Source: a virus
Virus record (IMG/VR): IMGVR_UViG_3300009177_000028
Location: 140,388 to 204,387 of that record
Reading direction: 5' to 3' (one strand)
Length of the DNA stretch: 64,000 nt
Part shown: positions 1 through 64,000 of the stretch, one piece after another
How the letters are laid out: each line of letters starts with the position of its first letter
How positions within the stretch are numbered: position 1 is the stretch's first letter
Made by a program: the position numbers and the translations under genes
The notes under the pieces: model-generated
Database searches by the model: none
What the model was told of the DNA's origin: nothing
Seen by the model: only the letters and a program-made list of their open reading frames with translations

Positions 1-102
1 TCGGTTCCTCGTGTAGGTAAAAAAGACTCTGCTAGGGTCCGTAGGTGGGCAACTGGTGCAAACTTAAAAGTAGGTAATTCAGACATTTTTCCTCGAATAT
101 AA
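1..102 (+). CDS. C-terminal end of a gene cut by the window edge
   Basis: Frame 1 is open from base 1 and ends with TAA at 100-102, giving 33 residues ending NSDIFPRI. The tail is basic and polar (GKKDSARVRRW). The upstream part lies outside the window, so no family can be named. Its AT-rich codon use matches the following left-compartment genes. Confidence 0.6.
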   Translation, partial: SVPRVGKKDSARVRRWATGANLKVGNSDIFPRI

Positions 103-158
103 TGGGCTAAAGTAATTGTTTGTCTTTATCTGTCAAGGGTATAAAATCTCATATAATT

Positions 159-716
159 ATGTTCTTCCCGCCAGCAATTATTTTCATTAACTCTGATCCG
201 CTAGACATTACACCTGATGGCTATTTCGTTGACGGCTATTCTGTTAATCCTGATGGGTATATTAATGATCTAACTAGAAATACCTTAGAAACTCAGTTAT
301 TCATTACTGAGACAATCACATTAAAAGAGTTTAATGGAAGAGTTTCTGTTGATCCTAATTATCCTTTTGCGGTTCATGCTCAGGGCTTGAGGGTAATGGT
401 AATTTTGCCAGATTTTCGCGATTACACCAACCGACAGTTGGCGGACCTAGTGCTCTTCTATAGCCACGGTATGGTGACTGTTGAAAAAAATAGATATGGA
501 CCACCCGGTCTTACGCTCCCAATTATAAGACTTAATATTTTCGATCTGTTGCGAGATGTTGGATCTAAATATGTTGTTATCCTACCCATTACTGCTACCA
601 AACCACCACGTAGTTTAGGGGGTATTGTAGTTGATGAATTAGCAGATAGTAGTGGAGTCCATGACCCAAATCCGGATAATGAATATAATAACCCAGATTT
701 TATTAATCGAAAGTAA
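159..716 (+). CDS. hypothetical protein, left compartment
   Basis: About 185 residues from ATG 159; an in-frame TTG at 120 would add 13, and neither has a clear ribosome binding site. The N-terminus is hydrophobic (MFFPPAIIFIN) and followed by Asp/Gly/Tyr-rich repeats (TPDGYFVDGYSVNPDGY), then alternating hydrophobic strands (VMVILPDF, YVVILPI) suggesting a beta-rich fold. The C-terminus is acidic and Asn-rich. Family not recognised; the beta-rich sequence would fit a virion or surface protein, but that is a guess. Confidence 0.6.
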   Translation: MFFPPAIIFINSDPLDITPDGYFVDGYSVNPDGYINDLTRNTLETQLFITETITLKEFNGRVSVDPNYPFAVHAQGLRVMVILPDFRDYTNRQLADLVLFYSHGMVTVEKNRYGPPGLTLPIIRLNIFDLLRDVGSKYVVILPITATKPPRSLGGIVVDELADSSGVHDPNPDNEYNNPDFINRK

Positions 717-763
717 AAACCGGGCATAATGGTGTATAATTTGTAGTCTTTTTAATAGGTGCC

Positions 764-1321
764 ATGATGAGTAAATACGATAAGTTAATTAAGAAGGTCG
801 AAGTTTTCGAAAAACTAGCAGTTTACGGCGATCGTTCTAACTTTTTAAAGGCTCTTGCCCAAGAAGTTACCCCTACTGTAGGTGGAACGCCAGAAGCCGA
901 TGCATATTTAGCACAATTTCCTCAGAATTCATCTGCACCACCTGCACCAGCTAAACCACAATTGCCATCAATCCCACTAGATGTCCAAGAAATGTTAAGC
1001 AAAATTGTCACCGTTGAAGGTGTCGGATTACCTTTGCAAAATGACGGACAAATTGGTTCAAAAACTAAGCAAGCATTAGATGCTTTTAGAAAAAAGTTTA
1101 ATGTTCCGGGAAACTTTAGCGATCAAGATACCTTTGGTGTAATTAAAAACACCTATAACAGAGATCCAGATAGATACGGTAAACTTTCTACCCCAGGTAA
1201 AGCGCAACCAAAAGCAGCACCAGCTCCAGCTCAACCTCAAGTGCGCGATTTAGATGATGCCTACAAGGCTCAACAAGAGTATTATAAAAAGCAGAGTATT
1301 CCACCAGGTGTTAAAGGATAA
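764..1321 (+). CDS. peptidoglycan-binding-like domain protein with Pro/Ala linkers
   Basis: 185 residues. The start is ATGATG; the second ATG (767) is better spaced from an upstream AGG. N-terminal helix (KYDKLIKKVEVFEKLAVYGDR), a Pro/Ala linker at about 60-68, then a domain at about 75-120 with the PG_binding_1 pattern (DVQEML..V....LP.. NDGQIGSKTKQALDAFRKKF). A second Pro/Ala linker (about 145-160) precedes a Lys/Tyr-rich tail. By family the central domain binds cell-wall polymers. No catalytic domain is present, so an adaptor or virion-associated role is inferred. It lies just before a strong terminator. Confidence 0.65.
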   Translation: MMSKYDKLIKKVEVFEKLAVYGDRSNFLKALAQEVTPTVGGTPEADAYLAQFPQNSSAPPAPAKPQLPSIPLDVQEMLSKIVTVEGVGLPLQNDGQIGSKTKQALDAFRKKFNVPGNFSDQDTFGVIKNTYNRDPDRYGKLSTPGKAQPKAAPAPAQPQVRDLDDAYKAQQEYYKKQSIPPGVKG

Positions 1322-1400
1322 CTAAGATAGGATCCCTATCTGAGTTTGAAAGTTCGGATAGAACGCAGGAACTCGACCGATTCTTAACTTAAAATTTCTT

Positions 1401-1436
1401 GGCGGTGAATTTCATGGATTCACCGCCTTTATTTTT
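1401..1436 (+). terminator. rho-independent terminator
   Basis: Perfect 10-bp stem GGCGGTGAAT/ATTCACCGCC (1401-1410 and 1418-1427) with a 7-nt loop, followed by TTTATTTTT. It ends the transcript of the peptidoglycan-binding-like gene. Confidence 0.85.
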
Positions 1437-1452
1437 GGCCTTAGCGAACTCC

Positions 1453-1476
1453 TTCTCGACAAAAGAATGGGGGATC
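1453..1476 (+). promoter_or_regulatory. 24-nt motif shared with 45569-45592
   Basis: TTCTCGACAAA.GAATG.GGGATC matches 22 of 24 bases with the copy at 45569. Both copies lie upstream of a gene start (24-30 nt and 41 nt). TCGACA followed 16 nt later by TATAGG could be a -35/-10 pair here, but the conserved block extends between them, so a regulator site or a dedicated promoter class is possible. The first gene of the paralogue array follows. Confidence 0.55.
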
Positions 1477-1499
1477 ATATAGGGGGATCAGTTATATTG

Positions 1500-2183
1500 A
1501 TGATCATGCGCCCCCAAACATTTGATCAGCTATTCCGATTCAGATCCCATTGTCTATGTGGATCTGAACTATCTACATTCTTTCCATATGGATCAAAGCT
1601 AAGAGACGATTATACATTCGTTAATTCTGTCGGTAGTCATCACATTGATGAGACTAGTAGTAAAGTAGTCTTCCTGTGCAACCTAACCGCCAATACCTCT
1701 CCCTATGGGCGAGTAGATTTCATGATGGAATGTTATGTTTCATCTCCTACTTTTAAATTGACGGCGACTAAAGAGTCCAAGAATATAATGTCCGCAGAAG
1801 ATTTCGTGAAGATTCATTTCACGGAGGATATTCAACAGGCGCAATGTATTACTTTAAAACGTATATGCTCTAAGGGAAACCTATGTGATTATCATTATGG
1901 TCTTTCCACCCAGCCCATTCTTTTTGATTTCAAGAGGAAAGAAATTAAACCAATTGATCTGGCTGAAGAATCATTTAGGATCAAGAATGATAAAGGTCTT
2001 GGATTCTACTTTAGAACCAATTTCACTGACGGGACAACTACCATTACCTACACTTCCCCGCATTCAGCCTTCGTAATTGGGACGCAGGAATCTATACAAA
2101 TGAAATCCGAAAAATTCCTCAAGTACCCGCTGAACCGAGAATTTTTATTAAATAAGGTTAAAACATTGCTCCTGTTTTCTTGA
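1500..2183 (+). CDS. zinc-knuckle/FS array protein 1 (long form)
   Basis: 227 residues from ATG 1500; ATG 1506 would align better with its paralogues, in which the first Cys falls at residue 13-17. AGGGGG at 1481-1486 is a weak ribosome binding site. The knuckle is CLC at 18-20, with a second cluster CSKGNLC mid-protein. It ends LLNKVKTLLLFS. Stop is TGA without an overlapping start, yet the Phe-Ser end is kept, coded TTT TCT. Founder position of the array, just after the shared 24-nt motif. Confidence 0.75.
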   Translation: MIMRPQTFDQLFRFRSHCLCGSELSTFFPYGSKLRDDYTFVNSVGSHHIDETSSKVVFLCNLTANTSPYGRVDFMMECYVSSPTFKLTATKESKNIMSAEDFVKIHFTEDIQQAQCITLKRICSKGNLCDYHYGLSTQPILFDFKRKEIKPIDLAEESFRIKNDKGLGFYFRTNFTDGTTTITYTSPHSAFVIGTQESIQMKSEKFLKYPLNREFLLNKVKTLLLFS

Positions 2184-2224
2184 CCGCCCGTGGTTATACT
2201 ATTTGGGCAGAGGTAAAAGTAACC

Positions 2225-3064
2225 ATGAAACGTCTCGGACCTATTTTATTCATTTCTGCGGTAGTATGTGTATCGTGTACACACGAAGATAATAAGAAGC
2301 TTTCTCCCACGGAAGATGTGCTCCGGCCATCCCTACCGCCAACAAGCTCGGTTGGACTTCCCCAAACCGCCCCTACAGTAGACGCCGCCCCAGCAGGTAA
2401 ATGCCCGGCAGATATGGTGGAAGTGGAGGGTGATTTCTGTCCTAACGTAGATCAAACCTGTATTAAGGTTGATAAGAGTATTCACAACGTTAACGGCTAT
2501 GCTAAGTGTGATGAATTTGCCCCCACCAAATGCTTATCGAAGCAACGAGTCCATATGCATTTTTGTATGGATCGTTATGAATGGCCAAATAAAAAAGAGG
2601 CCCGCCCATTGGTTATGCTAACCTGGAATGATATGAAACGTGAATGTGGGCAGATTGGTAAGAGAATCTGTGTAGATCATGAGTGGTCTCTGGCGTGTGA
2701 AGGGCCTGAAATTCTTCCCTATCCGTATGGGTTGGTGCGAGACGCCACCGCCTGTAATATCGACCATCCGCAAAAGCCTGATGCCAATATCAATAACATG
2801 AGCAAAGAGAATGTGGAATATCTATGGCAGGGCGTTTCTTCTGGTTCCATGGAAAGATGCGTTTCACCTTATGGCGTCCATGATATGACCGGGAACGTAG
2901 ACGAAAGCGTAGTCAATTCTGAGGGCAATCCATATCACAGCGCTGAGATGGGCGGTCATTGGGTAAAAGGTGCCCGCAATAGGTGCCGCCCCAAAACAAC
3001 CATTCATAATGAAGACTTTGCCTTTTATGAAATCGGCGGCCGTTGCTGCAAAGATATCAAATGA
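2225..3064 (+). CDS. lipoprotein with formylglycine-generating-enzyme (FGE) fold
   Basis: 279 residues from ATG 2225 (AGAGG upstream). A signal peptide ends at a weak lipobox, VCVSC, so it should be an outer-envelope lipoprotein. The mature part has the FGE-sulfatase pattern common in Myxococcota: HFCMDRYEW, GKRICVDHEWSLACEGP, YPYG, SPYGVHDMTGNV and a terminal GGRCCKD. The usual Trp after GNV.E is replaced by Ser (GNVDES), so catalysis is doubtful; many members are non-enzymatic surface modules. Its stop overlaps the next array gene by ATGA, tying it into the array transcript. Confidence 0.8.
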   Translation: MKRLGPILFISAVVCVSCTHEDNKKLSPTEDVLRPSLPPTSSVGLPQTAPTVDAAPAGKCPADMVEVEGDFCPNVDQTCIKVDKSIHNVNGYAKCDEFAPTKCLSKQRVHMHFCMDRYEWPNKKEARPLVMLTWNDMKRECGQIGKRICVDHEWSLACEGPEILPYPYGLVRDATACNIDHPQKPDANINNMSKENVEYLWQGVSSGSMERCVSPYGVHDMTGNVDESVVNSEGNPYHSAEMGGHWVKGARNRCRPKTTIHNEDFAFYEIGGRCCKDIK

Positions 3065-3708
3065 ACCTAACAGAGTTTGTGGAGTATAGGGAACAATGCC
3101 CTATTTGTGATTCCAAACTCCACTTCATTTTTCATTCTAAAAAGTGGCAAAGCATGCGATATGAAGATGATCGCTTACTTGTAATTTTTCGCATGGACTC
3201 CATTAAAAAGCACCAGCAAGACTATAAGGTAGGCTACTCATTTGGAATGAAAGATAATTCTTGGTATGTAGAGTTCTTTTCTAAAGATCAAAAGAGGTTT
3301 GAAGAAGAATCTCCAGAGCACCTGCGTAATAGGTTTAAAGAATTAGATAAGAACTTAAAATACTACCGATTTTACAAGTACTGTACATCTTGTTGTCGTT
3401 ATAATTACTCTTCTAATACCTTTATGTTAAATCAGAAAACTGGCCATATAGACAATTTATGCTTGGGTAACGAGTATTTTGGATTGTCACTTCCATTGGA
3501 GGATGGTAGGTACCGCATCTGTAAATTAAATAATGACTACATATTAAATATGAGTTCAATCTCTTTCTCTAAGGAAAAGAGTAACGTGTGGGCTAGGGCA
3601 GACTCATCAACGAATGAGATGAGTTTTATTCAGATTCCAAGTCTGATTAAGTTTACTACTCATGATGAAACCATTGCCCGAATTAATAAGCTAATGGTCT
3701 TCTCTTAA
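3061..3708 (+). CDS. zinc-knuckle/FS array protein 2 (long form)
   Basis: 215 residues. Start is ATG 3061 in an ATGA overlap with the upstream stop; an upstream in-frame TTG is unlikely. Helix NLTEFVEYREQ leads to CPIC (13-16); the second cluster is C108, C111, C112 (CTSCC), at the same residue numbers as in array protein 3. Ends IARINKLMVFS with TAA. Convergent with, and overlapping by 4 nt, the minus-strand gene that follows. Confidence 0.8.
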   Translation: MNLTEFVEYREQCPICDSKLHFIFHSKKWQSMRYEDDRLLVIFRMDSIKKHQQDYKVGYSFGMKDNSWYVEFFSKDQKRFEEESPEHLRNRFKELDKNLKYYRFYKYCTSCCRYNYSSNTFMLNQKTGHIDNLCLGNEYFGLSLPLEDGRYRICKLNNDYILNMSSISFSKEKSNVWARADSSTNEMSFIQIPSLIKFTTHDETIARINKLMVFS

Positions 3709-4235
3709 AGGAAAGCGCCCATCTTTTTAATGGCTTGCATCCATCTAATAATGTCTACCACAGTATCTACTGGAACATTTTGGGCAGAGCTAGAAATGCC
3801 GTTATCAAACCATTGAAGCCACTTTCTACCAAAGAATCTATTATCTTTAGACCAATCCATTCGGAAATCCATGTTGCAAGGATTACCTGATGGAGTTTTG
3901 TATTTCTTCTCCCAGACCTCAATGTCCATGGTAAGGTCTACGCCTTTCCCAAATTTATCTGGATAGCCATGGTATCTTTCAATCTTAATTAGGAAGTCAC
4001 CCACCTTTATATTCATGCACTTATATAATGCCTCTTGGATGCTGTCTTTCCTGCATTTGGTTACATCCACTACCCCATGATGGTTATGTATTCTAATCTT
4101 TTCTTTGGCAGGTGGGTCAGCCCAGATCCAGGCTTCATCCGGTGGGTTTAAAGGCTCATCCTCATCCGAGTCGTATTGCTGATCGGTTAACTCCTCTAAA
4201 AGTTTGAGGTATTCTTCTTTAGAAATGGAAGTCAT
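3705..4235 (-). CDS. hypothetical acidic protein, minus strand
   Basis: 176 residues, ATG at 4235. Acidic Asp/Glu/Pro N-terminus (SDEDEPLNPPDE), then a Trp-rich body (AWIWADPP, KWLQWFDNG). Its C-terminus VVDIIRWMQAIKKMGAFL resembles that of the minus-strand gene at 8298-8732 (IDIIMYVKRLNNLKMFL), so the two may be distant relatives. It is transcribed divergently from the kinase-fold gene, with a 12-bp palindrome between them. Family unknown. Confidence 0.65.
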   Translation of the reverse strand: MTSISKEEYLKLLEELTDQQYDSDEDEPLNPPDEAWIWADPPAKEKIRIHNHHGVVDVTKCRKDSIQEALYKCMNIKVGDFLIKIERYHGYPDKFGKGVDLTMDIEVWEKKYKTPSGNPCNMDFRMDWSKDNRFFGRKWLQWFDNGISSSAQNVPVDTVVDIIRWMQAIKKMGAFL

Positions 4236-4250
4236 GGCTTATTATTAAAT

Positions 4251-4262
4251 ATAACCGGTTAT
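4251..4262. promoter_or_regulatory. 12-bp palindrome in a divergent intergenic region
   Basis: ATAACCGGTTAT is a perfect palindrome centred in the 48-bp AT-rich gap between the divergent genes at 4235 and 4284, where an operator controlling both would be expected. Inference from position and symmetry only. Confidence 0.4.
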
Positions 4263-4283
4263 TAATAAATTTGTATTTAATAC

Positions 4284-4940
4284 ATGGACGCTAACAAGTT
4301 ACTTAAAAGGGCCATTTACTTTCATTCATTGGCCACTTCTAGCGAAGAGATGCCAGACAATTCTAAGGACTTGAAAACTATTCTCAAGAATATAGAAGGT
4401 CTGGAAAACTACAACTCTCGCAAGGAATATGCAGAAAAGAACCTAAAGCATTTGTCTTCAAGCTCTTCTCGTATCGTCTATTCTACCAGTAAAGATACTA
4501 TTATTAAGTTAGCTAAGAATGATAAAGGTATTGCTCAGAATAAAGCTGAGTGCAACCCTAAGATGAAGTCTAAGTTTTTGAACGAAGTAATCGGTCATGC
4601 CACCAATTATTCTTGGATGGAGACCCATTATTTGGATAAGATCACGGCCAAGGAATTTAATGAGATGACTGGGCTTGATTTTGATGATTTTGGAGAAAGT
4701 ATCCGTTATGGTTTAAAAAATGTTTCCGGCAACACTGACAAAGAAAAGCCAGCTAACTTCGACAAAGTGTCGGAATCGGAAATATATAAGGAGATGTTTA
4801 GGATCGGTAAAGAGTTCAAGCTAATGCCAGGTGACTTAGCAAGAATCTCTTCTTGGGGGACTAAAGATGGCCGCCCAGTTCTTATCGATGCTGGTCTTAC
4901 CAAAGACGTATTCTCCGAGTATTATGAATCTTCCTCATGA
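4284..4940 (+). CDS. protein-kinase-fold protein
   Basis: 218 residues from ATG 4284. A Ser-rich loop SSSSSRIVY (58-66) stands where the glycine loop is expected, followed by TIIKLAKN with candidate ATP-binding Lys75 and QNKAE. Near the C-terminus DLARISSWG and RPVLIDAGLTKDVFSEYY match the catalytic-to-DFG region of small kinase-like proteins seen in large phages (LID.GLT in place of DFG). By family it may phosphorylate a protein or be a pseudokinase. It overlaps the next array gene by ATGA. Confidence 0.6.
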   Translation: MDANKLLKRAIYFHSLATSSEEMPDNSKDLKTILKNIEGLENYNSRKEYAEKNLKHLSSSSSRIVYSTSKDTIIKLAKNDKGIAQNKAECNPKMKSKFLNEVIGHATNYSWMETHYLDKITAKEFNEMTGLDFDDFGESIRYGLKNVSGNTDKEKPANFDKVSESEIYKEMFRIGKEFKLMPGDLARISSWGTKDGRPVLIDAGLTKDVFSEYYESSS

Positions 4941-5536
4941 TTAAATTTTCTTCTTTCAAAGAAGCCATTAACTACCAGCCCGTATGTCCGTTATGTCGTA
5001 GCCAACTACACATTAACGATAGAGATTTGGCCGCTGACTATGGCTTCGAATACCGTGGCGATAAACGTGAGAGAATCTCTTTCTTCGTTAACCGACGAGA
5101 AGATGATACTCTAACTATTGATCCGGAAACTGATGAAGTTGAACTACTTTATGCTAACAGAATGCCACCCAGTATTCCTAATTACAACAGTCCAACACAT
5201 TACACTAACCCTCCAAAAGCATACAATGGAAGATTTCTTCACGCTCTAACTATTGATTGTAAGAGCTGCTGTCAATATGGTTTTACTCTACAACTTCATT
5301 TTGATTTGACAGAACAAAAGTTAGCTTCTGCCTTTCTAAATTCTGAAACCGTAAATATTACGGAATGTGAAATGGTACATGAAATCAAGAATATTTATGC
5401 TACCGAAAAGACTCACTATACTTATTTCCCAAGGGACGGTAGCTGCAAGCAAACCACTCTCCCTTTGATTGCTTTAGACTTATCTAATCCATTAGAGACG
5501 GTGGCGCGCATTCGTAAGCTATTAATTTTTTCATGA
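4937..5536 (+). CDS. zinc-knuckle/FS array protein 3 (long form)
   Basis: 199 residues, ATG in an ATGA overlap. CPLC at 17-20; CKSCC at 108-112, same spacing and cluster as array protein 2, which makes these two the closest visible pair. Ends VARIRKLLIFS, coded TTT TCA TGA, overlapping the next start. Confidence 0.85.
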   Translation: MIKFSSFKEAINYQPVCPLCRSQLHINDRDLAADYGFEYRGDKRERISFFVNRREDDTLTIDPETDEVELLYANRMPPSIPNYNSPTHYTNPPKAYNGRFLHALTIDCKSCCQYGFTLQLHFDLTEQKLASAFLNSETVNITECEMVHEIKNIYATEKTHYTYFPRDGSCKQTTLPLIALDLSNPLETVARIRKLLIFS

Positions 5537-6240
5537 GCCTTTCTGAGTTTTTAACATTTAGTCAGCAGTGTCCCATTTGCGGCGAGTCCCTAAACTTGTA
5601 CATGCAATGGATTAATTTTACTTGTTTTAAGGCTACTTTACTGGAACCAAATCTTTATCAATTTGATCCCTTCCTCCGAAATAATATGGTTTTACAACAG
5701 GTGGAGGACGATGATTATATGCTTTTGAAGAACAATGGGGACACCATAGAAACCCAAATGTCCTCCAGCAAGATTCTCCAAGAGGCCAAGAAATACCACA
5801 TATACTTCTTTTATCTTTGCAATCCATTAGGGTTCCAAAAGAAGAAATATGGAGACTATCAAATTAACCTATATAAAGGATGTTACTATCGAGATAGCGC
5901 CATTATGGAATTTCAAAGGAATGAAGACCAAGATAATAAATCTTGGAAATTAACATACCTAGATAAAGATCATAAACATTTATCTAATAAATGTGAATCA
6001 TTCAGTTTTAAACGTACTCTTAATAATATAGAAAGGGTTTATATGCTAGACCTAAACTATGATCAAAAGGTTACTACCATATGGCACTATTCTGTTACGG
6101 AAGAAGAAAAGAAGATTGAGTCATTCGAGCCCAAGATATTTGAAAAGAAGATGCCTCTACTTAAAAATAGACCTAGATTAGGATTAGAAGATAGGGACAA
6201 ACTAATAGATAGATTTGATTCCTGGATTATTATGTCATGA
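5533..6240 (+). CDS. zinc-knuckle/FS array protein 4 (long form, Met-Ser end)
   Basis: 235 residues, longest of the family. CPIC at 13-16; the second site is reduced to single Cys residues (YLCNP at 96, KGCYY later). The C-terminus [11 protein letters not shown] keeps the terminal Ser but has Met for Phe. ATGA overlaps on both sides. Confidence 0.8.
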   Translation: MSLSEFLTFSQQCPICGESLNLYMQWINFTCFKATLLEPNLYQFDPFLRNNMVLQQVEDDDYMLLKNNGDTIETQMSSSKILQEAKKYHIYFFYLCNPLGFQKKKYGDYQINLYKGCYYRDSAIMEFQRNEDQDNKSWKLTYLDKDHKHLSNKCESFSFKRTLNNIERVYMLDLNYDQKVTTIWHYSVTEEEKKIESFEPKIFEKKMPLLKNRPRLGLEDRDKLIDRFDSWIIMS

Positions 6241-6632
6241 GTAAAATTGTACTTTGTCCCGATCACTATTATAATTGTCCCATTTGTGGGAAGCCCTGCG
6301 ATGTGGTAGAGCAGGAAGGGTTTAATTTACAAATTAGGTTGCAAGGCTCATGCCAGGTATTTTATTGCTACAACCCACTTGTCACAGACCCTTTGCATTA
6401 TTATAGTCACATAGTGGAGAAAACCAATCCTAACAAGCTAGCCTTCCATGAGTTCTCCTTAAACCTAGGGAATAAAAGCGTATTATTCTCCAACAACTTT
6501 CTGATTCAGAAGAGCTTAATTAAGAATAACAAAGACTCTAAGCCTCTCGAATTGGGTTTTGTTATCATGCCAGATTTTCCAAACCTTGATTCTCTGAAGA
6601 AAAAAGTTAGAACTGCCATTACATTTTCATGA
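6237..6632 (+). CDS. zinc-knuckle/FS array protein 5
   Basis: 131 residues, first of the short forms. C7, C14, C17, C21 near the N-terminus (CPICGKPC) and a later YCYNP. Ends [12 protein letters not shown]. Its stop overlaps the prfB start by ATGA, so prfB is translationally coupled to it. Confidence 0.85.
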
Positions 6633-7726
6633 AAACGATACTTCAACTGGTTGAATCCTGTCAGGATAAAGTAAAAATCCTGGAAGAGATGATTCCTGTC
6701 AAAAAACATCAGAATAGACTGGCCGAGCTTGACGAACGAGTCTCGATGGACGGAGATCTATGGAATGATCCAAGAGCCGCTGCCGCCCTTATGAAAGAAA
6801 GGCAAAAGCTATCAGACCTTCTAGAGACTATGAAGTACTTCCATGATCAGTCTGAATTCTACTCTGAATGCTGGAAGGTCATGCCTAATGAAATGGATGA
6901 AATGGTCCCGGCCATGTCCCTGTTAGAAGCGACCATGGATAGCTTTGAGTTTAAACAGATGCTCAAAGACCCAGTAGATGACAGTGCCGCCATTGTATCT
7001 ATCAACGCAGGCGCAGGCGGCCTTGAGGCAGCCAATTGGGTAACCATGCTACTCCGCATGTACTCCCGTTATGCAGATTCTTATAAATTCAAGGTGGAGC
7101 TTCTAGATATGAAGCCTTCCGAAGAACATAGCGCCATCTGTACAGACTCAGTTTCCATTAGGGTAGAAGGCCCATATGCCTACGGGTTTCTAAAGGGTGA
7201 GGCTGGCGTTCATAGGTTGATTCGTAACTCTCCATTCAATGCTGGGGATGCCCGCCATACTTCCTTTGCGGCAGTAGCCGTCACGCCCGACATTGAAGAC
7301 ACTATTGATATCGTCATTAATGAAAAAGATATAGAAATCACCACCATGAGAGCCTCTGGAGCTGGTGGACAGAATGTCAACAAGGTTGAAAGCGCAGTCC
7401 GTTTGAAGCACTTACCAACCGGCATAGTTATCAACTCTCGTTCTGAGCGAGACCAGCATACCAATCGTCGTTTAGCCATGAAGATGTTAAAGGCTAAGCT
7501 ATATGATTTAGAGATGCGCAAGAAGATGTCCGAGAAGGAAAAATATCTGATGAGCATGTCGGATAACGCTTTCGGAAACCAAATGCGTACCTATACTTTG
7601 ACCCCCTATCAGCTTGTCAAGGACGAAAGAACCGACCATCAAGTAAGGGACGCCGACAGCGTCCTAGATGGTGATATCCAAGGGTTCCTTATCTCTTATT
7701 TGCGTTTTAGAGATAAACTATTATAA
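6629..7726 (+). CDS. prfB: peptide chain release factor 2 (RF2)
   Basis: 365 residues, full length. By family RF2 reads UAA and UGA and triggers peptide release on the ribosome. SPF (201-203) is the RF2-specific codon-recognition tripeptide and GGQ (246-248) the catalytic motif; HRLIRNSPF, the HTSFAAV strand and [11 protein letters not shown] are typical. The frame is continuous: the in-frame UGA +1 frameshift site near codon 26 that autoregulates most bacterial prfB genes is absent. It starts in an ATGA overlap inside the paralogue array and ends TAA one base before the next array gene. The array is coupled mainly through UGA stops, the codon RF2 reads. Confidence 0.93.
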
Positions 7727-7727
7727 T

Positions 7728-8303
7728 ATGAAGAAGTTTACTGTCAAGGATTTTATCGCTTACAACAACCCTTGCTTTAGCTGCGGCGAAAGAATATCTT
7801 TTAAAATTGGAATCATTGAAAACACAATAGATGGCATGGCCCATTTAAGGCCCACAGTCGCTCCCGAACATACTGTGGTTGATTTAAAGATTACCTATAA
7901 TAGTAGTTTACAGTTATGGATATTCCATAAGTCTAATAAGATTATCTCATCCAATAATAAAGAATTAACCACCTTCTTATCTAAGAACAATATATTTCTA
8001 CATAGCAGATGTGATAAATGCTATACCAACGTTCAGAGTCAATTCTTAGAGTTTAACCTAGATAAGGGGTTCATTAAACCCGTAGGTATTAGCGAAGAAA
8101 TGATTATCATTACGGATGACAATAATATGTACCACGTGAACTCTTCATTCATAGAAGAGCGAACTAGTGTGGTGGTCGACCGCTTGGATAAAGCAACGCC
8201 AGTCTCCCCGATTAAATTTGAATTACCTCTCTTGCCCATGTATAAGTTCAAGGACAAAGAGCATTTTCTTAATAAGATGAAGACTTATGTTCTGTTCTCA
8301 TAA
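7728..8303 (+). CDS. zinc-knuckle/FS array protein 6 (long form)
   Basis: 191 residues from ATG 7728, one base after the prfB stop; the longer frame from 7668 lies inside prfB and is rejected. CFSC at 16-19 and CDKC at 95-98. Ends LNKMKTYVLFS with TAA. Convergent with the next minus-strand gene, overlapping by 6 nt. Confidence 0.8.
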   Translation: MKKFTVKDFIAYNNPCFSCGERISFKIGIIENTIDGMAHLRPTVAPEHTVVDLKITYNSSLQLWIFHKSNKIISSNNKELTTFLSKNNIFLHSRCDKCYTNVQSQFLEFNLDKGFIKPVGISEEMIIITDDNNMYHVNSSFIEERTSVVVDRLDKATPVSPIKFELPLLPMYKFKDKEHFLNKMKTYVLFS

Positions 8304-8732
8304 GAACATTTTCAAGTTATTCAATCTCTTAACATACATAATAATATCAATTAGATTCTTAATTCTTAGATTATAGTCTTTGTTTAGTTCAGTCCAGTAT
8401 TGATTCTTAAACCTCTTGTCATTACAGAGGTTGATATTGTAAATGGAACTGCCTGAACGGGAGCGCTCATAAATAGCTACACGGAAGCGGCCGTATTCTT
8501 TAAGACGCTCTCTGTCTTTAGATGAATCAAGCGAGGAAAACAGCAAGCGAATTTGATACATACCAACCATGATGTCGTTCTCGACTAAGGTGTATGTAGT
8601 GGAATCTGGTAATTGAACTAACTCTCGGACTTCGGCCTTGCGGAGGGCTTCCTTGATTTTGTTCTTGGAAATCTTCTCTTTACTAAAGTCTAGAATGGTT
8701 CTGAATTCTTGCTTGCCTTTAATTAAACTCAT
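8298..8732 (-). CDS. hypothetical protein, minus strand
   Basis: 144 residues, Lys/Arg-rich N-terminal helices (KEKISKNKIKEALRKAE), then a beta-rich middle (GMYQIRLLFSSLD, GRFRVAIYERS). The C-terminal IDIIMYVKRLNNLKMFL resembles the end of the gene at 3705-4235. Start overlaps the upstream minus-strand gene by 4 nt, so the two form an operon. Unknown family. Confidence 0.65.
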   Translation of the reverse strand: MSLIKGKQEFRTILDFSKEKISKNKIKEALRKAEVRELVQLPDSTTYTLVENDIMVGMYQIRLLFSSLDSSKDRERLKEYGRFRVAIYERSRSGSSIYNINLCNDKRFKNQYWTELNKDYNLRIKNLIDIIMYVKRLNNLKMFL

Positions 8733-9001
8733 CTCTTTAATTCGTATCCTCCGAGGAGATGCTCGTTGTCATCTATGACCTTAATGACATCCTCGGTTAG
8801 CTCATCATCACGATAGTAGCCATAGATGGCCCCACCTAAACCTAATGCAGCTTTATGTACTTTTTCACCATACAAAAAGTACATCCCGATACCAAGTTTA
8901 TCACAATCAAGTATCTCAAAATGGTACCCGATGTCTGACTTAAAAACACGAAGAGTGAAGCGCGTATCGATAGATTTATTTAGAACAATTTCAGTTTTCA
9001 T
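8729..9001 (-). CDS. small hypothetical protein, minus strand
   Basis: 90 residues from ATG at 9001; a GTG at 9025 would add 8 and overlap the divergent plus-strand start, so it is less likely. Sequence MKTEIVLNKSIDTRF, then a Gly-rich stretch (ALGLGGAIYGYY) and an acidic end. Coupled to the downstream minus-strand gene by a 4-nt overlap. Unknown. Confidence 0.6.
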   Translation of the reverse strand: MKTEIVLNKSIDTRFTLRVFKSDIGYHFEILDCDKLGIGMYFLYGEKVHKAALGLGGAIYGYYRDDELTEDVIKVIDDNEHLLGGYELKR

Positions 9002-9016
9002 GTAGAGGTATATATC

Positions 9017-9346
9017 ATGGATCACTTGTGCCCCATTTGCCAGCGAAAGCTAACTGCGGAAGATGAAAGGAATGAAATTACCGATTATCATTGCTTTCCT
9101 CCGCCCAACGATCATCACTTTAGTAAGCGTATAAAGAACGATCAAGTTCAGAAGATTAAAATTCGTCTTAGCCCAGACGGCAATAAGCTATACCTCAAGA
9201 TTAACTTCGATGAGGGTTACTCTCAAGTCTGGACTAGGCCCGATGATGAGTCATCTAGGATTAAGATCAATCATGTCTTTGAGCCCGACCTTAGTGACCT
9301 AAACGCCCTTCAACAGAAGCTCCGTACCTACCTAATCTTCTCATGA
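9017..9346 (+). CDS. zinc-knuckle/FS array protein 7 (short form)
   Basis: 109 residues, the smallest member, showing the minimal plan: CPIC at 5-8, a lone C26, strands IKIRL and LYLKINF, an acidic EPDLSDLNALQ stretch, then KLRTYLIFS. TCATGA overlap starts an uninterrupted run of array genes up to 13.9 kb. Confidence 0.85.
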   Translation: MDHLCPICQRKLTAEDERNEITDYHCFPPPNDHHFSKRIKNDQVQKIKIRLSPDGNKLYLKINFDEGYSQVWTRPDDESSRIKINHVFEPDLSDLNALQQKLRTYLIFS

Positions 9347-9699
9347 AAGCACCGACCCATTGTCCCAAATGTGGGGACGCTTTAGTTAATGATTTCTATG
9401 AACGGAAATCGCGCAATATCATAATCAAACGTTGTAAAACTCGCCCTGATCATCAATTCCAATGCGTAGTAGGTGAGAATGATACTGACATGCACAGTGC
9501 CACCGTTGCCGTTTCTGTCAATCCTTTGATTAGAGTGGCTTGGCGATTTGACGAGAAGACCTTAGCAGTAGCTAAGGGAACTATAGAAGAAATGATAAAG
9601 AGAGGGGATGATGAAGAATTTTTACCCTTCTTTATGCCAAACTTTAAAGATTATAATAAGCTAATTAAGAAACTCAGAACATATATTACTTTCTCATGA
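9343..9699 (+). CDS. zinc-knuckle/FS array protein 8
   Basis: 118 residues. CPKC at 7-10, then C31 and C41. Strand VAVSVNPLIRVAWRF in the middle; end LIKKLRTYITFS. ATGA overlaps at both ends. Confidence 0.85.
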   Translation: MKAPTHCPKCGDALVNDFYERKSRNIIIKRCKTRPDHQFQCVVGENDTDMHSATVAVSVNPLIRVAWRFDEKTLAVAKGTIEEMIKRGDDEEFLPFFMPNFKDYNKLIKKLRTYITFS

Positions 9700-10112
9700 C
9701 CCCTATGTTTATCTCCATGGCTTGCGGCTTCTGTCGTAAGCCTCTCGAATTTCAAGAGAGGCACTCTGGAGATACTCATTTTGATCTCTATATCTGTCGA
9801 GACTGTCAGGCCCCGAAACATCAAACCCTTTACCGACAACTATATAATAAACAAGGGTTTGTTTTATTATGTGATTATGTTAGAATTGATGAATGGTTTA
9901 TTACAAGATACTATCGCCCTACCTCTAAAGGATCCAAAAGTAACTATTCCATTATTTTTAAAGAAGCGATAGGCATCATAGATGGGTCCGTAGACATGGA
10001 GCCCATCTCTCTTAATAAGCCGGTTTGTGAGGTGGACTGTATTTTAGATTTGCCGCTTAATGATATCGAATTACTGAAGCATAAACTAAGCATTTGGACT
10101 ACTTTTTCCTAA
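9696..10112 (+). CDS. zinc-knuckle/FS array protein 9
   Basis: 138 residues. CGFC at 10-13 and CRDC at 34-37 make a complete four-Cys site. Ends LLKHKLSIWTTFS, coded TTT TCC TAA with no overlapping start, one of the cases showing that Phe-Ser is kept for the protein's sake. Confidence 0.85.
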   Translation: MTPMFISMACGFCRKPLEFQERHSGDTHFDLYICRDCQAPKHQTLYRQLYNKQGFVLLCDYVRIDEWFITRYYRPTSKGSKSNYSIIFKEAIGIIDGSVDMEPISLNKPVCEVDCILDLPLNDIELLKHKLSIWTTFS

Positions 10113-10152
10113 ATTAATTAGTGAGCGTTTGCGCAGGGTTATATACGAGTAT

Positions 10153-10500
10153 ATGGACGATACTCTGCACTGCCCTATTTGCGGCAATAAAATGCGCACG
10201 GTGAACATAAAGCAACTATATGAAAGAACAGGGAATTGGGCGGAACGCACCTGCAATGGAATGAATCATTCTCTGCAAGTGGTTGCCACTCCAAAAGGGA
10301 AGGTTGATTTACTTAAACTGTCACTCAATCCTAAATACTCAAAATTTTTAGAAATTGATTTTGTCAATCAAAAATGTCGCATTATCTGTATGAAAGATAG
10401 TAAGCCAGATTATATTGACATAGCTAAGATGATTGAGCCAGACTTTCCGGATCTGGTTAAGCTAAAGGAAAGAGTGCTGCTATATGTTACCTTCTCATGA
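10153..10500 (+). CDS. zinc-knuckle/FS array protein 10
   Basis: 115 residues from ATG 10153; the in-frame TTG at 10129 would add 8 residues not seen in relatives. CPIC at 7-10 and C34. Ends LKERVLLYVTFS. A 40-nt gap to the previous gene is the only untranslated gap between 9.0 and 13.9 kb, so initiation here is independent. Confidence 0.8.
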   Translation: MDDTLHCPICGNKMRTVNIKQLYERTGNWAERTCNGMNHSLQVVATPKGKVDLLKLSLNPKYSKFLEIDFVNQKCRIICMKDSKPDYIDIAKMIEPDFPDLVKLKERVLLYVTFS

Positions 10501-10832
10501 AAACACCATGTCCATTTTGTCGTTCTGAACTTGAAGAGTTTAAAGATAAATTCATTACCACCCATGCCTGTTATGATTCTGCCTGCATCAACGATGATAT
10601 GCCAAGGTATAAGGAAATCTACGAAAACACTTCCGAGTCGTTAATAGAACGATACTTCATGATGGGCGGATACTATATCCAAGTAAGCTATAAGAACAAT
10701 TGGACAGTTATTTCTAGATTAGAAGCATGTCTCCTTTTTGATTCAGTCCAAATACCTACCGCCCTTAAAGTAGATTTAACCAATCCATTAGATATTCTCA
10801 ATAAAGTTAAACTTTTTATGATATTTTCATGA
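10497..10832 (+). CDS. zinc-knuckle/FS array protein 11
   Basis: 111 residues. CPFC at 5-8, C25 and C30. Ends LNKVKLFMIFS. ATGA overlaps upstream and downstream. Confidence 0.85.
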   Translation: MKTPCPFCRSELEEFKDKFITTHACYDSACINDDMPRYKEIYENTSESLIERYFMMGGYYIQVSYKNNWTVISRLEACLLFDSVQIPTALKVDLTNPLDILNKVKLFMIFS

Positions 10833-11194
10833 ATGATTATATATTTTGTCCATTTTGCGGAGGCGTTGAATGGATAACCGATAAATCGGGTTATGCGGGA
10901 AATGGACGATTAGAGTCTCATAAGTGTAAAGACTGTAAGAAATTTACTTATGTTAATCATTTTGAAAAAACTACTTCGCCAGGTGGACTAGAGCATTTTA
11001 GAAAAAGTAGATTCTCGATTGATGCTAGAATTGATCCTTATCAAGTAACAGTCTTTTATCATAAAGACTCAACCCAATTTAGGGACATTCACTCTGGATA
11101 CGTTATTTTAGTATTAAAGCAAGCAGTTACATTTAATTGGTATAAAAACGAAGAGCTAGTAGATAAAATTAAGAAGTATGTGGTGTTCTCGTGA
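10829..11194 (+). CDS. zinc-knuckle/FS array protein 12
   Basis: 121 residues. CPFC at 7-10 and CKDC at 33-36, a complete zinc-ribbon-like site. Ends VDKIKKYVVFS, coded TTC TCG TGA; the wobble G turns the downstream start into GTG (GTGA overlap). Confidence 0.85.
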   Translation: MNDYIFCPFCGGVEWITDKSGYAGNGRLESHKCKDCKKFTYVNHFEKTTSPGGLEHFRKSRFSIDARIDPYQVTVFYHKDSTQFRDIHSGYVILVLKQAVTFNWYKNEELVDKIKKYVVFS

Positions 11195-11577
11195 TTTGGC
11201 AATATAAAGACTGTCCACTTTGTGGCTGCGAAATGAAGGTAGTACAAGGGGATCCCAACGAGCCTTTGTATCTAATGAGGTGTCCCACCCAACTAGAGCT
11301 GCCCCAAAAGACCTACTTCACCCTATCAGAAGGTGGACTTATCTTAAACGAAATCATGACTCATTTCGAACTAGAGTTTCAGAATCATAAACCAATCTAT
11401 CAAGTAGTTAGAATCTATCCATTTGCTATTAAATCTTATGATGATGTCTCTAATATTTACAGATATGATGCTAGGATGAATTCTAGATTCATTGCCGAGA
11501 CTCCATATATAAATCTCCCTTGGAACGATAAAGAAAAGATAATCAAGAAACTCTCAACCTATACAGTATTCTCATGA
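11191..11577 (+). CDS. zinc-knuckle/FS array protein 13 (GTG start)
   Basis: 128 residues, GTG start in a GTGA overlap. CPLCGC at 8-13, then C31 in RCPTQ. Ends IKKLSTYTVFS. ATGA overlap to the next gene. Confidence 0.85.
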   Translation: MIWQYKDCPLCGCEMKVVQGDPNEPLYLMRCPTQLELPQKTYFTLSEGGLILNEIMTHFELEFQNHKPIYQVVRIYPFAIKSYDDVSNIYRYDARMNSRFIAETPYINLPWNDKEKIIKKLSTYTVFS

Positions 11578-11975
11578 CGCTACCCTGCCCCGTTTGCCAC
11601 GAAATTATGCAAACAACCGAAACCACTAATCTTATCATGTGCCCAAGGCGCAAGATCCATGTCCCATCTCTTAAACAAGACATAGAGACGGTTCATGCCA
11701 TCTACCATTTGAATTCAGAGAATAAGCCCATCCTAAAGGTCATCGAAGTTCTTCCATATACTTTTGAGATTCATGATAATCCTAAGGGCCTTAAACAAAC
11801 CAGAATAATTAAAACCATTAAATGGAATGACCGTAAATCATCTAGAACTACTAGGCTCAGGACAACCTCTCTGGAACGAGAGAACCTAATTACCGTTCCA
11901 GGAACAGTTAATTGCCAATGGGATGACCCCAAGCAAGTCCAAGAACGTGTCAACATGTATATGTTATTCTCATGA
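11574..11975 (+). CDS. zinc-knuckle/FS array protein 14
   Basis: 133 residues. CPVC at 5-8 and C23 in MCPRRK. Basic middle (KSSRTTRLRTTSLER). Ends VQERVNMYMLFS. ATGA overlaps both sides. Confidence 0.85.
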   Translation: MTLPCPVCHEIMQTTETTNLIMCPRRKIHVPSLKQDIETVHAIYHLNSENKPILKVIEVLPYTFEIHDNPKGLKQTRIIKTIKWNDRKSSRTTRLRTTSLERENLITVPGTVNCQWDDPKQVQERVNMYMLFS

Positions 11976-12343
11976 TATTCTCTACCGATCGTTGTCCATT
12001 ATGCAACCAGAAACTCAAATTAGAAATAATTGACGGTTCCTCGGGTAAGGTCGCCTTTCTCTACTACTGCGAGAAAAGAGAAATAACTCGTAATGAAAGC
12101 AATACAAGTTCCGTTGCAGTCCGACACTACGAGAATAGATCTTATCAAGGCGGAGAATTATCCTTTATGATTATTCCGCCTTTTGAATTGATGCATTCTC
12201 AAGCTAAGAAGTTAACTTCTGTTCGTGCGGCAAGTCCGTATCAACCCAAGAAAATTATTTTTGAAGTGCCCCTGCTTGACTTAGACTATTCCAAGACACA
12301 CCTTGTAATCGATAAAATCAAATTACTTACCCTATTCTCATGA
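11972..12343 (+). CDS. zinc-knuckle/FS array protein 15
   Basis: 123 residues. CPLC at 8-11 and C33 in YYCEK. Shares with neighbours a strand plus PP motif (MIIPPFELM) about 60 residues from the end. Ends IDKIKLLTLFS. Confidence 0.85.
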   Translation: MIFSTDRCPLCNQKLKLEIIDGSSGKVAFLYYCEKREITRNESNTSSVAVRHYENRSYQGGELSFMIIPPFELMHSQAKKLTSVRAASPYQPKKIIFEVPLLDLDYSKTHLVIDKIKLLTLFS

Positions 12344-12687
12344 ATAATTTTGCCATCGATTTCTGCCCCCTGTGTGACAAACCCCTACGGTTACGCCGTG
12401 TCTCCAAGGTCAATATCTATGATTGCCCCACCACTTACGAAGCCGTAACTGCCAATGGCATTAAGCAAAGAAGCCATTATGAGGTAGAGTGTGATGATGG
12501 CCAATGCATTCAACACGTCTATGTCTTACCCTGGAGTATTGATACTTTCGACAAGTATAATAAGTCCCGAGTTCATAAACTACACAATGGGCACCGCTGG
12601 AAGTTTGTAGTAGAATTACCGCCCATTCATCCAGACAAAGAAGATAAGCTTAAAGAGAGAATTAATCTACTGGTGGCGTATCTATGA
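12340..12687 (+). CDS. zinc-knuckle array protein 16 (Tyr-Leu end)
   Basis: 115 residues. CPLC at 9-12, C29 in DCPTTY. Ends LKERINLLVAYL, one of the departures from Phe-Ser, coded TAT CTA TGA while the ATGA overlap is retained. Confidence 0.85.
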   Translation: MNNFAIDFCPLCDKPLRLRRVSKVNIYDCPTTYEAVTANGIKQRSHYEVECDDGQCIQHVYVLPWSIDTFDKYNKSRVHKLHNGHRWKFVVELPPIHPDKEDKLKERINLLVAYL

Positions 12688-13088
12688 CTGAAGAACAAGA
12701 GTTTCAAAACTACCACCTACCAAAACCATGTAAGTTTTGTTCTCAGCCGGCCGGCTATGCACCCATTGATGCGCAGTCCGAAACTAATCGTCTCTGCGTT
12801 TATTTCTGCCATACTTGTAATGCTGAGTATGTCTATTTTAGAGATAATAAGATTATCAGTGAATCACTCTATACCGGCATTAATAATAGAGTTTATCGAT
12901 ATACCATTGCTTATGGCGATATTGGGCAAATTTGGTATGTGGAAAAGCCTGGTATCCCTGGTGCAGTCGTCAACAAGGGGATGAAGTTGCTGAAGAGTTT
13001 CAACCCCGGCAAAAACTGTGATACGACTCCTATCCTAACTCCCCAAAATGTAAATGAGAAGCTAAGAACATGGCTGGTCTTTCTTTGA
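12684..13088 (+). CDS. zinc-knuckle array protein 17 (Phe-Leu end)
   Basis: 134 residues. CKFC at 16-19 after a longer leader, then C38 and CHTC at 42-45. Ends VNEKLRTWLVFL, coded TTT CTT TGA. The A-to-T change that makes the next start TTG also makes the terminal codon Leu. Confidence 0.8.
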   Translation: MTEEQEFQNYHLPKPCKFCSQPAGYAPIDAQSETNRLCVYFCHTCNAEYVYFRDNKIISESLYTGINNRVYRYTIAYGDIGQIWYVEKPGIPGAVVNKGMKLLKSFNPGKNCDTTPILTPQNVNEKLRTWLVFL

Positions 13089-13480
13089 GATGTCATCTTT
13101 GTAACGCCGAGCTTCGCCCCAACAATTATGCTGATTGGGAAATTAGGAATAGAAAGCAAATTACCTACGCCTGTCCTCCAAGCCATCCTCCCCATGCCGC
13201 GATTGAAATGATCCATCCAGATCTTGAGATCAATTACTATAGCTTCCTCTTCCAAATTAAAGACCAACACTATAAACTGTGTTCCCGTGGCTACTCTATT
13301 ATTAGAGAAGCAGATTTCCCCATTACAGTACTTTATAAAGTAACCGTTGCAAAACAGGGACATACAGAGCACCAGATTCTTAGGATTCCTAGATTTTATC
13401 CTCTTGAATTGGCGCAGAGTTTCAATATTCACTGCCAAACAGTTTATCAAAAAATCAAACCACTAATAGTATTCTCATGA
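13085..13480 (+). CDS. zinc-knuckle/FS array protein 18 (TTG start)
   Basis: 131 residues if read from TTG 13085, which lies exactly where relatives have ATG in the 4-nt stop/start overlap (TTGA). ATG 13070 would add 5 residues and a 19-nt overlap and cannot be excluded. CHLC at 3-6, C30. Ends YQKIKPLIVFS. Confidence 0.75.
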   Translation: MRCHLCNAELRPNNYADWEIRNRKQITYACPPSHPPHAAIEMIHPDLEINYYSFLFQIKDQHYKLCSRGYSIIREADFPITVLYKVTVAKQGHTEHQILRIPRFYPLELAQSFNIHCQTVYQKIKPLIVFS

Positions 13481-13896
13481 AGCACTTCCAAACCAGAACC
13501 TGCCCGCTATGCAGCAAGAAGCTCAAACTGGGAGACGAAGACTCCCTCCATGACTTCTACTGCGAGGACTTCTACCTTAGAGGATACGGGATGAATGAGT
13601 TTTTCCTGCTGCTAGACGATGCCACTTCCGTCAGCAGTAGGCGCCGTACCCACATAAAGGAGCCCCATTACTCTATTGATGTAACGGAAGGAAAATACCG
13701 ACAGAGCACTATTATTCCTCCGTACTGGATTATCAGTACCGAGGAAGATAACAAGTCTCGCATCTATAAATTTGGACAAGAGATTAGCCTTCCATCAGAA
13801 CAAACTCTTCTGATGGAAGTCCCCCTAATTGTCCCCAGCGACTATCTTCCTGAACAATTCGCTAAGAAGATTAAGAACCTAGTCATCTTTACATGA
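13477..13896 (+). CDS. zinc-knuckle array protein 19 (Phe-Thr end)
   Basis: 139 residues. CPLC at 9-12, C29 in YCEDFY. Ends FAKKIKNLVIFT, coded TTT ACA TGA. The TGA still forms an ATGA, but the frame from that ATG closes after 18 codons inside the inserted two-component cassette: apparently an orphaned coupling site. Confidence 0.8.
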   Translation: MKHFQTRTCPLCSKKLKLGDEDSLHDFYCEDFYLRGYGMNEFFLLLDDATSVSSRRRTHIKEPHYSIDVTEGKYRQSTIIPPYWIISTEEDNKSRIYKFGQEISLPSEQTLLMEVPLIVPSDYLPEQFAKKIKNLVIFT

Positions 13897-14236
13897 AGTG
13901 TCTCAGAAGCTCTTGGAGCCCTGCTATATCGAATGGCTTCTTGAGGTAGGTACCTGGTTTGAATTCCTTGTCGAGATCGGCAGAGGCACTCATAACCACG
14001 ATGGGGGTAGAGTTCAGTCCCGCCTTCTTGGCGGCCACTAGAAACTCTCGTCCGCTCATGATGGACATCATCAGGTCAAGCAGGACCAAGCGGGGATGGT
14101 GGTCTTGGAGCCAGTTCAGGGCGTCTTGGCCGTTGTTGCAGGAGGCCATTTCCCACCCACTGTCCTCTAGGACAAAGCCCAGCACTTCTCGGAGGTCGAG
14201 GTCGTCATCCACAACCAGCACTTGAGGTTTATCCAC
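13889..14236 (-). CDS. single-domain response regulator (receiver)
   Basis: 115 residues from GTG 14236, preceded by GAAAGG; an upstream ATG (14278) would overlap the kinase by 37 nt. Receiver domain complete: acidic pocket VVDDD (8-12), phospho-acceptor Asp54 (LLDLMM), Ser83 (VMSAS), Lys100 (KKPFD). No output domain. It follows the kinase gene at once and is presumably its partner. GC-rich and convergent with the array, it looks inserted. Confidence 0.88.
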   Translation of the reverse strand: MDKPQVLVVDDDLDLREVLGFVLEDSGWEMASCNNGQDALNWLQDHHPRLVLLDLMMSIMSGREFLVAAKKAGLNSTPIVVMSASADLDKEFKPGTYLKKPFDIAGLQELLRHFM

Positions 14237-14241
14237 AACTT

Positions 14242-15396
14242 CTACCTTTCTTCCAAAACGCCGCTCATGGGCAGGCACAACCTGAAAACAGACCCAGGCC
14301 CATTAGGTGGGTCGTGAATCTCGATCCGCCCGCCAAGGCTCTTGGCGGCCTCTCCGGCGAGCCAAAGGCCAATCCCCATCCCGGCGTACTGGTCACCCGA
14401 GACGGCTCGCTCGAACCTCTGGAAAATGCGCTTGCGGTCTTTCTCAGGCACACCAATGCCATAGTCCCTCACATCGACCACAACCCAGCCGTCTACATGA
14501 GCTACATTGATATCAACAGGTTTTCCACAACCATATTTCATCGCGTTGTTGACCAGATTGGTCATAATCTGCTCAACCTTACTGACATCCCAAGTGCCGC
14601 GAATGCGCACTTTTGGCAAGTCAAGGCGAATCTCAATTCCCTGCCGTTTTGCCAAATCGTCATTCCTGAGCACAGTCTCTCGGATGACCTCACACACATC
14701 CGCATCTTGGAACGTCACTTGCGTGGGACTGGAGCGCCGTGAGACCTCTAGCAGGTCGCGTACAAGAGCGTTGAGCTTTTGTCCAGACCTCTCCACCGCT
14801 CCCAACCTCCTCAGAATCTCTGCCCTTGACAGCTCTTCCTTTGTCAATTTCTGCACCAAGTTCTGCGATGTCAAAAGAATACTAGAGATTGGCGTTTTCA
14901 ACTCATGAGCTGCCACTGAGATAAAGTCCTCTCTGATACTAATTGCCTGCTTGAGCTGCTCTCGATATTGAGATAGCTCAGTTATATCAACAAAGGAGAC
15001 GATTCCTTTGCCATCCTTCCCATGAGCTGGAGGGAGAAGCGCACCCTGACAGAGAAAGGTTCGCTTGTTGCCGGTCTCGGCGCAGGTCCAGTTAATCTCA
15101 TAGGCGGTAAAGGTCTCACCTCGGGCCACCCGTCTGGAGGGGTAGTCCCTTTCGGCAATTTGACTCCCATCGTTCTCGAAAAGCCCGCCCCGCCATCTTG
15201 CCTCATAGAGGCGAAAGGCTTCCGCATTCTCTTCGATACCGGCCGGCTCCACCTCTGGAACGACGTATTTGAGCGCGGTAGCGTTCGCATACAAGATCCG
15301 TGCCGTGTCCAGCTCGACTACAATAACTGCACTGGGAAGCGTATTCAGTAGCGCTTCCATCCACTTACGATGAGCCTGCTCTTCGAGTGTTATCAT
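14242..15396 (-). CDS. PAS-domain sensor histidine kinase (soluble)
   Basis: 384 residues from ATG 15396 with GAGGGG 7 nt upstream; an upstream ATG (15459) lacks such a site. PAS-like N-terminus (LNTLPSAVIVVELDTARILYAN), then HisKA with His164 in AAHELKTP, N box (LVNNAMKYG), G1 (DYGIGVP), F box (FQRFERA) and G2 (GMGIGLWLAG). No membrane segment, so it senses a cytoplasmic cue. By family it autophosphorylates His164 and passes phosphate to a receiver. Its TAG stop is the only TAG among called genes of the left compartment, another mark of foreign origin. Confidence 0.92.
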   Translation of the reverse strand: MITLEEQAHRKWMEALLNTLPSAVIVVELDTARILYANATALKYVVPEVEPAGIEENAEAFRLYEARWRGGLFENDGSQIAERDYPSRRVARGETFTAYEINWTCAETGNKRTFLCQGALLPPAHGKDGKGIVSFVDITELSQYREQLKQAISIREDFISVAAHELKTPISSILLTSQNLVQKLTKEELSRAEILRRLGAVERSGQKLNALVRDLLEVSRRSSPTQVTFQDADVCEVIRETVLRNDDLAKRQGIEIRLDLPKVRIRGTWDVSKVEQIMTNLVNNAMKYGCGKPVDINVAHVDGWVVVDVRDYGIGVPEKDRKRIFQRFERAVSGDQYAGMGIGLWLAGEAAKSLGGRIEIHDPPNGPGSVFRLCLPMSGVLEER

Positions 15397-15528
15397 GCGG
15401 TACCCCTCAGAGACTGTATGACCATGTCTCAGCAAGACGCAAGCACAATCGCCCAGCAAAAATCATGCCATGTTGCCTTTTGCCCCACCTGTGGTTAATT
15501 TTCCATCAGGAACTGGAATCTGAATTTT

Positions 15529-15942
15529 ATGAACTGCCCACTCTGCCAAACACCGCTTTCTATTGATGCTAGCGATGTGTATAAAGATCATCCAACTTAT
15601 AAATGTCCCATTCAAGTTAGTGGAGACGAATATACTCATTCCACTCATTACATCAAATACTTTTCGGCAGATTGGACCTACTCCCATTACAGAGAAGAGG
15701 CTGTCCTCCCACCCTACCGATTGATTAATTATTATAATTTTCGACAGGGCAAGAGTGATTACTCTGCTATCCAGGAGTATAAGTTTGTCAAGCATGCCCT
15801 CCAAAAGAATGGTCAGGTCAAGCGCTTCCCTTGCTTCGACCGATATAAGTTTCAAACGTTGATGCGCTTCGATCAATGCCTCTCCATCCCAGATAGTGAA
15901 CACTTCGTCAATCGAATCAAAACCCTCTTGGTCTTCTCATGA
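15529..15942 (+). CDS. zinc-knuckle/FS array protein 20
   Basis: 137 residues; first array gene after the two-component insertion. CPLC at 3-6, C26 in KCPIQV. Ends VNRIKTLLVFS. The 130-nt gap before it holds a short FCPTCG-coding scrap ending in TAA, perhaps a relic of a damaged array gene. Confidence 0.85.
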   Translation: MNCPLCQTPLSIDASDVYKDHPTYKCPIQVSGDEYTHSTHYIKYFSADWTYSHYREEAVLPPYRLINYYNFRQGKSDYSAIQEYKFVKHALQKNGQVKRFPCFDRYKFQTLMRFDQCLSIPDSEHFVNRIKTLLVFS

Positions 15943-16298
15943 GAACTTGTCCATTATGTAATAAAACTCTAATTAAGCAATCGGCCCAAGATGCTTGTGG
16001 GTACCAAGAGGATTGGTATTGTCCCGATGAGCTTCGTTTGGCCTCGGGACGTAAAGTCAATCACTATCGAGAATATCCTGAATTAGGATACACCGATATA
16101 TACTTACCGCCCTACCGCATCCGCAATCAAGATGGTCAATCCAAAATTGGTTATCTCTCCCAGTACAAAACTAAACGAAGAGTTCGTACTACTAGAGGGA
16201 AATACTATTTCAAAACCATCATCACCTGCCCACAACTCCACCCAGATACCGAAGAGAAACTTCTTAATAGAGTTAAACTCCTCCTATTAATATCATGA
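15939..16298 (+). CDS. zinc-knuckle array protein 21 (Ile-Ser end)
   Basis: 119 residues. CPLC at 4-7, C20 and C28 (WYCPDEL). The strand-PP motif YLPPYRI recurs here as in proteins 15, 19 and 20. Ends LNRVKLLLLIS. ATGA overlaps. Confidence 0.85.
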   Translation: MRTCPLCNKTLIKQSAQDACGYQEDWYCPDELRLASGRKVNHYREYPELGYTDIYLPPYRIRNQDGQSKIGYLSQYKTKRRVRTTRGKYYFKTIITCPQLHPDTEEKLLNRVKLLLLIS

Positions 16299-16675
16299 TG
16301 AATGGATTCAATCAATATCTTTGCGACTTTTGCCAGCAACCTTGCAGACGATCCACTGGAGCTAAAGAGTATGGGAAACATGCCCGATGGCAACGCTGCC
16401 TCTCATGCAAAGTCTCCTACGCCATTAGCCTAACAGGGCAAGTCAAATGCCGAATCTTTCGAGGCCCTGGAGAGGATGAATTCTATCAACTTAGAATCAA
16501 TTACAAAGAGAATATTTCTACCATCTGCTTCCTTAAAAAGGATAGTTGGATGTATAACAACCGCAAACAAACTACTTATAACTCAACCCAAATAGTTACC
16601 TTGGATCATTGCATTAAAGATATCTCGCCCCAAAATGTCCAAGATAAAATCAAATTGTATATTCTATTCTCATGA
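16295..16675 (+). CDS. zinc-knuckle/FS array protein 22
   Basis: 126 residues, ATG in an ATGA overlap (a second ATG follows at 16298). CDFCQQPC at 10-17 and CLSC at 35-38. Ends VQDKIKLYILFS. The preceding ISPQN resembles NPNN/TPEN in the next two members. Confidence 0.85.
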   Translation: MMNGFNQYLCDFCQQPCRRSTGAKEYGKHARWQRCLSCKVSYAISLTGQVKCRIFRGPGEDEFYQLRINYKENISTICFLKKDSWMYNNRKQTTYNSTQIVTLDHCIKDISPQNVQDKIKLYILFS

Positions 16676-17034
16676 TTAAATGTCATTTCTGCCAACGAAC
16701 TTGCCGTAAGGTGGTTCCCAATCAAAAAGAATTTGATCGCACTCCCTACTGGCGCTGCGATTATCATGGCTCAACCGTTGTTAGACAATATTACATCTCC
16801 GTTCAAGCGGAACCACTTTGCCTATCTCATATTGGTTTGATTACCTATTATAAAGATCTTCAATATGGAGCCTATCTTTTCTTTGATGAAGCTCACTTCC
16901 CCCATAAATTTAGAATCGATAAGATTAATCCATATCCACGGACCACTCAAACCGTTATGACCCTGGACTTCCATCCAGATATCACACCGGAAAATGTCCA
17001 GCAGAAACTCCCGACCTATATTATGTTCTCATGA
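16672..17034 (+). CDS. zinc-knuckle/FS array protein 23
   Basis: 120 residues. CHFCQRTC at 4-11, C29. Ends PENVQQKLPTYIMFS. The CxxCxxxC form is shared with proteins 22 and 24, marking a local subfamily. Confidence 0.85.
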   Translation: MIKCHFCQRTCRKVVPNQKEFDRTPYWRCDYHGSTVVRQYYISVQAEPLCLSHIGLITYYKDLQYGAYLFFDEAHFPHKFRIDKINPYPRTTQTVMTLDFHPDITPENVQQKLPTYIMFS

Positions 17035-17369
17035 ATTACTATTGCCTCTTCTGCGATCAACGATGCAAGAAAACTCACCCGGAAGCCTCCTGGTGGAAAT
17101 GCAGGCCATGCAAGGTCTCCTTCCATGATGATGACAATGGCCTTTGGAAAATTTCTTTCTCCGTCAACAAACCAGATGCCCTTTATACCTTGGACTTGCT
17201 CCTCAATGAAAATAAAACCGAGCTGTATGTCCTGGGCAGAGATCCCGTTCCCTCCATTATCGATTCCATTATGAATGGAAAGCTAACCATCTCCCTCCCC
17301 TCCATTATGCAAAATGTTAATCCCAATAACGTGGCGGATAAAGTAAAAACATTATTGGTCTTCTCCTGA
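17031..17369 (+). CDS. zinc-knuckle/FS array protein 24
   Basis: 112 residues. CLFCDQRC at 5-12, CRPC at 24-27. Ends NNVADKVKTLLVFS, coded TTC TCC TGA without an overlapping start. Last member of the coupled chain. Confidence 0.85.
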   Translation: MNYYCLFCDQRCKKTHPEASWWKCRPCKVSFHDDDNGLWKISFSVNKPDALYTLDLLLNENKTELYVLGRDPVPSIIDSIMNGKLTISLPSIMQNVNPNNVADKVKTLLVFS

Positions 17370-17415
17370 AATTTGCCACGACACAAAGTTTCATTCGATC
17401 CGCCCCATTTCGCGC

Positions 17416-17778
17416 ATGCACCTCAAAACCATTAGCTGCCAACAACGCTGGAGATACTACTGCCCCTTCTGCGACCAAGATATCACCCCGCCCGATGGCT
17501 ACACCATCAGCAGCTTCATCCAATGCCAATTCTGCCCCGTCACCACCAACTTGATCGTCAATGGCTCCATTTCCAATCCCAATATCGCCTATATCCAATT
17601 CCAGCAAGACCAGTTCATGATCGAACTCAATCAGGATGACCAAACCACGGCCCTCTTTGCCGGTCCCGTCAATGCTAGGCTTTCCCAAATGCTCAAGCTA
17701 AGCTACCTGGTCCCCGTCAATCCAAACAATTTCCACAATTGGCTAAGCAAGCTGCTCAACCTAAAAGCTTTCTCTTAA
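17416..17778 (+). CDS. zinc-knuckle/FS array protein 25 (end of array)
   Basis: 120 residues. C8, CPFC at 16-19 and CQFC at 37-40. The C-terminal NNFHNWLSKLLNLKAFS keeps Phe-Ser (TTC TCT TAA). Convergent with the metalloprotease gene, overlapping by 4 nt. Confidence 0.8.
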   Translation: MHLKTISCQQRWRYYCPFCDQDITPPDGYTISSFIQCQFCPVTTNLIVNGSISNPNIAYIQFQQDQFMIELNQDDQTTALFAGPVNARLSQMLKLSYLVPVNPNNFHNWLSKLLNLKAFS

Positions 17779-18419
17779 GGCTCTCGATTATAAACCGAAT
17801 CCCCATAAATGCAATAATTCAAATTGCCCATCGGTAAATGCTGATAAACCGCCACTCGCCTCAATGCCTCATAATCCACGCACCTGGCCTCCGCCCAATT
17901 AAACATCGGCTGCATCAAATAGACATCATCATGCTGCGCTCCCAGCAAATGTCCCATCTCATGCAAAGCAATCCCCGTCACCCACTGATTGTACATGCGG
18001 TCGCGAATCATCCACATGCGGTTGCCGCCAATCTCATTGGCCCAAGCTAATGTATACGACTTGCCATGCTTGGTCTTGTCTAACTCCGTTACCATGGAAT
18101 TGCTGCTGTCCGTCTTCATGACCAACCAGCAATTGCCCAATAAACATTGCTTGATAATCTCCGGCTCCATATCAAATCGATAATTAACAACCCGCAACTT
18201 AACATACCCGTTCAAGGCGTAATTCCATTGAGTAATCGCATCGTCAATGGCAAGCTTATCCGCCTCTCCAAAGTTCTTATCCATGTAAATGGAAATAACC
18301 TTCAACGGAACGGGTGAATATCCACCCGCGTTAATATAATGAAACGGCTCCAGCCCTCGATGAGCAAAACATCCAACCGCTAAATACACTGCTAGTAAGA
18401 TTACTAAAAGTCGTTTCAT
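17775..18419 (-). CDS. metzincin-type zinc metalloprotease, lipoprotein
   Basis: 214 residues. Signal peptide with lipobox AVGC (Cys17). Zinc signature HExxHxxGxxH complete: His153, Glu154, His157, His163 (HEMGHLLGAQH), followed by a Met-turn candidate (YLMQPMF). By family a matrixin-like endopeptidase, here outer-membrane anchored. Second gene of a minus-strand pair with the trypsin-like protease (12-nt gap). Confidence 0.85.
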   Translation of the reverse strand: MKRLLVILLAVYLAVGCFAHRGLEPFHYINAGGYSPVPLKVISIYMDKNFGEADKLAIDDAITQWNYALNGYVKLRVVNYRFDMEPEIIKQCLLGNCWLVMKTDSSNSMVTELDKTKHGKSYTLAWANEIGGNRMWMIRDRMYNQWVTGIALHEMGHLLGAQHDDVYLMQPMFNWAEARCVDYEALRRVAVYQHLPMGNLNYCIYGDSVYNREP

Positions 18420-18431
18420 AAACCATCTCCC

Positions 18432-19196
18432 TTACTTCTTAGATAAATCAGGAGCTGGCTCGTGATACTCTTTCACCATCTTCTTAACTGAATCCAAATG
18501 AACATAATAGTTCATAAATGGAACTCTAGTTAACCTGGAACAAATTCCAACTAGGTTTCCAGAGCTATCAAAAACTCCACCACCAGAATTGCCAAACCAA
18601 ATAGTTGCATTAACCTGAACTACCTTGCCAATTCCTGAACTCTCGTCTCCACGATAAGCAGAAACAGTTCCCTCAGCATGCGTGTAATACATTCCCTTAG
18701 GATGTCCGACAGAATAAACATGCTCTCCCAATGCTGGCATCTCGCTGGCAAATCCAACTGCCTCGTGCTCTGGTAATCCACCAACGTCTGCTTTAATCAA
18801 TGCCAAATCATGATCCGCATCAAAGGCAACTACCTTGGCCTTGTGAATAGCAGCAGGATCATCCATCACTTCCTTGACTTCCTTGCTAGTTACATAGTAA
18901 GTCTTCTCTCCAACTGGATCCGCTCCCTCTTCACGAGCTACACAGTGTCCTGCCGTAACAATCTCGTCTTGGCTAATCCAAACTCCTGTGCAGTGCGGAC
19001 GAATATCCACGCTGGCATTATCAATCTCCCCATTCTCATCCTTGTGAAGAGTGACCTTAAAATGAACTAAAGCTACCGTGCTCTCTCCAATATGCGCATG
19101 TAACGCATCTGGACTCTTCACCGGTGTCTTAAGTGATGAACCACAACCTACTAAGCCTAACACCATCGCTAGTGTAATTACCAATAAACGTTTCAT
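18432..19196 (-). CDS. trypsin-like serine protease, lipoprotein
   Basis: 254 residues. Signal peptide with lipobox LVGC (Cys18). Catalytic triad complete: His84 (TAGHC), Asp130 (DHDLALIK), Ser204 (GNSGGGVFD). Resembles secreted S1/HtrA-type protease domains without PDZ. Starts MKRLLVI.LA like the metalloprotease next door, so the two signal peptides may share ancestry. Envelope location inferred. Confidence 0.9.
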   Translation of the reverse strand: MKRLLVITLAMVLGLVGCGSSLKTPVKSPDALHAHIGESTVALVHFKVTLHKDENGEIDNASVDIRPHCTGVWISQDEIVTAGHCVAREEGADPVGEKTYYVTSKEVKEVMDDPAAIHKAKVVAFDADHDLALIKADVGGLPEHEAVGFASEMPALGEHVYSVGHPKGMYYTHAEGTVSAYRGDESSGIGKVVQVNATIWFGNSGGGVFDSSGNLVGICSRLTRVPFMNYYVHLDSVKKMVKEYHEPAPDLSKK

Positions 19197-19309
19197 GCAG
19201 TACGTCCTAAATTTTCAAAAGACTCCCCAATCGAAGCCCAATTAAGAAAAATACCAGATTATCCCCAATTGTTTCCAATATTTCACAAAACTAAGACAGA
19301 TGTAATTTA

Positions 19310-19852
19310 TTAGATTATAGATTGAATCACTTGGTGTAAACAACCCACTGCCTTGGTTCCCCTAATAATAATCCCGGCATGGTAATCATAATCCCCTTGG
19401 TCATTGTAATCATGCCAGCATTCCAATAACTCCCCTGCCCCCATTACCCTGTACATCCCAGCCACGGATGGATCCATTAAATAAACTAATCCATTCTTAA
19501 TTCCTACCAAAACTACATAGTGCCCATCATCCCAAACCTCAGACATCTTAGTCTCTGCCGTATAACTACCCCACGCCTGAATACTCAAGATAACCGTATA
19601 TCCCTCAGCCGTTAATCCCTGTAACTCCTCCAGAGTCATATTAGATTTACTGTAGGCAGTTAATCCATAGTTCCTAGCCCCTGCTATCAATCCTTCCCCT
19701 GAGGTTCCTTCATCGGTGGTCCCCAGTAAATCGTATAGCTCTGGCTCTCGGCCATCCCAAACGCCCCAATAGTATAAACAACTGGCTAAACTAGCTGCCC
19801 CACAACTGTAGTCATAGGCTTGGCGGACTATAGGTAAATAGATTAAGCTCAT
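19310..19852 (-). CDS. C39-like (papain-fold) cysteine peptidase domain protein
   Basis: 180 residues, AAAGGAAG upstream. Catalytic elements of the C39 family: Cys17 (YDYSCGAAS), His111 (DDGHYVVLVG), Asp127 (YLMDPS). No signal peptide or transporter domain, so it is not a complete bacteriocin-processing ABC exporter. It heads the minus-strand protease group. An intracellular C39-like domain protein also occurs at 62865. Confidence 0.85.
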   Translation of the reverse strand: MSLIYLPIVRQAYDYSCGAASLASCLYYWGVWDGREPELYDLLGTTDEGTSGEGLIAGARNYGLTAYSKSNMTLEELQGLTAEGYTVILSIQAWGSYTAETKMSEVWDDGHYVVLVGIKNGLVYLMDPSVAGMYRVMGAGELLECWHDYNDQGDYDYHAGIIIRGTKAVGCLHQVIQSII

Positions 19853-20019
19853 TTAGATTACTTCCTTTGAGTGGTTGGGGCGCGGTTAGCGCCCTCTCTT
19901 ATGCCAGTCTATCCCGTTAGGTATGGGGTGATTATATCTGTATTGCTACATAGGGTCACATATGGCAACGTATGGTCATATATGGTCATTAATTAGATCT
20001 TTTATAATGGTATAAGATG

Positions 20020-20037
20020 CTTATTACTTTTAATAAG
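20020..20037. repeat. small AT hairpin
   Basis: CTTATTA and TAATAAG separated by CTTT form a perfect 7-bp stem in the AT-rich part of the boundary region. Confidence 0.4.
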
Positions 20038-20226
20038 TGGGAAATGGTGGGATGGGGTGGCATTTTATGGGAAAGTAATATATATTTTATCGTATTGGTC
20101 GTTTTGGTAATGTATATGTTAGTTGGAGATGGCCCACAGGCTGTGTGATTTGGTGTTTGACCCCTGTTTGGGAGGCGCCATCCCACCCCGCACGACAGTC
20201 TCCCACCTTTTTCGGGCGGCTCCAAT

Positions 20227-20268
20227 GTAGGTGGTATGAGTTATGCAATATGCAATCATGCCAACTAC
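20227..20268. repeat. nested palindrome family, copy 1
   Basis: GTAG-GTGGTAT ... ATGCCAACTAC with inner ATGCAATATGCAAT. Outer arms pair GTAG/CTAC and TGGTAT/ATGCCA (one wobble); inner arms pair TTGCA/TGCAA-like. Confidence 0.6.
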
Positions 20269-20376
20269 ATCGTAATCAATGTAGGATAATCTCTTTTATT
20301 TATCTATACTGTGTGATGAATACTTTTTATTATTATCATTCATCACATGTAGTATATTTTTATTTATTAGAGGAAT

Positions 20377-20418
20377 GTGGTTGGTATGCCGTTTGCAATA
20401 TGCAATCATGCCAACTAC
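20377..20418. repeat. nested palindrome family, copy 2
   Basis: GTGGTTGGTATG, inner TTGCAATATGCAA (perfect TTGCA/TGCAA arms), then ATGCCAACTAC. Shares the right half with copy 1 (GCAATATGCAATCATGCCAA). Confidence 0.6.
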
Positions 20419-20457
20419 AGGTAGGATAAGCAGCAGAAAGCCCCTGAAACCTGGGCG

Positions 20458-20493
20458 GTTGGCATGAAACCTGCAATTAGCAAGCGTGCCAAC
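20458..20493. repeat. nested palindrome family, copy 3
   Basis: GTTGGCATG, inner TGCAATTAGCA, then GTGCCAAC. Third of three copies within 270 bp. Confidence 0.6.
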
Positions 20494-20560
20494 TACCTGG
20501 GCGGGGCGAGTAGGAGGTCCACCTACCCCAAGCGGGCGCCTCTCTCGTGTGTCGAGCATG

Positions 20561-20644
20561 CCGCGCAACGGCCGATCGTGGCGCGCTAGTGGCGCGGTAG
20601 CGCAAGGATCGGCCGCTAGTGGCGCGGTACCGCGCAACGGCCGA
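20561..20644. repeat. GC-rich direct repeats
   Basis: CCGCGCAACGGCCGA occurs at 20561-20575 and 20630-20644; CGCTAGTGGCGCGGTA occurs at 20584-20599 and 20614-20629 (30-bp period). Both are rich in GCGC and GGCC palindromes. No gene overlaps. Confidence 0.7.
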
Positions 20645-21444
20645 AAGCGCACTAGAAGAGCGCCTAGCGCGACCCTAGCCTATGACACCAAGATCATACC
20701 CCGGATGTAGTCAAAGGTCATGAGCTGTCGTTCAATGTTGCTCGAAAAAGGCTAATGGTTTCGTAGGGTAGACCTACATTATCCGCCAAAACTTTCGGAA
20801 TTCGTCATGGTAGTTTCTTTTCCTACATCGCAATTAGTTGCTGAATTCCGACCAACCAGGACACAAAGATCATTGTGGGATAAGATGCTACACCAATGAT
20901 ATCATATAGTTACAGTTGGCACCGACCCTGCAATGACCCCTAGACGCAACGGGAACGGATGAGAGCAGGGGTCACGCGGGCGGATCGCCCGCGCAGCCTG
21001 ACAGCGCACATGGTGCGCGCTGTCGCTCGATGTGGTCTTTGACAATCTAAACGTCTCACACGGGCGCCTCATGTGCGCCTACAGCGCGCGCCTAGCGCGT
21101 GTGCCTCCTACCTACGGTAAGGGACAGTGTGCGATAGCGGCGACCATATAGGTCCGCTCCTACCGCGTCCCACAATCACCGAGTAGCGCACACAACCGAA
21201 GCCACTGTGGGTTACATGCGGAAGATGTGTGGGCCAGGTGACCCGTCCTACATTCACTCCACACGGGAGACGATGTAGGCTACCCTCACCTAGTGTACGA
21301 ATCCCGAGGAGGGATAAACCGTAGGTAGGGCAATGTCCTGCTAGAGCCGACAATGTAGGCCGCGGTGAGGCGGTATGAGTCCGCAGCGTACGAATCAAGA
21401 GACTAAACGACTATGTGGGAGGGACGCCTAGAGTGTCCTTCCCC

Positions 21445-21531
21445 CGTAGCGTAAAGCCTACAAGGTAAGTAACTCTCTCCAAGTCTACGGTATTGGAGTA
21501 GGAGAGAACACCTTGTGAGCTTTACGCTGCG
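21445..21531 (+). ncRNA. long stem-loop leader of the gene at 21578
   Basis: Nested complementary arms: 13 bp (21445-21457 with 21519-21531, one wobble), 6 bp CAAGGT/ACCTTG (21461, 21510), 6 bp CTCTCC/GGAGAG (21475, 21501) and CTAC/GTAG (21485, 21497). It ends 46 nt before the ATG. A 5-prime UTR structure controlling stability or translation is inferred. Confidence 0.6.
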
Positions 21532-21577
21532 ATCATCGCAGAGTGTCCCACAACAGCAGACAACAGGAGCCAACATC

Positions 21578-22150
21578 ATGAGCCAGACCACCAGCAACGA
21601 CAGCGCCGTCAAGTCGACCACCATCTCCTCCGATGTGGAGGAGCGTCTCACCGCCACCTTCAAGACCCTTCACCATCTCGTCTCCACCCACATGGTGAGT
21701 GCGGGTGCGAAGCTCACCTTCATGTCGGAGTTCGAGAAGTGTGGGATGGAGGACTACAAGGAGGTCGCGCATGCGGCACGGAAGCTGCTCGGCGCCAAGC
21801 GTCAGGAAAAGTGGGAGAACCGCATCAAGGGGATCCGTGCGGGGATCCAGGGTGTGGTCGACACCTACATGAACCGCAAACGTGCGGCCAAGGCGCAGTT
21901 CGACGCACTCCCGGAGGAGTTGCGCGCAGAAGGTGTGACCTTCAACCCCAACGTCTCCATCCCGGTGAAGGAGCTTGTGGGATGCTTCCCGCAGGGTGCG
22001 ACCCAGGAGCAGATCCTCCGAGACCTGAAGGATCTCTCCTACAACGTCATCCAGAATGCGGAAAAGGCGTACCTCATCCGCGTTGCCTTCGTTGCCGACA
22101 AGGTGGCAGACGAGGCGCCCAAGTCGGAGAAGACCGCCAAGGCGGCCTGA
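21578..22150 (+). CDS. hypothetical protein, probably highly expressed
   Basis: 190 residues from ATG 21578 (ACAGGAG upstream). Helical, Lys/Ala-rich: VEERLTATFKTLHHLV, HAARKLLGAKRQEKWENRI, then a TFNPNVSIPVKELVG segment and a Lys/Ala tail (PKSEKTAKAA). Strong codon bias toward C/G third positions and a structured leader suggest an abundant product. No family recognised; a DNA-binding or structural role is only possible. Confidence 0.75.
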   Translation: MSQTTSNDSAVKSTTISSDVEERLTATFKTLHHLVSTHMVSAGAKLTFMSEFEKCGMEDYKEVAHAARKLLGAKRQEKWENRIKGIRAGIQGVVDTYMNRKRAAKAQFDALPEELRAEGVTFNPNVSIPVKELVGCFPQGATQEQILRDLKDLSYNVIQNAEKAYLIRVAFVADKVADEAPKSEKTAKAA

Positions 22151-22173
22151 GCGCGCAGCGTTCCGCTGAGTCT

Positions 22174-22227
22174 CCTACATCCTGCTCCCAACTGCTCCCA
22201 TGTGGGGTGGTTGGGGGCAGTCGTAGG
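22174..22227 (+). ncRNA. CTAC/GTAG hairpin family, copy 1
   Basis: Outer CCTAC/GTAGG, then an 11-bp stem CTGCTCCCAAC/GTTGGGGGCAG enclosing a second small stem. Lies between genes, 26 nt before the next start codon; no U tract follows. Confidence 0.65.
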
Positions 22228-22252
22228 CGAGTCAACCACCAAGGAGGTTCAT

Positions 22253-22474
22253 GTGTTCCATACTCAGCCCAAGACCTACAAGAAGGTCTCTCTCCTCCAC
22301 AAGAACTACTTCGACCTACTCTGCGGCTCCAATGGCTACAGTAGGGAAGAGTACGACATCTGCGAGAAGGAAGACAATCTGGGGTTTCCTGTCTACACCG
22401 TGGACGTGTGGTCGCAAAGGTGCGACGACATGATGCAACGTGTGTTCAGCGAAGCCAACGGCTACAAGCGCTGA
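22253..22474 (+). CDS. small hypothetical protein
   Basis: 73 residues from GTG 22253, 5 nt after AAGGAGG; the ATG at 22251 is out of this frame and would give a codon-atypical 60-residue product. Sequence starts MFHTQPKTYKKVSLLHKNYFD; acidic YDICEKEDN middle. Unknown family. Confidence 0.65.
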   Translation: MFHTQPKTYKKVSLLHKNYFDLLCGSNGYSREEYDICEKEDNLGFPVYTVDVWSQRCDDMMQRVFSEANGYKR

Positions 22475-22478
22475 TCTA

Positions 22479-22521
22479 CCTACACCATGCTCCCGAGGGT
22501 TACTTCGGGGGCATGAGTAGG
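22479..22521 (+). ncRNA. CTAC/GTAG hairpin family, copy 2
   Basis: CCTAC..GTAGG outer pair; stem CATGCTCCCGA/TTCGGGGGCATG with a 7-nt loop. The GTAGGAGG closing side also forms the ribosome binding site of the gene at 22534, so folding could hide it. Confidence 0.65.
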
Positions 22522-22533
22522 AGGACCAGACAC

Positions 22534-22932
22534 ATGTACAAGTACGACGGACACTCCTTCAACATGTGCGAGGAGTGGTCGCAATGCCCACAACATCGAA
22601 CGGAGACCCACATGAAGGACAAGCTCGCTCAAGCGCCCGACCAGGTGCGACAGTTCGTACACGCTCTCATCTCCAACGCCAAAGAGGTGGAAGGGTGGGA
22701 AGTGTGCGACATGGAGGATGGCAAGTGCTTCGCTGACACCATAGCCCACATCGAGCACAAGGAAGACGGAAGGTGGGTGGTGTGCGACAACTACGAACGG
22801 TTCTTCTCTCTCATCTACACCTACACGGTGGCAGGCGAGTGGACCGTGCGCCGCATGTATGGCGAAGGTGGGGAGATGCCCTACAGCTTCGCCAAGTGTA
22901 TGGCGGATGCCTCCATCATGTTCACTGGCTGA
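22534..22932 (+). CDS. hypothetical protein
   Basis: 132 residues from ATG 22534. MYKYDGHSFNMCEEWSQ opening, central EVEGWEVCDMEDGKCFADT, then WTVRRMYGEGG. Four Cys but no clear zinc pattern. The start depends on an RBS embedded in hairpin copy 2. Unknown. Confidence 0.65.
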   Translation: MYKYDGHSFNMCEEWSQCPQHRTETHMKDKLAQAPDQVRQFVHALISNAKEVEGWEVCDMEDGKCFADTIAHIEHKEDGRWVVCDNYERFFSLIYTYTVAGEWTVRRMYGEGGEMPYSFAKCMADASIMFTG

Positions 22933-22936
22933 TCCA

Positions 22937-22979
22937 CCTACGTCATGCCCTCATGTGTGTACATGGGGGCATTGGTAGT
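22937..22979 (+). ncRNA. CTAC/GTAG hairpin family, copy 3
   Basis: CCTAC..GTAG outer pair; stem ATGCCCTCATG/CATGGGGGCAT. Sits 41 nt before the next ATG. Confidence 0.6.
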
Positions 22980-23019
22980 GGGATTAGGCTCACTAACACC
23001 AAACAAGGGAGAATGTAAG

Positions 23020-23199
23020 ATGATCAAGTTCATTGTGGTTGTTCTGGCGTGCATCGGGGCATTCTTCGGTCTGGCGATTCTGTCGGGTCATGTCCCCCAG
23101 ATCTCCCACACCGCCTTCAACATCAGCACCTTTCAGGTCACGTGGTTGATGCTGGGCGTGTGTGCGACCGGGTTCGTCTCCTACAAGGTGTGCAAGTAA
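23020..23199 (+). CDS. small two-helix membrane protein
   Basis: 59 residues from ATG 23020 (AAGGGAGA upstream). Two hydrophobic segments (FIVVVLACIGAFFGLAIL and VTWLMLGVCATGFV), ending SYKVCK. Clearly related to the 61-residue protein at 38068 (MIKF start, W.L.G.C...F..YK end). Inner-membrane location inferred; function unknown. Confidence 0.7.
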   Translation: MIKFIVVVLACIGAFFGLAILSGHVPQISHTAFNISTFQVTWLMLGVCATGFVSYKVCK

Positions 23200-23253
23200 A
23201 GGGTGCTGTAAGCGCCTAACGTACACATAACGTTACTCCAATCGAGGAAAACA

Positions 23254-23296
23254 GCGGCATATAGGCGCCTAGGTGGGTTCGACTCCCACATGCCGC
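23254..23296 (+). ncRNA. tRNA-like minihelix (acceptor stem plus T-arm only)
   Basis: GCGGCAT (23254-23260) pairs perfectly with ATGCCGC (23290-23296) as a 7-bp acceptor-like stem. Inside, GTGGG-TTCGACT-CCCAC is a perfect T-arm with a canonical T-loop. Only 12 nt, containing the palindrome TAGGCGCCTA, replace the D and anticodon arms. No encoded CCA. It could be a tRNA mimic, a decayed tRNA, or an attachment site derived from a host tRNA 3-prime end. Confidence 0.5.
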
Positions 23297-23324
23297 CCTA
23301 AGTCATACATCAGCGGAGGATGTC

Positions 23325-23531
23325 ATGGTCAAGGTTACCAAGTGCCCCAATGTGGGTGATGCGGTCAAGATCGTCAAAGGCAAGAGGTCGGGTGATGTAG
23401 GCATCATCAAGCGATGTGCCTCGGTGTGGGGAGAGGACCGACTCAAGTGGTCGTCCTTCCTACTCGACATCAATGGTGAGGAAGTGTGGGTGCGTACGCA
23501 CCATGTGGAGAAACTGGAGAACGCGGCCTGA
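23325..23531 (+). CDS. small KOW/SH3-like protein
   Basis: 68 residues, GGAGGATGTC then ATG. VGDAVKIVKGKRSGDVGIIKRC resembles the KOW motif of NusG and ribosomal proteins (GD.V.V..GK..G..G.V). A small beta-barrel binding RNA or protein is expected from the family; partner unknown. Other small barrel-like proteins occur at 42530, 45633, 48297 and 49284. Confidence 0.6.
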   Translation: MVKVTKCPNVGDAVKIVKGKRSGDVGIIKRCASVWGEDRLKWSSFLLDINGEEVWVRTHHVEKLENAA

Positions 23532-23534
23532 CAC

Positions 23535-23574
23535 CCACACCCTGCTCCTAAGTAATCCTTGGGGGCAGAAGTGG
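23535..23574 (+). ncRNA. CTAC/GTAG hairpin family, copy 4 (CCAC/GTGG variant)
   Basis: Outer pair is CCAC/GTGG instead of CTAC/GTAG: a T-A pair replaced by C-G on both sides, a compensatory change. Inner stem CTGCTCCTAAG/CTTGGGGGCAG. Directly followed by nested palindrome copy 4. Confidence 0.7.
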
Positions 23575-23608
23575 TTGGCACGCTTGCATATAGCACAACG
23601 TATGCCAA
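23575..23608. repeat. nested palindrome family, copy 4
   Basis: TTGGCACGC, inner TTGCATATAGCA, then TATGCCAA; ends 12 nt before the ATG at 23621. Confidence 0.6.
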
Positions 23609-23620
23609 AGGAGGATTCCC

Positions 23621-24145
23621 ATGAAGATCAAGAGCCAGCGCACCACGACCTACACCGAGACCTACTCCCTCACCTTCGAGTACATCGGCTCCAATGGGAG
23701 CGGGTGTGCGTTCGACTGCGACAAGGAGGGAAAGGTCGACCTGACCAAGCTGCACCCGTGTGCGATTCTGACCTACACCGAAGCCAAGTTCGGACAGGTC
23801 ACCCGACGTGAGAACGTGCAGTACCGTGTGGGTGCAGATGGGGAATACGAGCCCATCCCCGGCACGGGTGAGATGGTCACCCGAGAGGTGAGCAAGGGTG
23901 AGGTCATCACCTACATCAACCGCCAGATCGTTCCTGCGGTGGGAGAGTGTGATTGTTGTGGGAGGGATGTCCACCTCTACGGTTTCACCAACACATGTGA
24001 GTGTGGGGCCGACTACAACATGTCGGGTCAGATGCTCGCTCCTCGTGAACAGTGGGGAGAGGAGACAGGTGAGACAGCCGCCGACATCCTCTCCTTCGAC
24101 TCCTACGATCGGGAGCCCATGGGCACCGATGAAGGATGGTTCTGA
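23621..24145 (+). CDS. conserved phage-type zinc protein
   Basis: 174 residues, AAGGAGG upstream. Beta-rich N-terminal half (TYSLTFEYIGSN). The C-terminal third has a treble-clef-like site CDCCGRDVHLYGFTNTCECGADYN followed by LAPREQWGEETGE, a combination I recognise from uncharacterised phage and plasmid proteins. Metal binding is inferred; function unknown. Confidence 0.75.
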   Translation: MKIKSQRTTTYTETYSLTFEYIGSNGSGCAFDCDKEGKVDLTKLHPCAILTYTEAKFGQVTRRENVQYRVGADGEYEPIPGTGEMVTREVSKGEVITYINRQIVPAVGECDCCGRDVHLYGFTNTCECGADYNMSGQMLAPREQWGEETGETAADILSFDSYDREPMGTDEGWF

Positions 24146-24162
24146 CAAAGTAGGAGTGCCGC

Positions 24163-24203
24163 CTACACCCTGCCTTCATGTGCAAGCATGAGGGTAGAAG
24201 TAG
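24163..24203 (+). ncRNA. CTAC/GTAG hairpin family, copy 5
   Basis: CTAC..GTAG outer pair; stem CTGCCTTCATG/CATGAGGGTAG (G-T wobbles preserve pairing). Followed without gap by nested palindrome copy 5. Confidence 0.7.
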
Positions 24204-24237
24204 TTGGCATGCTTGCATGTAGCAGATTGTATGCCAA
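24204..24237. repeat. nested palindrome family, copy 5
   Basis: TTGGCATGC, inner TTGCATGTAGCA, then ATGCCAA. Nearest to the family consensus. Confidence 0.65.
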
Positions 24238-24269
24238 TCGACCCCAAACACCCAAGGTAGGAGAGTGTC

Positions 24270-24830
24270 ATGAACTTCACGACCAAACCGGATACGTTCG
24301 TTCTCGTGGTGGCGGCCCTGTCGGATAAGCTGGTCCAGAAGGAGAACGAGTGTGTGGAGCTGCGAGACCACATCGCCTCCGACCATGCCAGCATGGACGA
24401 CATGCAGCGCACCATCACCGACCTGCGGGTCCAGTGTGAGCGACTGCAAGACAAGGCGGATGATGTGGACTACTTCCGCACTCGCTATCAGGACATGTCC
24501 CACAAGCTGGAGAACTACGAACACCTCCGCTCACAGAATGCCGAACTGTGGGAGCAGGTGCGAGTCCTGAAGATGGAGAACCACAAGCTCCGCTACGGTG
24601 GGCAGACTCCCGAGGAGACGGCCAACAACTACATGCTCTCCCAGGGGAGGCAGGTGTGGGAGCGTGGCAACAAGATTCAGTGCATCAAGGAGGTGCGAGA
24701 GGTGAGTGGATGGGGGCTGAAGGAAACCAAGGATTGGTGCGAAGCCTACATCGCCCGCCTGGATAACGAAAAGGAGGAGAGCGGCCCCGGTACCAAGCGC
24801 TCCTCCGGCAACGTAGCCAAAACTGGCTGA
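24270..24830 (+). CDS. coiled-coil protein with bL12 C-terminal-like domain
   Basis: 186 residues, AGGAGAG upstream. A long coiled coil (about 20-110; LRDHI..DHASMDDMQRTITDL..QCERLQDK) leads to a domain at about 135-165 with KIQCIKEVREVSGWGLKETKDWCE, matching the bL7/bL12 C-terminal pattern K...[15 protein letters not shown]. In ribosomes this domain recruits translation factors. A phage protein with it could recruit factors or compete for them; the coiled coil suggests oligomers. Compare 61091. Confidence 0.75.
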   Translation: MNFTTKPDTFVLVVAALSDKLVQKENECVELRDHIASDHASMDDMQRTITDLRVQCERLQDKADDVDYFRTRYQDMSHKLENYEHLRSQNAELWEQVRVLKMENHKLRYGGQTPEETANNYMLSQGRQVWERGNKIQCIKEVREVSGWGLKETKDWCEAYIARLDNEKEESGPGTKRSSGNVAKTG

Positions 24831-24835
24831 CGCAC

Positions 24836-24876
24836 CTACACCCTGCCTCTATGTGTGAACATGGGGGCAGGAGTAG
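24836..24876 (+). ncRNA. CTAC/GTAG hairpin family, copy 6
   Basis: CTAC..GTAG outer pair; stem CTGCCTCTATGT/ACATGGGGGCAG around a GTGA loop. Confidence 0.7.
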
Positions 24877-24911
24877 CTGATTCAGACACAACACATGAAA
24901 GGAGAGAGGTC

Positions 24912-25037
24912 ATGAAGGTTCACAAGTCGCAGCGTGTGTTCCAAGAGGAGAAGAAGTATCCGGGTGTGGGTGCCCTCATCTGCGTCGGCTCTGGTCTCCT
25001 CTTTTGGGGGAGCTTGGCCTACCTCTTCGTTCACTGA
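24912..25037 (+). CDS. single-span membrane microprotein
   Basis: 41 residues from ATG 24912 (GAAAGGAGAGAGG upstream). Basic N-terminus (KVHKSQRVFQEEKKY), one hydrophobic span (VGALICVGSGLLFWGSLAYLFV). Likely an inner-membrane peptide; function unknown. Confidence 0.6.
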   Translation: MKVHKSQRVFQEEKKYPGVGALICVGSGLLFWGSLAYLFVH

Positions 25038-25058
25038 GGGAGTAGTGGGTCCAAGGGG

Positions 25059-25091
25059 TTGGCATGCTTGCATAGTGCAACATCCATGCCA
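25059..25091. repeat. nested palindrome family, copy 6
   Basis: TTGGCATGC, inner TTGCATAGTGCAA, then ATGCCA. No CTAC/GTAG hairpin precedes this copy; a promoter-like sequence follows. Confidence 0.6.
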
Positions 25092-25146
25092 CAGCAGGCA
25101 TGTCGCCCCTACACCTACCTCAGAATACCTTCACCTATAATTCTTG

Positions 25147-25179
25147 TTGCACCTAACTTGAAACGTGCTAACTTATAAT
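25147..25179 (+). promoter_or_regulatory. promoter-like sequence upstream of ardC
   Basis: TTGCAC, 16 nt, then TAACTT preceded by GTGC, the arrangement of the better promoters at 27027 and 56777. A TATAAT at 25174 overlaps but lacks a well-placed -35. Start site ambiguous. Confidence 0.4.
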
Positions 25180-25237
25180 CTCGCCATTCTCGCAAGCCAA
25201 GGCCAAAACCTACATCGGCCCCATTAGGAGATAAGTC

Positions 25238-26131
25238 ATGAACGTGTATGAGATTGTCACCGAACGGATCATTGCAGCCCTGGAAAAGGGTGTCGTACCT
25301 TGGCGCATGCCCTGGCGTACCCAAGGTGGGAGCGGTCTCCCCAAGAACCTACAGAGTGGGAAGGAGTACCGAGGTGTCAACATCTTCCTACTGGGTGCGC
25401 AGGGGTACGCCTCTCCCTGGTGGGTTACCTACAAGCAGTGTACGGCCCGAGGTGGGCAGGTGCGCAAAGGTGAGAAGGGCACCCCGGTCATCTTCTGGAA
25501 GGTAGGAGATCATAAGACCAAGGTGGGCAAGAGTGGGAAACCGGAGAAGATGTTTATCCTCCGGTACTACACTGTCTTCAATGTCGCCCAGTGTGATGGG
25601 CTGGACTACCCCAAGGAGGCGGTGGTGGAAGCTCCCACCTTCGACCCCATCGAGCAATGCGAGAAGATCGTTCTCGCCTACAAGACCCTACCCAAGATTG
25701 AGCACGGAGGTGGGCGAGCCTGCTACTCCCCCTCCTTCGACAAGGTGATGATGCCGGAAAAGGAGAGCTTTGGTAAGAGGGAGGAATACTACTCCACACT
25801 CTTCCACGAGCTTACCCACAGCACCGGACATGAGAGCAGGTTGAACCGGGATGGGATCATGAATCCCATTCGGTTTGCCTCACATGACTACAGCTTTGAG
25901 GAGCTGGTAGCAGAATGTGGGGCGGCCTTTCTCTGCGCACATGCGGGTATCTTGGATACCACGCTGGACAACTCGGCCGCCTACATCTCCCACTGGGTGA
26001 GCAAGCTGAAGAGTGAGCCAAGGTGGATTGTGGAAGCCTCAAGTAAGGCAGCTAAGGCGGCTGACTACATCATGGGAGACCTGGTCAAAAAGGAGTCAGA
26101 GTCGGAGGAGTCAAGCGAGGAAGCCGCTTGA
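25238..26131 (+). CDS. ardC: ArdC-family antirestriction protein
   Basis: 297 residues. The N-terminal part has the ssDNA-binding ArdC_N pattern (YEIVTERIIAALEKGVVPWRMPW, YRGVNIFLL, WVTYKQ, VRKGEKGTPVIFWK). The C-terminal zincin-like domain has His190, Glu191, His194, His198 (HELTHSTGH) and a following EELVAECGAAFL. By family it protects incoming single-stranded DNA from host restriction. Preceded by a promoter-like site, so it may be expressed early. Confidence 0.92.
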   Translation: MNVYEIVTERIIAALEKGVVPWRMPWRTQGGSGLPKNLQSGKEYRGVNIFLLGAQGYASPWWVTYKQCTARGGQVRKGEKGTPVIFWKVGDHKTKVGKSGKPEKMFILRYYTVFNVAQCDGLDYPKEAVVEAPTFDPIEQCEKIVLAYKTLPKIEHGGGRACYSPSFDKVMMPEKESFGKREEYYSTLFHELTHSTGHESRLNRDGIMNPIRFASHDYSFEELVAECGAAFLCAHAGILDTTLDNSAAYISHWVSKLKSEPRWIVEASSKAAKAADYIMGDLVKKESESEESSEEAA

Positions 26132-26218
26132 ACCGACATGTCAGGGACTGGGCTGGCCTACTCGGCTGGCTCAGTCTATTATCCTACATCCTCACACACA
26201 AGCCCTGAAAGGACGACC

Positions 26219-26638
26219 ATGAACGACAAGAGACCCTGGAATGAGGGAGGGGAGGAGAAGCCATATAGTGTCTCACTGTGGATACAGGATCCCTCCGACA
26301 TGAGTGACAATGACACATGTATGGCCGGGGAAGACTTCGCCACCGAAAAGGAAGCGCGAATGTGTCTGGCCGACATGAACGCACACTTCAATGACAGGTT
26401 CTACAAGGACGTACCTTATGTCCTGTTGGACGGCCCGAACGACCTACACGAGGTGACAGTGCGCACCCAAGCCCTCAAGCGGATGCAACGTGAGAGGGAG
26501 TGCGAGGACAGGGCGGCAAGGTCGGAGATGGCCATGCAAGCTGGGATGGGTATGGGCATTCATGCCTACAACGACATGATGGGATACGACTCTGAAGAGT
26601 ACGACCCTGACCTACACGGATACCTGCACGAAGACTGA
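26219..26638 (+). CDS. hypothetical protein
   Basis: 139 residues from ATG 26219 (AAAGGACG upstream). Acidic; a DFATEKEARMCLADMNAHF segment resembles small phage proteins that pack a beta strand against a helix. Met/Gly-rich run (MAMQAGMGMGIHAYNDMMG) and an acidic Tyr-rich tail. Unknown. Confidence 0.6.
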   Translation: MNDKRPWNEGGEEKPYSVSLWIQDPSDMSDNDTCMAGEDFATEKEARMCLADMNAHFNDRFYKDVPYVLLDGPNDLHEVTVRTQALKRMQRERECEDRAARSEMAMQAGMGMGIHAYNDMMGYDSEEYDPDLHGYLHED

Positions 26639-26667
26639 GCAACCACAACAACCCGAAAGGTACGACC

Positions 26668-26886
26668 ATGAGCGACAACAACGGCAACAAGAGCGAAGGT
26701 AGCATCAAGACCGACAAGCGGAAGCAGTCTCTCTACTTTCCGGAGAGCATGCTCCAAGAGATCAAGGAGGAGGCGGCTCGGCTGGATCGTAGTCTGTCGT
26801 GGGTGGTTCAGCGTGCATGGAAGCTGGCACGCACCGAAGTCAAGAATCTGCCCAGCGTCTCCGACATCGAGACGGAGGACGAGTAA
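26668..26886 (+). CDS. ribbon-helix-helix DNA-binding protein
   Basis: 72 residues. RKQSLYFPESMLQEIKEEA forms the ribbon and first helix, DRSLSWVVQRAWKLAR the second. It closely matches the TIGR04563-type RHH family that I associate with myxobacteria, hence part of the host inference. Expected to bind palindromic operators as a dimer of dimers; the twin palindromes at 31005-31040 or the nested palindrome family are candidate targets. Confidence 0.8.
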   Translation: MSDNNGNKSEGSIKTDKRKQSLYFPESMLQEIKEEAARLDRSLSWVVQRAWKLARTEVKNLPSVSDIETEDE

Positions 26887-26895
26887 TCGTACCAC

Positions 26896-26936
26896 CTACA
26901 CCCTGCCCATTAGTGAGAGCTAGTGGGCAGGAGTAG
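26896..26936 (+). ncRNA. CTAC/GTAG hairpin family, copy 7
   Basis: CTAC..GTAG outer pair; 12-position stem CCTGCCCATTAG/CTAGTGGGCAGG with one T-G pair and a TGAGAG loop. Clearest copy. Palindrome copy 7 follows directly. Confidence 0.75.
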
Positions 26937-26969
26937 TTGGCATGCTTGCATGTTGCACATCTCATGCCA
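26937..26969. repeat. nested palindrome family, copy 7
   Basis: TTGGCATGC, inner TTGCATGTTGCA, then ATGCCA. A promoter follows 58 nt downstream. Confidence 0.65.
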
Positions 26970-27026
26970 CGGGGCGCCAGGCCCACACTCACCCACAATT
27001 CAGCGTGGCACATGACTTGCATGTAA

Positions 27027-27054
27027 TTGCATGGTCAATCAAAAGTGCTACAAT
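27027..27054 (+). promoter_or_regulatory. sigma70-like promoter, 16-bp spacer
   Basis: TTGCAT (27027), 16 nt ending GTGC, TACAAT (27049). The ATG at 27080 gives a leader of roughly 20 nt. Confidence 0.6.
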
Positions 27055-27079
27055 TGATCAAAAGGAAAAGGAGGTTATC

Positions 27080-27313
27080 ATGTTTGGTATGAACAAGGCG
27101 CACATTGACACCGTCTATCAGCGAGAGGACGACATGTCCGACCTGATGCGCCGATGTCGGATGGCCCTCGACATGGGAGCCTCCAAGGAAGAAGTTCACG
27201 ACATCTGCATCCAAGCGGGTCAAAGTGAGGAACAAGCCTACTTGACCTACATCGCAGCCAAGCTGCTCACACGTGACGAAGCGTGCGAGACTGGCGCCCG
27301 AAAGGTGGCCTGA
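27080..27313 (+). CDS. small helical hypothetical protein
   Basis: 77 residues from ATG 27080, AAGGAGG 5 nt upstream. Helical: DLMRRCRMALDMGASKEEVHDICIQAG then a second helix pair ending in RKVA. UBA-like or SAM-like size, but no family assigned. First gene of a coupled set running to 29.3 kb. Confidence 0.65.
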   Translation: MFGMNKAHIDTVYQREDDMSDLMRRCRMALDMGASKEEVHDICIQAGQSEEQAYLTYIAAKLLTRDEACETGARKVA

Positions 27314-27314
27314 C

Positions 27315-27791
27315 ATGTACTCCAAAGAGATCAAAGGTAGTTGGTTCGGCGTGACCATTCCCGAATGGTTGCGAGCCTTCGACTGTCGGTCCAGCGAGGA
27401 CGATATCGCACCTCGTACTCCCTGGGGCTCCTATCTCTGGTCAAGTGAGAGAGCTGCCGTGGACCTGGGCCTGCGTGCGGAAGGTGTCTACAACGACACT
27501 ACGCCCGTGGGCTGCTCCACCTACATCGATGCTCGTACGGCTCCTGAGTCGGAGTTGAAACGACAGGTGGAGAATATGGTGGCAGAGGCGACCAGACTTC
27601 GGGAGGAGTACCTAGAAGGGAAGAAGTTTCCCGATACTGAGGGACAAGGTGGGAGTTGTCTCTACATGCCGGTGGCTGTCTGCCTGAGTAACTTCGGGTG
27701 GTCGGTCCTGGCAGATCGGACCCAAGGAATCGTTCGCCGGTTTGGCTACAATGCCACACCCAAACGTACCAAGAAAGGAAGTGTGCGATGA
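27315..27791 (+). CDS. hypothetical protein
   Basis: 158 residues from ATG 27315, just after the previous stop. Starts YSKEIKGSWFGVTIPEWLRAF; ends NFGWSVLADRTQGIVRRFGYN with a basic tail. ATGA overlap to the next gene. Unknown. Confidence 0.65.
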   Translation: MYSKEIKGSWFGVTIPEWLRAFDCRSSEDDIAPRTPWGSYLWSSERAAVDLGLRAEGVYNDTTPVGCSTYIDARTAPESELKRQVENMVAEATRLREEYLEGKKFPDTEGQGGSCLYMPVAVCLSNFGWSVLADRTQGIVRRFGYNATPKRTKKGSVR

Positions 27792-28390
27792 GCAAGTACA
27801 AGGGTGACGGGGCGTTGGAGCAGATCAACCCCGAGCGACTTACCTTGGGGTGTGTGGTGCGCATGCCCTACGGAAGTGGGGAAGTGCCTGCCTTTGGTGA
27901 CAGTGTCATCATCGGTATCCACGTCTCCTACTCTTCCAAGCGAACGAGTAAGGAGCGGTGCGATAAGCGCCACTACGAGACTCTCGCACAAGCTCTTACC
28001 CAAGCGCAGGATGGCGACTTCGTGGTGGTGAGTCTGGCTCGCCCCTACGTGTACGCCAACAACCCCTTCGTCTCTACACCGGGCTGGCTGGTCGGGTGCG
28101 AGAAGTACGAGGTGATGGGAGACCGCATCATCGACACCCACAAGGTGGTGGTTCAGAGCACGGGTGAGTATGCCACCTACAACATCAAACCTGCGCTCCA
28201 TTCGTGGGAGGTGGTGGTTGGCAACATCGGGAGCGTCTATCGCGACTTGTCGGAGAGCGCGGCCCGAGCCACCTACAAGGTGTACGTAGAGAACAGCAAG
28301 TGGCAGGGTGGACGTGCCAGTGGGGAAAGCGTCACTCTCTTCTGCGATGGTGAGATTGTGGAGGAGCATGTGGGGACGGTGGAAGGATGA
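27788..28390 (+). CDS. hypothetical beta-rich protein
   Basis: 200 residues from ATG 27788 in an ATGA overlap (AAGGAAG upstream). Strand-rich: LTLGCVVRMPYGSGEVPAFGD, GDFVVVSLARPYVYAN, GVTLFCDGEIV-like end. Unknown. Confidence 0.65.
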   Translation: MSKYKGDGALEQINPERLTLGCVVRMPYGSGEVPAFGDSVIIGIHVSYSSKRTSKERCDKRHYETLAQALTQAQDGDFVVVSLARPYVYANNPFVSTPGWLVGCEKYEVMGDRIIDTHKVVVQSTGEYATYNIKPALHSWEVVVGNIGSVYRDLSESAARATYKVYVENSKWQGGRASGESVTLFCDGEIVEEHVGTVEG

Positions 28391-28629
28391 TTACATACCT
28401 CGACCCCAAACAAGTCATTGCCAAGCGCCAGACCACTCCTCCCCACAACCGGAGTCGCAGTGGGTATGGCAACAAGCTGCCTACATCCTGGGAGCTTCAA
28501 CTACAGGACAAGCGGTGGAGGCGGGTGTACGTGATTCAGTGGAGCAACGCTGGATCCGCCTACATCCTGGTCAAAGGTGAGAAGTTGTTCCTGGGTTCCT
28601 ACGAACCCTCCTATGAAGGGAAGGTGTGA
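28387..28629 (+). CDS. small hypothetical protein
   Basis: 80 residues, ATGA overlap with the previous gene. Starts MITYLDPKQVIAKRQ; basic and Trp-containing (KRWRRVYVIQW). Possibly a small nucleic-acid-binding beta fold; no family. Confidence 0.6.
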   Translation: MITYLDPKQVIAKRQTTPPHNRSRSGYGNKLPTSWELQLQDKRWRRVYVIQWSNAGSAYILVKGEKLFLGSYEPSYEGKV

Positions 28630-28630
28630 G

Positions 28631-29011
28631 ATGGGCTGGGATAAAGCATGCGGAGATGAGCAGTGTGAGGGATGTGACGCCACCCTGGAGGAAGGGGAGG
28701 ACATGTATGTCCAAGGGGACAGCGTGTACTGCGAAGGGTGCAACGAGGACCGCTTGGATGACGAAGCGGGTGAATGGGATGAATTGGACTACATGGACCG
28801 TGAAGGTGACTATCCCATCGATGGGGTAGGATTCGCGGACCCTGGTGGTCACTCGGCCCTACGTGCAGCTACACCCAACAACCCAAGGGACTGCGATTGT
28901 CCTACCTGTGGGGCGGAGGACGTTCTGACCCGCATCGACCGTCAACGTGGGTATCAGTGCGACAGGTGCGCTGATCGGGCGGAAGGTCGGAGCGGGTACG
29001 GAGACTACTGA
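28631..29011 (+). CDS. zinc-ribbon hypothetical protein
   Basis: 126 residues from ATG 28631. Two double knuckles: CEGC...CEGC (about 15-45, ACGDEQCEGCDATLEEGEDM) and, after an acidic linker, CPTC...CDRC near the C-terminus. LIM/treble-clef-like spacing; binding partner unknown. Followed after one base by a receiver gene. Confidence 0.7.
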   Translation: MGWDKACGDEQCEGCDATLEEGEDMYVQGDSVYCEGCNEDRLDDEAGEWDELDYMDREGDYPIDGVGFADPGGHSALRAATPNNPRDCDCPTCGAEDVLTRIDRQRGYQCDRCADRAEGRSGYGDY

Positions 29012-29012
29012 C

Positions 29013-29330
29013 ATGAAGACACTGGTGCTGGTGGAGGATGATCTGATGCTTGCTAGCACCTTCATTCGGGTGTTGGGCAAAACTCACAACATCCTCCACT
29101 TCCTGACAGTCAAGGATGCCAGAGCACATCTGGCCTTGAATCCCACACCTGATGTCCTCCTCCTGGATCGTCAGGTGGGGTATGACAATGGGTGGGCGTT
29201 GCGGGAGGAGGTGGGTACGGGTGTCAGGGTGGTCCTGATGACGGGCGCTCCTCCCCAAGGCAATTCACTTACCTTCTTCCACAAGGGAGTAGATAACATA
29301 CAAAAACTTATCAGTATGGTAGAAGGCTAA
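29013..29330 (+). CDS. free-standing receiver domain (diverged)
   Basis: 105 residues from ATG 29013. VLVEDD acidic pair, phospho-acceptor Asp in LLLDRQ, Thr in LMTGAP, Lys in FFHKGVD (the usual KP is altered to KG). No output domain. No kinase is nearby in this compartment. Confidence 0.75.
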   Translation: MKTLVLVEDDLMLASTFIRVLGKTHNILHFLTVKDARAHLALNPTPDVLLLDRQVGYDNGWALREEVGTGVRVVLMTGAPPQGNSLTFFHKGVDNIQKLISMVEG

Positions 29331-29335
29331 ACTTC

Positions 29336-29376
29336 CTACACCCTGCCTATTAGAATTATCTAGTGGGCAGAAGTAG
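29336..29376 (+). ncRNA. CTAC/GTAG hairpin family, copy 8
   Basis: CTAC..GTAG outer pair; stem CTGCCTATTAGA/TCTAGTGGGCAG. Confidence 0.7.
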
Positions 29377-29421
29377 GGGGATTCATCCTGAATCTTCTGA
29401 GACAAGGAAAGAGGAGAGCGC

Positions 29422-29976
29422 ATGAATAAGTTGGTGTATGCGGTAGTGGTTGCCTTGGCAGCGGTGGTGGGATGTGCAGCTCCGGTGGGAGACAAGTCGG
29501 AGCAGGTGGGACAGGTCAGTCAGGCGCTGGTTACCTTCGACCCTGCGACAGGGACGGGGTTTGTGGGGAAAGGTGATATCCAGCTTCCCTTCGGGTGGAA
29601 CAATGCCACCTTGCAGGCCAATGCAAGTTCGCTCACCTTCACCTACCAGAGCAGCGCCACCTACGAGGCGGTGTGCGAGTGGACCACCGGTGAAGGGACT
29701 CGTGGTCAACGGACCCACGATGTCACACACACCAAGACCAGTGTGGTCAACGACACCATCTCCTACGATGCTCGCACCCACAAGCAGGTGGACGGATTCT
29801 TCCTGACAGGGTACGGCAGTGTGACCGAAGGTGGGGAACCTGTTCCCGAGGTAGGAGGACCCTGCCCTGGCAACCCTGGAACGGATGGGGTGTGGGTCAG
29901 TGTGGTCCTGCTCAACTCCACGGGTGGGGGCTTGTGGGTGACCAACGCAGCGGGTGGGACGGCTCAGCTTCTGTAG
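29422..29976 (+). CDS. lipoprotein, beta-rich secreted domain
   Basis: 184 residues, AGGAGAG upstream. Signal peptide with lipobox VVGC (Cys18), then CAAPVGDKSEQVGQVSQAL, a linker style typical of Myxococcota. Beta-rich, with a single Cys pair, ending VTNAAGGTAQLL. Envelope-anchored; perhaps alters the host surface, unproven. Confidence 0.75.
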   Translation: MNKLVYAVVVALAAVVGCAAPVGDKSEQVGQVSQALVTFDPATGTGFVGKGDIQLPFGWNNATLQANASSLTFTYQSSATYEAVCEWTTGEGTRGQRTHDVTHTKTSVVNDTISYDARTHKQVDGFFLTGYGSVTEGGEPVPEVGGPCPGNPGTDGVWVSVVLLNSTGGGLWVTNAAGGTAQLL

Positions 29977-29985
29977 AGATACTTT

Positions 29986-30054
29986 CTACATCCTGCCGAT
30001 TATTCGTCTGGCTGATAAACTCGGTTTATTCGTCTGGCAGATAGTCGGCAGTAG
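29986..30054 (+). ncRNA. CTAC/GTAG hairpin family, copy 9 (extended loop)
   Basis: CTAC..GTAG with stem CTGCCGATTAT/ATAGTCGGCAG. The loop carries the direct repeat ATTCGTCTGGC (twice) and an internal GATAAAC/GTTTATT stem, making this the longest member. Confidence 0.6.
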
Positions 30055-30304
30055 TAGGAGGTGTGTCATGTAATCGGCTAACTAACTTGTTTACCCGATA
30101 GTGTGGGAAACCCTGAGAGTGTGTCGCGACATTCAAGACATGGTGTATTGAATGGGCGCATGTGAGAATCCACGATACCCCAAGAGCTTTTGACGACAAT
30201 GTAGTTCTAAGTCTTCTATTACTCGCCTATAACCGAAACCTGCCGAAAGGGTGGGGAGTAGGTTATGGGCGCACATAGAGGGATTAGAAAGGAAAGGCAA
30301 GACC

Positions 30305-30769
30305 ATGCACGACATCAACGGCAAACCACTTCACATCGGCTCGGACATCTACTCTTCCCTACATGGACTCTGCAAGATCGTCGGTGTGCGAGAGGAGCAC
30401 AATCCCGACCAGGGAGGAGCTTGCATCGAGGTAAACTCCTACACTCGGGGTGGAGGTATCATCCTTCGCACTCACGAGCACAAGGTGACCAAGGTGCGTA
30501 CTTGGAAGGAGATGGCGGATGAATCCCTACGGGTGCAGGATGCCTGCAACCTGTCGGGAGTGGTCCACGCTTTCTCTACCATCATCACCGAGGTGCGCAC
30601 ACGGTTGGACAGTGAGGGCCAGGGTGGGACGGACAACGTCAACAACCATCCTGTCTGTCGTCTCTTCTCCGACAAGATTGCTTCCCTGACGGGTACGCAA
30701 TTCTGCAACGATGACGCACACCAAAACTTCTCCGATGCCTACAAGTGGGCACACGAGCAGAGCAAGTGA
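30305..30769 (+). CDS. hypothetical protein
   Basis: 154 residues from ATG 30305 (GAAAGG upstream). Opens MHDINGKPLHIGSDIYSSLHGLCKIVGV, a start-strand-turn pattern of small barrel proteins, then helical; ends SDAYKWAHEQSK. The 250 nt before it hold only hairpin copy 9 and no gene. GTGA overlap to the next gene. Confidence 0.65.
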   Translation: MHDINGKPLHIGSDIYSSLHGLCKIVGVREEHNPDQGGACIEVNSYTRGGGIILRTHEHKVTKVRTWKEMADESLRVQDACNLSGVVHAFSTIITEVRTRLDSEGQGGTDNVNNHPVCRLFSDKIASLTGTQFCNDDAHQNFSDAYKWAHEQSK

Positions 30770-30981
30770 GCAAGAAGCCTACTTACTCCCTGGTGAAGGG
30801 AGATGTCTTCATCGGGTCTGACTTGCAAGCCTGGACGGTGGACGAAGTGGTCAAACCGGAGGGCTGGAACACACTTCCGCAGATTGGGGAAAAGCCCAAG
30901 GTGTGGGAGGTGAGAGCACATCGGGGCCAAGCCAATCGGCGCTTCTACTACCACGGCACACGTTTGGTGGAAGTCAAGTAG
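30766..30981 (+). CDS. small hypothetical protein (GTG start)
   Basis: 71 residues from GTG 30766 in a GTGA overlap. MSKKPTYSLVKGDVFIGSDLQAW; beta-rich; ends RFYYHGTRLVEVK. Unknown. Confidence 0.6.
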   Translation: MSKKPTYSLVKGDVFIGSDLQAWTVDEVVKPEGWNTLPQIGEKPKVWEVRAHRGQANRRFYYHGTRLVEVK

Positions 30982-31004
30982 TTACGCGCACTTAGGTGAG
31001 ACAT

Positions 31005-31040
31005 TATCGGTATGGCGATAAGAATATCGCTATAGCGATA
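31005..31040. promoter_or_regulatory. twin palindromic operator candidates
   Basis: TATCGGTATGGCGATA (31005-31020) and TATCGCTATAGCGATA (31025-31040; perfect 16-bp palindrome) differ at two positions and are 20 bp apart centre to centre, two helical turns. They lie in the 394-nt gap before the gene at 31376, which has no other gene. An RHH or HTH repressor binding two dimers is a natural reading. Confidence 0.6.
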
Positions 31041-31126
31041 AAAAGTCTGTAACCACTTGGAACTACAGGGGAATGCGCGAACTAGGGCGCGAGAGTCGGA
31101 GGTGTAGGGCGGGCTGGGCCTGGGGT

Positions 31127-31163
31127 GGTTGGCATGTTTGCATGTAGCAAAAAGGGTGCCACC
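31127..31163. repeat. nested palindrome family, copy 8
   Basis: GGTTGGCATG, inner TTTGCATGTAGCAAA, then GGTGCCACC; outer arms GGTTGGCA/TGCCACC pair imperfectly. Confidence 0.55.
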
Positions 31164-31282
31164 TGCCGCTGGAGCTTCTGGGAGGCGCACCCGCACCTAC
31201 CTTCTGCTTCAATTCTTTTGCAATTGAGCGTTTCTTAGTGGCGCATGTGAAAGCGCGCTCCCATAATGAATGGCCAGCGCAA

Positions 31283-31295
31283 ACAAACGAATGAG
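31283..31295 (+). promoter_or_regulatory. partial copy of the shared 24-nt motif
   Basis: ACAAACGAATGAG is identical to the core of the motif at 45569 and lies 81 nt before the next start codon. Shorter match, could be chance. Confidence 0.3.
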
Positions 31296-31375
31296 AGGGG
31301 TGGGACAATGAAGCTGGGAATCTGACAACGGCAATTCAACCTGCAACCTCAACCTACAGAGAAGGATAATCAACC

Positions 31376-31705
31376 ATGGCAATGCGAGCAATCAACGAAG
31401 TTCACGACAGCGCAATCATCCGACAGTTGGTCACGATGGACGAGATGGACCTCTTCATGTCCACCTTCGACCAGACTGTCACGGTAGGTGAGCATCCACT
31501 AACCTTCTCGGGATGGGCAATCAAGAATGAAGTGCAGGTGATGCAGTGTGCGTCCGAGTGCGACATCGCCTTGGGGCTGCTGGCGCTGTCTCCCATCTTT
31601 CAGCACAAGGACTACGCGGATGACGCCTTGTACGAGGTGGGATGTCTGATGCACGGTAGCGAAGAAGAATACATCAACTTCTTGATGTTGATCAGCAATC
31701 GCTGA
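31376..31705 (+). CDS. hypothetical acidic helical protein
   Basis: 109 residues. DEMDLFMSTFDQTVTVGEHPLTFSGW, ALGLLALSPIFQHKDYADDAL; acidic and helical. Unknown family. Sole gene between the twin operators and hairpin copy 10. Confidence 0.6.
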   Translation: MAMRAINEVHDSAIIRQLVTMDEMDLFMSTFDQTVTVGEHPLTFSGWAIKNEVQVMQCASECDIALGLLALSPIFQHKDYADDALYEVGCLMHGSEEEYINFLMLISNR

Positions 31706-31710
31706 TTGTC

Positions 31711-31753
31711 CTACACCCTGCCCATAACTGGAAACGGTTGTGGGCATGAGTAG
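31711..31753 (+). ncRNA. CTAC/GTAG hairpin family, copy 10
   Basis: CTAC..GTAG outer pair; stem TGCCCATAAC/GTTGTGGGCA around TGGAAACG, with one mismatch below. Confidence 0.65.
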
Positions 31754-31782
31754 GCGAATCAACGCCAACAACGGAGGATGTC

Positions 31783-32376
31783 ATGTTGAATCAAAAGAAC
31801 CAAACATGCCACATGAAGCACTTCTGTGAGCGTGAGTCGTTCAATCGGAAGCGCCGGTTGTACACCGATGGGAGCTACCGTGAGTCAAGGTACGAGGTGT
31901 GGGATCCTTACTACCGGGGTGGTCCTGACGAGGTACCCGATGAGGTGCTGGTGTACGAGGCCGAATCCAAAGAGGAGTGTGAGGCTTACATGGCCACGCA
32001 GGGTAAGGCATTGGAGCTTCGGGAGAACGGTGTGTGTCAGGTGTGCGACCTGTACGAGAAGCGTCAGGCGCACCTTCGGGATGGACGTGTGGATCCCTTC
32101 TACCTGGTGGTTTCAGGTACGAGTCGCCACTACGGTGGACCCGAAGAGGGTGGATGGTGGTACAACTGGACGGAGATTCTGGAGGTGCGCCGAGCGTTCA
32201 CCTTTCAGGAGGGACTCCGACAAGCTCGTGAGTTGAGAGATAAGTACCCACAACCTAAGTACGACATCTACTCGTGCGCCAACGATGGTGAGCCCAATAC
32301 GGAGATTACCCTCTGTTACGGGGAAGCGGATCCACGTTGGCCACATGAGAGTACAGAAAGGCCAAGGTACGAGTGA
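31783..32376 (+). CDS. hypothetical protein
   Basis: 197 residues, GGAGGATGTC before ATG. Cys at HFCERES, CEAYM and a CQVCDLYEKRQAHL pair; many Arg/Tyr/Trp (YRESRYEVWDPYYRGG, GGWWYNWTEI). Unknown. The next start overlaps its stop by one base (TGATG). Confidence 0.65.
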   Translation: MLNQKNQTCHMKHFCERESFNRKRRLYTDGSYRESRYEVWDPYYRGGPDEVPDEVLVYEAESKEECEAYMATQGKALELRENGVCQVCDLYEKRQAHLRDGRVDPFYLVVSGTSRHYGGPEEGGWWYNWTEILEVRRAFTFQEGLRQARELRDKYPQPKYDIYSCANDGEPNTEITLCYGEADPRWPHESTERPRYE

Positions 32377-32600
32377 TGGAAGTCCAGGTGGAGAAAGAGC
32401 ACATGGTGGCGGAGCTGGTGGGTAACTTCGATGATGTCACCTGCGTGGTGGTACATTGTCAGGACTACGACCACTTTCGCCGACTTCCGCAGGTGGTCTC
32501 CTACCAGGGAATCCTGTGTGGGAAAACGGGGTGGAACTCGGATACCAACCGAGCCCACTATCAAAGCAACGCATCGCTGGTCAAAGTGGAGAGGAGGTAG
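32376..32600 (+). CDS. small hypothetical protein
   Basis: 74 residues from ATG 32376. MEVQVEKEHMVAELVGNFDDVTCVVVHCQD, then LVKVERR end; alternating strands. Unknown. Confidence 0.55.
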   Translation: MEVQVEKEHMVAELVGNFDDVTCVVVHCQDYDHFRRLPQVVSYQGILCGKTGWNSDTNRAHYQSNASLVKVERR

Positions 32601-32604
32601 GACA

Positions 32605-32805
32605 ATGGCGGTCAAGGTATCGGACTTGAAGGATCAGATAGGTGTGGGTGGCCCTCACCCTATCCTCTACTGTCGGTGTTGTGGGGGAGAGTATTCGGCC
32701 AACAAAGGCGATTACTTTCTCCTACCTCCTGACGAAGTGATGACTTGTTGTGAGCAAGAGTTGGTGCTTGTCACCAAACGTGTGGTGTATCAAGAGACAA
32801 GCTGA
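32605..32805 (+). CDS. small zinc-ribbon protein
   Basis: 66 residues from ATG 32605, GAGGAGG upstream. YCRCCGGEYSANKGDYF and later TCCEQ give a possible four-Cys zinc site. Its TGA overlaps the next ATG (TGATG). Confidence 0.6.
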   Translation: MAVKVSDLKDQIGVGGPHPILYCRCCGGEYSANKGDYFLLPPDEVMTCCEQELVLVTKRVVYQETS

Positions 32806-33221
32806 TGGGAGTTGCTGCACACACCATCCTCATTGTTGAGGATAACAACGACATTCGGCTTCTTTTCACCGCAGTGTTCACCTTATGTGGGATGAATGTT
32901 CTTGCCACCCGCACACTTAGGGATGCATGTCGGGCATTCGAGGCAGGTGTTCAGATTGACGCCATTATGGTAGATTACACATTACCGGATGGTGTAGGTC
33001 CCAACATCTTGACCCTTCTGGGCGACAAGTTGCCTAAGGTGCGAGTGTTGGTAACTGGACACGATATCACACATCCTGGTTTCAGTGAATGCTTCACCAA
33101 ACCAGTAGACATGGGCCTACTTTGTAGGTCGGTTCGTTCAGGATTGGAGAAGGTATACCATGCAACTAGCGAAGCAAGTGGAACATGCGGGCAAGTCGGT
33201 CAAGGTGTTCTACGACCCTGA
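32805..33221 (+). CDS. free-standing receiver domain
   Basis: 138 residues. LIVEDNND, phospho-acceptor Asp in MVDYTLPDG, Thr in LVTGHD, Lys in FTKPVD: complete receiver. The C-terminal 18 residues are read from DNA also coding the start of the next gene (62-nt overlap), unusual in this compact layout. Confidence 0.8.
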   Translation: MGVAAHTILIVEDNNDIRLLFTAVFTLCGMNVLATRTLRDACRAFEAGVQIDAIMVDYTLPDGVGPNILTLLGDKLPKVRVLVTGHDITHPGFSECFTKPVDMGLLCRSVRSGLEKVYHATSEASGTCGQVGQGVLRP

Positions 33222-33777
33222 TCCGCTCAACCCGCGCAAGGAGTGGGACAACGGCACCATCATGCTTCATTGGCATCCGAGGTACGACCTTGGAGACAAG
33301 AAGGTGGAGCGGTGCACGGCGGATGAGGTGCGAGAGGAGTACCAGGACAGGGGTGACCCGGTCCTCTGTATTCTCCCTCTTTACCTGTACGACCATTCGG
33401 GTCTGAGTGTCAGCACGGGTGGCTTCTCCTGTCGGTTCGACTCGGGCCAGGTGGGATGGGTCATCATCACTCAGTCCAAGAAGGAGGAGATGGGATTCCC
33501 CGATAACTACACTACGGAGATGTACGAGGAAGTCATCAAACAGGATGTCAAGACCTACGATGACTACCTGACCGGACAGGTGTTCGGATACGAGGTGGAG
33601 GGGCGAGATGGTGACACCCTGGACTCCTGTTGGGGTTTCGTGGGTGACATGGAGGATTGCCTCTCCGAAGGTAAGAGTGCAGCCGAAGGGTGCGAGGATC
33701 CTGCGGTTGCTCGGGAGGTGGAGGAGCTACAGGCACGGGCCACCTACGCTGGTGTGGGTGGAAAGGAGGAGTCATGA
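33160..33777 (+). CDS. conserved phage hypothetical protein
   Basis: 205 residues. DPDPLNPRKEWDN, WHPRYDLGDKK, LPLYLYDHSGLSVST, SCRFDSGQVGWV and DDYLTGQVFGYEV are landmarks of an uncharacterised family I know from many phages. C-terminus acidic. Function unknown. ATGA overlap to the next gene. Confidence 0.78.
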   Translation: MQLAKQVEHAGKSVKVFYDPDPLNPRKEWDNGTIMLHWHPRYDLGDKKVERCTADEVREEYQDRGDPVLCILPLYLYDHSGLSVSTGGFSCRFDSGQVGWVIITQSKKEEMGFPDNYTTEMYEEVIKQDVKTYDDYLTGQVFGYEVEGRDGDTLDSCWGFVGDMEDCLSEGKSAAEGCEDPAVAREVEELQARATYAGVGGKEES

Positions 33778-34028
33778 GAGAGTTTCGTTGCACACGTATC
33801 ACCCCATTCGGCCACCCCTACAACACCAACGCCCCGGCCTACATGGACACCTCGGCTCGCCAAGGCCACTACGTCCACGCACGGGATGAGGTGGAGGCTT
33901 ACAACAAGATGGCAAAGGAGTTTCCGGAAGACATTGAAGGCAAACCTCTGACGGAAACCTTCACGGTCGAATTCGTCAAGGATGTTACGGCCTGGTATGC
34001 TCCAAAGGAAAAGAAGGTGGGACCATGA
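33774..34028 (+). CDS. hypothetical protein
   Basis: 84 residues from ATG 33774 (GGAGGAGTC upstream). REFRCTRITPFGHPYNTNAPAYM opening and a TVEFVKDVTAWYAPKEKKVGP end. Unknown. ATGA overlaps both sides. Confidence 0.6.
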   Translation: MREFRCTRITPFGHPYNTNAPAYMDTSARQGHYVHARDEVEAYNKMAKEFPEDIEGKPLTETFTVEFVKDVTAWYAPKEKKVGP

Positions 34029-34312
34029 ACGACAACAAGCGTTTTCGTAATTCCGAATCGCGCAACCTGATGGCGTTCGTGCTCGCACTCGACCCCACCA
34101 TGCGAGATACTCTCCGACAGTTGCTTCGCATGGGGGCGTACAACATCCGGCACGACCACATGTACGTGCTCAACAAGGAGACTGGGAAGTATGACTACCT
34201 CCCGGATCCTACTGCGTGGAATGCCGACCTGGACGCCTTTGGTGGGAAGAACAACATGGGTGTCACCATGTTGCGCACACGTCAGGGCGAGTGGTTTCTC
34301 AACGGCTGCTGA
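34025..34312 (+). CDS. hypothetical protein
   Basis: 95 residues, ATGA overlap. NLMAFVLALDPTMRDTLRQLLRMGAYNIRHDH then TMLRTRQGEWFLNGC. Unknown. Confidence 0.6.
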   Translation: MNDNKRFRNSESRNLMAFVLALDPTMRDTLRQLLRMGAYNIRHDHMYVLNKETGKYDYLPDPTAWNADLDAFGGKNNMGVTMLRTRQGEWFLNGC

Positions 34313-34323
34313 AAGGAGCACAC

Positions 34324-34506
34324 ATGCTGGTCATTCAGGTTCTTTGGTCGGATGGTTTCATTCATAACGAGTGGAACACCGACAAGGAAGATGAAAAGGC
34401 AATTCAGGAGGCGCGCGATCACCTTCAGGATCCTACCTTCGAGGGTGACTACATGCGCATCATCACGAGCGATGGTGAGCTGGTGTGGGATAGTCGGAAC
34501 CAGTAA
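34324..34506 (+). CDS. small hypothetical protein
   Basis: 60 residues from ATG 34324 (AAAGGAG upstream). MLVIQVLWSDGFIHNEW; acidic helix KEDEKAIQEARDHLQD; GELVWDSRNQ end. Unknown. The 157 nt after it are AT-rich and hold AGGATAATATCCT. Confidence 0.6.
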   Translation: MLVIQVLWSDGFIHNEWNTDKEDEKAIQEARDHLQDPTFEGDYMRIITSDGELVWDSRNQ

Positions 34507-34663
34507 ACGTTACTCTCTGCGGAGAAGAAAGGCACGGTGGGACAACGTATACATATCAGATATAATCCAAAACGCACAGCCAAAACTAAAACTTCGTAGT
34601 ATATTGGGAGACAATGTCAGATAGGATAATATCCTGTCGTAGTGTGTAAAAGGGGTAAGACTA

Positions 34664-35062
34664 ATGTATACTGTTATGATCGTGGAAGATGACGATGATC
34701 AAATAGTCCTACTGTCGGGTCTCATATCCTCCTTTGGATACCGTGTTCTGACCGCTCGTTCCAAAAAAGAAGCTATGTCTATCATTGACTCACATGTCAA
34801 GATAGATGTTCTCTTTACCGACTTCATGCTCGGAGATGGGACGGGAGGTGAGATTCTGGCCGAGATGCGGGAACGTCTCCCACGTATCATGACCATCCTT
34901 TACACTGGTGTAACCAAGTTTCCTCCCAGTCTCAGTGGTGGGTTTGATGACTACCTAACCAAACCTGTCAATACAAGTGACCTTCGCTGCACCATTGCAT
35001 CCTGCTTAGAGGTGCGCACGCAGCGACAGAGTGATGTGAAGAAGAGTGAACGAGCAGCCTGA
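34664..35062 (+). CDS. free-standing receiver domain
   Basis: 132 residues. IVEDDDD acidic cluster, Asp in FTDFMLGDGTGGE, Thr in LYTGV, Lys in YLTKPVN: complete. The DFMLGDGTGGE signature matches DYWLGDGTGAE of the receiver at 36033, so these two are likely duplicates. Confidence 0.85.
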   Translation: MYTVMIVEDDDDQIVLLSGLISSFGYRVLTARSKKEAMSIIDSHVKIDVLFTDFMLGDGTGGEILAEMRERLPRIMTILYTGVTKFPPSLSGGFDDYLTKPVNTSDLRCTIASCLEVRTQRQSDVKKSERAA

Positions 35063-35078
35063 AAGGAAGGATACGACC

Positions 35079-35261
35079 ATGAATTCAGTTACCATCAAAC
35101 CGAGCAACAAGCGTTCCTTTCGTCTTACCATGCTGAATCCGCGCACCAAGGATCGTTTCACCTGCACGGTGGAAGGATTCACCAAGGTGGATGCGGAGAG
35201 GCGAGCACGTAAGCAGGCTCCCAACTTTTCGGTATGTGTGGAAGTTCAGGAGGCAGCTTGA
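35079..35261 (+). CDS. small basic hypothetical protein
   Basis: 60 residues from ATG 35079 (GAAAGGAAGG upstream). Strongly basic (NKRSFRLTMLNPRTKDRF, ERRARKQAPN), so nucleic-acid binding is possible. Linked to the next gene by a TTGA overlap. Confidence 0.6.
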   Translation: MNSVTIKPSNKRSFRLTMLNPRTKDRFTCTVEGFTKVDAERRARKQAPNFSVCVEVQEAA

Positions 35262-35578
35262 ACAAGAAACTAATTGTGTTGATTGGTAGGCGCTGGTTCC
35301 AAAAGGGACCGGGTAATACCTACCACGACACGGAGATCATTGCTCAGGGTTTCAAAGGCGGAATCCTCCACCATCGAACCACCATGGATTACGGGTATGG
35401 AGATACCTACATCCAAACAGGTGCTCGCTGGTTGGAGGATCAAGGTGTGCTCAAGTTGGAGCGTTACTCCAATGGAGCAGTGGAGCCGCTCTGGCGCTAC
35501 TGTCAGGACCACGGCATCAAACTGATTACTTCAGTGGTGGATGTGGGTTCCAGAAAGGAATTGAAGGAAGATGCCTAG
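35258..35578 (+). CDS. hypothetical protein (TTG start)
   Basis: 106 residues from TTG 35258 in a TTGA overlap, with AGGAGG just upstream. KKLIVLIGRRWFQKGPGNTYHDTEI, then GARWLEDQGVLKLERY. Resembles small phage proteins with a GRRWF..GNTYH.. opening. Unknown function. Confidence 0.65.
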   Translation: MNKKLIVLIGRRWFQKGPGNTYHDTEIIAQGFKGGILHHRTTMDYGYGDTYIQTGARWLEDQGVLKLERYSNGAVEPLWRYCQDHGIKLITSVVDVGSRKELKEDA

Positions 35579-35747
35579 CTTCATATATCGGCCCGGACCT
35601 TACAGAGGTCCCTGGCCAGTGGAACCGTGCGCCTTCTGCGATGAGCCAACCACCTGTAAGAGCAGGTGTGGGAAGTTCTTTCATTGCAGTGTCTGTCAGT
35701 TCAACAAGGTCGACAAGCGAACAAGGAAAGTGAAGGTAGCAGCATGA
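35571..35747 (+). CDS. 58-residue zinc-finger microprotein
   Basis: ATG 35571 lies 5 bases before the previous stop; the frame ends TGA 35747. CAFC...TCKSRC...FHCSVC gives six Cys and one His, a compact zinc site, then a basic tail (KRTRKVKVAA). Position and ATGA overlap with the next gene support it. Confidence 0.6.
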   Translation: MPSFIYRPGPYRGPWPVEPCAFCDEPTTCKSRCGKFFHCSVCQFNKVDKRTRKVKVAA

Positions 35748-35965
35748 CTCCCAAGCGCGCACAAGAGATTATCCAGGCTGCTTACGACCGCTGCACCTGT
35801 GGTCCCTGGTGTGACCAGTTGGACAAGGTGATGACGGATCAGGAAAGGAAGGAAGTCAACCAGGTGTGGGATACCATGCCAGGTGATACCAACTTCGTGG
35901 ATGCCATCTACCGCATTGCTCGTACAGACGCGCCCAACTGGGCCATCAAGACAGGACGTGAATGA
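35744..35965 (+). CDS. small hypothetical protein
   Basis: 73 residues from ATG 35744 in an ATGA overlap. TPKRAQEIIQAAYDRCTCGPWCDQ; DAIYRIARTDAPNW. Three Cys near the N-terminus. Unknown. Confidence 0.65.
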   Translation: MTPKRAQEIIQAAYDRCTCGPWCDQLDKVMTDQERKEVNQVWDTMPGDTNFVDAIYRIARTDAPNWAIKTGRE

Positions 35966-36036
35966 AAGTACACACAATCAAGGGAAACATCACACACTGG
36001 GAAGAAGATCCTTATCGGGAAAGGAGGCATAATTGA
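35962..36036 (+). CDS. 24-residue coupled microORF
   Basis: ATG 35962 is in an ATGA overlap with the previous gene and the frame ends TGA 36036 in a TTGA overlap with the receiver gene. MKVHTIKGNITHWEEDPY. It contains the AAAGGAGG used by the receiver's TTG start, so its translation probably couples the two genes. Confidence 0.5.
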   Translation: MKVHTIKGNITHWEEDPYRERRHN

Positions 36037-36416
36037 CTACTCCAAACACAAACATCACTAAAGGTACGCTCATGGTGGTTGATGATGATGCAGATAACCT
36101 GGAGCTAATGGAGTTTTCCTTGCTCCATCAGGGTTACGAAGTCATCAAAGCAGCTTCCATGTGCGAGGCCGTGGAAACGTTCCGCAGCAGTCCGTACCCT
36201 ATCCGTGCTCTGATTACCGACTATTGGTTGGGAGACGGGACTGGAGCAGAGCTGGTCACACACCTAGGGGAGAGTGCTCCTAGTGTGAGGATTCTGGTCA
36301 GCGGAAGTTCAGAGATTCGTACCAATAGGACGTTTGATGCTTTTCTGGTCAAACCTGTCCTACCTAATAGGCTTCAGGAGATTCTAGCGGATCTCCTTCA
36401 TGAGAGGGCGGTGTAG
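36033..36416 (+). CDS. free-standing receiver domain (TTG start)
   Basis: 127 residues from TTG 36033, GGAGG 7 nt upstream. MVVDDD, Asp in ITDYWLGDGTGAE, Ser in LVSGSS, Lys in FLVKPV: complete. Sister of the receiver at 34664. No output domain. Confidence 0.85.
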   Translation: MTTPNTNITKGTLMVVDDDADNLELMEFSLLHQGYEVIKAASMCEAVETFRSSPYPIRALITDYWLGDGTGAELVTHLGESAPSVRILVSGSSEIRTNRTFDAFLVKPVLPNRLQEILADLLHERAV

Positions 36417-36417
36417 T

Positions 36418-36612
36418 ATGTCGGCTTCTCAATTCGCAATTCAGTGTGTTCAACTCGCACAAGAAAGGATCAAGAAGATACTGTCAGACCAAACCATCAA
36501 AGTTCCAACGGATGTGCGCAAGTCTTTGATGGATTCTTTCGATGACCTACATCGGGCCGATGTGTGCCTAAACATGAGAAAGGAGGATCACAATGAGGCA
36601 AAAGGGACCTAA
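36418..36612 (+). CDS. small helical hypothetical protein
   Basis: 64 residues from ATG 36418, one base after the receiver stop. FAIQCVQLAQERIKKILSDQ and LMDSFDDLHRADVCLNMR helices. Overlaps the next gene by 20 nt. Unknown. Confidence 0.6.
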   Translation: MSASQFAIQCVQLAQERIKKILSDQTIKVPTDVRKSLMDSFDDLHRADVCLNMRKEDHNEAKGT

Positions 36613-37099
36613 GTTCTTCGTTTCCCGACAGAATTACTGGGGGATGTGTGAGGGAGATGGAACTATCGTAGAGGTCGCCCAAGGTGGTAGTGACTACGCC
36701 AACCCCGACATGCTCGGGGTTAGGTGGGCTCACCTGGGAGAGGGTAAGGAATTCTCGGATCCTCGGGAAGCGGTCGATGCTGCTATCGCTATCTGCGAAG
36801 AGTGGAAAAAGACCGACCCCAACGCTCATGTGGCGATGGGTAGCACCATGGGTTTCACCATGTACTTCGAGTGGGAGGAGTACGATAGCCTACGCCAGAA
36901 GGCGGAGGAGTTGTACCAGAAGCTCCCGAAGTGCGATGAGTGTGGCGGCCTGATGGGTGATGAGACATTCACCCACGACTACGCACTTGGTACTGACGAG
37001 AAGTTCTGCCGGGAATACTGTGCGGAAGAGAACTACCGCAAGATCGTCATCCAAGACCAGGAAGACGCACAAGAGGAGGAAGGTGATGAAGAATCCTAA
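36593..37099 (+). CDS. hypothetical protein with C-terminal zinc knuckle
   Basis: 168 residues, AAAGGAGG upstream. N-terminal strand pattern (FFVSRQNYWGMCEGDGTIVEVAQGG), then helix KAEELYQKLPK and CDECGG...CREYC, a zinc-ribbon-like site, ending in an acidic run. Unknown. Confidence 0.65.
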   Translation: MRQKGPKFFVSRQNYWGMCEGDGTIVEVAQGGSDYANPDMLGVRWAHLGEGKEFSDPREAVDAAIAICEEWKKTDPNAHVAMGSTMGFTMYFEWEEYDSLRQKAEELYQKLPKCDECGGLMGDETFTHDYALGTDEKFCREYCAEENYRKIVIQDQEDAQEEEGDEES

Positions 37100-37505
37100 A
37101 TTGCAGGAGGAGCTAACCAAACTCCTCAACTTGTCGGAGAGGGACCGCAACGATAAGCTCCGGCTTATCGAAGGTGAGCATCTTCTCGACTTGTTGGATG
37201 AGGAACGACATAAGTTCATGGACTCCAACAAGGGTTTCATGAATGCCATGTGCGATGAGCTGGTCGTACGTGGCATCTATCCCTCCAATGAAGGCAAGAT
37301 CAACACCATCTACCAGATGGTGAGTGGTTGGGGTGCACGGTGGCATGTGTGGTCGGGACCGTTCAACTGTCAGTTTTGCGGGACTGACCTGCGAGACCAG
37401 AAGGCGGGACCTCCCTTCAAACGTGAGATTGGCATCTACGATAGGGGACGTGACCGCACGGTTGCCTACCAATGCCCCGACTGTAAAAAGGAGTGGCCAA
37501 GATGA
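37086..37505 (+). CDS. zinc-ribbon protein
   Basis: 139 residues from ATG 37086. Helical N-terminal half (LQEELTKLLNLSERDRNDKL), then CQFCG...CPDCKKEW, a C-terminal zinc ribbon. Overlaps the previous gene by 14 nt and the next by ATGA. Confidence 0.7.
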   Translation: MKNPKLQEELTKLLNLSERDRNDKLRLIEGEHLLDLLDEERHKFMDSNKGFMNAMCDELVVRGIYPSNEGKINTIYQMVSGWGARWHVWSGPFNCQFCGTDLRDQKAGPPFKREIGIYDRGRDRTVAYQCPDCKKEWPR

Positions 37506-37666
37506 ATCATCTCACCTCTATTCGTCGAGCCTTCACCCAACTTCAGAAAGCCTACGATGTGGTCCAAAAGGAAGGGCGTAAGGCGGAGGCTATCCAACTG
37601 GTCCAATCTGCGGAACAGTATGTAGCTATGGCCAAGCATGTTCTTACCTCCGAAGAGGGTAAGTGA
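37502..37666 (+). CDS. 54-residue helical protein
   Basis: ATG 37502 in an ATGA overlap, TGA 37666. Entirely helical (RRAFTQLQKAYDVVQKEGRKAEAIQLVQSAEQYV). Coupling to both neighbours supports it. Unknown. Confidence 0.6.
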   Translation: MNHLTSIRRAFTQLQKAYDVVQKEGRKAEAIQLVQSAEQYVAMAKHVLTSEEGK

Positions 37667-37668
37667 AC

Positions 37669-37989
37669 ATGCGTAAGGTGGAGCGTCTCAAGAGTGAAGC
37701 TCGGGAAGCTGCCCACAAAAGGGGACATCAACTCAAACCGTTTCTGAGAGACCCACTCAAGGATACCTCTCGGAAAGTCTACTCCACTGTCTGTCTCAAT
37801 TGCGAGATGGGAGTGGTGGTAAACGATAGGCCGGCACCCAACGACATTGACATCAGTGGTGAGGCGGTGGCGCTCAACTGCAAGCGGGATGTTTCCAAGC
37901 TGCGCACTTCCTGTGTGCTGTGTGGAAACGAGATGGAAGGAAAGCGCCGGTGTCCCCTCTGTGGGGCACCGGAGGGAATCAAAGGATAA
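37669..37989 (+). CDS. double zinc-ribbon protein
   Basis: 106 residues from ATG 37669; an in-frame GTG at 37663 overlaps the upstream stop and is an alternative. CLNC (about 40), CKRD..., CVLCG and CPLCG give a classic C-terminal zinc ribbon. Unknown function. Confidence 0.7.
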   Translation: MRKVERLKSEAREAAHKRGHQLKPFLRDPLKDTSRKVYSTVCLNCEMGVVVNDRPAPNDIDISGEAVALNCKRDVSKLRTSCVLCGNEMEGKRRCPLCGAPEGIKG

Positions 37990-37994
37990 GTCTT

Positions 37995-38037
37995 CCACGA
38001 ATTGCTCATAAGCATATTCGCTTATGGGCAAGGGTGG
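37995..38037 (+). ncRNA. CTAC/GTAG hairpin family, copy 11 (CCAC/GTGG variant)
   Basis: CCAC..GTGG outer pair, as in copy 4, with an 11-position stem TTGCTCATAAG/CTTATGGGCAA. Sits before a membrane-protein gene whose relative at 23020 also has a copy upstream. Confidence 0.65.
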
Positions 38038-38067
38038 TGGAATTACCCACTAGAAAGGAAGTTGAAT

Positions 38068-38253
38068 ATGATCAAGTTCGCATTCGCCTTGTTTGTTCTT
38101 GGGTGTGTTTTCATGTGCGGGAGTCGTCTTCTGGATCACTGGTTTCCCAGCTTGGCTCAGAAGGTAGCATTCGAGACACCACTCGGCCCCATCAACTGGC
38201 TACTCATCGGGACATGTACGCTCTGTTTCGGAGCTTACAAGATGATGAAGTAG
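38068..38253 (+). CDS. small two-helix membrane protein (paralogue of 23020)
   Basis: 61 residues from ATG 38068 (AAAGGAAG upstream). MIKFAFALFVLGCVF and INWLLIGTCTLCFGAYKMMK align with the gene at 23020 in length, topology and end motif. Confidence 0.7.
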   Translation: MIKFAFALFVLGCVFMCGSRLLDHWFPSLAQKVAFETPLGPINWLLIGTCTLCFGAYKMMK

Positions 38254-38271
38254 GATGTTTCAGACATCTAC

Positions 38272-38371
38272 TACATCCTTACAGTTGTGCATTCATTCCG
38301 ATGTGGGAATCGCGCGTCAGCGCAGGGGTAACCACACCGTGAGGCGCTGGGTTCAATCTCAAGCCATGTAA
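38272..38371 (+). ncRNA. structured RNA element before the gene at 38383
   Basis: CTACATCCTTACA at the left and TGTAAGAGG at the right can pair like a stretched CTAC/GTAG hairpin. Inside, CAGCGC/GCGCTG close a 20-nt loop and GCGC repeats offer alternatives. GGGTTCAATC looks like a T-loop but its stem does not pair. Confidence 0.4.
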
Positions 38372-38382
38372 GAGGTTCTACT

Positions 38383-38733
38383 ATGGGCGTCCAAGTTGAA
38401 TTGAATTGGTGTAACGTAGCGGTTGACATGCCCAACATGGGGCCTGGAGCCGACCGTGCGGGATGGTGGGTGGAATACTTAGAAGAGCTTACATTCCTAG
38501 GTAAGTACGAAGCAATCTTACAATACCTGGCATATGCCAAACGTAGTCGTGCACTTGAAATCATCAATAAAGCGCATGAGCAAGTCAAACGTGCGCGAGT
38601 TGAGGACAATAGATCCAAGTCTGGTGTACAGAAAGCGGTTACTAGGGCAACTCTACCGGGCCCTAAGAAGACTTCACTTCCTACCAAGTCGGAGCCTTAC
38701 TTCTATACCAAGACGAACACCGGTACCAAGTAG
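38383..38733 (+). CDS. hypothetical protein
   Basis: 116 residues. VELNWCNVAVDMPNMGPGADRAGWW, helix LGKYEAILQYLAYAKRSRALEI, then a basic Lys/Thr/Pro tail. Could bind nucleic acid through the tail. Unknown. Confidence 0.6.
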   Translation: MGVQVELNWCNVAVDMPNMGPGADRAGWWVEYLEELTFLGKYEAILQYLAYAKRSRALEIINKAHEQVKRARVEDNRSKSGVQKAVTRATLPGPKKTSLPTKSEPYFYTKTNTGTK

Positions 38734-38746
38734 AAAGGAACGAGTC

Positions 38747-39004
38747 ATGAGGTGGAACGCATACATCAATAGACGACTGAAGAATGGGGATATCGAGACC
38801 TCCAAAGAGGTATTCGAGCTTCCGAATACGACCAGGGCCGATGGGCGCTTTGCCACCCTTCATGCTTCCAAGACCTACAACATGAACGAAGATGCGATTC
38901 TGTGCATTCCCGGTTGCACCATCGCATGCTCAGGTGAGAATCATACTCCTGAGTGTGATGAGAAGTATCATCCTTCTGCCCCCATCATTACCAAAGCTCG
39001 CTGA
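38747..39004 (+). CDS. hypothetical Cys-containing protein
   Basis: 85 residues from ATG 38747 (GAAAGGAACG upstream). AYINRRLKNGDIETSKEVFELP, then CIPGCTIACSGENHTPECDEKYH, a Cys/His-rich segment compatible with metal binding. Unknown. Confidence 0.6.
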   Translation: MRWNAYINRRLKNGDIETSKEVFELPNTTRADGRFATLHASKTYNMNEDAILCIPGCTIACSGENHTPECDEKYHPSAPIITKAR

Positions 39005-39017
39005 AAGGAAATACATC

Positions 39018-39473
39018 ATGTCCAATCGACACGGAATCGACTTGATTCGTTACGCGGTTCACATGCTGGACCACTGTAATGAAAGTTTCAATCAGCGCTT
39101 TCATCGGGCGGAGGACTTGCTCAAGATTGCAAACGCATGTCAGCAGTCCAAGTGGGACTTCTACCCCGATCAGTGGGACGAGCAGCAGATTCAGGAGTGC
39201 CTGCTTTTCGGGCGTACACCTGATTGGGCAGAACGACAGGATGGGAAAATCTATCCTGTCTACCTGCATGATGGTCCAAAGGAGTTTCAGGTGGGAATTA
39301 CCTGGACCATGACGGCAACTGTCCCCATCCGCGCACACAACCTGGACGAAGCTCTCGATTGGGCGGAAGGTGATATGCCACTTCCGAACAATGGTGAGTA
39401 TCTGGATGACTCTTTCGAGATTGACCAGGATACCACCAATGAGATGAATGCTGGCGAAAAGGAAGAAGGATGA
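39018..39473 (+). CDS. hypothetical protein
   Basis: 151 residues from ATG 39018. YAVHMLDHCNESFNQRFHRAEDLLKIAN, then a strand-helix pattern VGITWTMTATVPIRAHNLDEALDWAE typical of small phage proteins, and an acidic end. Overlaps the next gene by 26 nt. Confidence 0.65.
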   Translation: MSNRHGIDLIRYAVHMLDHCNESFNQRFHRAEDLLKIANACQQSKWDFYPDQWDEQQIQECLLFGRTPDWAERQDGKIYPVYLHDGPKEFQVGITWTMTATVPIRAHNLDEALDWAEGDMPLPNNGEYLDDSFEIDQDTTNEMNAGEKEEG

Positions 39474-39870
39474 GTTGGTAGACTACATTGTCGACCGAGA
39501 TGAGCTAGCCAGGCGCTTTCAGGAAAGCACACGCCTATCAGAGGATAGGGTAAAGACGATTCGAGAAAGGGAAGCCCTACTGCGCGAATTGGGTAGGGTA
39601 TGTGACCGCACAAGGTCTCTCATTGGTTCCCTGGATAAGGTATCTGCAAAGGAGGTGATTGAAAGTAATCGCACAATCAACCACGCCTTTCAGATTGCAA
39701 CCAAAAGGCCCGAAAACTGCGTAATGAAAACGTGCAGTTGTGGGCGAGTCATCGCACCATCTGAGTGGTTTCAACTCAACCTGGTTGGTTATCAGTCGAC
39801 CCAATCTATTGGAGGAGAACTGCGCAACTGTAGTTGTCAATCTACCCTCCTTGTCATTACTAAAAGGTAA
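39448..39870 (+). CDS. coiled-coil protein with Cys cluster
   Basis: 140 residues. Charged coiled coil (DELARRFQESTRLSEDRVKTIREREALLRELG), later KTCSCGRVIAPSEWF and LRNCSC that could form a zinc site. Unknown. Confidence 0.6.
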   Translation: MLAKRKKDELVDYIVDRDELARRFQESTRLSEDRVKTIREREALLRELGRVCDRTRSLIGSLDKVSAKEVIESNRTINHAFQIATKRPENCVMKTCSCGRVIAPSEWFQLNLVGYQSTQSIGGELRNCSCQSTLLVITKR

Positions 39871-39878
39871 AAAGGTAA

Positions 39879-39906
39879 TTGACTTTGCACCAAGTCAATT
39901 CATAAT
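39879..39906 (+). promoter_or_regulatory. sigma70-like promoter, 16-bp spacer
   Basis: TTGACT (39879), 16 nt, CATAAT (39901). The ATG at 39926 follows 20 nt after the -10 element. Confidence 0.65.
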
Positions 39907-39925
39907 TAGGTGAAGGGAGCCGAAC

Positions 39926-41308
39926 ATGGACAACGAAACTCGCGTTTTCAAGATTCCTTCCGATAACTTGGGAGTCCTGGAAGAGAAGTTCAAAAAGCTT
40001 GCTCGGCGAGCCAAGAAGCTCAACCTTCCTGCACCTACCTTCACCGAGATCAAGGTGGAGCGTATTCAAAAGAAGAACCCCCATACCGACATGGTGGAGC
40101 GTACGTACCTCCTTCACCACATTACGGTCGACTCTGGTTGTGCAGTTGTGAAGGTTCAGGGTTGGACCTTCATTGCTACCATTCAGCACACCGAAGAAGG
40201 GAACATCATCCGCAAGGTGGGGAGGGCGGAGATCCCGGTGCAGTATCGTACTGTCACCAACTTGTGTGAGCACTGTAATACCAACCGCTATCGCAAGGAT
40301 ACCTACATCCTTTCCCATGAGGATGGTTCCTACAAGCAGGTTGGTCGTAACTGCTTGGCTGACTTTTTCGGACATGATGCTCTCATGTACGCCGAGCGCG
40401 CCCAGTACCTGACGGACCTGGACGCACTTGGTGAGAGCATGGAAGACGAGATGGGATTCGGGGGTGGAGGTGGTCCGTCCTACGAGCCTCTGGAGACATA
40501 CCTGGGATATGTCGCCGAGTGTATCAAGCTGGACGGCTGGATGAGCCGAGGTAAGGCGCGCGAGCTGAACATGGAGGGATGTGCGACCTGCGAGATTGCG
40601 CAGAAGCACCTACATCCTCGGCTTGCTGGGCCTCACTTCAAGCCGATGTTTTCCTCACCTTCTCCCGAGTCTTTCCAGGTGGGAGAGGCTGCCATCGAGT
40701 GGGCGGCTGACATCGAAGGTGAGGAAATTCCCGACTACCTCCACAACATTCGCACCATTGCCCGCAGGTGTGTTTACGAGGGACGCGACATGGGCCTTGC
40801 GGCCAGCATTGTTGCCGCGTATCAACGACACCTCAGTACCCTTCGGTGGAAGGAGCTTCAGGCCAAGCGTGCGGAAATTGCCCAGCATGTGGGCAATGTG
40901 GGAGATCGTGTGCGCATGAAGGTAATGGTGGAGAAGGTGGTTCAATGTGATAGCCAGTGGGGCACTTCACACCTTCATATCATGTCGGATGACAACGGCA
41001 ACGTTTTCATCTGGTTTGCTTCTTCGGGCGCGCATGAGACGGGGAGCGAGATCATCCTGAAGGGGACCATCAAAAAGCACGATGTGCGAGATGGTGTCAA
41101 GCAGAATGTTTTGACCCGCTGTGAGGAAGTGGAATTGAAAACCTACTTCGTTATGGTGGATGATACCAAGTACACCTTCCAAGCTGAAAAGGAGTTGGAG
41201 GTGCGCAAGCTCCTGCGTGAGAAGTTGGGCGTAGCGAAGCTGCCCAAGGGTACGCGCATCATCGAAGATGTCCCGCAGGTGGTGTCGGAAGAAAGGGTGG
41301 CGGTGTAA
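39926..41308 (+). CDS. large conserved zinc / OB-like protein
   Basis: 460 residues, GAAGGGAG upstream. Zinc cluster CEHCNTNRYRKDTYIL with following KQVGRNCLADFFG, a Gly-rich linker (about 177-184), a helical middle, then a C-terminal domain with GNVFIWFASSGAHETG, ILKGTIKKHDVRDGVKQNVLTRCE, resembling the OB-like module of uncharacterised plasmid and phage proteins. Single-stranded nucleic-acid binding is likely from fold. Own promoter; heads the coupled run to 43.9 kb. Confidence 0.78.
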   Translation: MDNETRVFKIPSDNLGVLEEKFKKLARRAKKLNLPAPTFTEIKVERIQKKNPHTDMVERTYLLHHITVDSGCAVVKVQGWTFIATIQHTEEGNIIRKVGRAEIPVQYRTVTNLCEHCNTNRYRKDTYILSHEDGSYKQVGRNCLADFFGHDALMYAERAQYLTDLDALGESMEDEMGFGGGGGPSYEPLETYLGYVAECIKLDGWMSRGKARELNMEGCATCEIAQKHLHPRLAGPHFKPMFSSPSPESFQVGEAAIEWAADIEGEEIPDYLHNIRTIARRCVYEGRDMGLAASIVAAYQRHLSTLRWKELQAKRAEIAQHVGNVGDRVRMKVMVEKVVQCDSQWGTSHLHIMSDDNGNVFIWFASSGAHETGSEIILKGTIKKHDVRDGVKQNVLTRCEEVELKTYFVMVDDTKYTFQAEKELEVRKLLREKLGVAKLPKGTRIIEDVPQVVSEERVAV

Positions 41309-41502
41309 TGAAATTGGAGTTGCGAGACCCGGGTATGCATCCACTCACATTGGATGTAATTACTTTTGACGATGTGGTAATGAATCTTCGTAAATATAAC
41401 ACGGACTTCACTACCGCTTTTCTTTCAAGAGACGGAGTTGTATTCATGAATGCTCGGCGTCAGGTGGGCGACCGCACCTGGAACATTAGGCTCACAACAT
41501 AG
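41308..41502 (+). CDS. small hypothetical protein
   Basis: 64 residues; ATG shares one base with the upstream TAA. MKLELRDPGMHPLTLDVITFDDVV, DGVVFMNARRQVGDRTWNIRL: beta-rich. Unknown. Confidence 0.6.
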   Translation: MKLELRDPGMHPLTLDVITFDDVVMNLRKYNTDFTTAFLSRDGVVFMNARRQVGDRTWNIRLTT

Positions 41503-41511
41503 CGGGGTGTA

Positions 41512-41724
41512 ATGAATCACAATCAGATTCAGGAGATTGCGACCAAGTATGATCTTGGTCGCGTTCACTTTCAATACAACATCGCTCAGAATACGGGGCG
41601 AGAGTTTGAAGTAGGATATGTGACGGTGGATGGTAGGAGGGAGTTGTTCTGTAAACGACAACCCAATACCAATCCCGACCAATTCTATCTCTGTAATGAA
41701 TTCCGCAAACTGGAGGAGGCGTGA
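41512..41724 (+). CDS. small hypothetical protein
   Basis: 70 residues. HNQIQEIATKYDLGRVHFQYN, GREFEVGYVTVDGRRELF. Beta-hairpin-like. Unknown. Confidence 0.6.
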   Translation: MNHNQIQEIATKYDLGRVHFQYNIAQNTGREFEVGYVTVDGRRELFCKRQPNTNPDQFYLCNEFRKLEEA

Positions 41725-41726
41725 CT

Positions 41727-42116
41727 ATGGATAAGCTGGAGTGGGGAATCAACCCCGAGGGTGAGAAGGCCATTGCTTACGGCGCACGAGCTATCTACAA
41801 TGGGCCGGGCACGTTGGATCTCCTCTGGGATCGTCAGTGCATGGTGGGTGGGGAGCCGGGGCAACGTGAGGAATTCTGTAAGTTCCTCAATGAGTACGGC
41901 ATACCTGCAATCAAGGATCTCACCAAGAAGGAGTTTCTGCGCGGAAGTGAGGACCGACAGTTGCATACCCAGCTTCACGGCTGGCATATCACGGTGAGCC
42001 CGAAAGGTTCCTGTGGATATCTCTACATCGGTGTCTTTCCTGTGGATAACGGAGACCCGAACTACATTCCCGCACCTGTCCCTTCTCCCAAGGTGAAGTC
42101 CAGCAAACGAAGGTAG
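41727..42116 (+). CDS. hypothetical protein
   Basis: 129 residues from ATG 41727; GTG 41721 in a GTGA overlap would add two residues. MDKLEWGINPEGEKAIAYGARAIYN; contains GWHITVSPKGSCGYLYIGVF. Ends in a basic KSSKRR tail with TAG. Unknown. Confidence 0.65.
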   Translation: MDKLEWGINPEGEKAIAYGARAIYNGPGTLDLLWDRQCMVGGEPGQREEFCKFLNEYGIPAIKDLTKKEFLRGSEDRQLHTQLHGWHITVSPKGSCGYLYIGVFPVDNGDPNYIPAPVPSPKVKSSKRR

Positions 42117-42122
42117 GTAGAT

Positions 42123-42503
42123 ATGGAAGTAGGAACCAGCCGTACCGATGGTGTGGTTGTAATCACAAGGTTCACCGAGTATTACCTTGTGGAATGTTCC
42201 ATGTGCCACTGGAGACAATCTTACGAGTCGGCACATACGGCTGGTTGGTTGGCATTCTGCCATAACCGCAACTTCCGTAAAGAGGGCTGTGGAAGCAGGA
42301 GAACGATCATGATTGGTGTCTACGATGTGAGTGAGGCTGACGAAGCGGCGTCCGACAAGGAAACCGCCCTGCGCAATCTTCGGTCGCAGGTGGAGAGAGG
42401 TGAGACTCCCGCCATCATCGACATGTACGAGCGCGCAGCGTGGCAGTGTGGGGCCACGGTGGCAGAGACGGAGGCCACTATCAAGAAGGGTAGGGTCAAG
42501 TAA
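42123..42503 (+). CDS. hypothetical protein
   Basis: 126 residues. ECSMCHWRQSYESAHTAGWLAFCHN resembles a divergent zinc finger (CxxC...CH), followed by a helical acidic half ending EATIKKGRVK. Unknown. Confidence 0.6.
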   Translation: MEVGTSRTDGVVVITRFTEYYLVECSMCHWRQSYESAHTAGWLAFCHNRNFRKEGCGSRRTIMIGVYDVSEADEAASDKETALRNLRSQVERGETPAIIDMYERAAWQCGATVAETEATIKKGRVK

Positions 42504-42529
42504 CTCACTATCAGGCCCTTAGACTCCGA

Positions 42530-42691
42530 ATGGGAGATAAGGTGCGCCTAAGACTGCGAGGCCAGGTTTCTGTAGTAGAGGTGACACATATCGCACATGA
42601 TGTATTGATCAAAGTGGTCTACATTAGTGTGGTTGCGAATGATGGGATGTCGTACCATAGCATCCCACATCACAAGTTTGAAAAGGAGTGA
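42530..42691 (+). CDS. 53-residue KOW/SH3-like microprotein
   Basis: ATG 42530 to TGA 42691. MGDKVRLRLRGQVSVVEVTH opens like small KOW/SH3 barrels (GD.V....G.V..V), then IKVVYISVVANDG. It fills the otherwise empty gap and ends next to the AAGGAG of the following gene. Confidence 0.55.
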   Translation: MGDKVRLRLRGQVSVVEVTHIAHDVLIKVVYISVVANDGMSYHSIPHHKFEKE

Positions 42692-42694
42692 GTA

Positions 42695-42880
42695 ATGAAA
42701 TTCACACTGACAATCGAATTGGGCAACGAGGCCATGCGCACTCGGGGCCACCTGGCCGCCAAACTGAAAGAGGTGGCCAAAGATGTTCTCAGCTCGCCGG
42801 CCACTGTCAAGAACGAAGGTCGGAAACTTCGTGACATCAACGGCAACACTGTCGGTGAATGGAAGTTCGAGGAGGATTGA
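42695..42880 (+). CDS. small hypothetical protein
   Basis: 61 residues, AAAAGGAG upstream. MKFTLTIELGNEAMRTRGHLAAKLKEVAKDV...GEWKFEED: strand, helix, strand, a pattern I know from many small phage proteins. Unknown. Confidence 0.65.
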   Translation: MKFTLTIELGNEAMRTRGHLAAKLKEVAKDVLSSPATVKNEGRKLRDINGNTVGEWKFEED

Positions 42881-42883
42881 CCC

Positions 42884-43111
42884 ATGAGTGAAAACCACTT
42901 TGGATTCCAAGTTCCCAACTTGGATGACACTACGTGTAATCCGAAAGAGTACCTGGATACGGCAAGTGTGCTGGAGAATCTCTCCAAGTACCTTCGTCAC
43001 AAGGCAGCGGCTCAGATTGCGCGCAAGCGTGGGAACATGACCACTGCCATCATGAACGACCAGAAGTGCGATGCTCTCTTCAAGAAGTTGCCCGATTGGG
43101 CTAGGTGGTGA
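42884..43111 (+). CDS. small helical hypothetical protein
   Basis: 75 residues. PKEYLDTASVLENLSKYLRHKAAAQIARKRGN: helical; ends LPDWARW. Related by pattern to the gene at 43609 (Y....K..G....A). Confidence 0.6.
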   Translation: MSENHFGFQVPNLDDTTCNPKEYLDTASVLENLSKYLRHKAAAQIARKRGNMTTAIMNDQKCDALFKKLPDWARW

Positions 43112-43114
43112 ATC

Positions 43115-43612
43115 ATGCTACAAATGAGTATTCGTAATGTTGCACATCAGATTGTGCAGCATGAGCTACTCGGGAAGGGTCGAGAGAAGGAAGGTCTCTA
43201 CCTCAACTTCGACCTGCGCATGAGTCACCACACCGACCGTGGGTCCTACGACCAGAGCAGAGGTCTGCACCTTCTGTACTACGTTCACCCACACGGCACC
43301 TACGTCACTGTCTTTGCCAGCGTGACCAAATCACCTTTCGCTACCCTTCGTGATGTCAAGGAATGGAAGCACGAATGCACGCATGATTCGTGCTGGCGAG
43401 ACATCAACACCTTTTCGCAGGTGTACTTCGATATGGCGGAATGCATCAACTCTGCTCTTCAGAAAAACAAGTTGGATGCTATCGCACCAAAGGATATGCA
43501 CGAGTACAACAGCTTTGGTCGGAGCGGTTTGTACGAGTGGGTACCTGTCGAGGTGACCAAGGATCCGGAAGACGACCGCAACTATCGCAGGTTGGTCAAG
43601 GTACTCCGATGA
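43115..43612 (+). CDS. hypothetical protein
   Basis: 165 residues. YLNFDLRMSHHTDRGSYDQSRGLHLLYYVHPHGTYVTVFA strands, then KHECTHDSCWRDINTF. ATGA overlap to the next gene. Unknown. Confidence 0.65.
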   Translation: MLQMSIRNVAHQIVQHELLGKGREKEGLYLNFDLRMSHHTDRGSYDQSRGLHLLYYVHPHGTYVTVFASVTKSPFATLRDVKEWKHECTHDSCWRDINTFSQVYFDMAECINSALQKNKLDAIAPKDMHEYNSFGRSGLYEWVPVEVTKDPEDDRNYRRLVKVLR

Positions 43613-43908
43613 CCCCACAAGAAATGCGCACACTGTCGTACAAGTGTGGTCAGATGGGATACCGCAACTTGGCGATGTACTGGTCAGAAAAAGCGTCAGA
43701 GAAGGAGATTGCAATGAATCAGATGCGATTGTGCGATGCGGGCATTCGGGAGCAAGAGTGGGCGCAAAAGCTCATCAACGAAAAGCAGCTTCCTTCCGAC
43801 ATCTCCTACAAAGACTTCCTGGATCACGGTGTGTATGATGCTCGGACCGATGAGGTCATGCTCACTATCAAGGGTGTGTGCCTCAAGTTCAAAGTAGAAC
43901 GAGGATGA
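43609..43908 (+). CDS. hypothetical protein
   Basis: 99 residues from ATG 43609 in an ATGA overlap. TLSYKCGQMGYRNLAMYWSEKASEKEIAMNQMRL: helical; ends CLKFKVERG. Unknown. Confidence 0.6.
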   Translation: MTPQEMRTLSYKCGQMGYRNLAMYWSEKASEKEIAMNQMRLCDAGIREQEWAQKLINEKQLPSDISYKDFLDHGVYDARTDEVMLTIKGVCLKFKVERG

Positions 43909-43978
43909 ACTAAAAAACTCTGTATAGCAAATCGCCTTGGTAACGTCTCGGTAACCAAAGGGATATAAGGTGATTCAT

Positions 43979-44287
43979 ATGAAGACAGGTCTGGTTTGTG
44001 TTGCCTTGTTGGTTTCGGGGGTTGCGTGTTCGACATCCACCGAGGAGTCGGATAGTGCAATTGGAAGTGAGTCAAGCGCATACACAACTTTCGGATATTG
44101 TGAGGTCAATTCAACCACGAACACTCTCACTGGGCGATGTCGAGGCGGACTTTCTTACTGTTGTGCCAATCCAGTCTCTACCTGCACAGCAGGAGCGGTG
44201 GCTGGGGGAGTATCGTACTTCTACTCCTCTATGTGTGGGGTGGTGGCGTACGACAATACCGTGCACTGTACCGAATGGTGTAGATAA
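43979..44287 (+). CDS. Cys-rich lipoprotein
   Basis: 102 residues from ATG 43979. Signal peptide with lipobox SGVAC (Cys20), short Ser/Glu-rich linker, then nine Cys in the mature domain (CEVNSTTNTLTGRC, YCCANPVSTC, MCGVV, CTEWC), implying a disulfide-rich secreted fold. Followed by a strong terminator, so probably a single-gene transcript. Confidence 0.75.
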   Translation: MKTGLVCVALLVSGVACSTSTEESDSAIGSESSAYTTFGYCEVNSTTNTLTGRCRGGLSYCCANPVSTCTAGAVAGGVSYFYSSMCGVVAYDNTVHCTEWCR

Positions 44288-44301
44288 GAAGTTGTAGGTA
44301 G

Positions 44302-44337
44302 GAAGGGGCCGCTAGGGATCATTCTAGCGGCCCCTTC
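44302..44337 (+). terminator. strong hairpin terminator
   Basis: 14-bp perfect stem (44302-44315 with 44324-44337; core AAGGGGCCGCTAG/CTAGCGGCCCCTT), 8-nt loop, then TCTCT. Ends the lipoprotein transcript. Confidence 0.8.
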
Positions 44338-44367
44338 TCTCTGCCAACCAAAAGAGAGGAGTAAGAC

Positions 44368-44820
44368 ATGCTGGTCAACTTGAACGGTTCGTACGATAAG
44401 CTCCTTCAACACCTTCAGACGGGTCTCTATCTGGTCAAAGATATGATGGCCCAGCACATCATCTTCATGGAGGAAAAAGGCTGGTACGAATTCGATCATG
44501 AGTGGCCGGAATTCCAGGGAGATGTTGACTCACGTTTGAAGTCACTTCGGGAGAGGTTCGATAAAGGAATCTACTTCAACGACTTTGGTTCCTGCGACTC
44601 ACCCGAGCAGTTTCTTTCCCACCATTACGGGAAAGTTTTGCAGGAATCGGAACACCGATACTGCGTTTTCTTTACACCGATGTCCAAGGAAGATCATCCT
44701 GGTTATCGGTGGCACAAGAATGGTCCTTACATTGGTGCAAAAGAGCAGCAGTGTGAGCACTTCGGTGATGAGCCGGAGATTGACCACATCTACCAATTCC
44801 ACATCTACCGAAAGAGATAA
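44368..44820 (+). CDS. hypothetical protein
   Basis: 150 residues, GAGAGGAG upstream. LLQHLQTGLYLVKDMMAQHIIFMEEKGWYEF, later YGKVLQESEHRYCVFFTPMS, rich in Tyr/His at the end. Unknown. Confidence 0.65.
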   Translation: MLVNLNGSYDKLLQHLQTGLYLVKDMMAQHIIFMEEKGWYEFDHEWPEFQGDVDSRLKSLRERFDKGIYFNDFGSCDSPEQFLSHHYGKVLQESEHRYCVFFTPMSKEDHPGYRWHKNGPYIGAKEQQCEHFGDEPEIDHIYQFHIYRKR

Positions 44821-44821
44821 C

Positions 44822-45010
44822 ATGTCTATTCACATTATCATCAATGGGGCGCGCAAGGTGGAGCGTGAGCGCGACTCCGGCAAAAAGGAATGGTGGGTCA
44901 TGCACCCATCCAACGATTCCATTCTCGCCTACTGTGATTCCGAAGAAGAGGCCGATAAGGTTATCTCCTCTTTCAATGAAGTATCTTCAGCTCTATCAGG
45001 GCAGAGGTGA
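44822..45010 (+). CDS. small hypothetical protein
   Basis: 62 residues from ATG 44822, two bases after the previous stop. MSIHIIINGARKVERERDSG..WWVMHP, then helix DSEEEADKVISSF. Unknown. Confidence 0.55.
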   Translation: MSIHIIINGARKVERERDSGKKEWWVMHPSNDSILAYCDSEEEADKVISSFNEVSSALSGQR

Positions 45011-45120
45011 GTACAGTTCTCTTCATGTGATTCTGGGTGTCCACATCCAGGACAGCAGGTACAATCCTCTTCATATTGATCACATGAGTTACAGATTGGG
45101 ATTCTCGGAATATCCACCAT
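44929..45120 (-). CDS. possible Cys-rich zinc protein, antisense
   Basis: 63 residues from minus-strand ATG at 45120, over the end of the preceding plus-strand gene and the gap after it. CNSC...CTCCPGCGHPESHEENCTHLC is very unlike a random shadow frame and resembles zinc-ribbon proteins elsewhere here. Still uncertain because of the 80-nt antisense overlap. Confidence 0.35.
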   Translation of the reverse strand: MVDIPRIPICNSCDQYEEDCTCCPGCGHPESHEENCTHLCPDRAEDTSLKEEITLSASSSESQ

Positions 45121-45139
45121 CACACCTGTAGGTTTTGAG

Positions 45140-45424
45140 ATGAACTTCAAAAACGTTCAAGATTTTTTCAAGAGCTGGGGCATGTATCCAAGTGGGGAGG
45201 ATACAGACGACTACAGCCCCGATGTCATCGAACAGGGCATCAATCGCGGTTGCTACTTCAAACTGATTGAGGAGGCCAAGCGAGCAAACGGTGATTCGTT
45301 TGCGCAGTTCTGCTCACGTCAGATTGACGCCACGGATGATGCCTTCTACCTGACCGCCGATTCTTGGGGCGAGCTGGAGGACGCTTGGGCGGAATGGACG
45401 ATGCACAACGCGGTAGGCGTCTGA
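45140..45424 (+). CDS. hypothetical acidic protein
   Basis: 94 residues. MNFKNVQDFFKSWGMYPSGEDTDDY, IEQGINRGCYFKLIEEAKR, then LTADSWGELEDAWAEW. Helical. Unknown. Confidence 0.6.
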   Translation: MNFKNVQDFFKSWGMYPSGEDTDDYSPDVIEQGINRGCYFKLIEEAKRANGDSFAQFCSRQIDATDDAFYLTADSWGELEDAWAEWTMHNAVGV

Positions 45425-45455
45425 TCGACCAAGACTGATTCATCCAACTTTTAGC

Positions 45456-45483
45456 TTGACTCATTCAATCCAAGAATTATAAT
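45456..45483 (+). promoter_or_regulatory. sigma70-like promoter, 16-bp spacer
   Basis: TTGACT (45456), 16 nt, consensus TATAAT (45478). Best promoter in the window. The 150-nt leader to 45633 holds a TTCCGG/CCGGAA hairpin and the shared 24-nt motif. Confidence 0.75.
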
Positions 45484-45568
45484 TGAGGTCATCCCCGTAG
45501 CGGAGGATCCACTCTACTACCAGAACCCTATAAATTCCTCAGTAATTCCGGATAATTACCGGAAGTGT

Positions 45569-45592
45569 TTCTCGACAAACGAATGAGGGATC
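45569..45592 (+). promoter_or_regulatory. 24-nt motif shared with 1453-1476
   Basis: TTCTCGACAAA.GAATG.GGGATC, 22 of 24 identical to the left-compartment copy. Here it is downstream of a good promoter, within the leader, which favours an RNA or operator role over a promoter. Confidence 0.55.
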
Positions 45593-45632
45593 TATGGGAG
45601 AAGTAAGTATATAGAGGATCAGGAGGAGCATC

Positions 45633-45815
45633 ATGAGTGTCAAGGTGGGTGATAAGTACCCCTGGAACAACAAGGGTGCTATTCTTCAGGTGGTGGAAGT
45701 AAAAGGTCGGAAGGTAAAGTTCGAGGTGTTTGGAGCTGTTCCCTTGTATGGGAGCATGAGACTTCAGGACTTTACCGAGAAGTACCTCAGCAGAAAAGTA
45801 CGAAAAGCAGCATGA
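45633..45815 (+). CDS. small SH3-like protein
   Basis: 60 residues, AGGAGGAGC upstream. VGDKYPWNNKGAILQVVEVKGRKVKFEVFG: barrel-like strand pattern; ends YLSRKVRKAA (basic). ATGA overlap with the next gene. Confidence 0.6.
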   Translation: MSVKVGDKYPWNNKGAILQVVEVKGRKVKFEVFGAVPLYGSMRLQDFTEKYLSRKVRKAA

Positions 45816-46018
45816 AGTGGCCAGCTCAATTCATTCTGGAATTACGTTGGCCCCGAGATATCCCAGTGTGGTGGGATTGGCGGCAGAGGTGGGGAGTGGA
45901 CACACATCAGGTCGAGCAAGGGAATTGGCCTGATGGTTCCCCTATGAGCCCCGCCACCACACGTATTCACTGGTGGGTTTGGACCCTAATCATCATCTGG
46001 AAAACGAGAAAGTCATGA
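45812..46018 (+). CDS. Trp-rich small protein
   Basis: 68 residues in an ATGA overlap. Ten Trp (WWDWRQRWGVD, IHWWVWTLIIIWKTRKS). The C-terminal WWVWTLIIIW could be membrane-inserted. ATGA overlap to the next gene. Unknown. Confidence 0.6.
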   Translation: MKWPAQFILELRWPRDIPVWWDWRQRWGVDTHQVEQGNWPDGSPMSPATTRIHWWVWTLIIIWKTRKS

Positions 46019-46356
46019 ACCGAAAAGAAGTTGAGAATCTCCGTCTCCGAAAGTCGGATGATCTGGTCAAGCTGGCGGCTGACTTGGGATACGACTCCGC
46101 CCCTCAGCAGCTCCAATGTAACAATGGGGCACACGTCTCCGGACTTCTCAACTTCTTTGACGACAATCCTGGTGCCATGGAAGTTCTTCAGGAGTGGATT
46201 CTGGAGAACTACGGCCTAGGTGAGGATGTCGAGGACGAAGAGGAAGAGAGTGAAGAGGGTTACATTCACGACAGCATGGAAGAATGTGCGGTCGCAGGTG
46301 ACCATCTCAAATCATGTGATGATGACGGTTACTGCAACAACTGTGGTTTCCAGTGA
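46015..46356 (+). CDS. acidic protein with C-terminal zinc knuckle
   Basis: 113 residues from ATG 46015. ADLGYDSAPQQLQCNNGAHVSGLLNFFDDNPGAMEVLQEW helical domain, an acidic run (EDEEEESEE), then CAVAGDHLKSCDDDGYCNNCGF. Unknown. Confidence 0.65.
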   Translation: MNRKEVENLRLRKSDDLVKLAADLGYDSAPQQLQCNNGAHVSGLLNFFDDNPGAMEVLQEWILENYGLGEDVEDEEEESEEGYIHDSMEECAVAGDHLKSCDDDGYCNNCGFQ

Positions 46357-46367
46357 AGGAGGATGTC

Positions 46368-46643
46368 ATGGACTTCAACAAGTTTCCGTTCAAGAAGACG
46401 TTTCCGCACACGGGTAGTGACTTCTCCGCCACCCACGCAGCAGAGAGTTGGCTGAAGGAAAATGGATTCAGCCTGGGGACCATGTGTTCTCCCGAGCCGC
46501 GAGCCATCATGAAGGGAGAAGTGTTCCTGCCGAAGTGGCATCACTTCTCGACCAAGGATCATGCATCCTTCGATGGGGTTGCGACGGCTACCAACTGGCG
46601 CACGGGTGACGTAACGGTCTACCTCAAGGCCGAGCCAGTGTGA
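46368..46643 (+). CDS. hypothetical protein
   Basis: 91 residues from ATG 46368, AAGGAGG upstream. FNKFPFKKTFPHTGSDFSATHAAESWLKENGFSLG; strand-rich end DVTVYLKAEPV. Unknown. Confidence 0.6.
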   Translation: MDFNKFPFKKTFPHTGSDFSATHAAESWLKENGFSLGTMCSPEPRAIMKGEVFLPKWHHFSTKDHASFDGVATATNWRTGDVTVYLKAEPV

Positions 46644-46649
46644 TATGCT

Positions 46650-46716
46650 TACCGTCCGCCAGCACTACGTCCTACGTACGGTATCGCTAGCGGTAATCCT
46701 CCTACTTTGGATTACC
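46650..46716 (+). ncRNA. paired hairpins in a leader
   Basis: TACCGT/ACGGTA (46650, 46678) encloses CCTACG words, then GGTAATCC/GGATTACC (46692-46699, 46709-46716) is a perfect 8-bp stem. Lies 22 nt before the next ATG; no U tract. Confidence 0.45.
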
Positions 46717-46737
46717 TGCAAGTAAAGGAGAACTCAA

Positions 46738-47007
46738 ATGTGCAATGGTGAGAGCTGTCGTATCGAGAAGGGGAATGAAGGTCCCACTCTCAATCACGTC
46801 TACAACAACCTACTCCAACGCTGGGGTGCTAATGGCACCGATGCTTCCCCCGAGTGTGAGGATTGCGGATGCGACCTCACAGGTAAGGAAGTGTACGAGA
46901 CCAGCACCAACTGGTTGTGCGCCGAGTGCAAGGAAAAGGATGACGAGACCTACCACGAGCCAATCTGGCAGGAAGACTTCTACGCAGGTCGGTACGTGGC
47001 CAGGTGA
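46738..47007 (+). CDS. zinc-ribbon protein
   Basis: 89 residues, AAAGGAG upstream. NGESC, then CEDCGCDLTGKEV...WLCAEC, a treble-clef-like pair of knuckles. Ends FYAGRYVAR. Unknown. Confidence 0.7.
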   Translation: MCNGESCRIEKGNEGPTLNHVYNNLLQRWGANGTDASPECEDCGCDLTGKEVYETSTNWLCAECKEKDDETYHEPIWQEDFYAGRYVAR

Positions 47008-47008
47008 A

Positions 47009-47377
47009 TCACTCCTGGTCTTTCTCGATGGTATGACAGACGGTTACACGTCGCATTGAGACATCGCTCAGGCGCAGGTTACTTCCCTGGTGGATGGCGA
47101 AGTTCTTCAGGATGTGTGCCTTGACCGTCTTCTGCATTTCTTCGTAGGTACTTGGAGTTACATTGAATCCATGTAGGACGAAGTGAATCAAAGCCTCCAT
47201 ATCCATTGAGTCGCAATCGAATCGCCGGAAGATACCGAGGATCGTTTCCTGAATTCGGTGGTTCTCAAACGTACTGATGGATACAGTAGGGCGCCTGGTG
47301 GGACGCAGCATGTTGCTGTAGGATGAGGCAAACGGAAGAGTCTTGGGCTTGGTCATCGCAGAGACATAATAGCGCAT
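47009..47377 (-). CDS. minus-strand paralogue A of the gene at 52534
   Basis: 122 residues (ATG 47377; an inner ATG at 47356 is possible). A helical domain IQETILGIFRRFD..SMDMEALIHFVLHGFNV, then KAHILKNFAIHQGSNLRLSDVSMRRVTV, aligns along its length with the product of 52534-52845. Both are isolated minus-strand genes among plus-strand operons, which suits regulators; no DNA-binding motif is recognised. Confidence 0.7.
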   Translation of the reverse strand: MRYYVSAMTKPKTLPFASSYSNMLRPTRRPTVSISTFENHRIQETILGIFRRFDCDSMDMEALIHFVLHGFNVTPSTYEEMQKTVKAHILKNFAIHQGSNLRLSDVSMRRVTVCHTIEKDQE

Positions 47378-47436
47378 GAGCCGCCTGTTTGGGAAGTAAA
47401 ATCGGCAGCGACCTCAGCTATTGAACGTGGGATAAG

Positions 47437-47445
47437 TTATCCACA
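47437..47445 (+). promoter_or_regulatory. DnaA-box-like pair
   Basis: TTATCCACA is a consensus DnaA box, preceded by an inverted near-copy (GTGGGATAA, 47428-47436). A single pair is weak evidence for an origin. Confidence 0.3.
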
Positions 47446-47468
47446 TTGGGGAAAGGAAGGTTGCAATA

Positions 47469-47648
47469 ATGAAACGGTCGGAGATTCCCGGATTCATAAG
47501 TGAAATGAACGCAATGTTTGCGCAGCAGATGTCGGCTCTTCCGGTCAAGAAGAAGGCACTGGAGGACATGAAGGCAGGATTCAGCGATGGTGTGCGAATA
47601 TGCATCCATATGCTCCAAGAAAAGGGACACCTGAAAGTGGAGGAATGA
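47469..47648 (+). CDS. 59-residue helical protein
   Basis: ATG 47469 (GAAAGGAAGG upstream) to TGA 47648. MKRSEIPGFISEMNAMFAQQ, then KKKALEDMKAGFSDGVRICIHML. The stop overlaps an ATG (47645) that could start the following lipoprotein. Unknown. Confidence 0.6.
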   Translation: MKRSEIPGFISEMNAMFAQQMSALPVKKKALEDMKAGFSDGVRICIHMLQEKGHLKVEE

Positions 47649-47650
47649 CC

Positions 47651-48067
47651 ATGAAACACATCTCTCTCGTGAGCGTCTTCTTACTTGCCTGTAGCAGCGC
47701 TACCTACGTCTACCCCAACCCCAACTCTACCGAGAATGGGGTAGACGGTGGTTCCAAGTCGGATGACAGTGGAGATCCAACCATCTCCGGGAAGGATGTG
47801 AGTCAAACGGATTCTTCTACCACCAACACCGACACTGGTTCACCTGTCAACACGCCCGACTCGTCAACCACACCTGATACCACACCGGATACTGGTGTCG
47901 GAAACGCACCCGATGCTGGGAGTAGTTGTGTGCGTCAATCCAACCTGGACTACCAGTGTGGCGGAGCTGGGCCCAAGAACTACCTATGCAGTACCAGCAT
48001 GCCACCTGGTCAAGGGTGCAACTTGTACGAGCACTCGGTCAACGGGTATGTTTACTGCTGTCCGTGA
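47651..48067 (+). CDS. lipoprotein with Thr/Ser/Asp-rich linker
   Basis: 138 residues from ATG 47651 (or 47645). Signal peptide with lipobox LLAC (Cys12). A long low-complexity linker (DSSTTNTDTGSPVNTPDSS) with DAGSS at its end, a style typical of Myxococcota surface lipoproteins, then a compact six-Cys domain (CVRQSNLDYQCGG, CSTSMPPGQGC, VYCCP). Surface-exposed disulfide domain inferred. Confidence 0.75.
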   Translation: MKHISLVSVFLLACSSATYVYPNPNSTENGVDGGSKSDDSGDPTISGKDVSQTDSSTTNTDTGSPVNTPDSSTTPDTTPDTGVGNAPDAGSSCVRQSNLDYQCGGAGPKNYLCSTSMPPGQGCNLYEHSVNGYVYCCP

Positions 48068-48073
48068 GGCACC

Positions 48074-48313
48074 ATGAACAACTTTCTGGCACGCTGGTCT
48101 GAAGCATACGACAAGCTGAAGAAGTGCACATCACCCATCTCTGCCTTCACCAAGGCATTCGAGATGACAGCCAAGAATCCTACGGATGCTTCTGCACATC
48201 GGGAAGCTCTGTTGGATGTGTGCGTGGAAAAGGGCTGGATGGCCTCCAAGCACGCAGGTCCAACCACAACTCAAGTTCTGACAATGGAGGAGAAAGATGT
48301 TCGACAAGGGTGA
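48074..48313 (+). CDS. small hypothetical protein
   Basis: 79 residues. FLARWSEAYDKLKKCTSPISAFTKAFEMTAKNPTDASAHREALLDVC: helical. Overlaps the next start by 17 nt. Unknown. Confidence 0.55.
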   Translation: MNNFLARWSEAYDKLKKCTSPISAFTKAFEMTAKNPTDASAHREALLDVCVEKGWMASKHAGPTTTQVLTMEEKDVRQG

Positions 48314-48497
48314 TCGTGTGATGACTCCGGGTGGGGCGGGTACTGTCGTCTACAAGCGCATGGCCCCGCCCGACTTTTTCGAGGTGGATGTCTACAGTGT
48401 GTGCTTGGACACCCGCAAGGCGGAGACGGAGAAGCCTCCTTTCCCGAGCTACAGTGGAACCATCTACAAGGCCGAGATGGTCAAGCCGGAGAAGTGA
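48297..48497 (+). CDS. small SH3-like protein, copy A
   Basis: 66 residues, GGAGGAG upstream. FDKGDRVMTPGGAGTVVYKRMAPP and SGTIYKAEMVKP match the protein at 49284. The GD.V.TPGG.G.V pattern is typical of small SH3-like barrels. Partner unknown. Confidence 0.7.
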   Translation: MFDKGDRVMTPGGAGTVVYKRMAPPDFFEVDVYSVCLDTRKAETEKPPFPSYSGTIYKAEMVKPEK

Positions 48498-48623
48498 ATG
48501 TGGTTTCACTTCCGCAAGCGTGACCTACTTTGGATGATGGTGAAATCCATATTCACCAATCCAACTACAACCAAGGAAATCCAATGTCCGAGTTGCAAAA
48601 AGAAGTTCAACATCTCGAATTAG
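48498..48623 (+). CDS. 41-residue microprotein with CPSC knuckle
   Basis: ATG 48498 directly follows the previous stop; TAG at 48621. MWFHFRKRDLLWMMVKSIF then EIQCPSCKKKFNI, a half zinc-ribbon. It overlaps the start of the next gene by 40 nt in another frame. Confidence 0.45.
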   Translation: MWFHFRKRDLLWMMVKSIFTNPTTTKEIQCPSCKKKFNISN

Positions 48624-48796
48624 TGGATGGGGATGGAAAGGTGGCAGCGGTCATGACCAAAGCATCACCTCTCCCTATCTGCTGTGACCCAGGCAGACAT
48701 TGCGCACATCATGGAGGAGACCCCTTCTTTTGCTGCAAGTGCGCCGCTGAATTCAGCTACGCAGATGTCGTGGAAAAGAAAGGAAAGTTCACATGA
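48584..48796 (+). CDS. small Cys-rich protein
   Basis: 70 residues from ATG 48584 (AAGGA upstream). CCDPGRHCAHHGGDPFFCCKCAAEF gives six Cys and two His within 25 residues, probably a metal site. ATGA overlap to the next gene. Confidence 0.65.
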   Translation: MSELQKEVQHLELVDGDGKVAAVMTKASPLPICCDPGRHCAHHGGDPFFCCKCAAEFSYADVVEKKGKFT

Positions 48797-49287
48797 GTAG
48801 GAAACTCCCGTTGGAGATTCAACGAAACTACACCATCATCGACCGGAAGCAAGCGTGGGAGTTGAAGTGTATTGTTTGCAATGAACGATATCAGCTCAAC
48901 AAGCCCACCAAGGGAGAGGATGTTCACGGTGGAAACATCCTTCACCTTCTGGATCATGCGGCCTCACATCCGCTCCCGCAGGAGGACGGTGAGCCTACGT
49001 TGGATGAGGTGGAGGTCATCCCATCTCCTCCCATCTCGCAGGTTTCACTATCTCCCACCAATCACAATTCCAGCGCTCCTACACTGAAGTATCCCAATAC
49101 TTACATGGTGGAGATGACTGCCAATATCACCAAAGTTTCTGCATTCCGAGATCCCACCTTCGAGGACTATCGGAAGGTTCAGAAGGTGAATGACACTCAA
49201 TACAGAGTGGTCGTTCGTGCAGCTAACGGCAAACATGCCCAGTTGATGGGAACGAGGCTCATCCAAAAAGCTTTGGATGCAAAATGA
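48793..49287 (+). CDS. hypothetical protein with Cys/His site
   Basis: 164 residues. WELKCIVCNERYQLN and HLLDHAASH resemble a C2H2-type pattern; a Pro/Ser linker (PSPPISQVSLSPTNHNSSAP), then a C-terminal domain EDYRKVQKVNDTQYRVVVRAANG...LIQKAL. ATGA overlap to 49284. Unknown. Confidence 0.65.
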   Translation: MSRKLPLEIQRNYTIIDRKQAWELKCIVCNERYQLNKPTKGEDVHGGNILHLLDHAASHPLPQEDGEPTLDEVEVIPSPPISQVSLSPTNHNSSAPTLKYPNTYMVEMTANITKVSAFRDPTFEDYRKVQKVNDTQYRVVVRAANGKHAQLMGTRLIQKALDAK

Positions 49288-49475
49288 TCTTTGGAAAAGG
49301 AGACCGTGTATTGACACCTGGAGGTGAAGGTGATATCATCTTCAGACGGATGAAACCGCCACGCAAAGTGGAGGTTCAATCTTACTGTGTCAAACTGTAT
49401 TCCAAAGCAAAGAATCCAGTTTATTCAGGAACCATCTACCCGGCAAAGGACGTAAAGTCCACCAACGAGGAGTAA
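49284..49475 (+). CDS. small SH3-like protein, copy B
   Basis: 63 residues. FGKGDRVLTPGGEGDIIFRRMKPP and YSGTIYPAKDVK align with copy A at 48297, showing a local duplication about 1 kb apart. Confidence 0.7.
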   Translation: MIFGKGDRVLTPGGEGDIIFRRMKPPRKVEVQSYCVKLYSKAKNPVYSGTIYPAKDVKSTNEE

Positions 49476-49479
49476 GACA

Positions 49480-49839
49480 ATGTATTGTTCCAATGCAGCA
49501 CTGACCACCCACAACTACAGTGTGATTCGTGAGCTGACCCAGGAGGTTCCCGTGTTCAAGAGCATGTCGCAGCTTCGGGCTCGCAATAAGAAGATTGGCC
49601 ACATCTTCTTCTCTCGTGCTACCATGAAGCAGTGGAACAGCAAAATCGAGACGACTCTCTACAAAGGACGATTCTTCATCATGTCGGAGCAGGGACGTGA
49701 GCAGAACGCCAAGCGGAAGTTCAAGATTTGGGAGGCTCTTCAATCGGGGGAGGTTGTCAGTCTCGGTCAGGGCATCGCTTACCCCGACCTGGATACAGCC
49801 AAGGAAGCTCTCCGTGCCATCCTGAAGATGTACAAGTGA
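49480..49839 (+). CDS. hypothetical protein
   Basis: 119 residues, ACGAGGAG upstream. VIRELTQEVPVFKSMSQLRARNKKIGHIFFSRATMKQW, basic middle, helix DTAKEALRAILKMYK. Unknown. GTGA overlap with the next frame. Confidence 0.65.
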   Translation: MYCSNAALTTHNYSVIRELTQEVPVFKSMSQLRARNKKIGHIFFSRATMKQWNSKIETTLYKGRFFIMSEQGREQNAKRKFKIWEALQSGEVVSLGQGIAYPDLDTAKEALRAILKMYK

Positions 49840-50036
49840 GTGCCAGCAATCGCAAGGTAATGGCAAAGCCGAAAAAGGATGACCTACCTACACGGTTATA
49901 CTTCTTTGCCATCCGACACCAAGGTGATTCGTACGCAGCCGAAGTGTTGATGTCGTTTTGCCGAGGAGATTGTTTACATCTTGCCGATGAAACGGATAGG
50001 TGTGAGTTGTGCGGCACCAAGAGGGTGAGGAATTGA
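49836..50036 (+). CDS. small zinc-knuckle protein
   Basis: 66 residues from GTG 49836 (GTGA overlap); ATG 49860 is an alternative. LYFFAIRHQGDSYAAEVLMSFCRGDC then CELCGTKRVRN. Its TGA is overlapped by the next TTG start. Confidence 0.6.
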   Translation: MSASNRKVMAKPKKDDLPTRLYFFAIRHQGDSYAAEVLMSFCRGDCLHLADETDRCELCGTKRVRN

Positions 50037-50200
50037 GCGAGCTAATCACTATTGTCTGTTCGTTAGTGGCGGTGGGAGGTATCGTCCTGTTTGCGAAACT
50101 CACCCTCACTCGCCCCAAACGAAAAGAAGATAGGTGGTTCGAGGTTGATTCCGCACAAGTTACACATGCGCACCGGAAAGCGAAAGAGAAAAAGCGATGA
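50033..50200 (+). CDS. single-span membrane protein (TTG start)
   Basis: 55 residues from TTG 50033 in a TTGA overlap. LITIVCSLVAVGGIVLFAKLTL span, then a strongly basic cytoplasmic tail ([18 protein letters not shown]). ATGA overlap to the next gene. Confidence 0.6.
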   Translation: MSELITIVCSLVAVGGIVLFAKLTLTRPKRKEDRWFEVDSAQVTHAHRKAKEKKR

Positions 50201-50385
50201 ACCAAAAACCGGAATTGGTTCCACACTGGGTCATCTTCTACTACGATGATGGTACGTGGTGGACCAGTGGCCCATATGCCGATAAGTTGGTAGCAGATGA
50301 CTTCTACGATTCCTGTACCGGCGTTCGGCTTCACGTTTACAAGCGGAAGGTAATGCTTCCCCTAATCAAGGAAAACAAGAGATGA
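50197..50385 (+). CDS. small hypothetical protein
   Basis: 62 residues, ATGA overlaps at both ends. [45 protein letters not shown]. Unknown. Confidence 0.6.
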
Positions 50386-50558
50386 AGACATACACTGAAG
50401 CAGAGGTGGATGCCATGACCGACTGCACCTGTGATGGTGCGTTGGAGCATGACAACCAAGGACAGCTCGTCATCTACACCGGCATCTTTCGGTGGAATGA
50501 TGGGACCTTTCATGACGAGCCGGATCCCAGCATGAATGACGAGGACGAAGATTCGTAA
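50382..50558 (+). CDS. 58-residue acidic protein
   Basis: ATG 50382 in an ATGA overlap, TAA 50558. [42 protein letters not shown], acidic end. Unknown. Confidence 0.6.
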
Positions 50559-50577
50559 AAGAAAACGTCAATTGTAA

Positions 50578-50606
50578 TTGACAAGAAACCAATTGAGTGA
50601 TAGAGT
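50578..50606 (+). promoter_or_regulatory. sigma70-like promoter, 17-bp spacer
   Basis: TTGACA (50578), 17 nt, TAGAGT (50601), 20 nt before the ATG at 50627. Confidence 0.55.
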
Positions 50607-50626
50607 TTGAATTGAAAGGGAGAATC

Positions 50627-50971
50627 ATGAAACACATCAATGCATTGTTTTCGTTCTCGGTAATGGCGGCTTCTCTGGTGGCAGCGGGCGGTAGCTATCT
50701 GATGCTGACCACTCCAATCAAGGCGGAGACTGCCAGGGTGGAGGCGCCCCATGCGCCTCCGGCCCCCATTCCTTCCGTGGAGGTTCCGCCTCCGGATCCG
50801 ATGATCCTGTCCGAGGTGGTCATTGCGGCCCCAAAGAATACGGTCAAGCCTGCACCGATTCGTGCTAAGGTGGCCCTCCCCAAACCGCCCACCCCCAAGC
50901 AGTTCCTCTGTGAGGAAAACTGGCAGGACAGTGCCATTGGAGGACGTTACAAGCGGTGTGATTGGAAGTAA
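50627..50971 (+). CDS. exported Pro-rich protein
   Basis: 114 residues from ATG 50627 (AAAGGGAG upstream). Signal or anchor helix (INALFSFSVMAASLVAAGGSYLML), a Pro-rich extended stretch (APHAPPAPIPSVEVPPPDP), then CEENWQDSAIGGRYKRCDWK, a single Cys pair. Likely periplasmic. Could be a spanin-like or adaptor protein; unproven. Confidence 0.65.
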   Translation: MKHINALFSFSVMAASLVAAGGSYLMLTTPIKAETARVEAPHAPPAPIPSVEVPPPDPMILSEVVIAAPKNTVKPAPIRAKVALPKPPTPKQFLCEENWQDSAIGGRYKRCDWK

Positions 50972-50982
50972 GGAGCAAGCCA

Positions 50983-51204
50983 ATGGCTGGCGCTACAAGA
51001 CATACCTACAAGCAAGAGTTGATCAAACAGATTACGCAGAGTTTCCGACGTTCCAGCTTGGTAGCTGTGCCGGAGTCATGCCTGCGAGATATGTCTACAT
51101 CTTCCCTTGCTGCATTCCAGGAGTGGTTGGAGCCTCTCCTCCGGGATAATCCATCTCTCACTCCAGCTTCACATAGGTTACCAAGTAAGAAAGGTAGGGA
51201 TTGA
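50983..51204 (+). CDS. small hypothetical protein
   Basis: 73 residues from ATG 50983 (AAGGAGC upstream). TYKQELIKQITQSFRRSSL, then SSLAAFQEWLEPLLRDN, basic end. Helical. Unknown. Confidence 0.55.
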   Translation: MAGATRHTYKQELIKQITQSFRRSSLVAVPESCLRDMSTSSLAAFQEWLEPLLRDNPSLTPASHRLPSKKGRD

Positions 51205-51208
51205 ACGA

Positions 51209-51544
51209 ATGGACCGCGTAAATTTGGGAGAGCGTCTGCAACAGTGGCATTCATCGATGCACGATCCGGTTTATGCGGTCGGTTCGTTCTACTTTGCCGA
51301 CCAGGTGTATCCGAAGAAAGAGATTGTGGAGCATTGTATTCGCAATCTCAAAGAGGATATCCGGGACAAGAAAAAGATGCTGAAGGGCATCAAGGTTCGT
51401 CGCTACAACAGCTTCTACGGTAAGTGGATTGACGACCAGAAAAAGTTCGCTGGCTACACCAACGCACAATTGCGAACTGACATCAAAGACCTGGAAGACA
51501 TCGTGAAGGAAGTGGAGTGGTTCCTCCGGGAAGACTACAAGTAA
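51209..51544 (+). CDS. helical hypothetical protein
   Basis: 111 residues from ATG 51209. LGERLQQWHSSMHDPVYAVGSFYFADQVYPKKEIVEHCIRNL, then YTNAQLRTDIKDLEDIVKEVEWFL. Coiled-coil tendency. Unknown. Confidence 0.6.
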   Translation: MDRVNLGERLQQWHSSMHDPVYAVGSFYFADQVYPKKEIVEHCIRNLKEDIRDKKKMLKGIKVRRYNSFYGKWIDDQKKFAGYTNAQLRTDIKDLEDIVKEVEWFLREDYK

Positions 51545-51718
51545 ATGTTGCTCGTCAAGATGACATTGAAGCAGGCCGAGATGTTGGGAATCGTCAAGTG
51601 TAAGCACTGCGGCTACCCACCCAACAACCACTTCACACACGGTAAAAAAGTGTGTGCTCATGCTCCATGTCCTGGTTATGAGCACTCTATCGTCTTACCA
51701 AAGGAGAACCACAAGTGA
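51545..51718 (+). CDS. 57-residue zinc-ribbon protein
   Basis: ATG 51545 directly follows the previous TAA; TGA 51718. CKHCGYPPNNHFTH...CAHAPCPGYEH, a compact CxxC/CxxxxC site. GTGA overlap with the next gene. Confidence 0.6.
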   Translation: MLLVKMTLKQAEMLGIVKCKHCGYPPNNHFTHGKKVCAHAPCPGYEHSIVLPKENHK

Positions 51719-52026
51719 ATCAGAAAGAACGTGAGAAGCGCTTGGCTTATGCTCGGAATCAATTCGAGATATCCAAGCTCCATGCAATGATGGCTTTTGC
51801 CGAGGCTACCACGGGAGTTGCCACCATGCGCGACACTGCGCAGGGAAGGGAGCCTACCGAAGAGGAAAGGGCCAAGGGAGTGACCATTGGTTGGAGACCT
51901 CATACCGACCAAGAGAAGATCAAGAACTCTCTGATGGTCATGCAGCGCCACATTCAATTCATGTCAGAACTGAACGACACCATCCACAAACTGATGAGTG
52001 ATGAGAATGAAAACGACGGCACATGA
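51715..52026 (+). CDS. helical hypothetical protein (GTG start)
   Basis: 103 residues from GTG 51715 in a GTGA overlap. KEREKRLAYARNQFEISKLHAMMAFAEA; IKNSLMVMQRHIQFMSELND. Coiled-coil-like. Overlaps the next gene by 26 nt. Confidence 0.6.
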   Translation: MNQKEREKRLAYARNQFEISKLHAMMAFAEATTGVATMRDTAQGREPTEEERAKGVTIGWRPHTDQEKIKNSLMVMQRHIQFMSELNDTIHKLMSDENENDGT

Positions 52027-52231
52027 GATCATCTCCAAGCTCAACTGCATGACAGAGCAGGAGCGAGAGCGAGTCCTTTGCGAATTGCTCAATCACTTCT
52101 GCGTGGCCTGTGGGCGAGCTGGAGACTGGCGAGAAGAGACCTGCGACTGTGATCCTTCCGAGGTTCGAGAGCAGGAGCCCGAAGCTATCCAATTGTGGCT
52201 GGTTTATCGGGGAGAGGAGAAGGCTGCCTAA
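52001..52231 (+). CDS. small Cys-containing protein
   Basis: 76 residues from ATG 52001 (or 52007). LNCMTEQERERVLCELLNHFCVACGRAGDWREETCDCDP: knuckle CVAC...CDC. Acidic end with TAA overlapped one base by the next ATG. Confidence 0.6.
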   Translation: MRMKTTAHEIISKLNCMTEQERERVLCELLNHFCVACGRAGDWREETCDCDPSEVREQEPEAIQLWLVYRGEEKAA

Positions 52232-52398
52232 TGGGATTCTTCGATTGGATTGCGAGTCTGTTCGAGCCTCCCCCGAGGTACAAACCACCTGGACGAGTCT
52301 GCCGGCAATGCGGCCGATCCTACCCACATTCGGATCAAGCTCGAATCTGTGAGGATTGGGACAAGGTGTTGGGGAAGGGGAGGCACGAGGCGGGGTGA
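52231..52398 (+). CDS. 55-residue zinc-knuckle protein
   Basis: ATG 52231 shares a base with the previous stop. MGFFDWIASLF amphipathic start, Pro-rich (EPPPRYKPPG), then CRQCGRSY and later C. Last gene of the 50.6-52.4 kb coupled run. Confidence 0.55.
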   Translation: MGFFDWIASLFEPPPRYKPPGRVCRQCGRSYPHSDQARICEDWDKVLGKGRHEAG

Positions 52399-52408
52399 CC
52401 CGCCCGGT

Positions 52409-52443
52409 GTAGGTGGCATGCTTGCAATTAGCAATTTATAGAC
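52409..52443. repeat. nested palindrome family, copy 9 (right arm lost)
   Basis: GTAGGTGGCATGC with inner TTGCAATTAGCAA is retained; the right outer arm is degenerate. Precedes a terminator and a promoter. Confidence 0.5.
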
Positions 52444-52456
52444 CGTGGGCCCAAAG

Positions 52457-52486
52457 TTCGGGGCGGCCGAAAACAACCGCCCCGAA
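52457..52486 (+). terminator. hairpin terminator
   Basis: TTCGGGGCGG/CCGCCCCGAA perfect 10-bp stem with a 10-nt loop; weak U run. Ends the plus-strand operon. Confidence 0.6.
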
Positions 52487-52493
52487 ACTCTGC

Positions 52494-52521
52494 TTGCATC
52501 TTTCTTGGTGTGTGTTACACT
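52494..52521 (+). promoter_or_regulatory. sigma70-like promoter, 16-bp spacer, reading into an antisense gene
   Basis: TTGCAT (52494), 16 nt, TACACT (52516). It points right, first through the minus-strand gene 52534-52845 and then to the gene at 52879, so its transcript would be antisense to that gene. Confidence 0.5.
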
Positions 52522-52533
52522 AGCAATTGAACA

Positions 52534-52845
52534 TCACTTCTTTGGAGATCGTTTCTGAGGGTCTGTATAAAAAACCACCGACCTTCTCATTACCAATTCA
52601 CCTACCCTACACATACTTCCATGCCGAGTATCGAAGTTGCGGATGAGGTGCTGTTTGAGCGCTTGATATACCACCAGGTAGTTGTAAGCGTTCACCTCGA
52701 ATGAGGCCATGGCGAAGTGGATGATGGCATCCATATCGTGTGGGCCAAACCCATACTTCTTGAAGACGCCTACAAGGGCTCTCTGAATGTGTTCGTCATC
52801 CATGTTCGGAAACGAAGCGCCCGGAATAGTCGGCATTGTTGCCAC
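52534..52845 (-). CDS. minus-strand paralogue B of the gene at 47009
   Basis: 103 residues. IQRALVGVFKKYGFGPHDMDAIIHFAMASFEVN and LKQHLIRNFDTRHGSM..GELVMRRSVV align with paralogue A (shared D.EA/DAIIHF, NF, MRR). Start MATMPTIPGASF. Overlapped by a candidate promoter running the other way. Confidence 0.7.
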   Translation of the reverse strand: MATMPTIPGASFPNMDDEHIQRALVGVFKKYGFGPHDMDAIIHFAMASFEVNAYNYLVVYQALKQHLIRNFDTRHGSMCRVGELVMRRSVVFYTDPQKRSPKK

Positions 52846-52878
52846 ACTTATTGACCTTTCACTACAGAAGGAGGGAGC

Positions 52879-53274
52879 GTGAATATTGCTGAGTTAGCTG
52901 CGCACATTGATGAGCTGTGCGACAAGCATGAGATTGAGGTATACGGTCACACTCGTGGCGGTCGCGCCTACAAGGCAAGCCGCCAGATCCACATTCGTCC
53001 CGTCAAAACCCACATCACCTACTTCATCGCCTTGCATGAGATAGGCCACGTGGTTCATCCCCCTGCGGGGAACGGGCTACCTAGGCTGGAGAAAGAGTAC
53101 CACGCTTGGGACTGGGCGATAGCTAATGCGCTCATTGATCCCAGTGATGTGGTTATGCAGCGCATCCGTAAATACCTTTCCTCCTATCTCGCCAAGGCAC
53201 GGCGTTCGCCTCGTATGAAGTTGCCTGACACGACCCACCCCTTTTGGGATATGGTGGGAGAGAGACCGAGATAA
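52879..53274 (+). CDS. small zinc metallopeptidase (ImmA/IrrE-like)
   Basis: 131 residues from GTG 52879, GAAGGAGGG upstream. HEIGHVVHP supplies HExxH (about 55-60) and EKEYHAWDWAIANAL the downstream Glu helix seen in ImmA-type peptidases and some phage metalloproteins. By family it would cleave a repressor or anti-factor; an inactive scaffold is also possible. Confidence 0.7.
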   Translation: MNIAELAAHIDELCDKHEIEVYGHTRGGRAYKASRQIHIRPVKTHITYFIALHEIGHVVHPPAGNGLPRLEKEYHAWDWAIANALIDPSDVVMQRIRKYLSSYLAKARRSPRMKLPDTTHPFWDMVGERPR

Positions 53275-53278
53275 CCAC

Positions 53279-53830
53279 ATGGGCTACTACACTGCCGTCC
53301 TGTTCTCCCACAACTGGTTCGCCAACGAGGGAACCTACACCATCACACGTGAGGTGCAGACCTGCGATTTGAAGGTCATTTTTGAGTATCTCACTTCCGA
53401 AGGGAAAGTCAAGAAGCGGCAGGTCGATACGATTCTCTTGCTGAAGAACGGAAAACACTCACCTGAGGTGGTTGATGTATGGTCATCCAAGGCAGGGAGT
53501 TTCAACGAATTGTGGAGAACAGCAGTGTCTGATATTTCACTACACATTCAGAAAAACATGACGCCTGATGAGAGGAAGCTCTTCATCATCAACTTCTGCG
53601 GACACAACCCACATTATCGTGGCGCACATGTCGCTGACATTTTGGAGATTCTGTATGACACCGACTCTCATGTGGAGAAAACGGATGCCATGTACGAAGC
53701 TCACAAGGCCGACATTGACCAGTATCAGCGGGGGCTGTATTCGATGTGTGTTTTTGTCGCCCTCTATCTCGGGAAGGGCACCGAATGGGAGACCATCAGC
53801 GGTCTCATGCAACGTTTCAATACAAAATAG
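53279..53830 (+). CDS. hypothetical protein
   Basis: 183 residues. YYTAVLFSHNWFANEGTYTI strands, ILEILYDTDSHVEKTDAMYEAHK helices, SMCVFVALYLGKGTEWETI. Ends TAG. Unknown. Confidence 0.65.
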   Translation: MGYYTAVLFSHNWFANEGTYTITREVQTCDLKVIFEYLTSEGKVKKRQVDTILLLKNGKHSPEVVDVWSSKAGSFNELWRTAVSDISLHIQKNMTPDERKLFIINFCGHNPHYRGAHVADILEILYDTDSHVEKTDAMYEAHKADIDQYQRGLYSMCVFVALYLGKGTEWETISGLMQRFNTK

Positions 53831-53880
53831 GGCAGTACCACACCAGTGTGATACCGCCCCACCTTGTGCCGGAGAAAGAG

Positions 53881-54396
53881 CTAGCGGCGCCCGAAACGAG
53901 CGTTGAGCTGCTCAACCCATTTTGCCATCAATTCGCCGTCTGTCAACCCACGGTTCTCCTTGAACCTTCTGTCGGGCTTGCCTTCGATGGTGACGTGCAT
54001 GTCACCGATGACCCCACCTGTCCGAGCCCTGCTTTCATCGCTGACCTCTTGCACCGGGGGCGGAAGATCACGCTGCCCCTTGAAACGGCGGTCTGGATAG
54101 CCGCTCTTGGTGAGAGGCCCCGCTCCCTGGACGTTTTGAGAGGGACGACCAGAGGGGCGGCCGGAGGGCCGTCCAGAGCCAGGGCGAGGCTGCTGCGTGT
54201 CGGTGTTGTCGATGATCTCTACCTCTCGGTCATCATCGTACATCCGACCAGTAGGTGGGACGCTGACTCCAACGCGCTGAGCAGGTGCGAACCCACCCCG
54301 CTGTTGAACGTTCTGGTAGGGGTTAGTGCGATGATCAGGGGGTGCGTTCGACTGACCAATCTGCGACACCGGAATAGATTGTGCTGACCTTGCCAT
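53881..54396 (-). CDS. disordered protein with GRPS and PDRRFK repeats
   Basis: 171 residues from minus-strand ATG 54396 (AAAGGAGA upstream). Low-complexity Pro/Gln/Gly N-terminal half with GRPSGRPSGRPS, then two copies of a PDRRFK..R box (GYPDRRFKGQRDLPP and GKPDRRFKENRGLTDG), a motif found in short phage and bacterial proteins. Preferred over the plus-strand frame because of its start signal and recognisable repeats. Confidence 0.65.
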   Translation of the reverse strand: MARSAQSIPVSQIGQSNAPPDHRTNPYQNVQQRGGFAPAQRVGVSVPPTGRMYDDDREVEIIDNTDTQQPRPGSGRPSGRPSGRPSQNVQGAGPLTKSGYPDRRFKGQRDLPPPVQEVSDESRARTGGVIGDMHVTIEGKPDRRFKENRGLTDGELMAKWVEQLNARFGRR

Positions 54397-54854
54397 GGTG
54401 TGGTTGTCTCCTTTCAACCATCATAAGTCTGCAATCTTAGATTCCAAGATGCAAGGTACTTTTTACTATGACGGATGAGGTCGCCTTCTACCTACGTGTA
54501 ATGAAGGGTTTTTCCGCCCCATGGCGATGATGATTCTTTTTCTGTAGTGTTCATTACAACAAAACTCTACCATACAAATGATGTAGGTTCCTGTGGGACG
54601 CTTCTCCATAATGAGGCACTCTCTCCACACATTGTCGCAGAGAAAAAACCCTTTCAGATTCAGGCCCCAATCAACCCCCATGTGCATTGTTGGAAGATTA
54701 CATTTTCATACTTGAGCTGTCAACTGCGTTTTTTCTCCACACATTATCCACTGGCATACATCTTGCTAGTGGGTAAGATTGGCATAAACTTTGCATCGCT
54801 GAATTTAGTTGCAGGTGATTGCTTAGTGTGATATTACCAAAGATTGGGAGATCA
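54397..54854. other. 458-nt intergenic region before the replicative ATPase
   Basis: AT-rich, between a minus-strand and a plus-strand gene, so it should hold divergent promoters. TTATCCACT (54744-54752) is one base from a DnaA box. A 73-residue minus-strand frame (54466-54687) has no family or start signal and is not called. No clear -35/-10 pair found. Confidence 0.5.
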
Positions 54855-56435
54855 ATGCAGCCGATTGATGGTTATTCTAAACCGCTGCTGGACGTGGCTA
54901 ATCCGTTGGACCAATTGGTTGATGTGGCTGAGAAGCATCTCGCCCAAGAACCTACATTGTTCCAGAAGGCGGGTGAGCTAGTATGTATCCTGAAAGACCA
55001 CAATGGTCGTTTAGCTCTCAAACCTACCAAGTCATCCATCATCCGATATCTATTGAGTCGGGTGATTACTTGGTGCAATGAAGGCGAGAGGATCCATCCT
55101 CCTACTTCAGTTGCCAAGTGTTTGGTGGACAAAAGTGGTTGGCAGAATGTCCGCAAGCTGCGGTCTCTCACCACCTTTCCGCCCATTGGAGCTAATGGAT
55201 CCATCAATACTACAGAGGGATATCATCCTGATACTTACGTCTACTTTACAGGCGAAGTAGACTGTAAGATTCCGGATCATCCTACTCAGCAGGATGCTAA
55301 GCGAGCTGTCAGTATTCTTACTGACATTGTATGTGATTTCCCTTTTGCAGAAGAGGGGCATCGTTCGGCTTGGTTGGCCGGTCTCCTTTCTCCACTCTCC
55401 CGTTTTGCTCACGATGGGAATACTCCCATGGTGGTAGTTCAGGCTAATGGTCCGAGGGTAGGTAAAACCAGTCTCGTCAAGATCATCTCCTATATCCTGA
55501 CAGGTGATGAGTGTCCAGTTGTTACTCATACCAAGAATGAGGATGAAACCAGAAAGAGGATTTTGTCCTACCTGAGGATTGGTAGGAGCATGGTTCTGGT
55601 GGATAACGTAGTCGGTGAATATGGTGGAGCTGCCATCAACGCCATGGCTACCAGTCGTCAGTGGGAGGATCGTGTCCTAGGTCATTCTAAGGTTCTACAA
55701 GTACAGAATGATACTACATGGTTCATCACTGGTAACAATATCCTACTGGCCCCCGATACAGCGGAACGGTGTTTGAATATCCGACTTCGTTGTTTGGATG
55801 AGAAACCACATCTTCGTACAGGATTCAAGTATCCTGATTTGTGGAATGTGGTAAGAGAGCGTCGAGCCGAATTGCTCAGTTCCGCACTCATCATTCTCAA
55901 AGCCTACATTATGGCAGGGATGCCGGATCAGAAGTTGCCCAAGTGGGGAAGCTTTGAGCAGTGGTCCAAACTGGTTCGTGGAGCCCTAGTGTGGGCTGGA
56001 GCAGTTGATCCTGCTACCACTAGGCAAGAGTTGGAGATGGAGTCTGATGTAGGCAGATACACTGCCAATGGAATCATCGAAGGATGGTTGCAATTGCAGC
56101 AGATGGTGGGAGCTAAAGATGGGCTTACCACTCGTGAAGCCTATGATTTTATCTCACAAGGTTTGATGGTACCTTCATTGCGAGATGCGTTGGAGGAGAT
56201 TGCGGGCGGTGTAGGGAAACTCCCTAATGCTCATACCATTGGAAGACATCTGCGGGAGATCAAAGACCGTAACTTCAATGGTAAGTGTCTTCGGTGTGTG
56301 CCGAATGATAAGACGGGACATCGTTGGTATGTTGCTGATCTTGGTGGTTCGGGGACAGGGGGACAGGGGGGACAGGATTCGGCCCGAAAAACTAACGGGC
56401 TCAATGGCCATACCAATGGCACGAATCATGCTTGA
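54855..56435 (+). CDS. primase-associated (SF3-like) replicative ATPase/helicase
   Basis: 526 residues from ATG 54855 (GGGAGA upstream). Walker A GPRVGKTS (199-206), Walker B SMVLVDN (246-251), sensor TGNN (292-295), and RCLNIRL with candidate Arg finger. The segment LPKWGSFEQWSKLVRGALVWAG is characteristic of ATPases linked to bifunctional primase-polymerases in phages and plasmids. No primase domain is fused; the N-terminal 150 residues are a separate helical and winged-like part. Probably the element's replicative helicase. Gly/Asn-rich disordered tail. Confidence 0.85.
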   Translation: MQPIDGYSKPLLDVANPLDQLVDVAEKHLAQEPTLFQKAGELVCILKDHNGRLALKPTKSSIIRYLLSRVITWCNEGERIHPPTSVAKCLVDKSGWQNVRKLRSLTTFPPIGANGSINTTEGYHPDTYVYFTGEVDCKIPDHPTQQDAKRAVSILTDIVCDFPFAEEGHRSAWLAGLLSPLSRFAHDGNTPMVVVQANGPRVGKTSLVKIISYILTGDECPVVTHTKNEDETRKRILSYLRIGRSMVLVDNVVGEYGGAAINAMATSRQWEDRVLGHSKVLQVQNDTTWFITGNNILLAPDTAERCLNIRLRCLDEKPHLRTGFKYPDLWNVVRERRAELLSSALIILKAYIMAGMPDQKLPKWGSFEQWSKLVRGALVWAGAVDPATTRQELEMESDVGRYTANGIIEGWLQLQQMVGAKDGLTTREAYDFISQGLMVPSLRDALEEIAGGVGKLPNAHTIGRHLREIKDRNFNGKCLRCVPNDKTGHRWYVADLGGSGTGGQGGQDSARKTNGLNGHTNGTNHA

Positions 56436-56529
56436 TCTGTTTGGTCCATTTGACTCCATTCCAGTTGAGTGTTATTCTCGTTGGTCCTGGGCGACGTTCA
56501 TGACGCGCCATGTCATAAAGGGGGTATCA

Positions 56530-56766
56530 ATGGGTAAGGGGTTGCTGGTGGTCGGGGCTTTCCTGGTCTCTCTTGTTGCGGTGGTGTCGCCTCAGGGGCC
56601 CTACGTGGCTGCTGGGAGCGATGCGAAGGCCGATTACAGCTCGTGCCGTCGAGCCTGCGAGAAGACCTTCAGCGAGTGCATGCTGCGCTGCTCTGAATGG
56701 CCAACGGATTCTGATAGGTGCAAAGCGGACTGCCAACGTGAGTACCAGCGCTGCAATTGCAGCTAA
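56530..56766 (+). CDS. secreted Cys-rich helical-hairpin protein
   Basis: 78 residues. Signal peptide (LLVVGAFLVSLVAVV), then eight Cys as CX3C-X6-CX3C and CX3C-X6-CXC (CRRACEKTFSECMLRC, CKADCQREYQRCNC), the pattern of disulfide-stapled helical hairpins. Short and exported; may act in the periplasm or outside. Unknown. Confidence 0.7.
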   Translation: MGKGLLVVGAFLVSLVAVVSPQGPYVAAGSDAKADYSSCRRACEKTFSECMLRCSEWPTDSDRCKADCQREYQRCNCS

Positions 56767-56776
56767 CGAATTATAC

Positions 56777-56804
56777 TTGACACTTACTGGTTCGGTGCTA
56801 CAAC
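56777..56804 (+). promoter_or_regulatory. sigma70-like promoter, 16-bp spacer
   Basis: TTGACA (56777), 16 nt ending GTGC, TACAAC (56799). Leader of about 40 nt to the gene at 56850. Confidence 0.7.
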
Positions 56805-56849
56805 TAATAATGCCGGGGCAATTGAGCCCTAAAAGAGAGAGAGAAAGCC

Positions 56850-57212
56850 ATGATCCCGAATGCGTTTTTCCAGAAGTATGTCGTCTACGGTGCGAACGGC
56901 TCGGTCGATGTGAAGAAGTCGGTCAAGTCCTTCGAGGAAGACTTCAACGCCTGGTGTCGTGAACAGGGCGACCTGAAGCCGGCTATCCTCCAGGAGCTGA
57001 CCAACTACAAGCGGCTCGGAGAGGGGAAGCTCACCCACTTCGTCCTCCATCAGCTCAAGCTGGAGCCGACCAAGGAGAACGTGGACCGCATCCAGAATGC
57101 GCTTCAGGAGTTGCAGCGCGCTGGGAAGATCCTCTACAAGACCACGGAAAGCGGCAAGCGCCGTGGACGTGGTGCAGGTTGGGTGATCCGGGAGGATGCG
57201 CGCGCTGCCTGA
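56850..57212 (+). CDS. hypothetical helical protein, own transcript
   Basis: 120 residues, strongly codon-biased. KKSVKSFEEDFNAWCREQGDLKPAILQELTNYKRLGEGKLTHFVLHQL then LQELQRAGKILYKTTESGKRRGRGAGWV: looks like a winged-helix-type fold with a basic wing (KRRGRG). DNA binding inferred only. Bracketed by a promoter and a terminator, so monocistronic. Confidence 0.7.
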   Translation: MIPNAFFQKYVVYGANGSVDVKKSVKSFEEDFNAWCREQGDLKPAILQELTNYKRLGEGKLTHFVLHQLKLEPTKENVDRIQNALQELQRAGKILYKTTESGKRRGRGAGWVIREDARAA

Positions 57213-57244
57213 TCCTTCCGGAGCGACCAGAGTGTAATGTGGGG

Positions 57245-57280
57245 AAAGCCCGGTCTCAGCGAAAGCTGAGCCGGGCTTTT
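57245..57280 (+). terminator. rho-independent terminator
   Basis: AAAGCCCGG.CTCAGC gaaa GCTGAG CCGGGCTTT, a stem of 15 bp with one bulged T and a GAAA tetraloop, then TTCGCTTT. Confidence 0.85.
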
Positions 57281-57315
57281 CGCTTTGGATCCAATCTCTC
57301 AGCATGTAGGGCATC

Positions 57316-58071
57316 ATGATGAAATCGGTTCTGTCATTCGGCTTGGTCTCGATTCCAGTAGAGATTCAGAATACAGTGGCCCCTAATGGAGGCATGTGCT
57401 GGCTATCTCCACAAGGTAATCGAGTATCAGTAGAGTACGTTGACAGTGTGACCGGAGAACGTCTGGTGCGCAATCAGCTCCTTCATGGAGTAGAGGTAAT
57501 CAAGGAAAAGTATGTTACCTTCACCAATGCAGAGCTAAAGGCATTGTTGGATGATAGGGGTAATACCATCCTGATTCAACAGGTAATACCAATTCGAGCA
57601 CTTTCCCTTCATGGTGTGGAAAAGTCATACTACCTGACCCCACATAAGATCCATAAACCATACCGTCTACTACATAGTTGCCTAAAGTCTTCCAACAGGG
57701 CTGCTGTAGGTAAATGGCATACGAGGGGCAAAGACCACCTTGTCTTACTTTACCCTACACCTAGCTCATTGGTCATGCTTCAGCTACACTATCAGACCGA
57801 GTTACGGGAGGTGTGCTTCAGCTTTGCCAAGGGATCCGAGCCCAATCGGCAAGAGGTCGCATTAGCGAACGAATTGCTTGACAGGCTTGCCTCAGACGGG
57901 TTAGATGTGGCGTCCTATCAGGACGAGTATGCCCAGCGCTTGCGTGCCGCAGTTGAGGCAAAACAAGCAGGGAACCCGGATCTCGCGACATTACTACGTA
58001 AGTCGCTGAAAGGCAAACATGAAGGTAGAGCTAAGGGACGCCAAAGTCGAGCTGGAGGTAGGAGAAGGTAA
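57316..58071 (+). CDS. ku: Ku protein (DNA end-binding, NHEJ)
   Basis: 251 residues, close to bacterial Ku size. SVLSFGLVSIPVEIQNTV, YVDSVTGERLV, KEKYVTFTNAELKALL, KSYYLTPHK, MLQLHYQTELREV and ALANELLDRLA follow the Ku core. By family it forms a ring on double-strand ends and recruits a ligase; none is seen here, so it may use a host LigD or protect genome ends. Basic C-terminal tail (GRAKGRQSRAGGRRR) overlaps the next gene by 53 nt. Confidence 0.88.
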   Translation: MMKSVLSFGLVSIPVEIQNTVAPNGGMCWLSPQGNRVSVEYVDSVTGERLVRNQLLHGVEVIKEKYVTFTNAELKALLDDRGNTILIQQVIPIRALSLHGVEKSYYLTPHKIHKPYRLLHSCLKSSNRAAVGKWHTRGKDHLVLLYPTPSSLVMLQLHYQTELREVCFSFAKGSEPNRQEVALANELLDRLASDGLDVASYQDEYAQRLRAAVEAKQAGNPDLATLLRKSLKGKHEGRAKGRQSRAGGRRR

Positions 58072-58378
58072 ACACTTTCTCCACATCAACGGACAGAATG
58101 TCCCAATTCCGAGAGATGTAGGTGTAGCCCTCATCTTTGGAGAAGAAAAACCTCGACCTGCCCCTACCGCCCCGACCAAACCATGTCCACCTTCCAAGGC
58201 GGAGAGGAAGTACGGGTGTCAGACACCATCCGCCAGGAAGAAGCTCTCAGCATCTCTCCTCAAGTTTCACGCCAAACGTAGGCGAAAGGAAGCCGCTGAA
58301 CTGAAAAAGGGCACTCCGGCCAAGAAACATCTCAATGGGAAGTCCCACCTCAACGGTGCCGGGCTCCACATCAACTAA
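58019..58378 (+). CDS. small basic protein overlapping ku
   Basis: 119 residues. KVELRDAKVELEVGEGKHFLHINGQNVPIPRDVGVALIFG beta part, a Pro-rich hinge, then a Lys/Arg-rich tail (SARKKLSASLLKFHAKRRRKEA). Likely nucleic-acid binding; co-transcribed with ku and possibly acting with it. Confidence 0.65.
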   Translation: MKVELRDAKVELEVGEGKHFLHINGQNVPIPRDVGVALIFGEEKPRPAPTAPTKPCPPSKAERKYGCQTPSARKKLSASLLKFHAKRRRKEAAELKKGTPAKKHLNGKSHLNGAGLHIN

Positions 58379-58389
58379 GAGCAAAAACC

Positions 58390-58466
58390 AAACGGCCCCT
58401 ACTTCGTAGGCCGATCTCACTCAGTGTGGTGAGGTTGGACCTTCGACTAGGGGCCGTTTTTATTTG
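58390..58466 (+). terminator. terminator after the ku operon
   Basis: AAACGGCCCCTA (58390-58401) pairs with TAGGGGCCGTTT (58448-58459), 12 bp, followed by TTATTT. The 46-nt loop holds a CAC..GTG hairpin. Confidence 0.75.
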
Positions 58467-58469
58467 TCC

Positions 58470-59199
58470 TACGTATCCTACATTTCCCTACATAGTTACC
58501 CACTGTAGTCGTCAAGCAAATACCATGCCATGACGCGGTAACGCAGCCAGCTACGCAAAGAGTGCAAAGTTGCCACAATCTTGCGTACCGAGCAAAAGTG
58601 CCACAACCGTAGGCTTTACGGCTTAGCTACGATGTAGGTGTCGCAACTTTTTGCAGACTGCCACAACGGCCGAGGTCGGGCGGTAGATCGCAGTGCCCTG
58701 GTAGCTCGTGGTCTAATTGACTTGGTTTTCCGGGCAATTACGAGCTTCAATTGTACCCTGCTGGTCTCAGTGTGAATGACCTGCGAAAGCTGGCATGGCA
58801 TTAGCAATAGCTCTCATCACGTGGCAACCAGCCACAAAGCAAAAGCAGAATAGCAATTCTGCCATGCTCTTTGAAAACTGAATCCTGACAGTCGGTTAGT
58901 TTCATACTTACCGAGTAGGTTCGAATCGTGGATCCAAAGTGCCACGGTTCGCGGGCTACGTAGCTCGGGCGCGACCTAAGTACCCTTCTGAAACAAGCAG
59001 AGTAGGAGGGCGAAAACACTAGAGAGTCGGCTGACTTGGCTTGCCAAGCGGCCCTCCCTACCGGCGCACTATCTCGAAAGATGAGCATGCACTAATACTT
59101 CTAGTCAGAGTAAAAAGCAAGTTTAGTACCGTATTAGATTACTTATCAACTACGGTACACTAAGTAGTAATTCAGTTTTCACAATGAGAGGAGTCAATC
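58470..59199. other. 730-nt gene-free, structured region
   Basis: No credible ORF. Notable: TGCCACAA words (58572, 58600, 58660 area), a nested hairpin AGCTCG/CGAGCT enclosing TAATTG/CAATTA (about 58708-58754), CTTTGAAAACTGAAT (58870), GGTTCGAATC (58919) without a pairing T-arm, and the GTACCGTA/TACGGTAC element at 59126. An ncRNA, an origin or a long leader are all possible. Confidence 0.5.
59126..59158. promoter_or_regulatory. inverted repeat around GATTACTTATCAA, copy 1
   Basis: GTACCGTA and TACGGTAC flank TTAGATTACTTATCAAC; the core recurs at 61424 with different arms. Lies 42 nt before the ATG at 59200. Confidence 0.5.
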
Positions 59200-59706
59200 A
59201 TGAACGAGACCAAGCAGCAAGCGGTTGCAGTCAAGGTGGAGGATCGATTCAAGGCGCCTCGGCCGGCTTATACGGCGCCCGACAACGGGGGCGTCACAAT
59301 GCCTCAGCCGAAGGACAATCGCCCGGCCCTGAGCCTCAGGGAGCAAGCAAAGCAGAGTGGTGACGACAAGTTGGCGGCGCTCTTCGCTAAGGCAGAAGAG
59401 AATGCTCGCAAGTCGCTGGACCGAGCACAAGGTAAGGTGGTGGAGTCGAAACCCCGAGTTACCAAAAGCCGAAAGCAAAAGGAGCAAACGACCCCCATTA
59501 TTCCTGCTCAATTCAAGCCGGAAGATGTGTGTGATGATGTCACCTTCCTGAAGCGAACCATCAGCGGTGACTACCATTCCCCCGAGATGAAAGCGCTCTT
59601 CTGGGCCAACGGTGGGGAAAAGTTTCTGAAGGCCGGTCTCAGCTACGCTTCGGCTTTCTCCAATCTCCGTAGGGAAAAGCAGAACGCTATCTCCGCAAAG
59701 AAGTAA
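59200..59706 (+). CDS. hypothetical basic protein
   Basis: 168 residues, GAGAGGAG upstream. Disordered N-terminal third (Pro/Ala/Gln), helix LREQAKQSGDDKLAALFAKAEENARKSL, basic segment (KSRKQKEQ), then a folded C-terminal part (PEMKALFWANGGEKFLKAGLSYASAFSNL). Expression likely strong. Unknown. Confidence 0.65.
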   Translation: MNETKQQAVAVKVEDRFKAPRPAYTAPDNGGVTMPQPKDNRPALSLREQAKQSGDDKLAALFAKAEENARKSLDRAQGKVVESKPRVTKSRKQKEQTTPIIPAQFKPEDVCDDVTFLKRTISGDYHSPEMKALFWANGGEKFLKAGLSYASAFSNLRREKQNAISAKK

Positions 59707-59727
59707 AGAGAAGGAAAGGAATTCACA

Positions 59728-60453
59728 ATGACCACCAGCAAGATGTCCCCCAAGCGTTTCGTGTCTGCCAAGTTCTCCGGCAAGGTGAGTGCGGAGGGGT
59801 TTCTGTCGGCTCATTGGGAATTCTTGAAAGGTCAGGATTATCTGACCCACATCTTGGAGGCGTACGAAAAGAAAGAGTTGCTCCCTACTCCTACTCTCAT
59901 TGCATGTCAGCAAGCGGTCATTGACCACCTTGGGCAAGTGAGTGAGAACAAGGGGAAAGAGGAAGCTAAAAGGACTACCAGCGGAACCAAGGTGGTTCGA
60001 CGTAAGAAGAATACGCAAGAAGTGGATGCTTCAGAAGTTCCGGATTCCAATTACCTTATCACACTGATGTGCAAGGTGTATGATCGTGCAGGTGCTTGTA
60101 CGATTCAGGTTGGAACGGTGGAACACTTGAATACGGTGGAGGAAGAGAAGAACGGTTTGGTAGTTACCAAAACTGTAAAGACAAGTGAACCTGCTATTTT
60201 TGAAGCAGATACCTTCAATGTAGCTGCGCGGATTGCAGATAGACACTTGTTCAATCGTGGTGATTCGGTGTATGCAATCATCGAAAACACACAAGGGAAA
60301 CCGATTCAAACAATCGTCAATCGGGATGATGCAATCGCCCGAACCTTGGTAAAGCCGAAGGGTCCTAGTGTGAGGAACACTTCATCCGGGGGAAGTAATC
60401 TCGGATTCGGAATCAAGGCAAAGAATGATCGGTCTCACTTTTCGAGAGGATGA
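59728..60453 (+). CDS. hypothetical protein
   Basis: 241 residues, GAAAGGAA upstream. HWEFLKGQDYLTHILEAYEKKELLPTP helical part, basic linker (VVRRKKN), then a strand-rich half (NYLITLMCKVYDRAGACTIQVGTV..ATFNVAARIADRHLF) and a Gly/Ser tail. Could bind DNA with its partner at 59200. Unknown. Confidence 0.65.
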   Translation: MTTSKMSPKRFVSAKFSGKVSAEGFLSAHWEFLKGQDYLTHILEAYEKKELLPTPTLIACQQAVIDHLGQVSENKGKEEAKRTTSGTKVVRRKKNTQEVDASEVPDSNYLITLMCKVYDRAGACTIQVGTVEHLNTVEEEKNGLVVTKTVKTSEPAIFEADTFNVAARIADRHLFNRGDSVYAIIENTQGKPIQTIVNRDDAIARTLVKPKGPSVRNTSSGGSNLGFGIKAKNDRSHFSRG

Positions 60454-60461
60454 ATTCAATC

Positions 60462-60623
60462 ATGAGCCAGAAGATCAAGCCTCGTCAGCAAAAGAAGCCT
60501 CGTAACTACATCGCTATGGATGCAATCCTTCACTACAAGGGTGGACCCATGCGTGACCGTAGGGAAAAGAGGACTCGAAACCCCCGCAAGAGCTGGGAGA
60601 CGGAGCAGGACAATGTCTTTTGA
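60462..60623 (+). CDS. 53-residue basic protein
   Basis: ATG 60462 to TGA 60623. KIKPRQQKKPRNYIAMDAILHYKGGPMRDRREKRTRNPRKSW: very basic, with NYIAMDAI and a basic box also seen in small phage proteins. RNA or DNA binding inferred. Overlaps the next start by 11 nt. Confidence 0.6.
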   Translation: MSQKIKPRQQKKPRNYIAMDAILHYKGGPMRDRREKRTRNPRKSWETEQDNVF

Positions 60624-60768
60624 TATTACTGAAGTAGAGGAAGAGGTTACTGAAGTAGAAGTAGCTTCGCTTTTGTTCGGTGGTTCTTTTCACCTACTCT
60701 GGGAAGAGCAGCGTGAACGTAAGGAAAAAGAGGAGTTTTGGGCCGACCCTTGTTGGTCGGAGGAATAA
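60613..60768 (+). CDS. 51-residue acidic protein
   Basis: ATG 60613. SFDITEVEEEVTEVEVASLLFGGSFHLLWEEQ: acidic beta/helix, the opposite charge of its basic neighbour, to which it is coupled. The two may form a complex; inference only. Confidence 0.55.
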   Translation: MSFDITEVEEEVTEVEVASLLFGGSFHLLWEEQRERKEKEEFWADPCWSEE

Positions 60769-60792
60769 CCTGACATAGATGTGAGGTCAGCC

Positions 60793-60939
60793 ATGTATCG
60801 GGTAATCAATCAAGGAAAAGTAGTAGGTAACTTTCAATTCTTTTTTGATGCATGGCTACACGCCTTTCTTGAATTACCTGTCTACTCCCGGATCAAAGGT
60901 CCGGATGGTGTGTGGACGGTCAACCCTCTAACCAACTGA
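60793..60939 (+). CDS. 48-residue hypothetical protein
   Basis: ATG 60793 to TGA 60939. MYRVINQGKVVGNFQFFFDAWLHAFLELPVYSRIKGPDGVWTVNP reads like a small compact domain (strand, helix, strand). Unknown. Confidence 0.55.
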   Translation: MYRVINQGKVVGNFQFFFDAWLHAFLELPVYSRIKGPDGVWTVNPLTN

Positions 60940-60944
60940 GAAGT

Positions 60945-61094
60945 ATGATTACTAATCTGAATGTGCGCAAAGTCGAGAACGGATACTTTGCCGACTACTG
61001 GAAAGCGGATGAAAAAGGAAGTTCCAAGTCATATCAGCGAGTCTTCTACACATGGGAAGAGCTGTGTGACTGGCTAAAGGAGCAAGTCAAGTGA
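60945..61094 (+). CDS. 49-residue hypothetical protein
   Basis: ATG 60945. [46 protein letters not shown]: strand-strand-helix pattern common in small phage proteins. GTGA overlap with the bL12-like gene. Confidence 0.6.
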
Positions 61095-61414
61095 AGATCG
61101 AATTGTCGAGTGCGGAATTGCAGGTGCTTATGGCACCGGGTGAGCGTGCCCAGACCGAGGTAGTTCGTCTGAATGCGGAAGTTGCAAAGTTGAATACCCA
61201 ACTTGCAATGATGTCGGCGGGTCCTACAGGGACAGCAGAAGATAACAGGTATCCAGTTATCAATGCCCTGACTCATGTGTGTACGGCACTGGTCAATGGA
61301 AACAAGATCACTGCAATCAAGATTACCCGAGAGTTGACGGGTCTTGGTTTGAAGGAAGCAAAGGATGTCGTGGAAGGAAACTACACGGGTCCAGGTGTGC
61401 GGAAGACGTACTGA
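61091..61414 (+). CDS. bL12 C-terminal-like domain protein (GTG start)
   Basis: 107 residues. A heptad stretch ([15 protein letters not shown]), a linker, then [27 protein letters not shown], nearly the bL12 consensus. In ribosomes this surface binds EF-Tu, EF-G and IF2. Too short and lacking the bL12 N-terminal dimer domain to replace bL12 itself. Related by domain to 24270. Confidence 0.78.
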
Positions 61415-61423
61415 TTCAATCAA

Positions 61424-61454
61424 CTACATGTGAGATTACTTATCAATCATGTAG
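61424..61454. promoter_or_regulatory. inverted repeat around GATTACTTATCAA, copy 2
   Basis: CTACATG and CATGTAG flank TGAGATTACTTATCAAT. Same arms as copy 3 at 62050. Confidence 0.55.
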
Positions 61455-61555
61455 TTCTAATTATCGATTATCTTACTTGTAACTATTACAATGACAGCTT
61501 GGGTAGCATGTTGTTATCCCGGTGATCGCCAGAGTAATTCTCGGAAACAGAAACC

Positions 61556-61569
61556 GTCACAATTGTGAC
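61556..61569. promoter_or_regulatory. 14-bp palindrome upstream of the gene at 61592
   Basis: GTCACAATTGTGAC is perfect and sits just 5-prime of the ACAGGAG ribosome binding site. It could be an operator or a small RNA hairpin guarding the site. Confidence 0.5.
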
Positions 61570-61591
61570 AGAAAAAACAGGAGTATACATC

Positions 61592-61981
61592 ATGAGCAAG
61601 TCCCTTTCTTTCGCCCTCGTTCTCTCGGCCGGTACCATCGACCGTGAGGCTTCTCTCAGCGCTGCCGAGGTTGCCCTCGACAAGTACATCTCGGAGCACG
61701 AGACGGAGCAGTCGACCATCTCGGATGCGGTTCACGCGGTGTTCGACCAGTACAAGGGTGCGTCTCTCACGATGCCCACGATCGGCGGCATGACGCTTCG
61801 TCAGCTCAATGCGCAGCCGGGCAACTACAAGTCGCTGGAGAAGCGCGTGCTCGACTTCGTTCGCGCCAATGCGGGTACCCGTGAGTCGGGTGCGTCGTTC
61901 AGCATCAACAAGGGTGTTGGTGGTGGCGTGCGCCGCTGGGCGGATGTTCCCGCCGAGACCCCGGCCACCGACAGCAAGTGA
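61592..61981 (+). CDS. hypothetical protein, probably highly expressed
   Basis: 129 residues from ATG 61592 (ACAGGAG upstream). SLSAAEVALDKYISEHETEQSTISDAVHAVFDQYKG helical, TMPTIGGMTLRQLNAQPGNYKSLEKRVLDFVRAN, Gly-rich end. Extreme C/G third-position bias, as in the gene at 21578. Unknown; an abundant DNA- or virion-associated protein is possible. Confidence 0.7.
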   Translation: MSKSLSFALVLSAGTIDREASLSAAEVALDKYISEHETEQSTISDAVHAVFDQYKGASLTMPTIGGMTLRQLNAQPGNYKSLEKRVLDFVRANAGTRESGASFSINKGVGGGVRRWADVPAETPATDSK

Positions 61982-61995
61982 TACATAGGGGATAA

Positions 61996-62026
61996 GGGGA
62001 TAATTATCATAACCGGAGTTATCCCC
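61996..62026 (+). terminator. hairpin after the gene at 61592
   Basis: GGGGATAA (61996-62003) pairs with TTATCCCC (62019-62026); a second GGGGATAA just upstream can pair instead. Weak U run, so terminator or attenuator. Confidence 0.5.
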
Positions 62027-62049
62027 TCCTCTATGAGCACGGTTGTTAG

Positions 62050-62106
62050 CTACATGTGAGATTACTAAAAGCTTCTAACTTACTTAGTAAGCCATCAATC
62101 ATGTAG
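62050..62106. promoter_or_regulatory. inverted repeat around GATTACT, copy 3 (expanded)
   Basis: CTACATGTGAGATTACT at the left and ATCAATCATGTAG at the right match copy 2, with a 26-nt insertion in the middle. Confidence 0.5.
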
Positions 62107-62110
62107 CCCC

Positions 62111-62297
62111 GGTGTGTGTACGATAGGCAACAAGTCCTCCTCTCTCGGCATAGCTCCTCGTACACACGCCACTAATTCCATTATTGTTTTCAATAATGAA
62201 AAAGCTTGGGTAACCGCCCGGCCGACAGAAGCAAACAAGCAAACAGCTTCTTAGATAAGCAACATAAAGAGCTTCTCTCACTCGGGCGGTACCCAAG
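62111..62297 (+). ncRNA. three-hairpin structured leader
   Basis: H1: 13-bp arms (62111-62123 with 62158-62170, one wobble). H2: CATTATTG/CAATAATG with a TTTT loop (62179-62198). H3: 15-bp arms with one bulge (62205-62220 with 62283-62297; CTTGGGTA.CCGCCCG) enclosing GAAGC/GCTTC. Ends 27 nt before the ATG at 62325. A riboswitch-like, attenuator or stable RNA role is inferred. Confidence 0.6.
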
Positions 62298-62324
62298 AGC
62301 CTTCTACCTTACAGGTACATAATC

Positions 62325-62858
62325 ATGTCCAATAGTGATTTCGGAAATGGTTACGACGTAAGTGAGTCCTATGAATCCTTTGTTGAGGATCTCAAAAAAG
62401 CAGGATTCAAGTATCTTAGTGAAGGTTCTTTTCGTACTGCTTACCAGCGTGGAGAAGTAGTTATCAAAGTACCAGTTACCAGTGACGGTATCCTTGATAA
62501 CATGGTTGAAGCGAAAGCTTGGAAAACTTACGGCAAACAACCCACATCGATGGGTGTACACCTGGCTCCCTGTCGTCTACTTCCGAATGGATGTTTGATG
62601 ATGGTGTTTGTCAGGAAGTGGAATCTCCTCAATAAGCCTGGGTGGGCACATCTGGTAGATGGTCAACAGGTTGGAACCTACAAGGGGCGTGCAGTTGCAT
62701 ATGACTATGCGCTGGACCTAACCGAGAGGTTTATGTGGGAGAAGGAATGGAAGAAGTTTTCTACCTTCTTCAATTCGGAAGAGTGGGCCAAGCGGCGCCC
62801 ACACATTCAAAGCTACCTTCGTACTACCAAAAAGAAGTCTTCTAGAAAAGTTGCTTAG
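62325..62858 (+). CDS. kinase-fold-like protein
   Basis: 177 residues. LKKAGFKYLSEGSFRTAYQRGEVVIKVP matches a glycine-loop strand plus VIK Lys of small kinase-like phage proteins, followed by EAKAW for the helix-C Glu and a hinge-like MMVFVRKW. The catalytic loop is not clear (YDYALDLTERF), so it may be a pseudokinase. Differs from the gene at 4284 beyond this core. Preceded by a long structured leader. Confidence 0.55.
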   Translation: MSNSDFGNGYDVSESYESFVEDLKKAGFKYLSEGSFRTAYQRGEVVIKVPVTSDGILDNMVEAKAWKTYGKQPTSMGVHLAPCRLLPNGCLMMVFVRKWNLLNKPGWAHLVDGQQVGTYKGRAVAYDYALDLTERFMWEKEWKKFSTFFNSEEWAKRRPHIQSYLRTTKKKSSRKVA

Positions 62859-62864
62859 GAGCAT

Positions 62865-63293
62865 ATGAGTTTACGCCATGTAAGCCAAGTACATAGTAGC
62901 GGATGTTTTACTGCATGCGTTGCTATGTTACTTGGCAAGTCGTACGAAGAGGTACATTCACTTCTCCATCCCACCTCCGATCCTCAGGACTACGATTGTC
63001 CTGGCATTCGAAGTGAGAAGGTAGATGAGGCAGCTAGCGAAAAGCTTCAGCAGCTTGGAATCAAGGTCAAGCGAGCCAAGCTTCGGCAGTTGCGTTCACT
63101 GTTGCGACACTCACGTAAGCACGCACTACTCATTATTCGGTGGGAATGGGCGCCTACTTTGTGTCATGCAATTGTCTTCGATGTAGATAGGAAAAGGTTT
63201 CTGGACCCTACAGGTCGTACATTGAAGCGTAAGATTTATGAGCGGCAGTTGGACAGTGTGTTCTACGTGGACCCTCCCAAGAAAGCCGCCTAA
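62865..63293 (+). CDS. C39-like papain-fold protein
   Basis: 142 residues. Cys14 (SSGCFTACVAMLLG), His101 (LCHAIVFD) and Asp114 (FLDPTG) give the C39/papain triad order. No signal peptide. A processing peptidase or a phage-encoded transglutaminase-like protein. Compare 19310. Confidence 0.75.
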   Translation: MSLRHVSQVHSSGCFTACVAMLLGKSYEEVHSLLHPTSDPQDYDCPGIRSEKVDEAASEKLQQLGIKVKRAKLRQLRSLLRHSRKHALLIIRWEWAPTLCHAIVFDVDRKRFLDPTGRTLKRKIYERQLDSVFYVDPPKKAA

Positions 63294-63332
63294 GTGTTTC
63301 CAAACAATCAACCATCAGAAGGAATGCAGACA

Positions 63333-63599
63333 ATGGAAAAGGATGATTTGAACAAGGTAACCAAGGAGGATCTGAGCAAAGAGATTCAGTCCAATCTCTC
63401 GGATCTGAGGGAGCATGCGCAGGGGCTTTTGGCCCTGTGTACCCAGCTTCAAACCATTGCCAACAACGGTGATGCGGCTCTCACGGCTATCAAGGAAGCC
63501 AAGGTCGTGGCGGACAACATGAAGGACGCCAAGGATGCGCTCGACAAGGTGCGCAAGGCCCTGAAGACGCGCGCGCAAGCCATTCTGAAGGACTGCTGA
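63333..63599 (+). CDS. helical hypothetical protein
   Basis: 88 residues from ATG 63333 (AAGGAA upstream). Helical with heptads (LREHAQGLLALCTQLQTIANNGDAALTAI, ALDKVRKALKTRAQAIL). Unknown. Confidence 0.6.
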   Translation: MEKDDLNKVTKEDLSKEIQSNLSDLREHAQGLLALCTQLQTIANNGDAALTAIKEAKVVADNMKDAKDALDKVRKALKTRAQAILKDC

Positions 63600-63613
63600 T
63601 TTCGCCCTTCTCG

Positions 63614-63706
63614 ATCCCCTGTTGTGGTGTCAGGGGATATTGAGAACGTCTGCTGGAACGAGACCAAAAAACTGACACTTGCGGCTGTCAGCCAGTCCAA
63701 GTGTCA
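63614..63706 (+). terminator. two hairpins after the gene at 63333
   Basis: ATCCCCTG/CAGGGGAT (63614-63638) with flanking TCTC/GAGA, then TGACACTT/AAGTGTCA (63673-63706) enclosing GGCTG/CAGCC. Together they separate two transcripts; neither has a long U tract. Confidence 0.5.
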
Positions 63707-63730
63707 ACCTAATTCAACGAGACTATCCCA

Positions 63731-64000
63731 ATGAAAGTACTATTGTCACTTACATTGGTGGCAATGATGGGATGCCTCAAGCCATTGCCACCTGAACCTC
63801 CTAGACCAATTGTGGTGGAGATTCGCAGACTACCTCCTACGGTAGTCAAAGGAGAGATGATTGAGGTTCTTCCGGAACCGGAGCCACCTGTACATACGTG
63901 GTTGACTGGGGAGGAACTTCAAAAGGTGTTGGAAGAACGGGCCAAGAAGCAAAGTGATTGCTGGTGCTCAGAGGGAGATCCTCTGTGCGGTTGTCTTCCG
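63731..64000 (+). CDS. lipoprotein, cut by the window end
   Basis: 90 codons, open at the edge. Signal peptide with lipobox MMGC (Cys15), a Pro-rich stretch (KPLPPEPPRPI, LPEPEPPVH), helix GEELQKVLEERAKK, then Cys-rich CWCSEG..LCGC. The small Pro-rich lipoprotein form would fit an outer-membrane spanin, but the end is missing. Confidence 0.65.
   Translation, partial: MKVLLSLTLVAMMGCLKPLPPEPPRPIVVEIRRLPPTVVKGEMIEVLPEPEPPVHTWLTGEELQKVLEERAKKQSDCWCSEGDPLCGCLP

Follow-up and report, generated by a model that had tools for sequence, protein, structure and literature searches.

Within one clade of jumbo phages, numerous small proteins that are otherwise unrelated share, as judged from their sequences, a protein-level module in their last 9–16 or so residues, [K/R]-h-x-x-[L/Y]-x-h-F-[S/L/W/I]-COOH, located at the exact C-terminus. 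Its densest user in the window (the whole 64,000-nucleotide stretch analyzed, which belongs to a 204-kb piece of a jumbo myophage) is an array of 25 zinc-ribbon genes. The presence of this tail on dozens of unrelated small proteins in the relatives suggests an undescribed molecular address label of these viruses. The tail is the new element, while the zinc-ribbon expansion itself has a precedent in phage G, the one described case of such tandem sets in jumbo phages in the open-access literature, with no known function.

The array consists of 25 ORFs between window positions 1467 and 17778, all on the + strand, that constitute one divergent family (Table 1). The earlier note, made from the letters of the DNA, had proposed that these genes are a real family, and this was confirmed: the members were linked pairwise by BLAST (best 2e-12), and an HMM built from 20 of them recovered members in other phages with E values down to 9e-20. 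Each member combines an N-terminal zinc ribbon with a variable body and closes, exactly at the C-terminus, with [K/R]-h-x-x-h-h-h-F-[S/L]. The alignment of all 25 contains three Cys columns without any variation. The N-terminal CxxC that the note had ascribed to every member is found in 24, the exception being member 1 (1467/1500-2183), which has CxC. The Phe-Ser end described as shared is formed by the final residues of 20 members, and the remaining five end in MS (5533), YL (12340), FL (12684), FT (13477), and IS (15939). Most members are indeed joined by 4-nt overlaps (ATGA, in 16 of the 24 successive pairs). Their adjacency needs correction: the members form one same-strand run, but other genes break into it at 2180, 3705(-), 4284, 6629 (RF2), 8298(-), 8729(-), and 13889-15459(-).

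Table 1. Array members and selected genes located among them (window coordinates).
Feature	Position	Strand	Remarks
Member 1	1467..2183	+	long form, CxC, ends FS; start may be 1500
Member 2	3043..3708	+	long, FS
Zinc-less protein	3705..4235	-	C-tail ..KKMGAFL; homologous to 8298-8732, not to array family
Conserved array-resident protein	4284..4940	+	phrog_4301 (function unknown); 55-81% identical in relatives
Member 3	4937..5536	+	long, FS
Member 4	5533..6240	+	long, MS
Member 5	6237..6632	+	FS
Peptide chain release factor 2	6629..7726	+	PCRF and RF-1 domains; GGQ and SPF motifs
Member 6	7668..8303	+	long, FS; start probably 7728
Zinc-less protein	8298..8732	-	C-tail ..RLNNLKMFL; predicted fold unlike member 10
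Member 7	9017..9346	+	
Member 8	9343..9699	+	
Member 9	9696..10112	+	
Member 10	10129..10500	+	start probably 10153; most widely conserved ortholog group; AlphaFold2 model
Member 11	10497..10832	+	
Member 12	10829..11194	+	
Member 13	11191..11577	+	
Member 14	11574..11975	+	
Member 15	11972..12343	+	
Member 16	12340..12687	+	ends YL
Member 17	12684..13088	+	ends FL
Member 18	13070..13480	+	
Member 19	13477..13896	+	ends FT
Member 20	15529..15942	+	
Member 21	15939..16298	+	ends IS
Member 22	16295..16675	+	
Member 23	16672..17034	+	
Member 24	17031..17369	+	
Member 25	17416..17778	+	

The family had not been recognized before, and its ends had been described as fixed; both statements stand. No Pfam or PHROG family was found above the cut-off for any array member, and Foldseek searches against the PDB returned no significant match for the models of member 10 and of the 8298(-) protein. 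Two of the 25 members weakly matched Lar (PF14354 / phrog_599; best E 0.0069, below the curated cut-off), which is also a small phage zinc-ribbon protein. Neither arrays nor an F-S-type C-tail are known for Lar. Three proteins of uncultured Caudovirales phage in UniProt/BFVD (A0A6J5RKM0, A0A6J5RSP1, and A0A6J5RRN2) have the same predicted fold (best E 5e-12, TM about 0.9) and, on these models, are probably members of the zinc-ribbon family; they are uncharacterized and give no function.

Comparison of 202 family members showed F at position -2 in 183 and K/R at position -9 in 188. FS ends were equally frequent in members with the 4-nt overlap (59/100) and without it (60/102), and codon use in the tail was mostly that of the genome, with the exception of GCA for Ala in the relative G016. 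A cause at the RNA level (the 4-nt overlap, TCATGA, or a 3' element) was rejected on these grounds, and the mostly ordinary codons indicate selection on the protein rather than the RNA. The Phe-Ser tail, which the earlier note had described for the array family, is not confined to it: the same tail is present on the products of two minus-strand genes that lie within the array and lack the zinc ribbon, 3705-4235 and 8298-8732, and on dozens of unrelated small proteins in the relatives. A tail PSSM trained on the ribbon family alone, used with a score threshold of >3, selected 13 non-ribbon genes in the relative G008 (480 kb), 25 in G016, and 52 in G005, while only 0–3 genes exceeded the threshold when the matrix was slid by 1–6 residues. 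These tail-bearing non-ribbon proteins split into many unrelated BLAST clusters. Across the clade, the unrelated carriers include a zinc-less fold and DGPA/MORN-like repeats, and additional contigs from this clade contain tandem DGPA-repeat proteins that repeatedly end in KLKAFW-stop. Almost all carriers are small, with 0–3 per genome reaching at least 300 aa, and the last residue varies with lineage and family (S, L, W, I). Together, the ribbon family and the other carriers account for about 7–16% of the genes in three long records.

We consider it decidedly unlikely that the tail is purely structural and shared by common descent, a conserved C-terminal helix left over from a single ancient fold whose remainder, zinc ribbon included, has decayed past recognition. 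A C-terminal domain of about 63 columns is common to short and long ribbon members, and the AlphaFold2 model of member 10 has its tail helix confidently placed up to the last residues. Nonetheless, the topology predicted for the 8298(-) protein differs from that of member 10, hhalign aligned the two families only over the last 12–16 residues, the DGPA/MORN-like repeats that bear the tail are clearly another fold, and packing alone would not predict the exact carboxy end.

For about 20 of the 25 members, a relative has one-to-one orthologs arranged in unchanged order. Silent sites have reached saturation in this comparison (median pS 0.72–0.75, with replacement differences of 0.30–0.35), and strict dN/dS is therefore unusable. 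Identity between orthologs was 0.46–0.53 in the body, 0.50–0.59 at the ribbon end, and 0.62–0.65 in the C-tail, the only part more conserved than the rest. The kept gene order, the saturation of silent sites, and a body conservation close to that of the ribbon mark the array, as read from these alignments, as an old paralog set with individually maintained members rather than a hypervariable repertoire. The earlier note had instead read the bodies as under diversifying selection, a repertoire of decoys, inhibitors, or adaptors facing variable host targets. The great divergence of paralogs within a phage and the turnover of the right half of the array between lineages are what such a repertoire would look like, but with positional one-to-one orthologs, conserved bodies, no excess of replacement changes between orthologs, and most genes kept rather than churned, we regard a diversifying repertoire as very unlikely; members might still serve as decoys or adaptors.

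We put at about even the chances that the tail is a portable C-terminal address tag for one common receptor. In its favor, helix packing by itself would not require F at -2 and K/R at -9 to be anywhere near as constant as they are, and two proteins with different predicted topologies match as families in the tail only. Against it, the tail of member 10 could, on its model, simply belong to its fold, and the last residue is not constant. The tag would be a short helix with Phe one residue before the free carboxylate, in the forms [K/R]-h-x-x-L-K-A-F-x or [K/R]-h-K-T-L/Y-h-h-F-S, each followed by COOH. It would be read by a single receptor of phage or host origin, which would bring small takeover proteins together at one site (the capsid, a protease, or another machine), while each body (zinc ribbon with beta-sheet, VG/DxRF fold, DGPA/MORN-like repeats, and others) would act on its own target. 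Marking about 7–16% of the genes, across several unrelated folds, with one receptor-read tag would amount to a virus-encoded protein-sorting code, a proposal whose probability we place a little short of even. A tag that spans folds moves the question from the job of each protein to what reads the tag; in practical terms, the last ten residues group together tens of genes per genome that could not otherwise be annotated, and they are a simple search handle for finding more of these proteins elsewhere in the clade.

Among putative receptors we place the capsid interior first, although it is a doubtful choice. Small takeover proteins would then enter the capsid and be ejected together with the DNA, by a signal comparable to the cargo peptides of encapsulins or the capsid-targeting sequence of T4. 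The T4 internal proteins are several small, variable phage proteins with one common terminal signal, although that sequence is N-terminal, is removed by the prohead protease, and is present on few proteins. In encapsulins, terminal peptides load unrelated cargo into HK97-fold shells (PMC8346489). The likeness is a short C-terminal peptide common to unrelated proteins, read in encapsulins by one HK97-fold shell; the peptide sequence is different, and the phage clade has tens of tagged proteins per genome.

A protease could also be the partner. The tail would then be a C-terminal degron or an SspB-like adaptor docking peptide for Clp protease, and the tagged proteins would be timed for removal or would deliver host proteins to ClpP. 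Both recognition by ClpXP and the SspB-ClpX contact classically involve C-terminal peptides, and the KAF[LI] tail ends faintly resemble the MuA-type degron. Two adjacent clpP genes were found in 10/10 long records searched. However, the Clp unfoldase domains PF10431 (ClpB_D2-small) and PF06689 (ClpX zinc domain) were detected in 0/10 of the same records, so that a host unfoldase would be required; the member 10 tail is predicted to be folded rather than exposed, and it would be unusual for a degron to mark as many as 16% of genes. We judge a role in proteolysis unlikely.

Huge phages redirect host translation (PMC7162821), and the tagged proteins might attach to ribosomes or to translation factors of the phage. 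The arrays of the relatives are largely syntenic and enclose the RF2 gene in every record that covers that stretch. In G008, tagged genes abut those of EF-G (69467, with a 4-nt overlap) and EF-Ts (76849), and another lies two genes from TyrRS (127192), which is again upstream of the orthologous member in G009 (all these enzymes were named from sequence by eye). On the other hand, few tagged loci are near translation genes, those of IF3, peptide deformylase, and trigger factor not being among them, and the charge of the ribbon bodies without the tail is close to neutral, which makes hijacking of translation rather unlikely in our estimation. The same neutral charge led us not to favor strongly basic DNA-binding transcription factors.

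A membrane anchor of the MinD or FtsA kind, formed by an amphipathic C-terminal helix, appears highly improbable. The tails are somewhat amphipathic and slightly basic (median moment 0.28–0.29 vs 0.23 in shuffled sequences), but the usual lipid-binding discriminant was passed by only 10–15% of them, compared with 11% of other small proteins; 40–47% fell below its lower limit, and a near-invariant Phe is unnecessary for membrane binding.

The array has a known likeness in Bacillus phage G, for which a lineage-specific zinc-ribbon expansion of ~35 copies, e.g., YP_009015343.1, was described (PMC7824862). We recovered 35 copies, which lie mostly in one tandem block, on a single strand, at 352.5–371 kb. 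Both are jumbo phages with tens of small CPxC...C zinc-ribbon paralogs in a large tandem expansion and a conserved helix-like segment near the C-terminus. The HMMs of the two families find each other's members weakly (best 1e-6), and hhalign spans the ribbon alone (26 columns, probability 89.9, E 1.7e-6), with no homology along the whole protein. The C-terminal motif of the phage G proteins is YWKENDRYLAKIL instead of ..F[SL]-COOH, the two families do not share a C-terminal segment of the WKENDRYLAKIL type, and the other phage G proteins have no F-x tail (0 genes >3 on the tail PSSM).

The zinc-ribbon family is present in 14 of 30 related IMG/VR records, with up to about 30 copies each. A search of the whole 204-kb contig detected no further member outside the array, a tblastn search of INPHARED phages with the concatenated array members gave no match, and neither the best-conserved member nor the tail sheath gave a match in GTDB genomes, which were searched for the host. 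A chimeric assembly, considered owing to a GC jump at about 20 kb, was rejected because an identically placed jump occurs in a relative. With respect to a phage nucleus, phmmer found no match to the chimallin 201phi2-1 gp105 in G000 or G008, a search that divergent shells could escape, and a PhuZ-like tubulin was found.

The 25 array genes that the earlier note had described (window 1467-17778, plus strand) are present, and pairwise BLAST, together with HMM recovery of members in other phages, showed that the encoded zinc-ribbon proteins are related above chance level. The N-terminal CxxC ascribed to every member was found in 24, the remaining one having CxC, and the C-terminal FS in 20 of the 25. 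In the alignment the third Cys is invariant, and the fourth zinc ligand is C or H at roughly equal frequency. The conserved end is the exact C-terminal segment [K/R]-h-x-x-h-h-h-F-[S/L], here called the tail. Among 202 members gathered from 16 loci and the contig, F occupies position -2 in 183 and K/R lies at exactly -9 in 188. Since these positions hold with or without a 4-nt overlap with the next gene, the conserved end is a feature of the protein. The array and its tail are real and larger in extent than first stated.

Selection was assessed in ortholog comparisons of two pairs of viral records, G000 with G002 and G007 with G008. In both pairs most members have one-to-one orthologs in retained order, silent differences are saturated (0.72-0.75) and replacement differences amount to 0.30-0.35. 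Orthologs are 0.50-0.59 identical over the first 30 residues; the corresponding value is 0.46-0.53 for the body and rises to 0.62-0.65 over the last 16 residues. Together these values point to purifying selection on every part of the members. The ordered orthologs, the replacement and silent values and the body identity all argue against the diversifying bodies with fixed ends proposed previously. Overall, members have diverged more than neighbouring genes, and genes were gained and lost between lineages in the right part of the array.

A position-specific tail score, trained on ribbon-family members over their final 16 residues, flagged three further contig genes (window 8298-8732, contig 91607-91918 and window 3705-4235, scoring 10.3, 8.2 and 6.5 in that order; the next gene reached only 0.1). 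The two in the window are mutually homologous (hhalign, 97%), and their hhalign alignment with the ribbon family is restricted to the last 12-16 residues. Non-ribbon genes scoring >3 numbered 13 in G008, 25 in G016 and 52 in G005; sliding the score by 1-6 residues left 0-3 genes at any shift, and none of the 562 genes of phage G scored >3. Under a slightly wider rule, ribbon and non-ribbon carriers together account for 48 of 655 genes in G008, 51 of 644 in G016 and 116 of 706 in G005, totals that are approximate because this rule was picked after the hits were seen and the gene set came from mechanical ORF selection; the score threshold is non-circular for non-ribbon proteins. Carriers are spread over many unrelated BLAST clusters, nearly all are <300 aa, and their tail codon use follows the genome pattern except for GCA-rich Ala in G016. 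One carrier family consists of DGPA/MORN-like repeats, found in tandem and with the tail in other clade contigs too (L286:7580-9790 and L298:6905-10414), where almost every such protein ends in ..QF/EFERLMRLKAFW or a close variant. As judged from sequence, these comparisons showed the tail to behave as a protein-level module, placed at the exact C-terminus of unrelated bodies.

With a near-invariant Phe beside the carboxylate and a basic residue fixed at -9, the tail resembles a docking peptide. We give about even chances to the tail being a portable address label for a putative receptor, in which case a common reader would serve all tails. By analogy with encapsulin cargo peptides (PMC8346489) and T4 internal proteins, the tagged proteins might be co-packaged in the capsid. 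Anchoring to a membrane through the tail is disfavoured, since a lipid-binding discriminant counted against it. A Clp-related role is possible: two adjacent ClpP paralogs occur in each of 10 long records (G005, G006, G008, G009, G010, G012, G016, G031-G033), although no Clp unfoldase was detected in them. A translation-related role is tentatively suggested by the release factor RF2 inside the array and by EF-G, EF-Ts and TyrRS genes neighbouring tagged genes in G008.

The ribbon family occurs in 14 of 30 related records, several with at least 20 copies, and matched nothing in bacterial genomes or INPHARED phages. Used as a query, the best-conserved ortholog group located 14 viral loci, with 7-31 members each by HMM. 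Gene order is kept across loci: the flank with a dUTPase-like gene (by eye) is followed by long members and RF2, then by one long member, a minus-strand gene and the short members, with a metalloprotease-like gene last. RF2, with GGQ and SPF motifs, shares 51-81% identity among loci. The response regulator and sensor histidine kinase genes at window 13889-15459 had no homologs in the relatives' arrays.

Features in and around the array and non-ribbon carriers of the tail
Feature	Position	Strand	Remark
Lipoprotein with FGE-sulfatase (SUMF1-like) domain	window 2180-3064		inside array; kept in several relatives
Tail carrier, non-ribbon	window 3705-4235	-	tail score
Release factor 2 (RF2)	window 6629-7726		within array; kept in every relative with that stretch
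Tail carrier, non-ribbon	window 8298-8732	-	tail score
Response regulator and sensor histidine kinase (by eye), GC-rich	window 13889-15459	-	inserted between members 19 and 20
Matrixin-like metalloprotease, trypsin-like lipoprotein (by eye), C39-like peptidase	window 17775-19852	-	syntenic after array in relatives
Tail carrier, non-ribbon	contig 91607-91918	+	tail score

The model of member 10 (alignment of 69 sequences; mean pLDDT 90.5) has a ribbon, seven strands and a C-terminal helix. It matched nothing significant in the PDB, and uncharacterised uncultured-Caudovirales proteins in BFVD share its predicted fold. The non-ribbon carrier at window 8298-8732 has a predicted topology unlike member 10, its last residues lying outside the confident part of the model.

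Of the cases in the literature, the zinc-ribbon expansion of Bacillus phage G (~35 copies) comes closest; its proteins were proposed to act as transcription factors or as structural DNA-binding proteins (PMC7824862). We recovered 35 copies, most in one same-strand tandem block of near-abutting genes at 352.5-371 kb. That family resembles ours in the ribbon only and, unlike the jumbo-phage clade studied here, phage G is devoid of the tail. The array itself has a known precedent there, and limited literature searches gave no match for the clade-wide tail among described systems.

The 204,387-bp IMG/VR contig, of which the window is the final 64 kb, encodes a contractile tail sheath, DnaB, ribonucleotide reductase, an IMP-dehydrogenase-like protein and a PhuZ-like tubulin; a search of it found no tRNA genes. 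Because relatives of the sheath (73 in IMG/VR) lie on contigs of up to 480 kb and the contig's first 160 kb are collinear with part of G008, a 480-kb relative, the contig is a fragment of a jumbo myophage. No bacterial genome was matched as host with either a family member or the tail sheath as query. By eye, G008 encodes EF-G, EF-Ts, IF3, RF2, TyrRS, TrpRS, peptide deformylase, trigger factor and peptidyl-tRNA hydrolase. In the window, GC rises from ~0.41 to 0.55 at 20000-64000, where ORF density falls and almost no ORF has a homolog in G008. Since G008 shows the same step (0.42 to 0.57) at 420 kb, immediately past its array, this GC-rich part looks like a real genome compartment. Stop codons are TAA in 83 of 110 cases in the main part of the contig, as against TGA in the array. 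Upstream of the window (contig 3799-131599), the tripeptide DGY is strikingly repeated in structural and tail-fibre-like proteins, as viewed at their N-termini.
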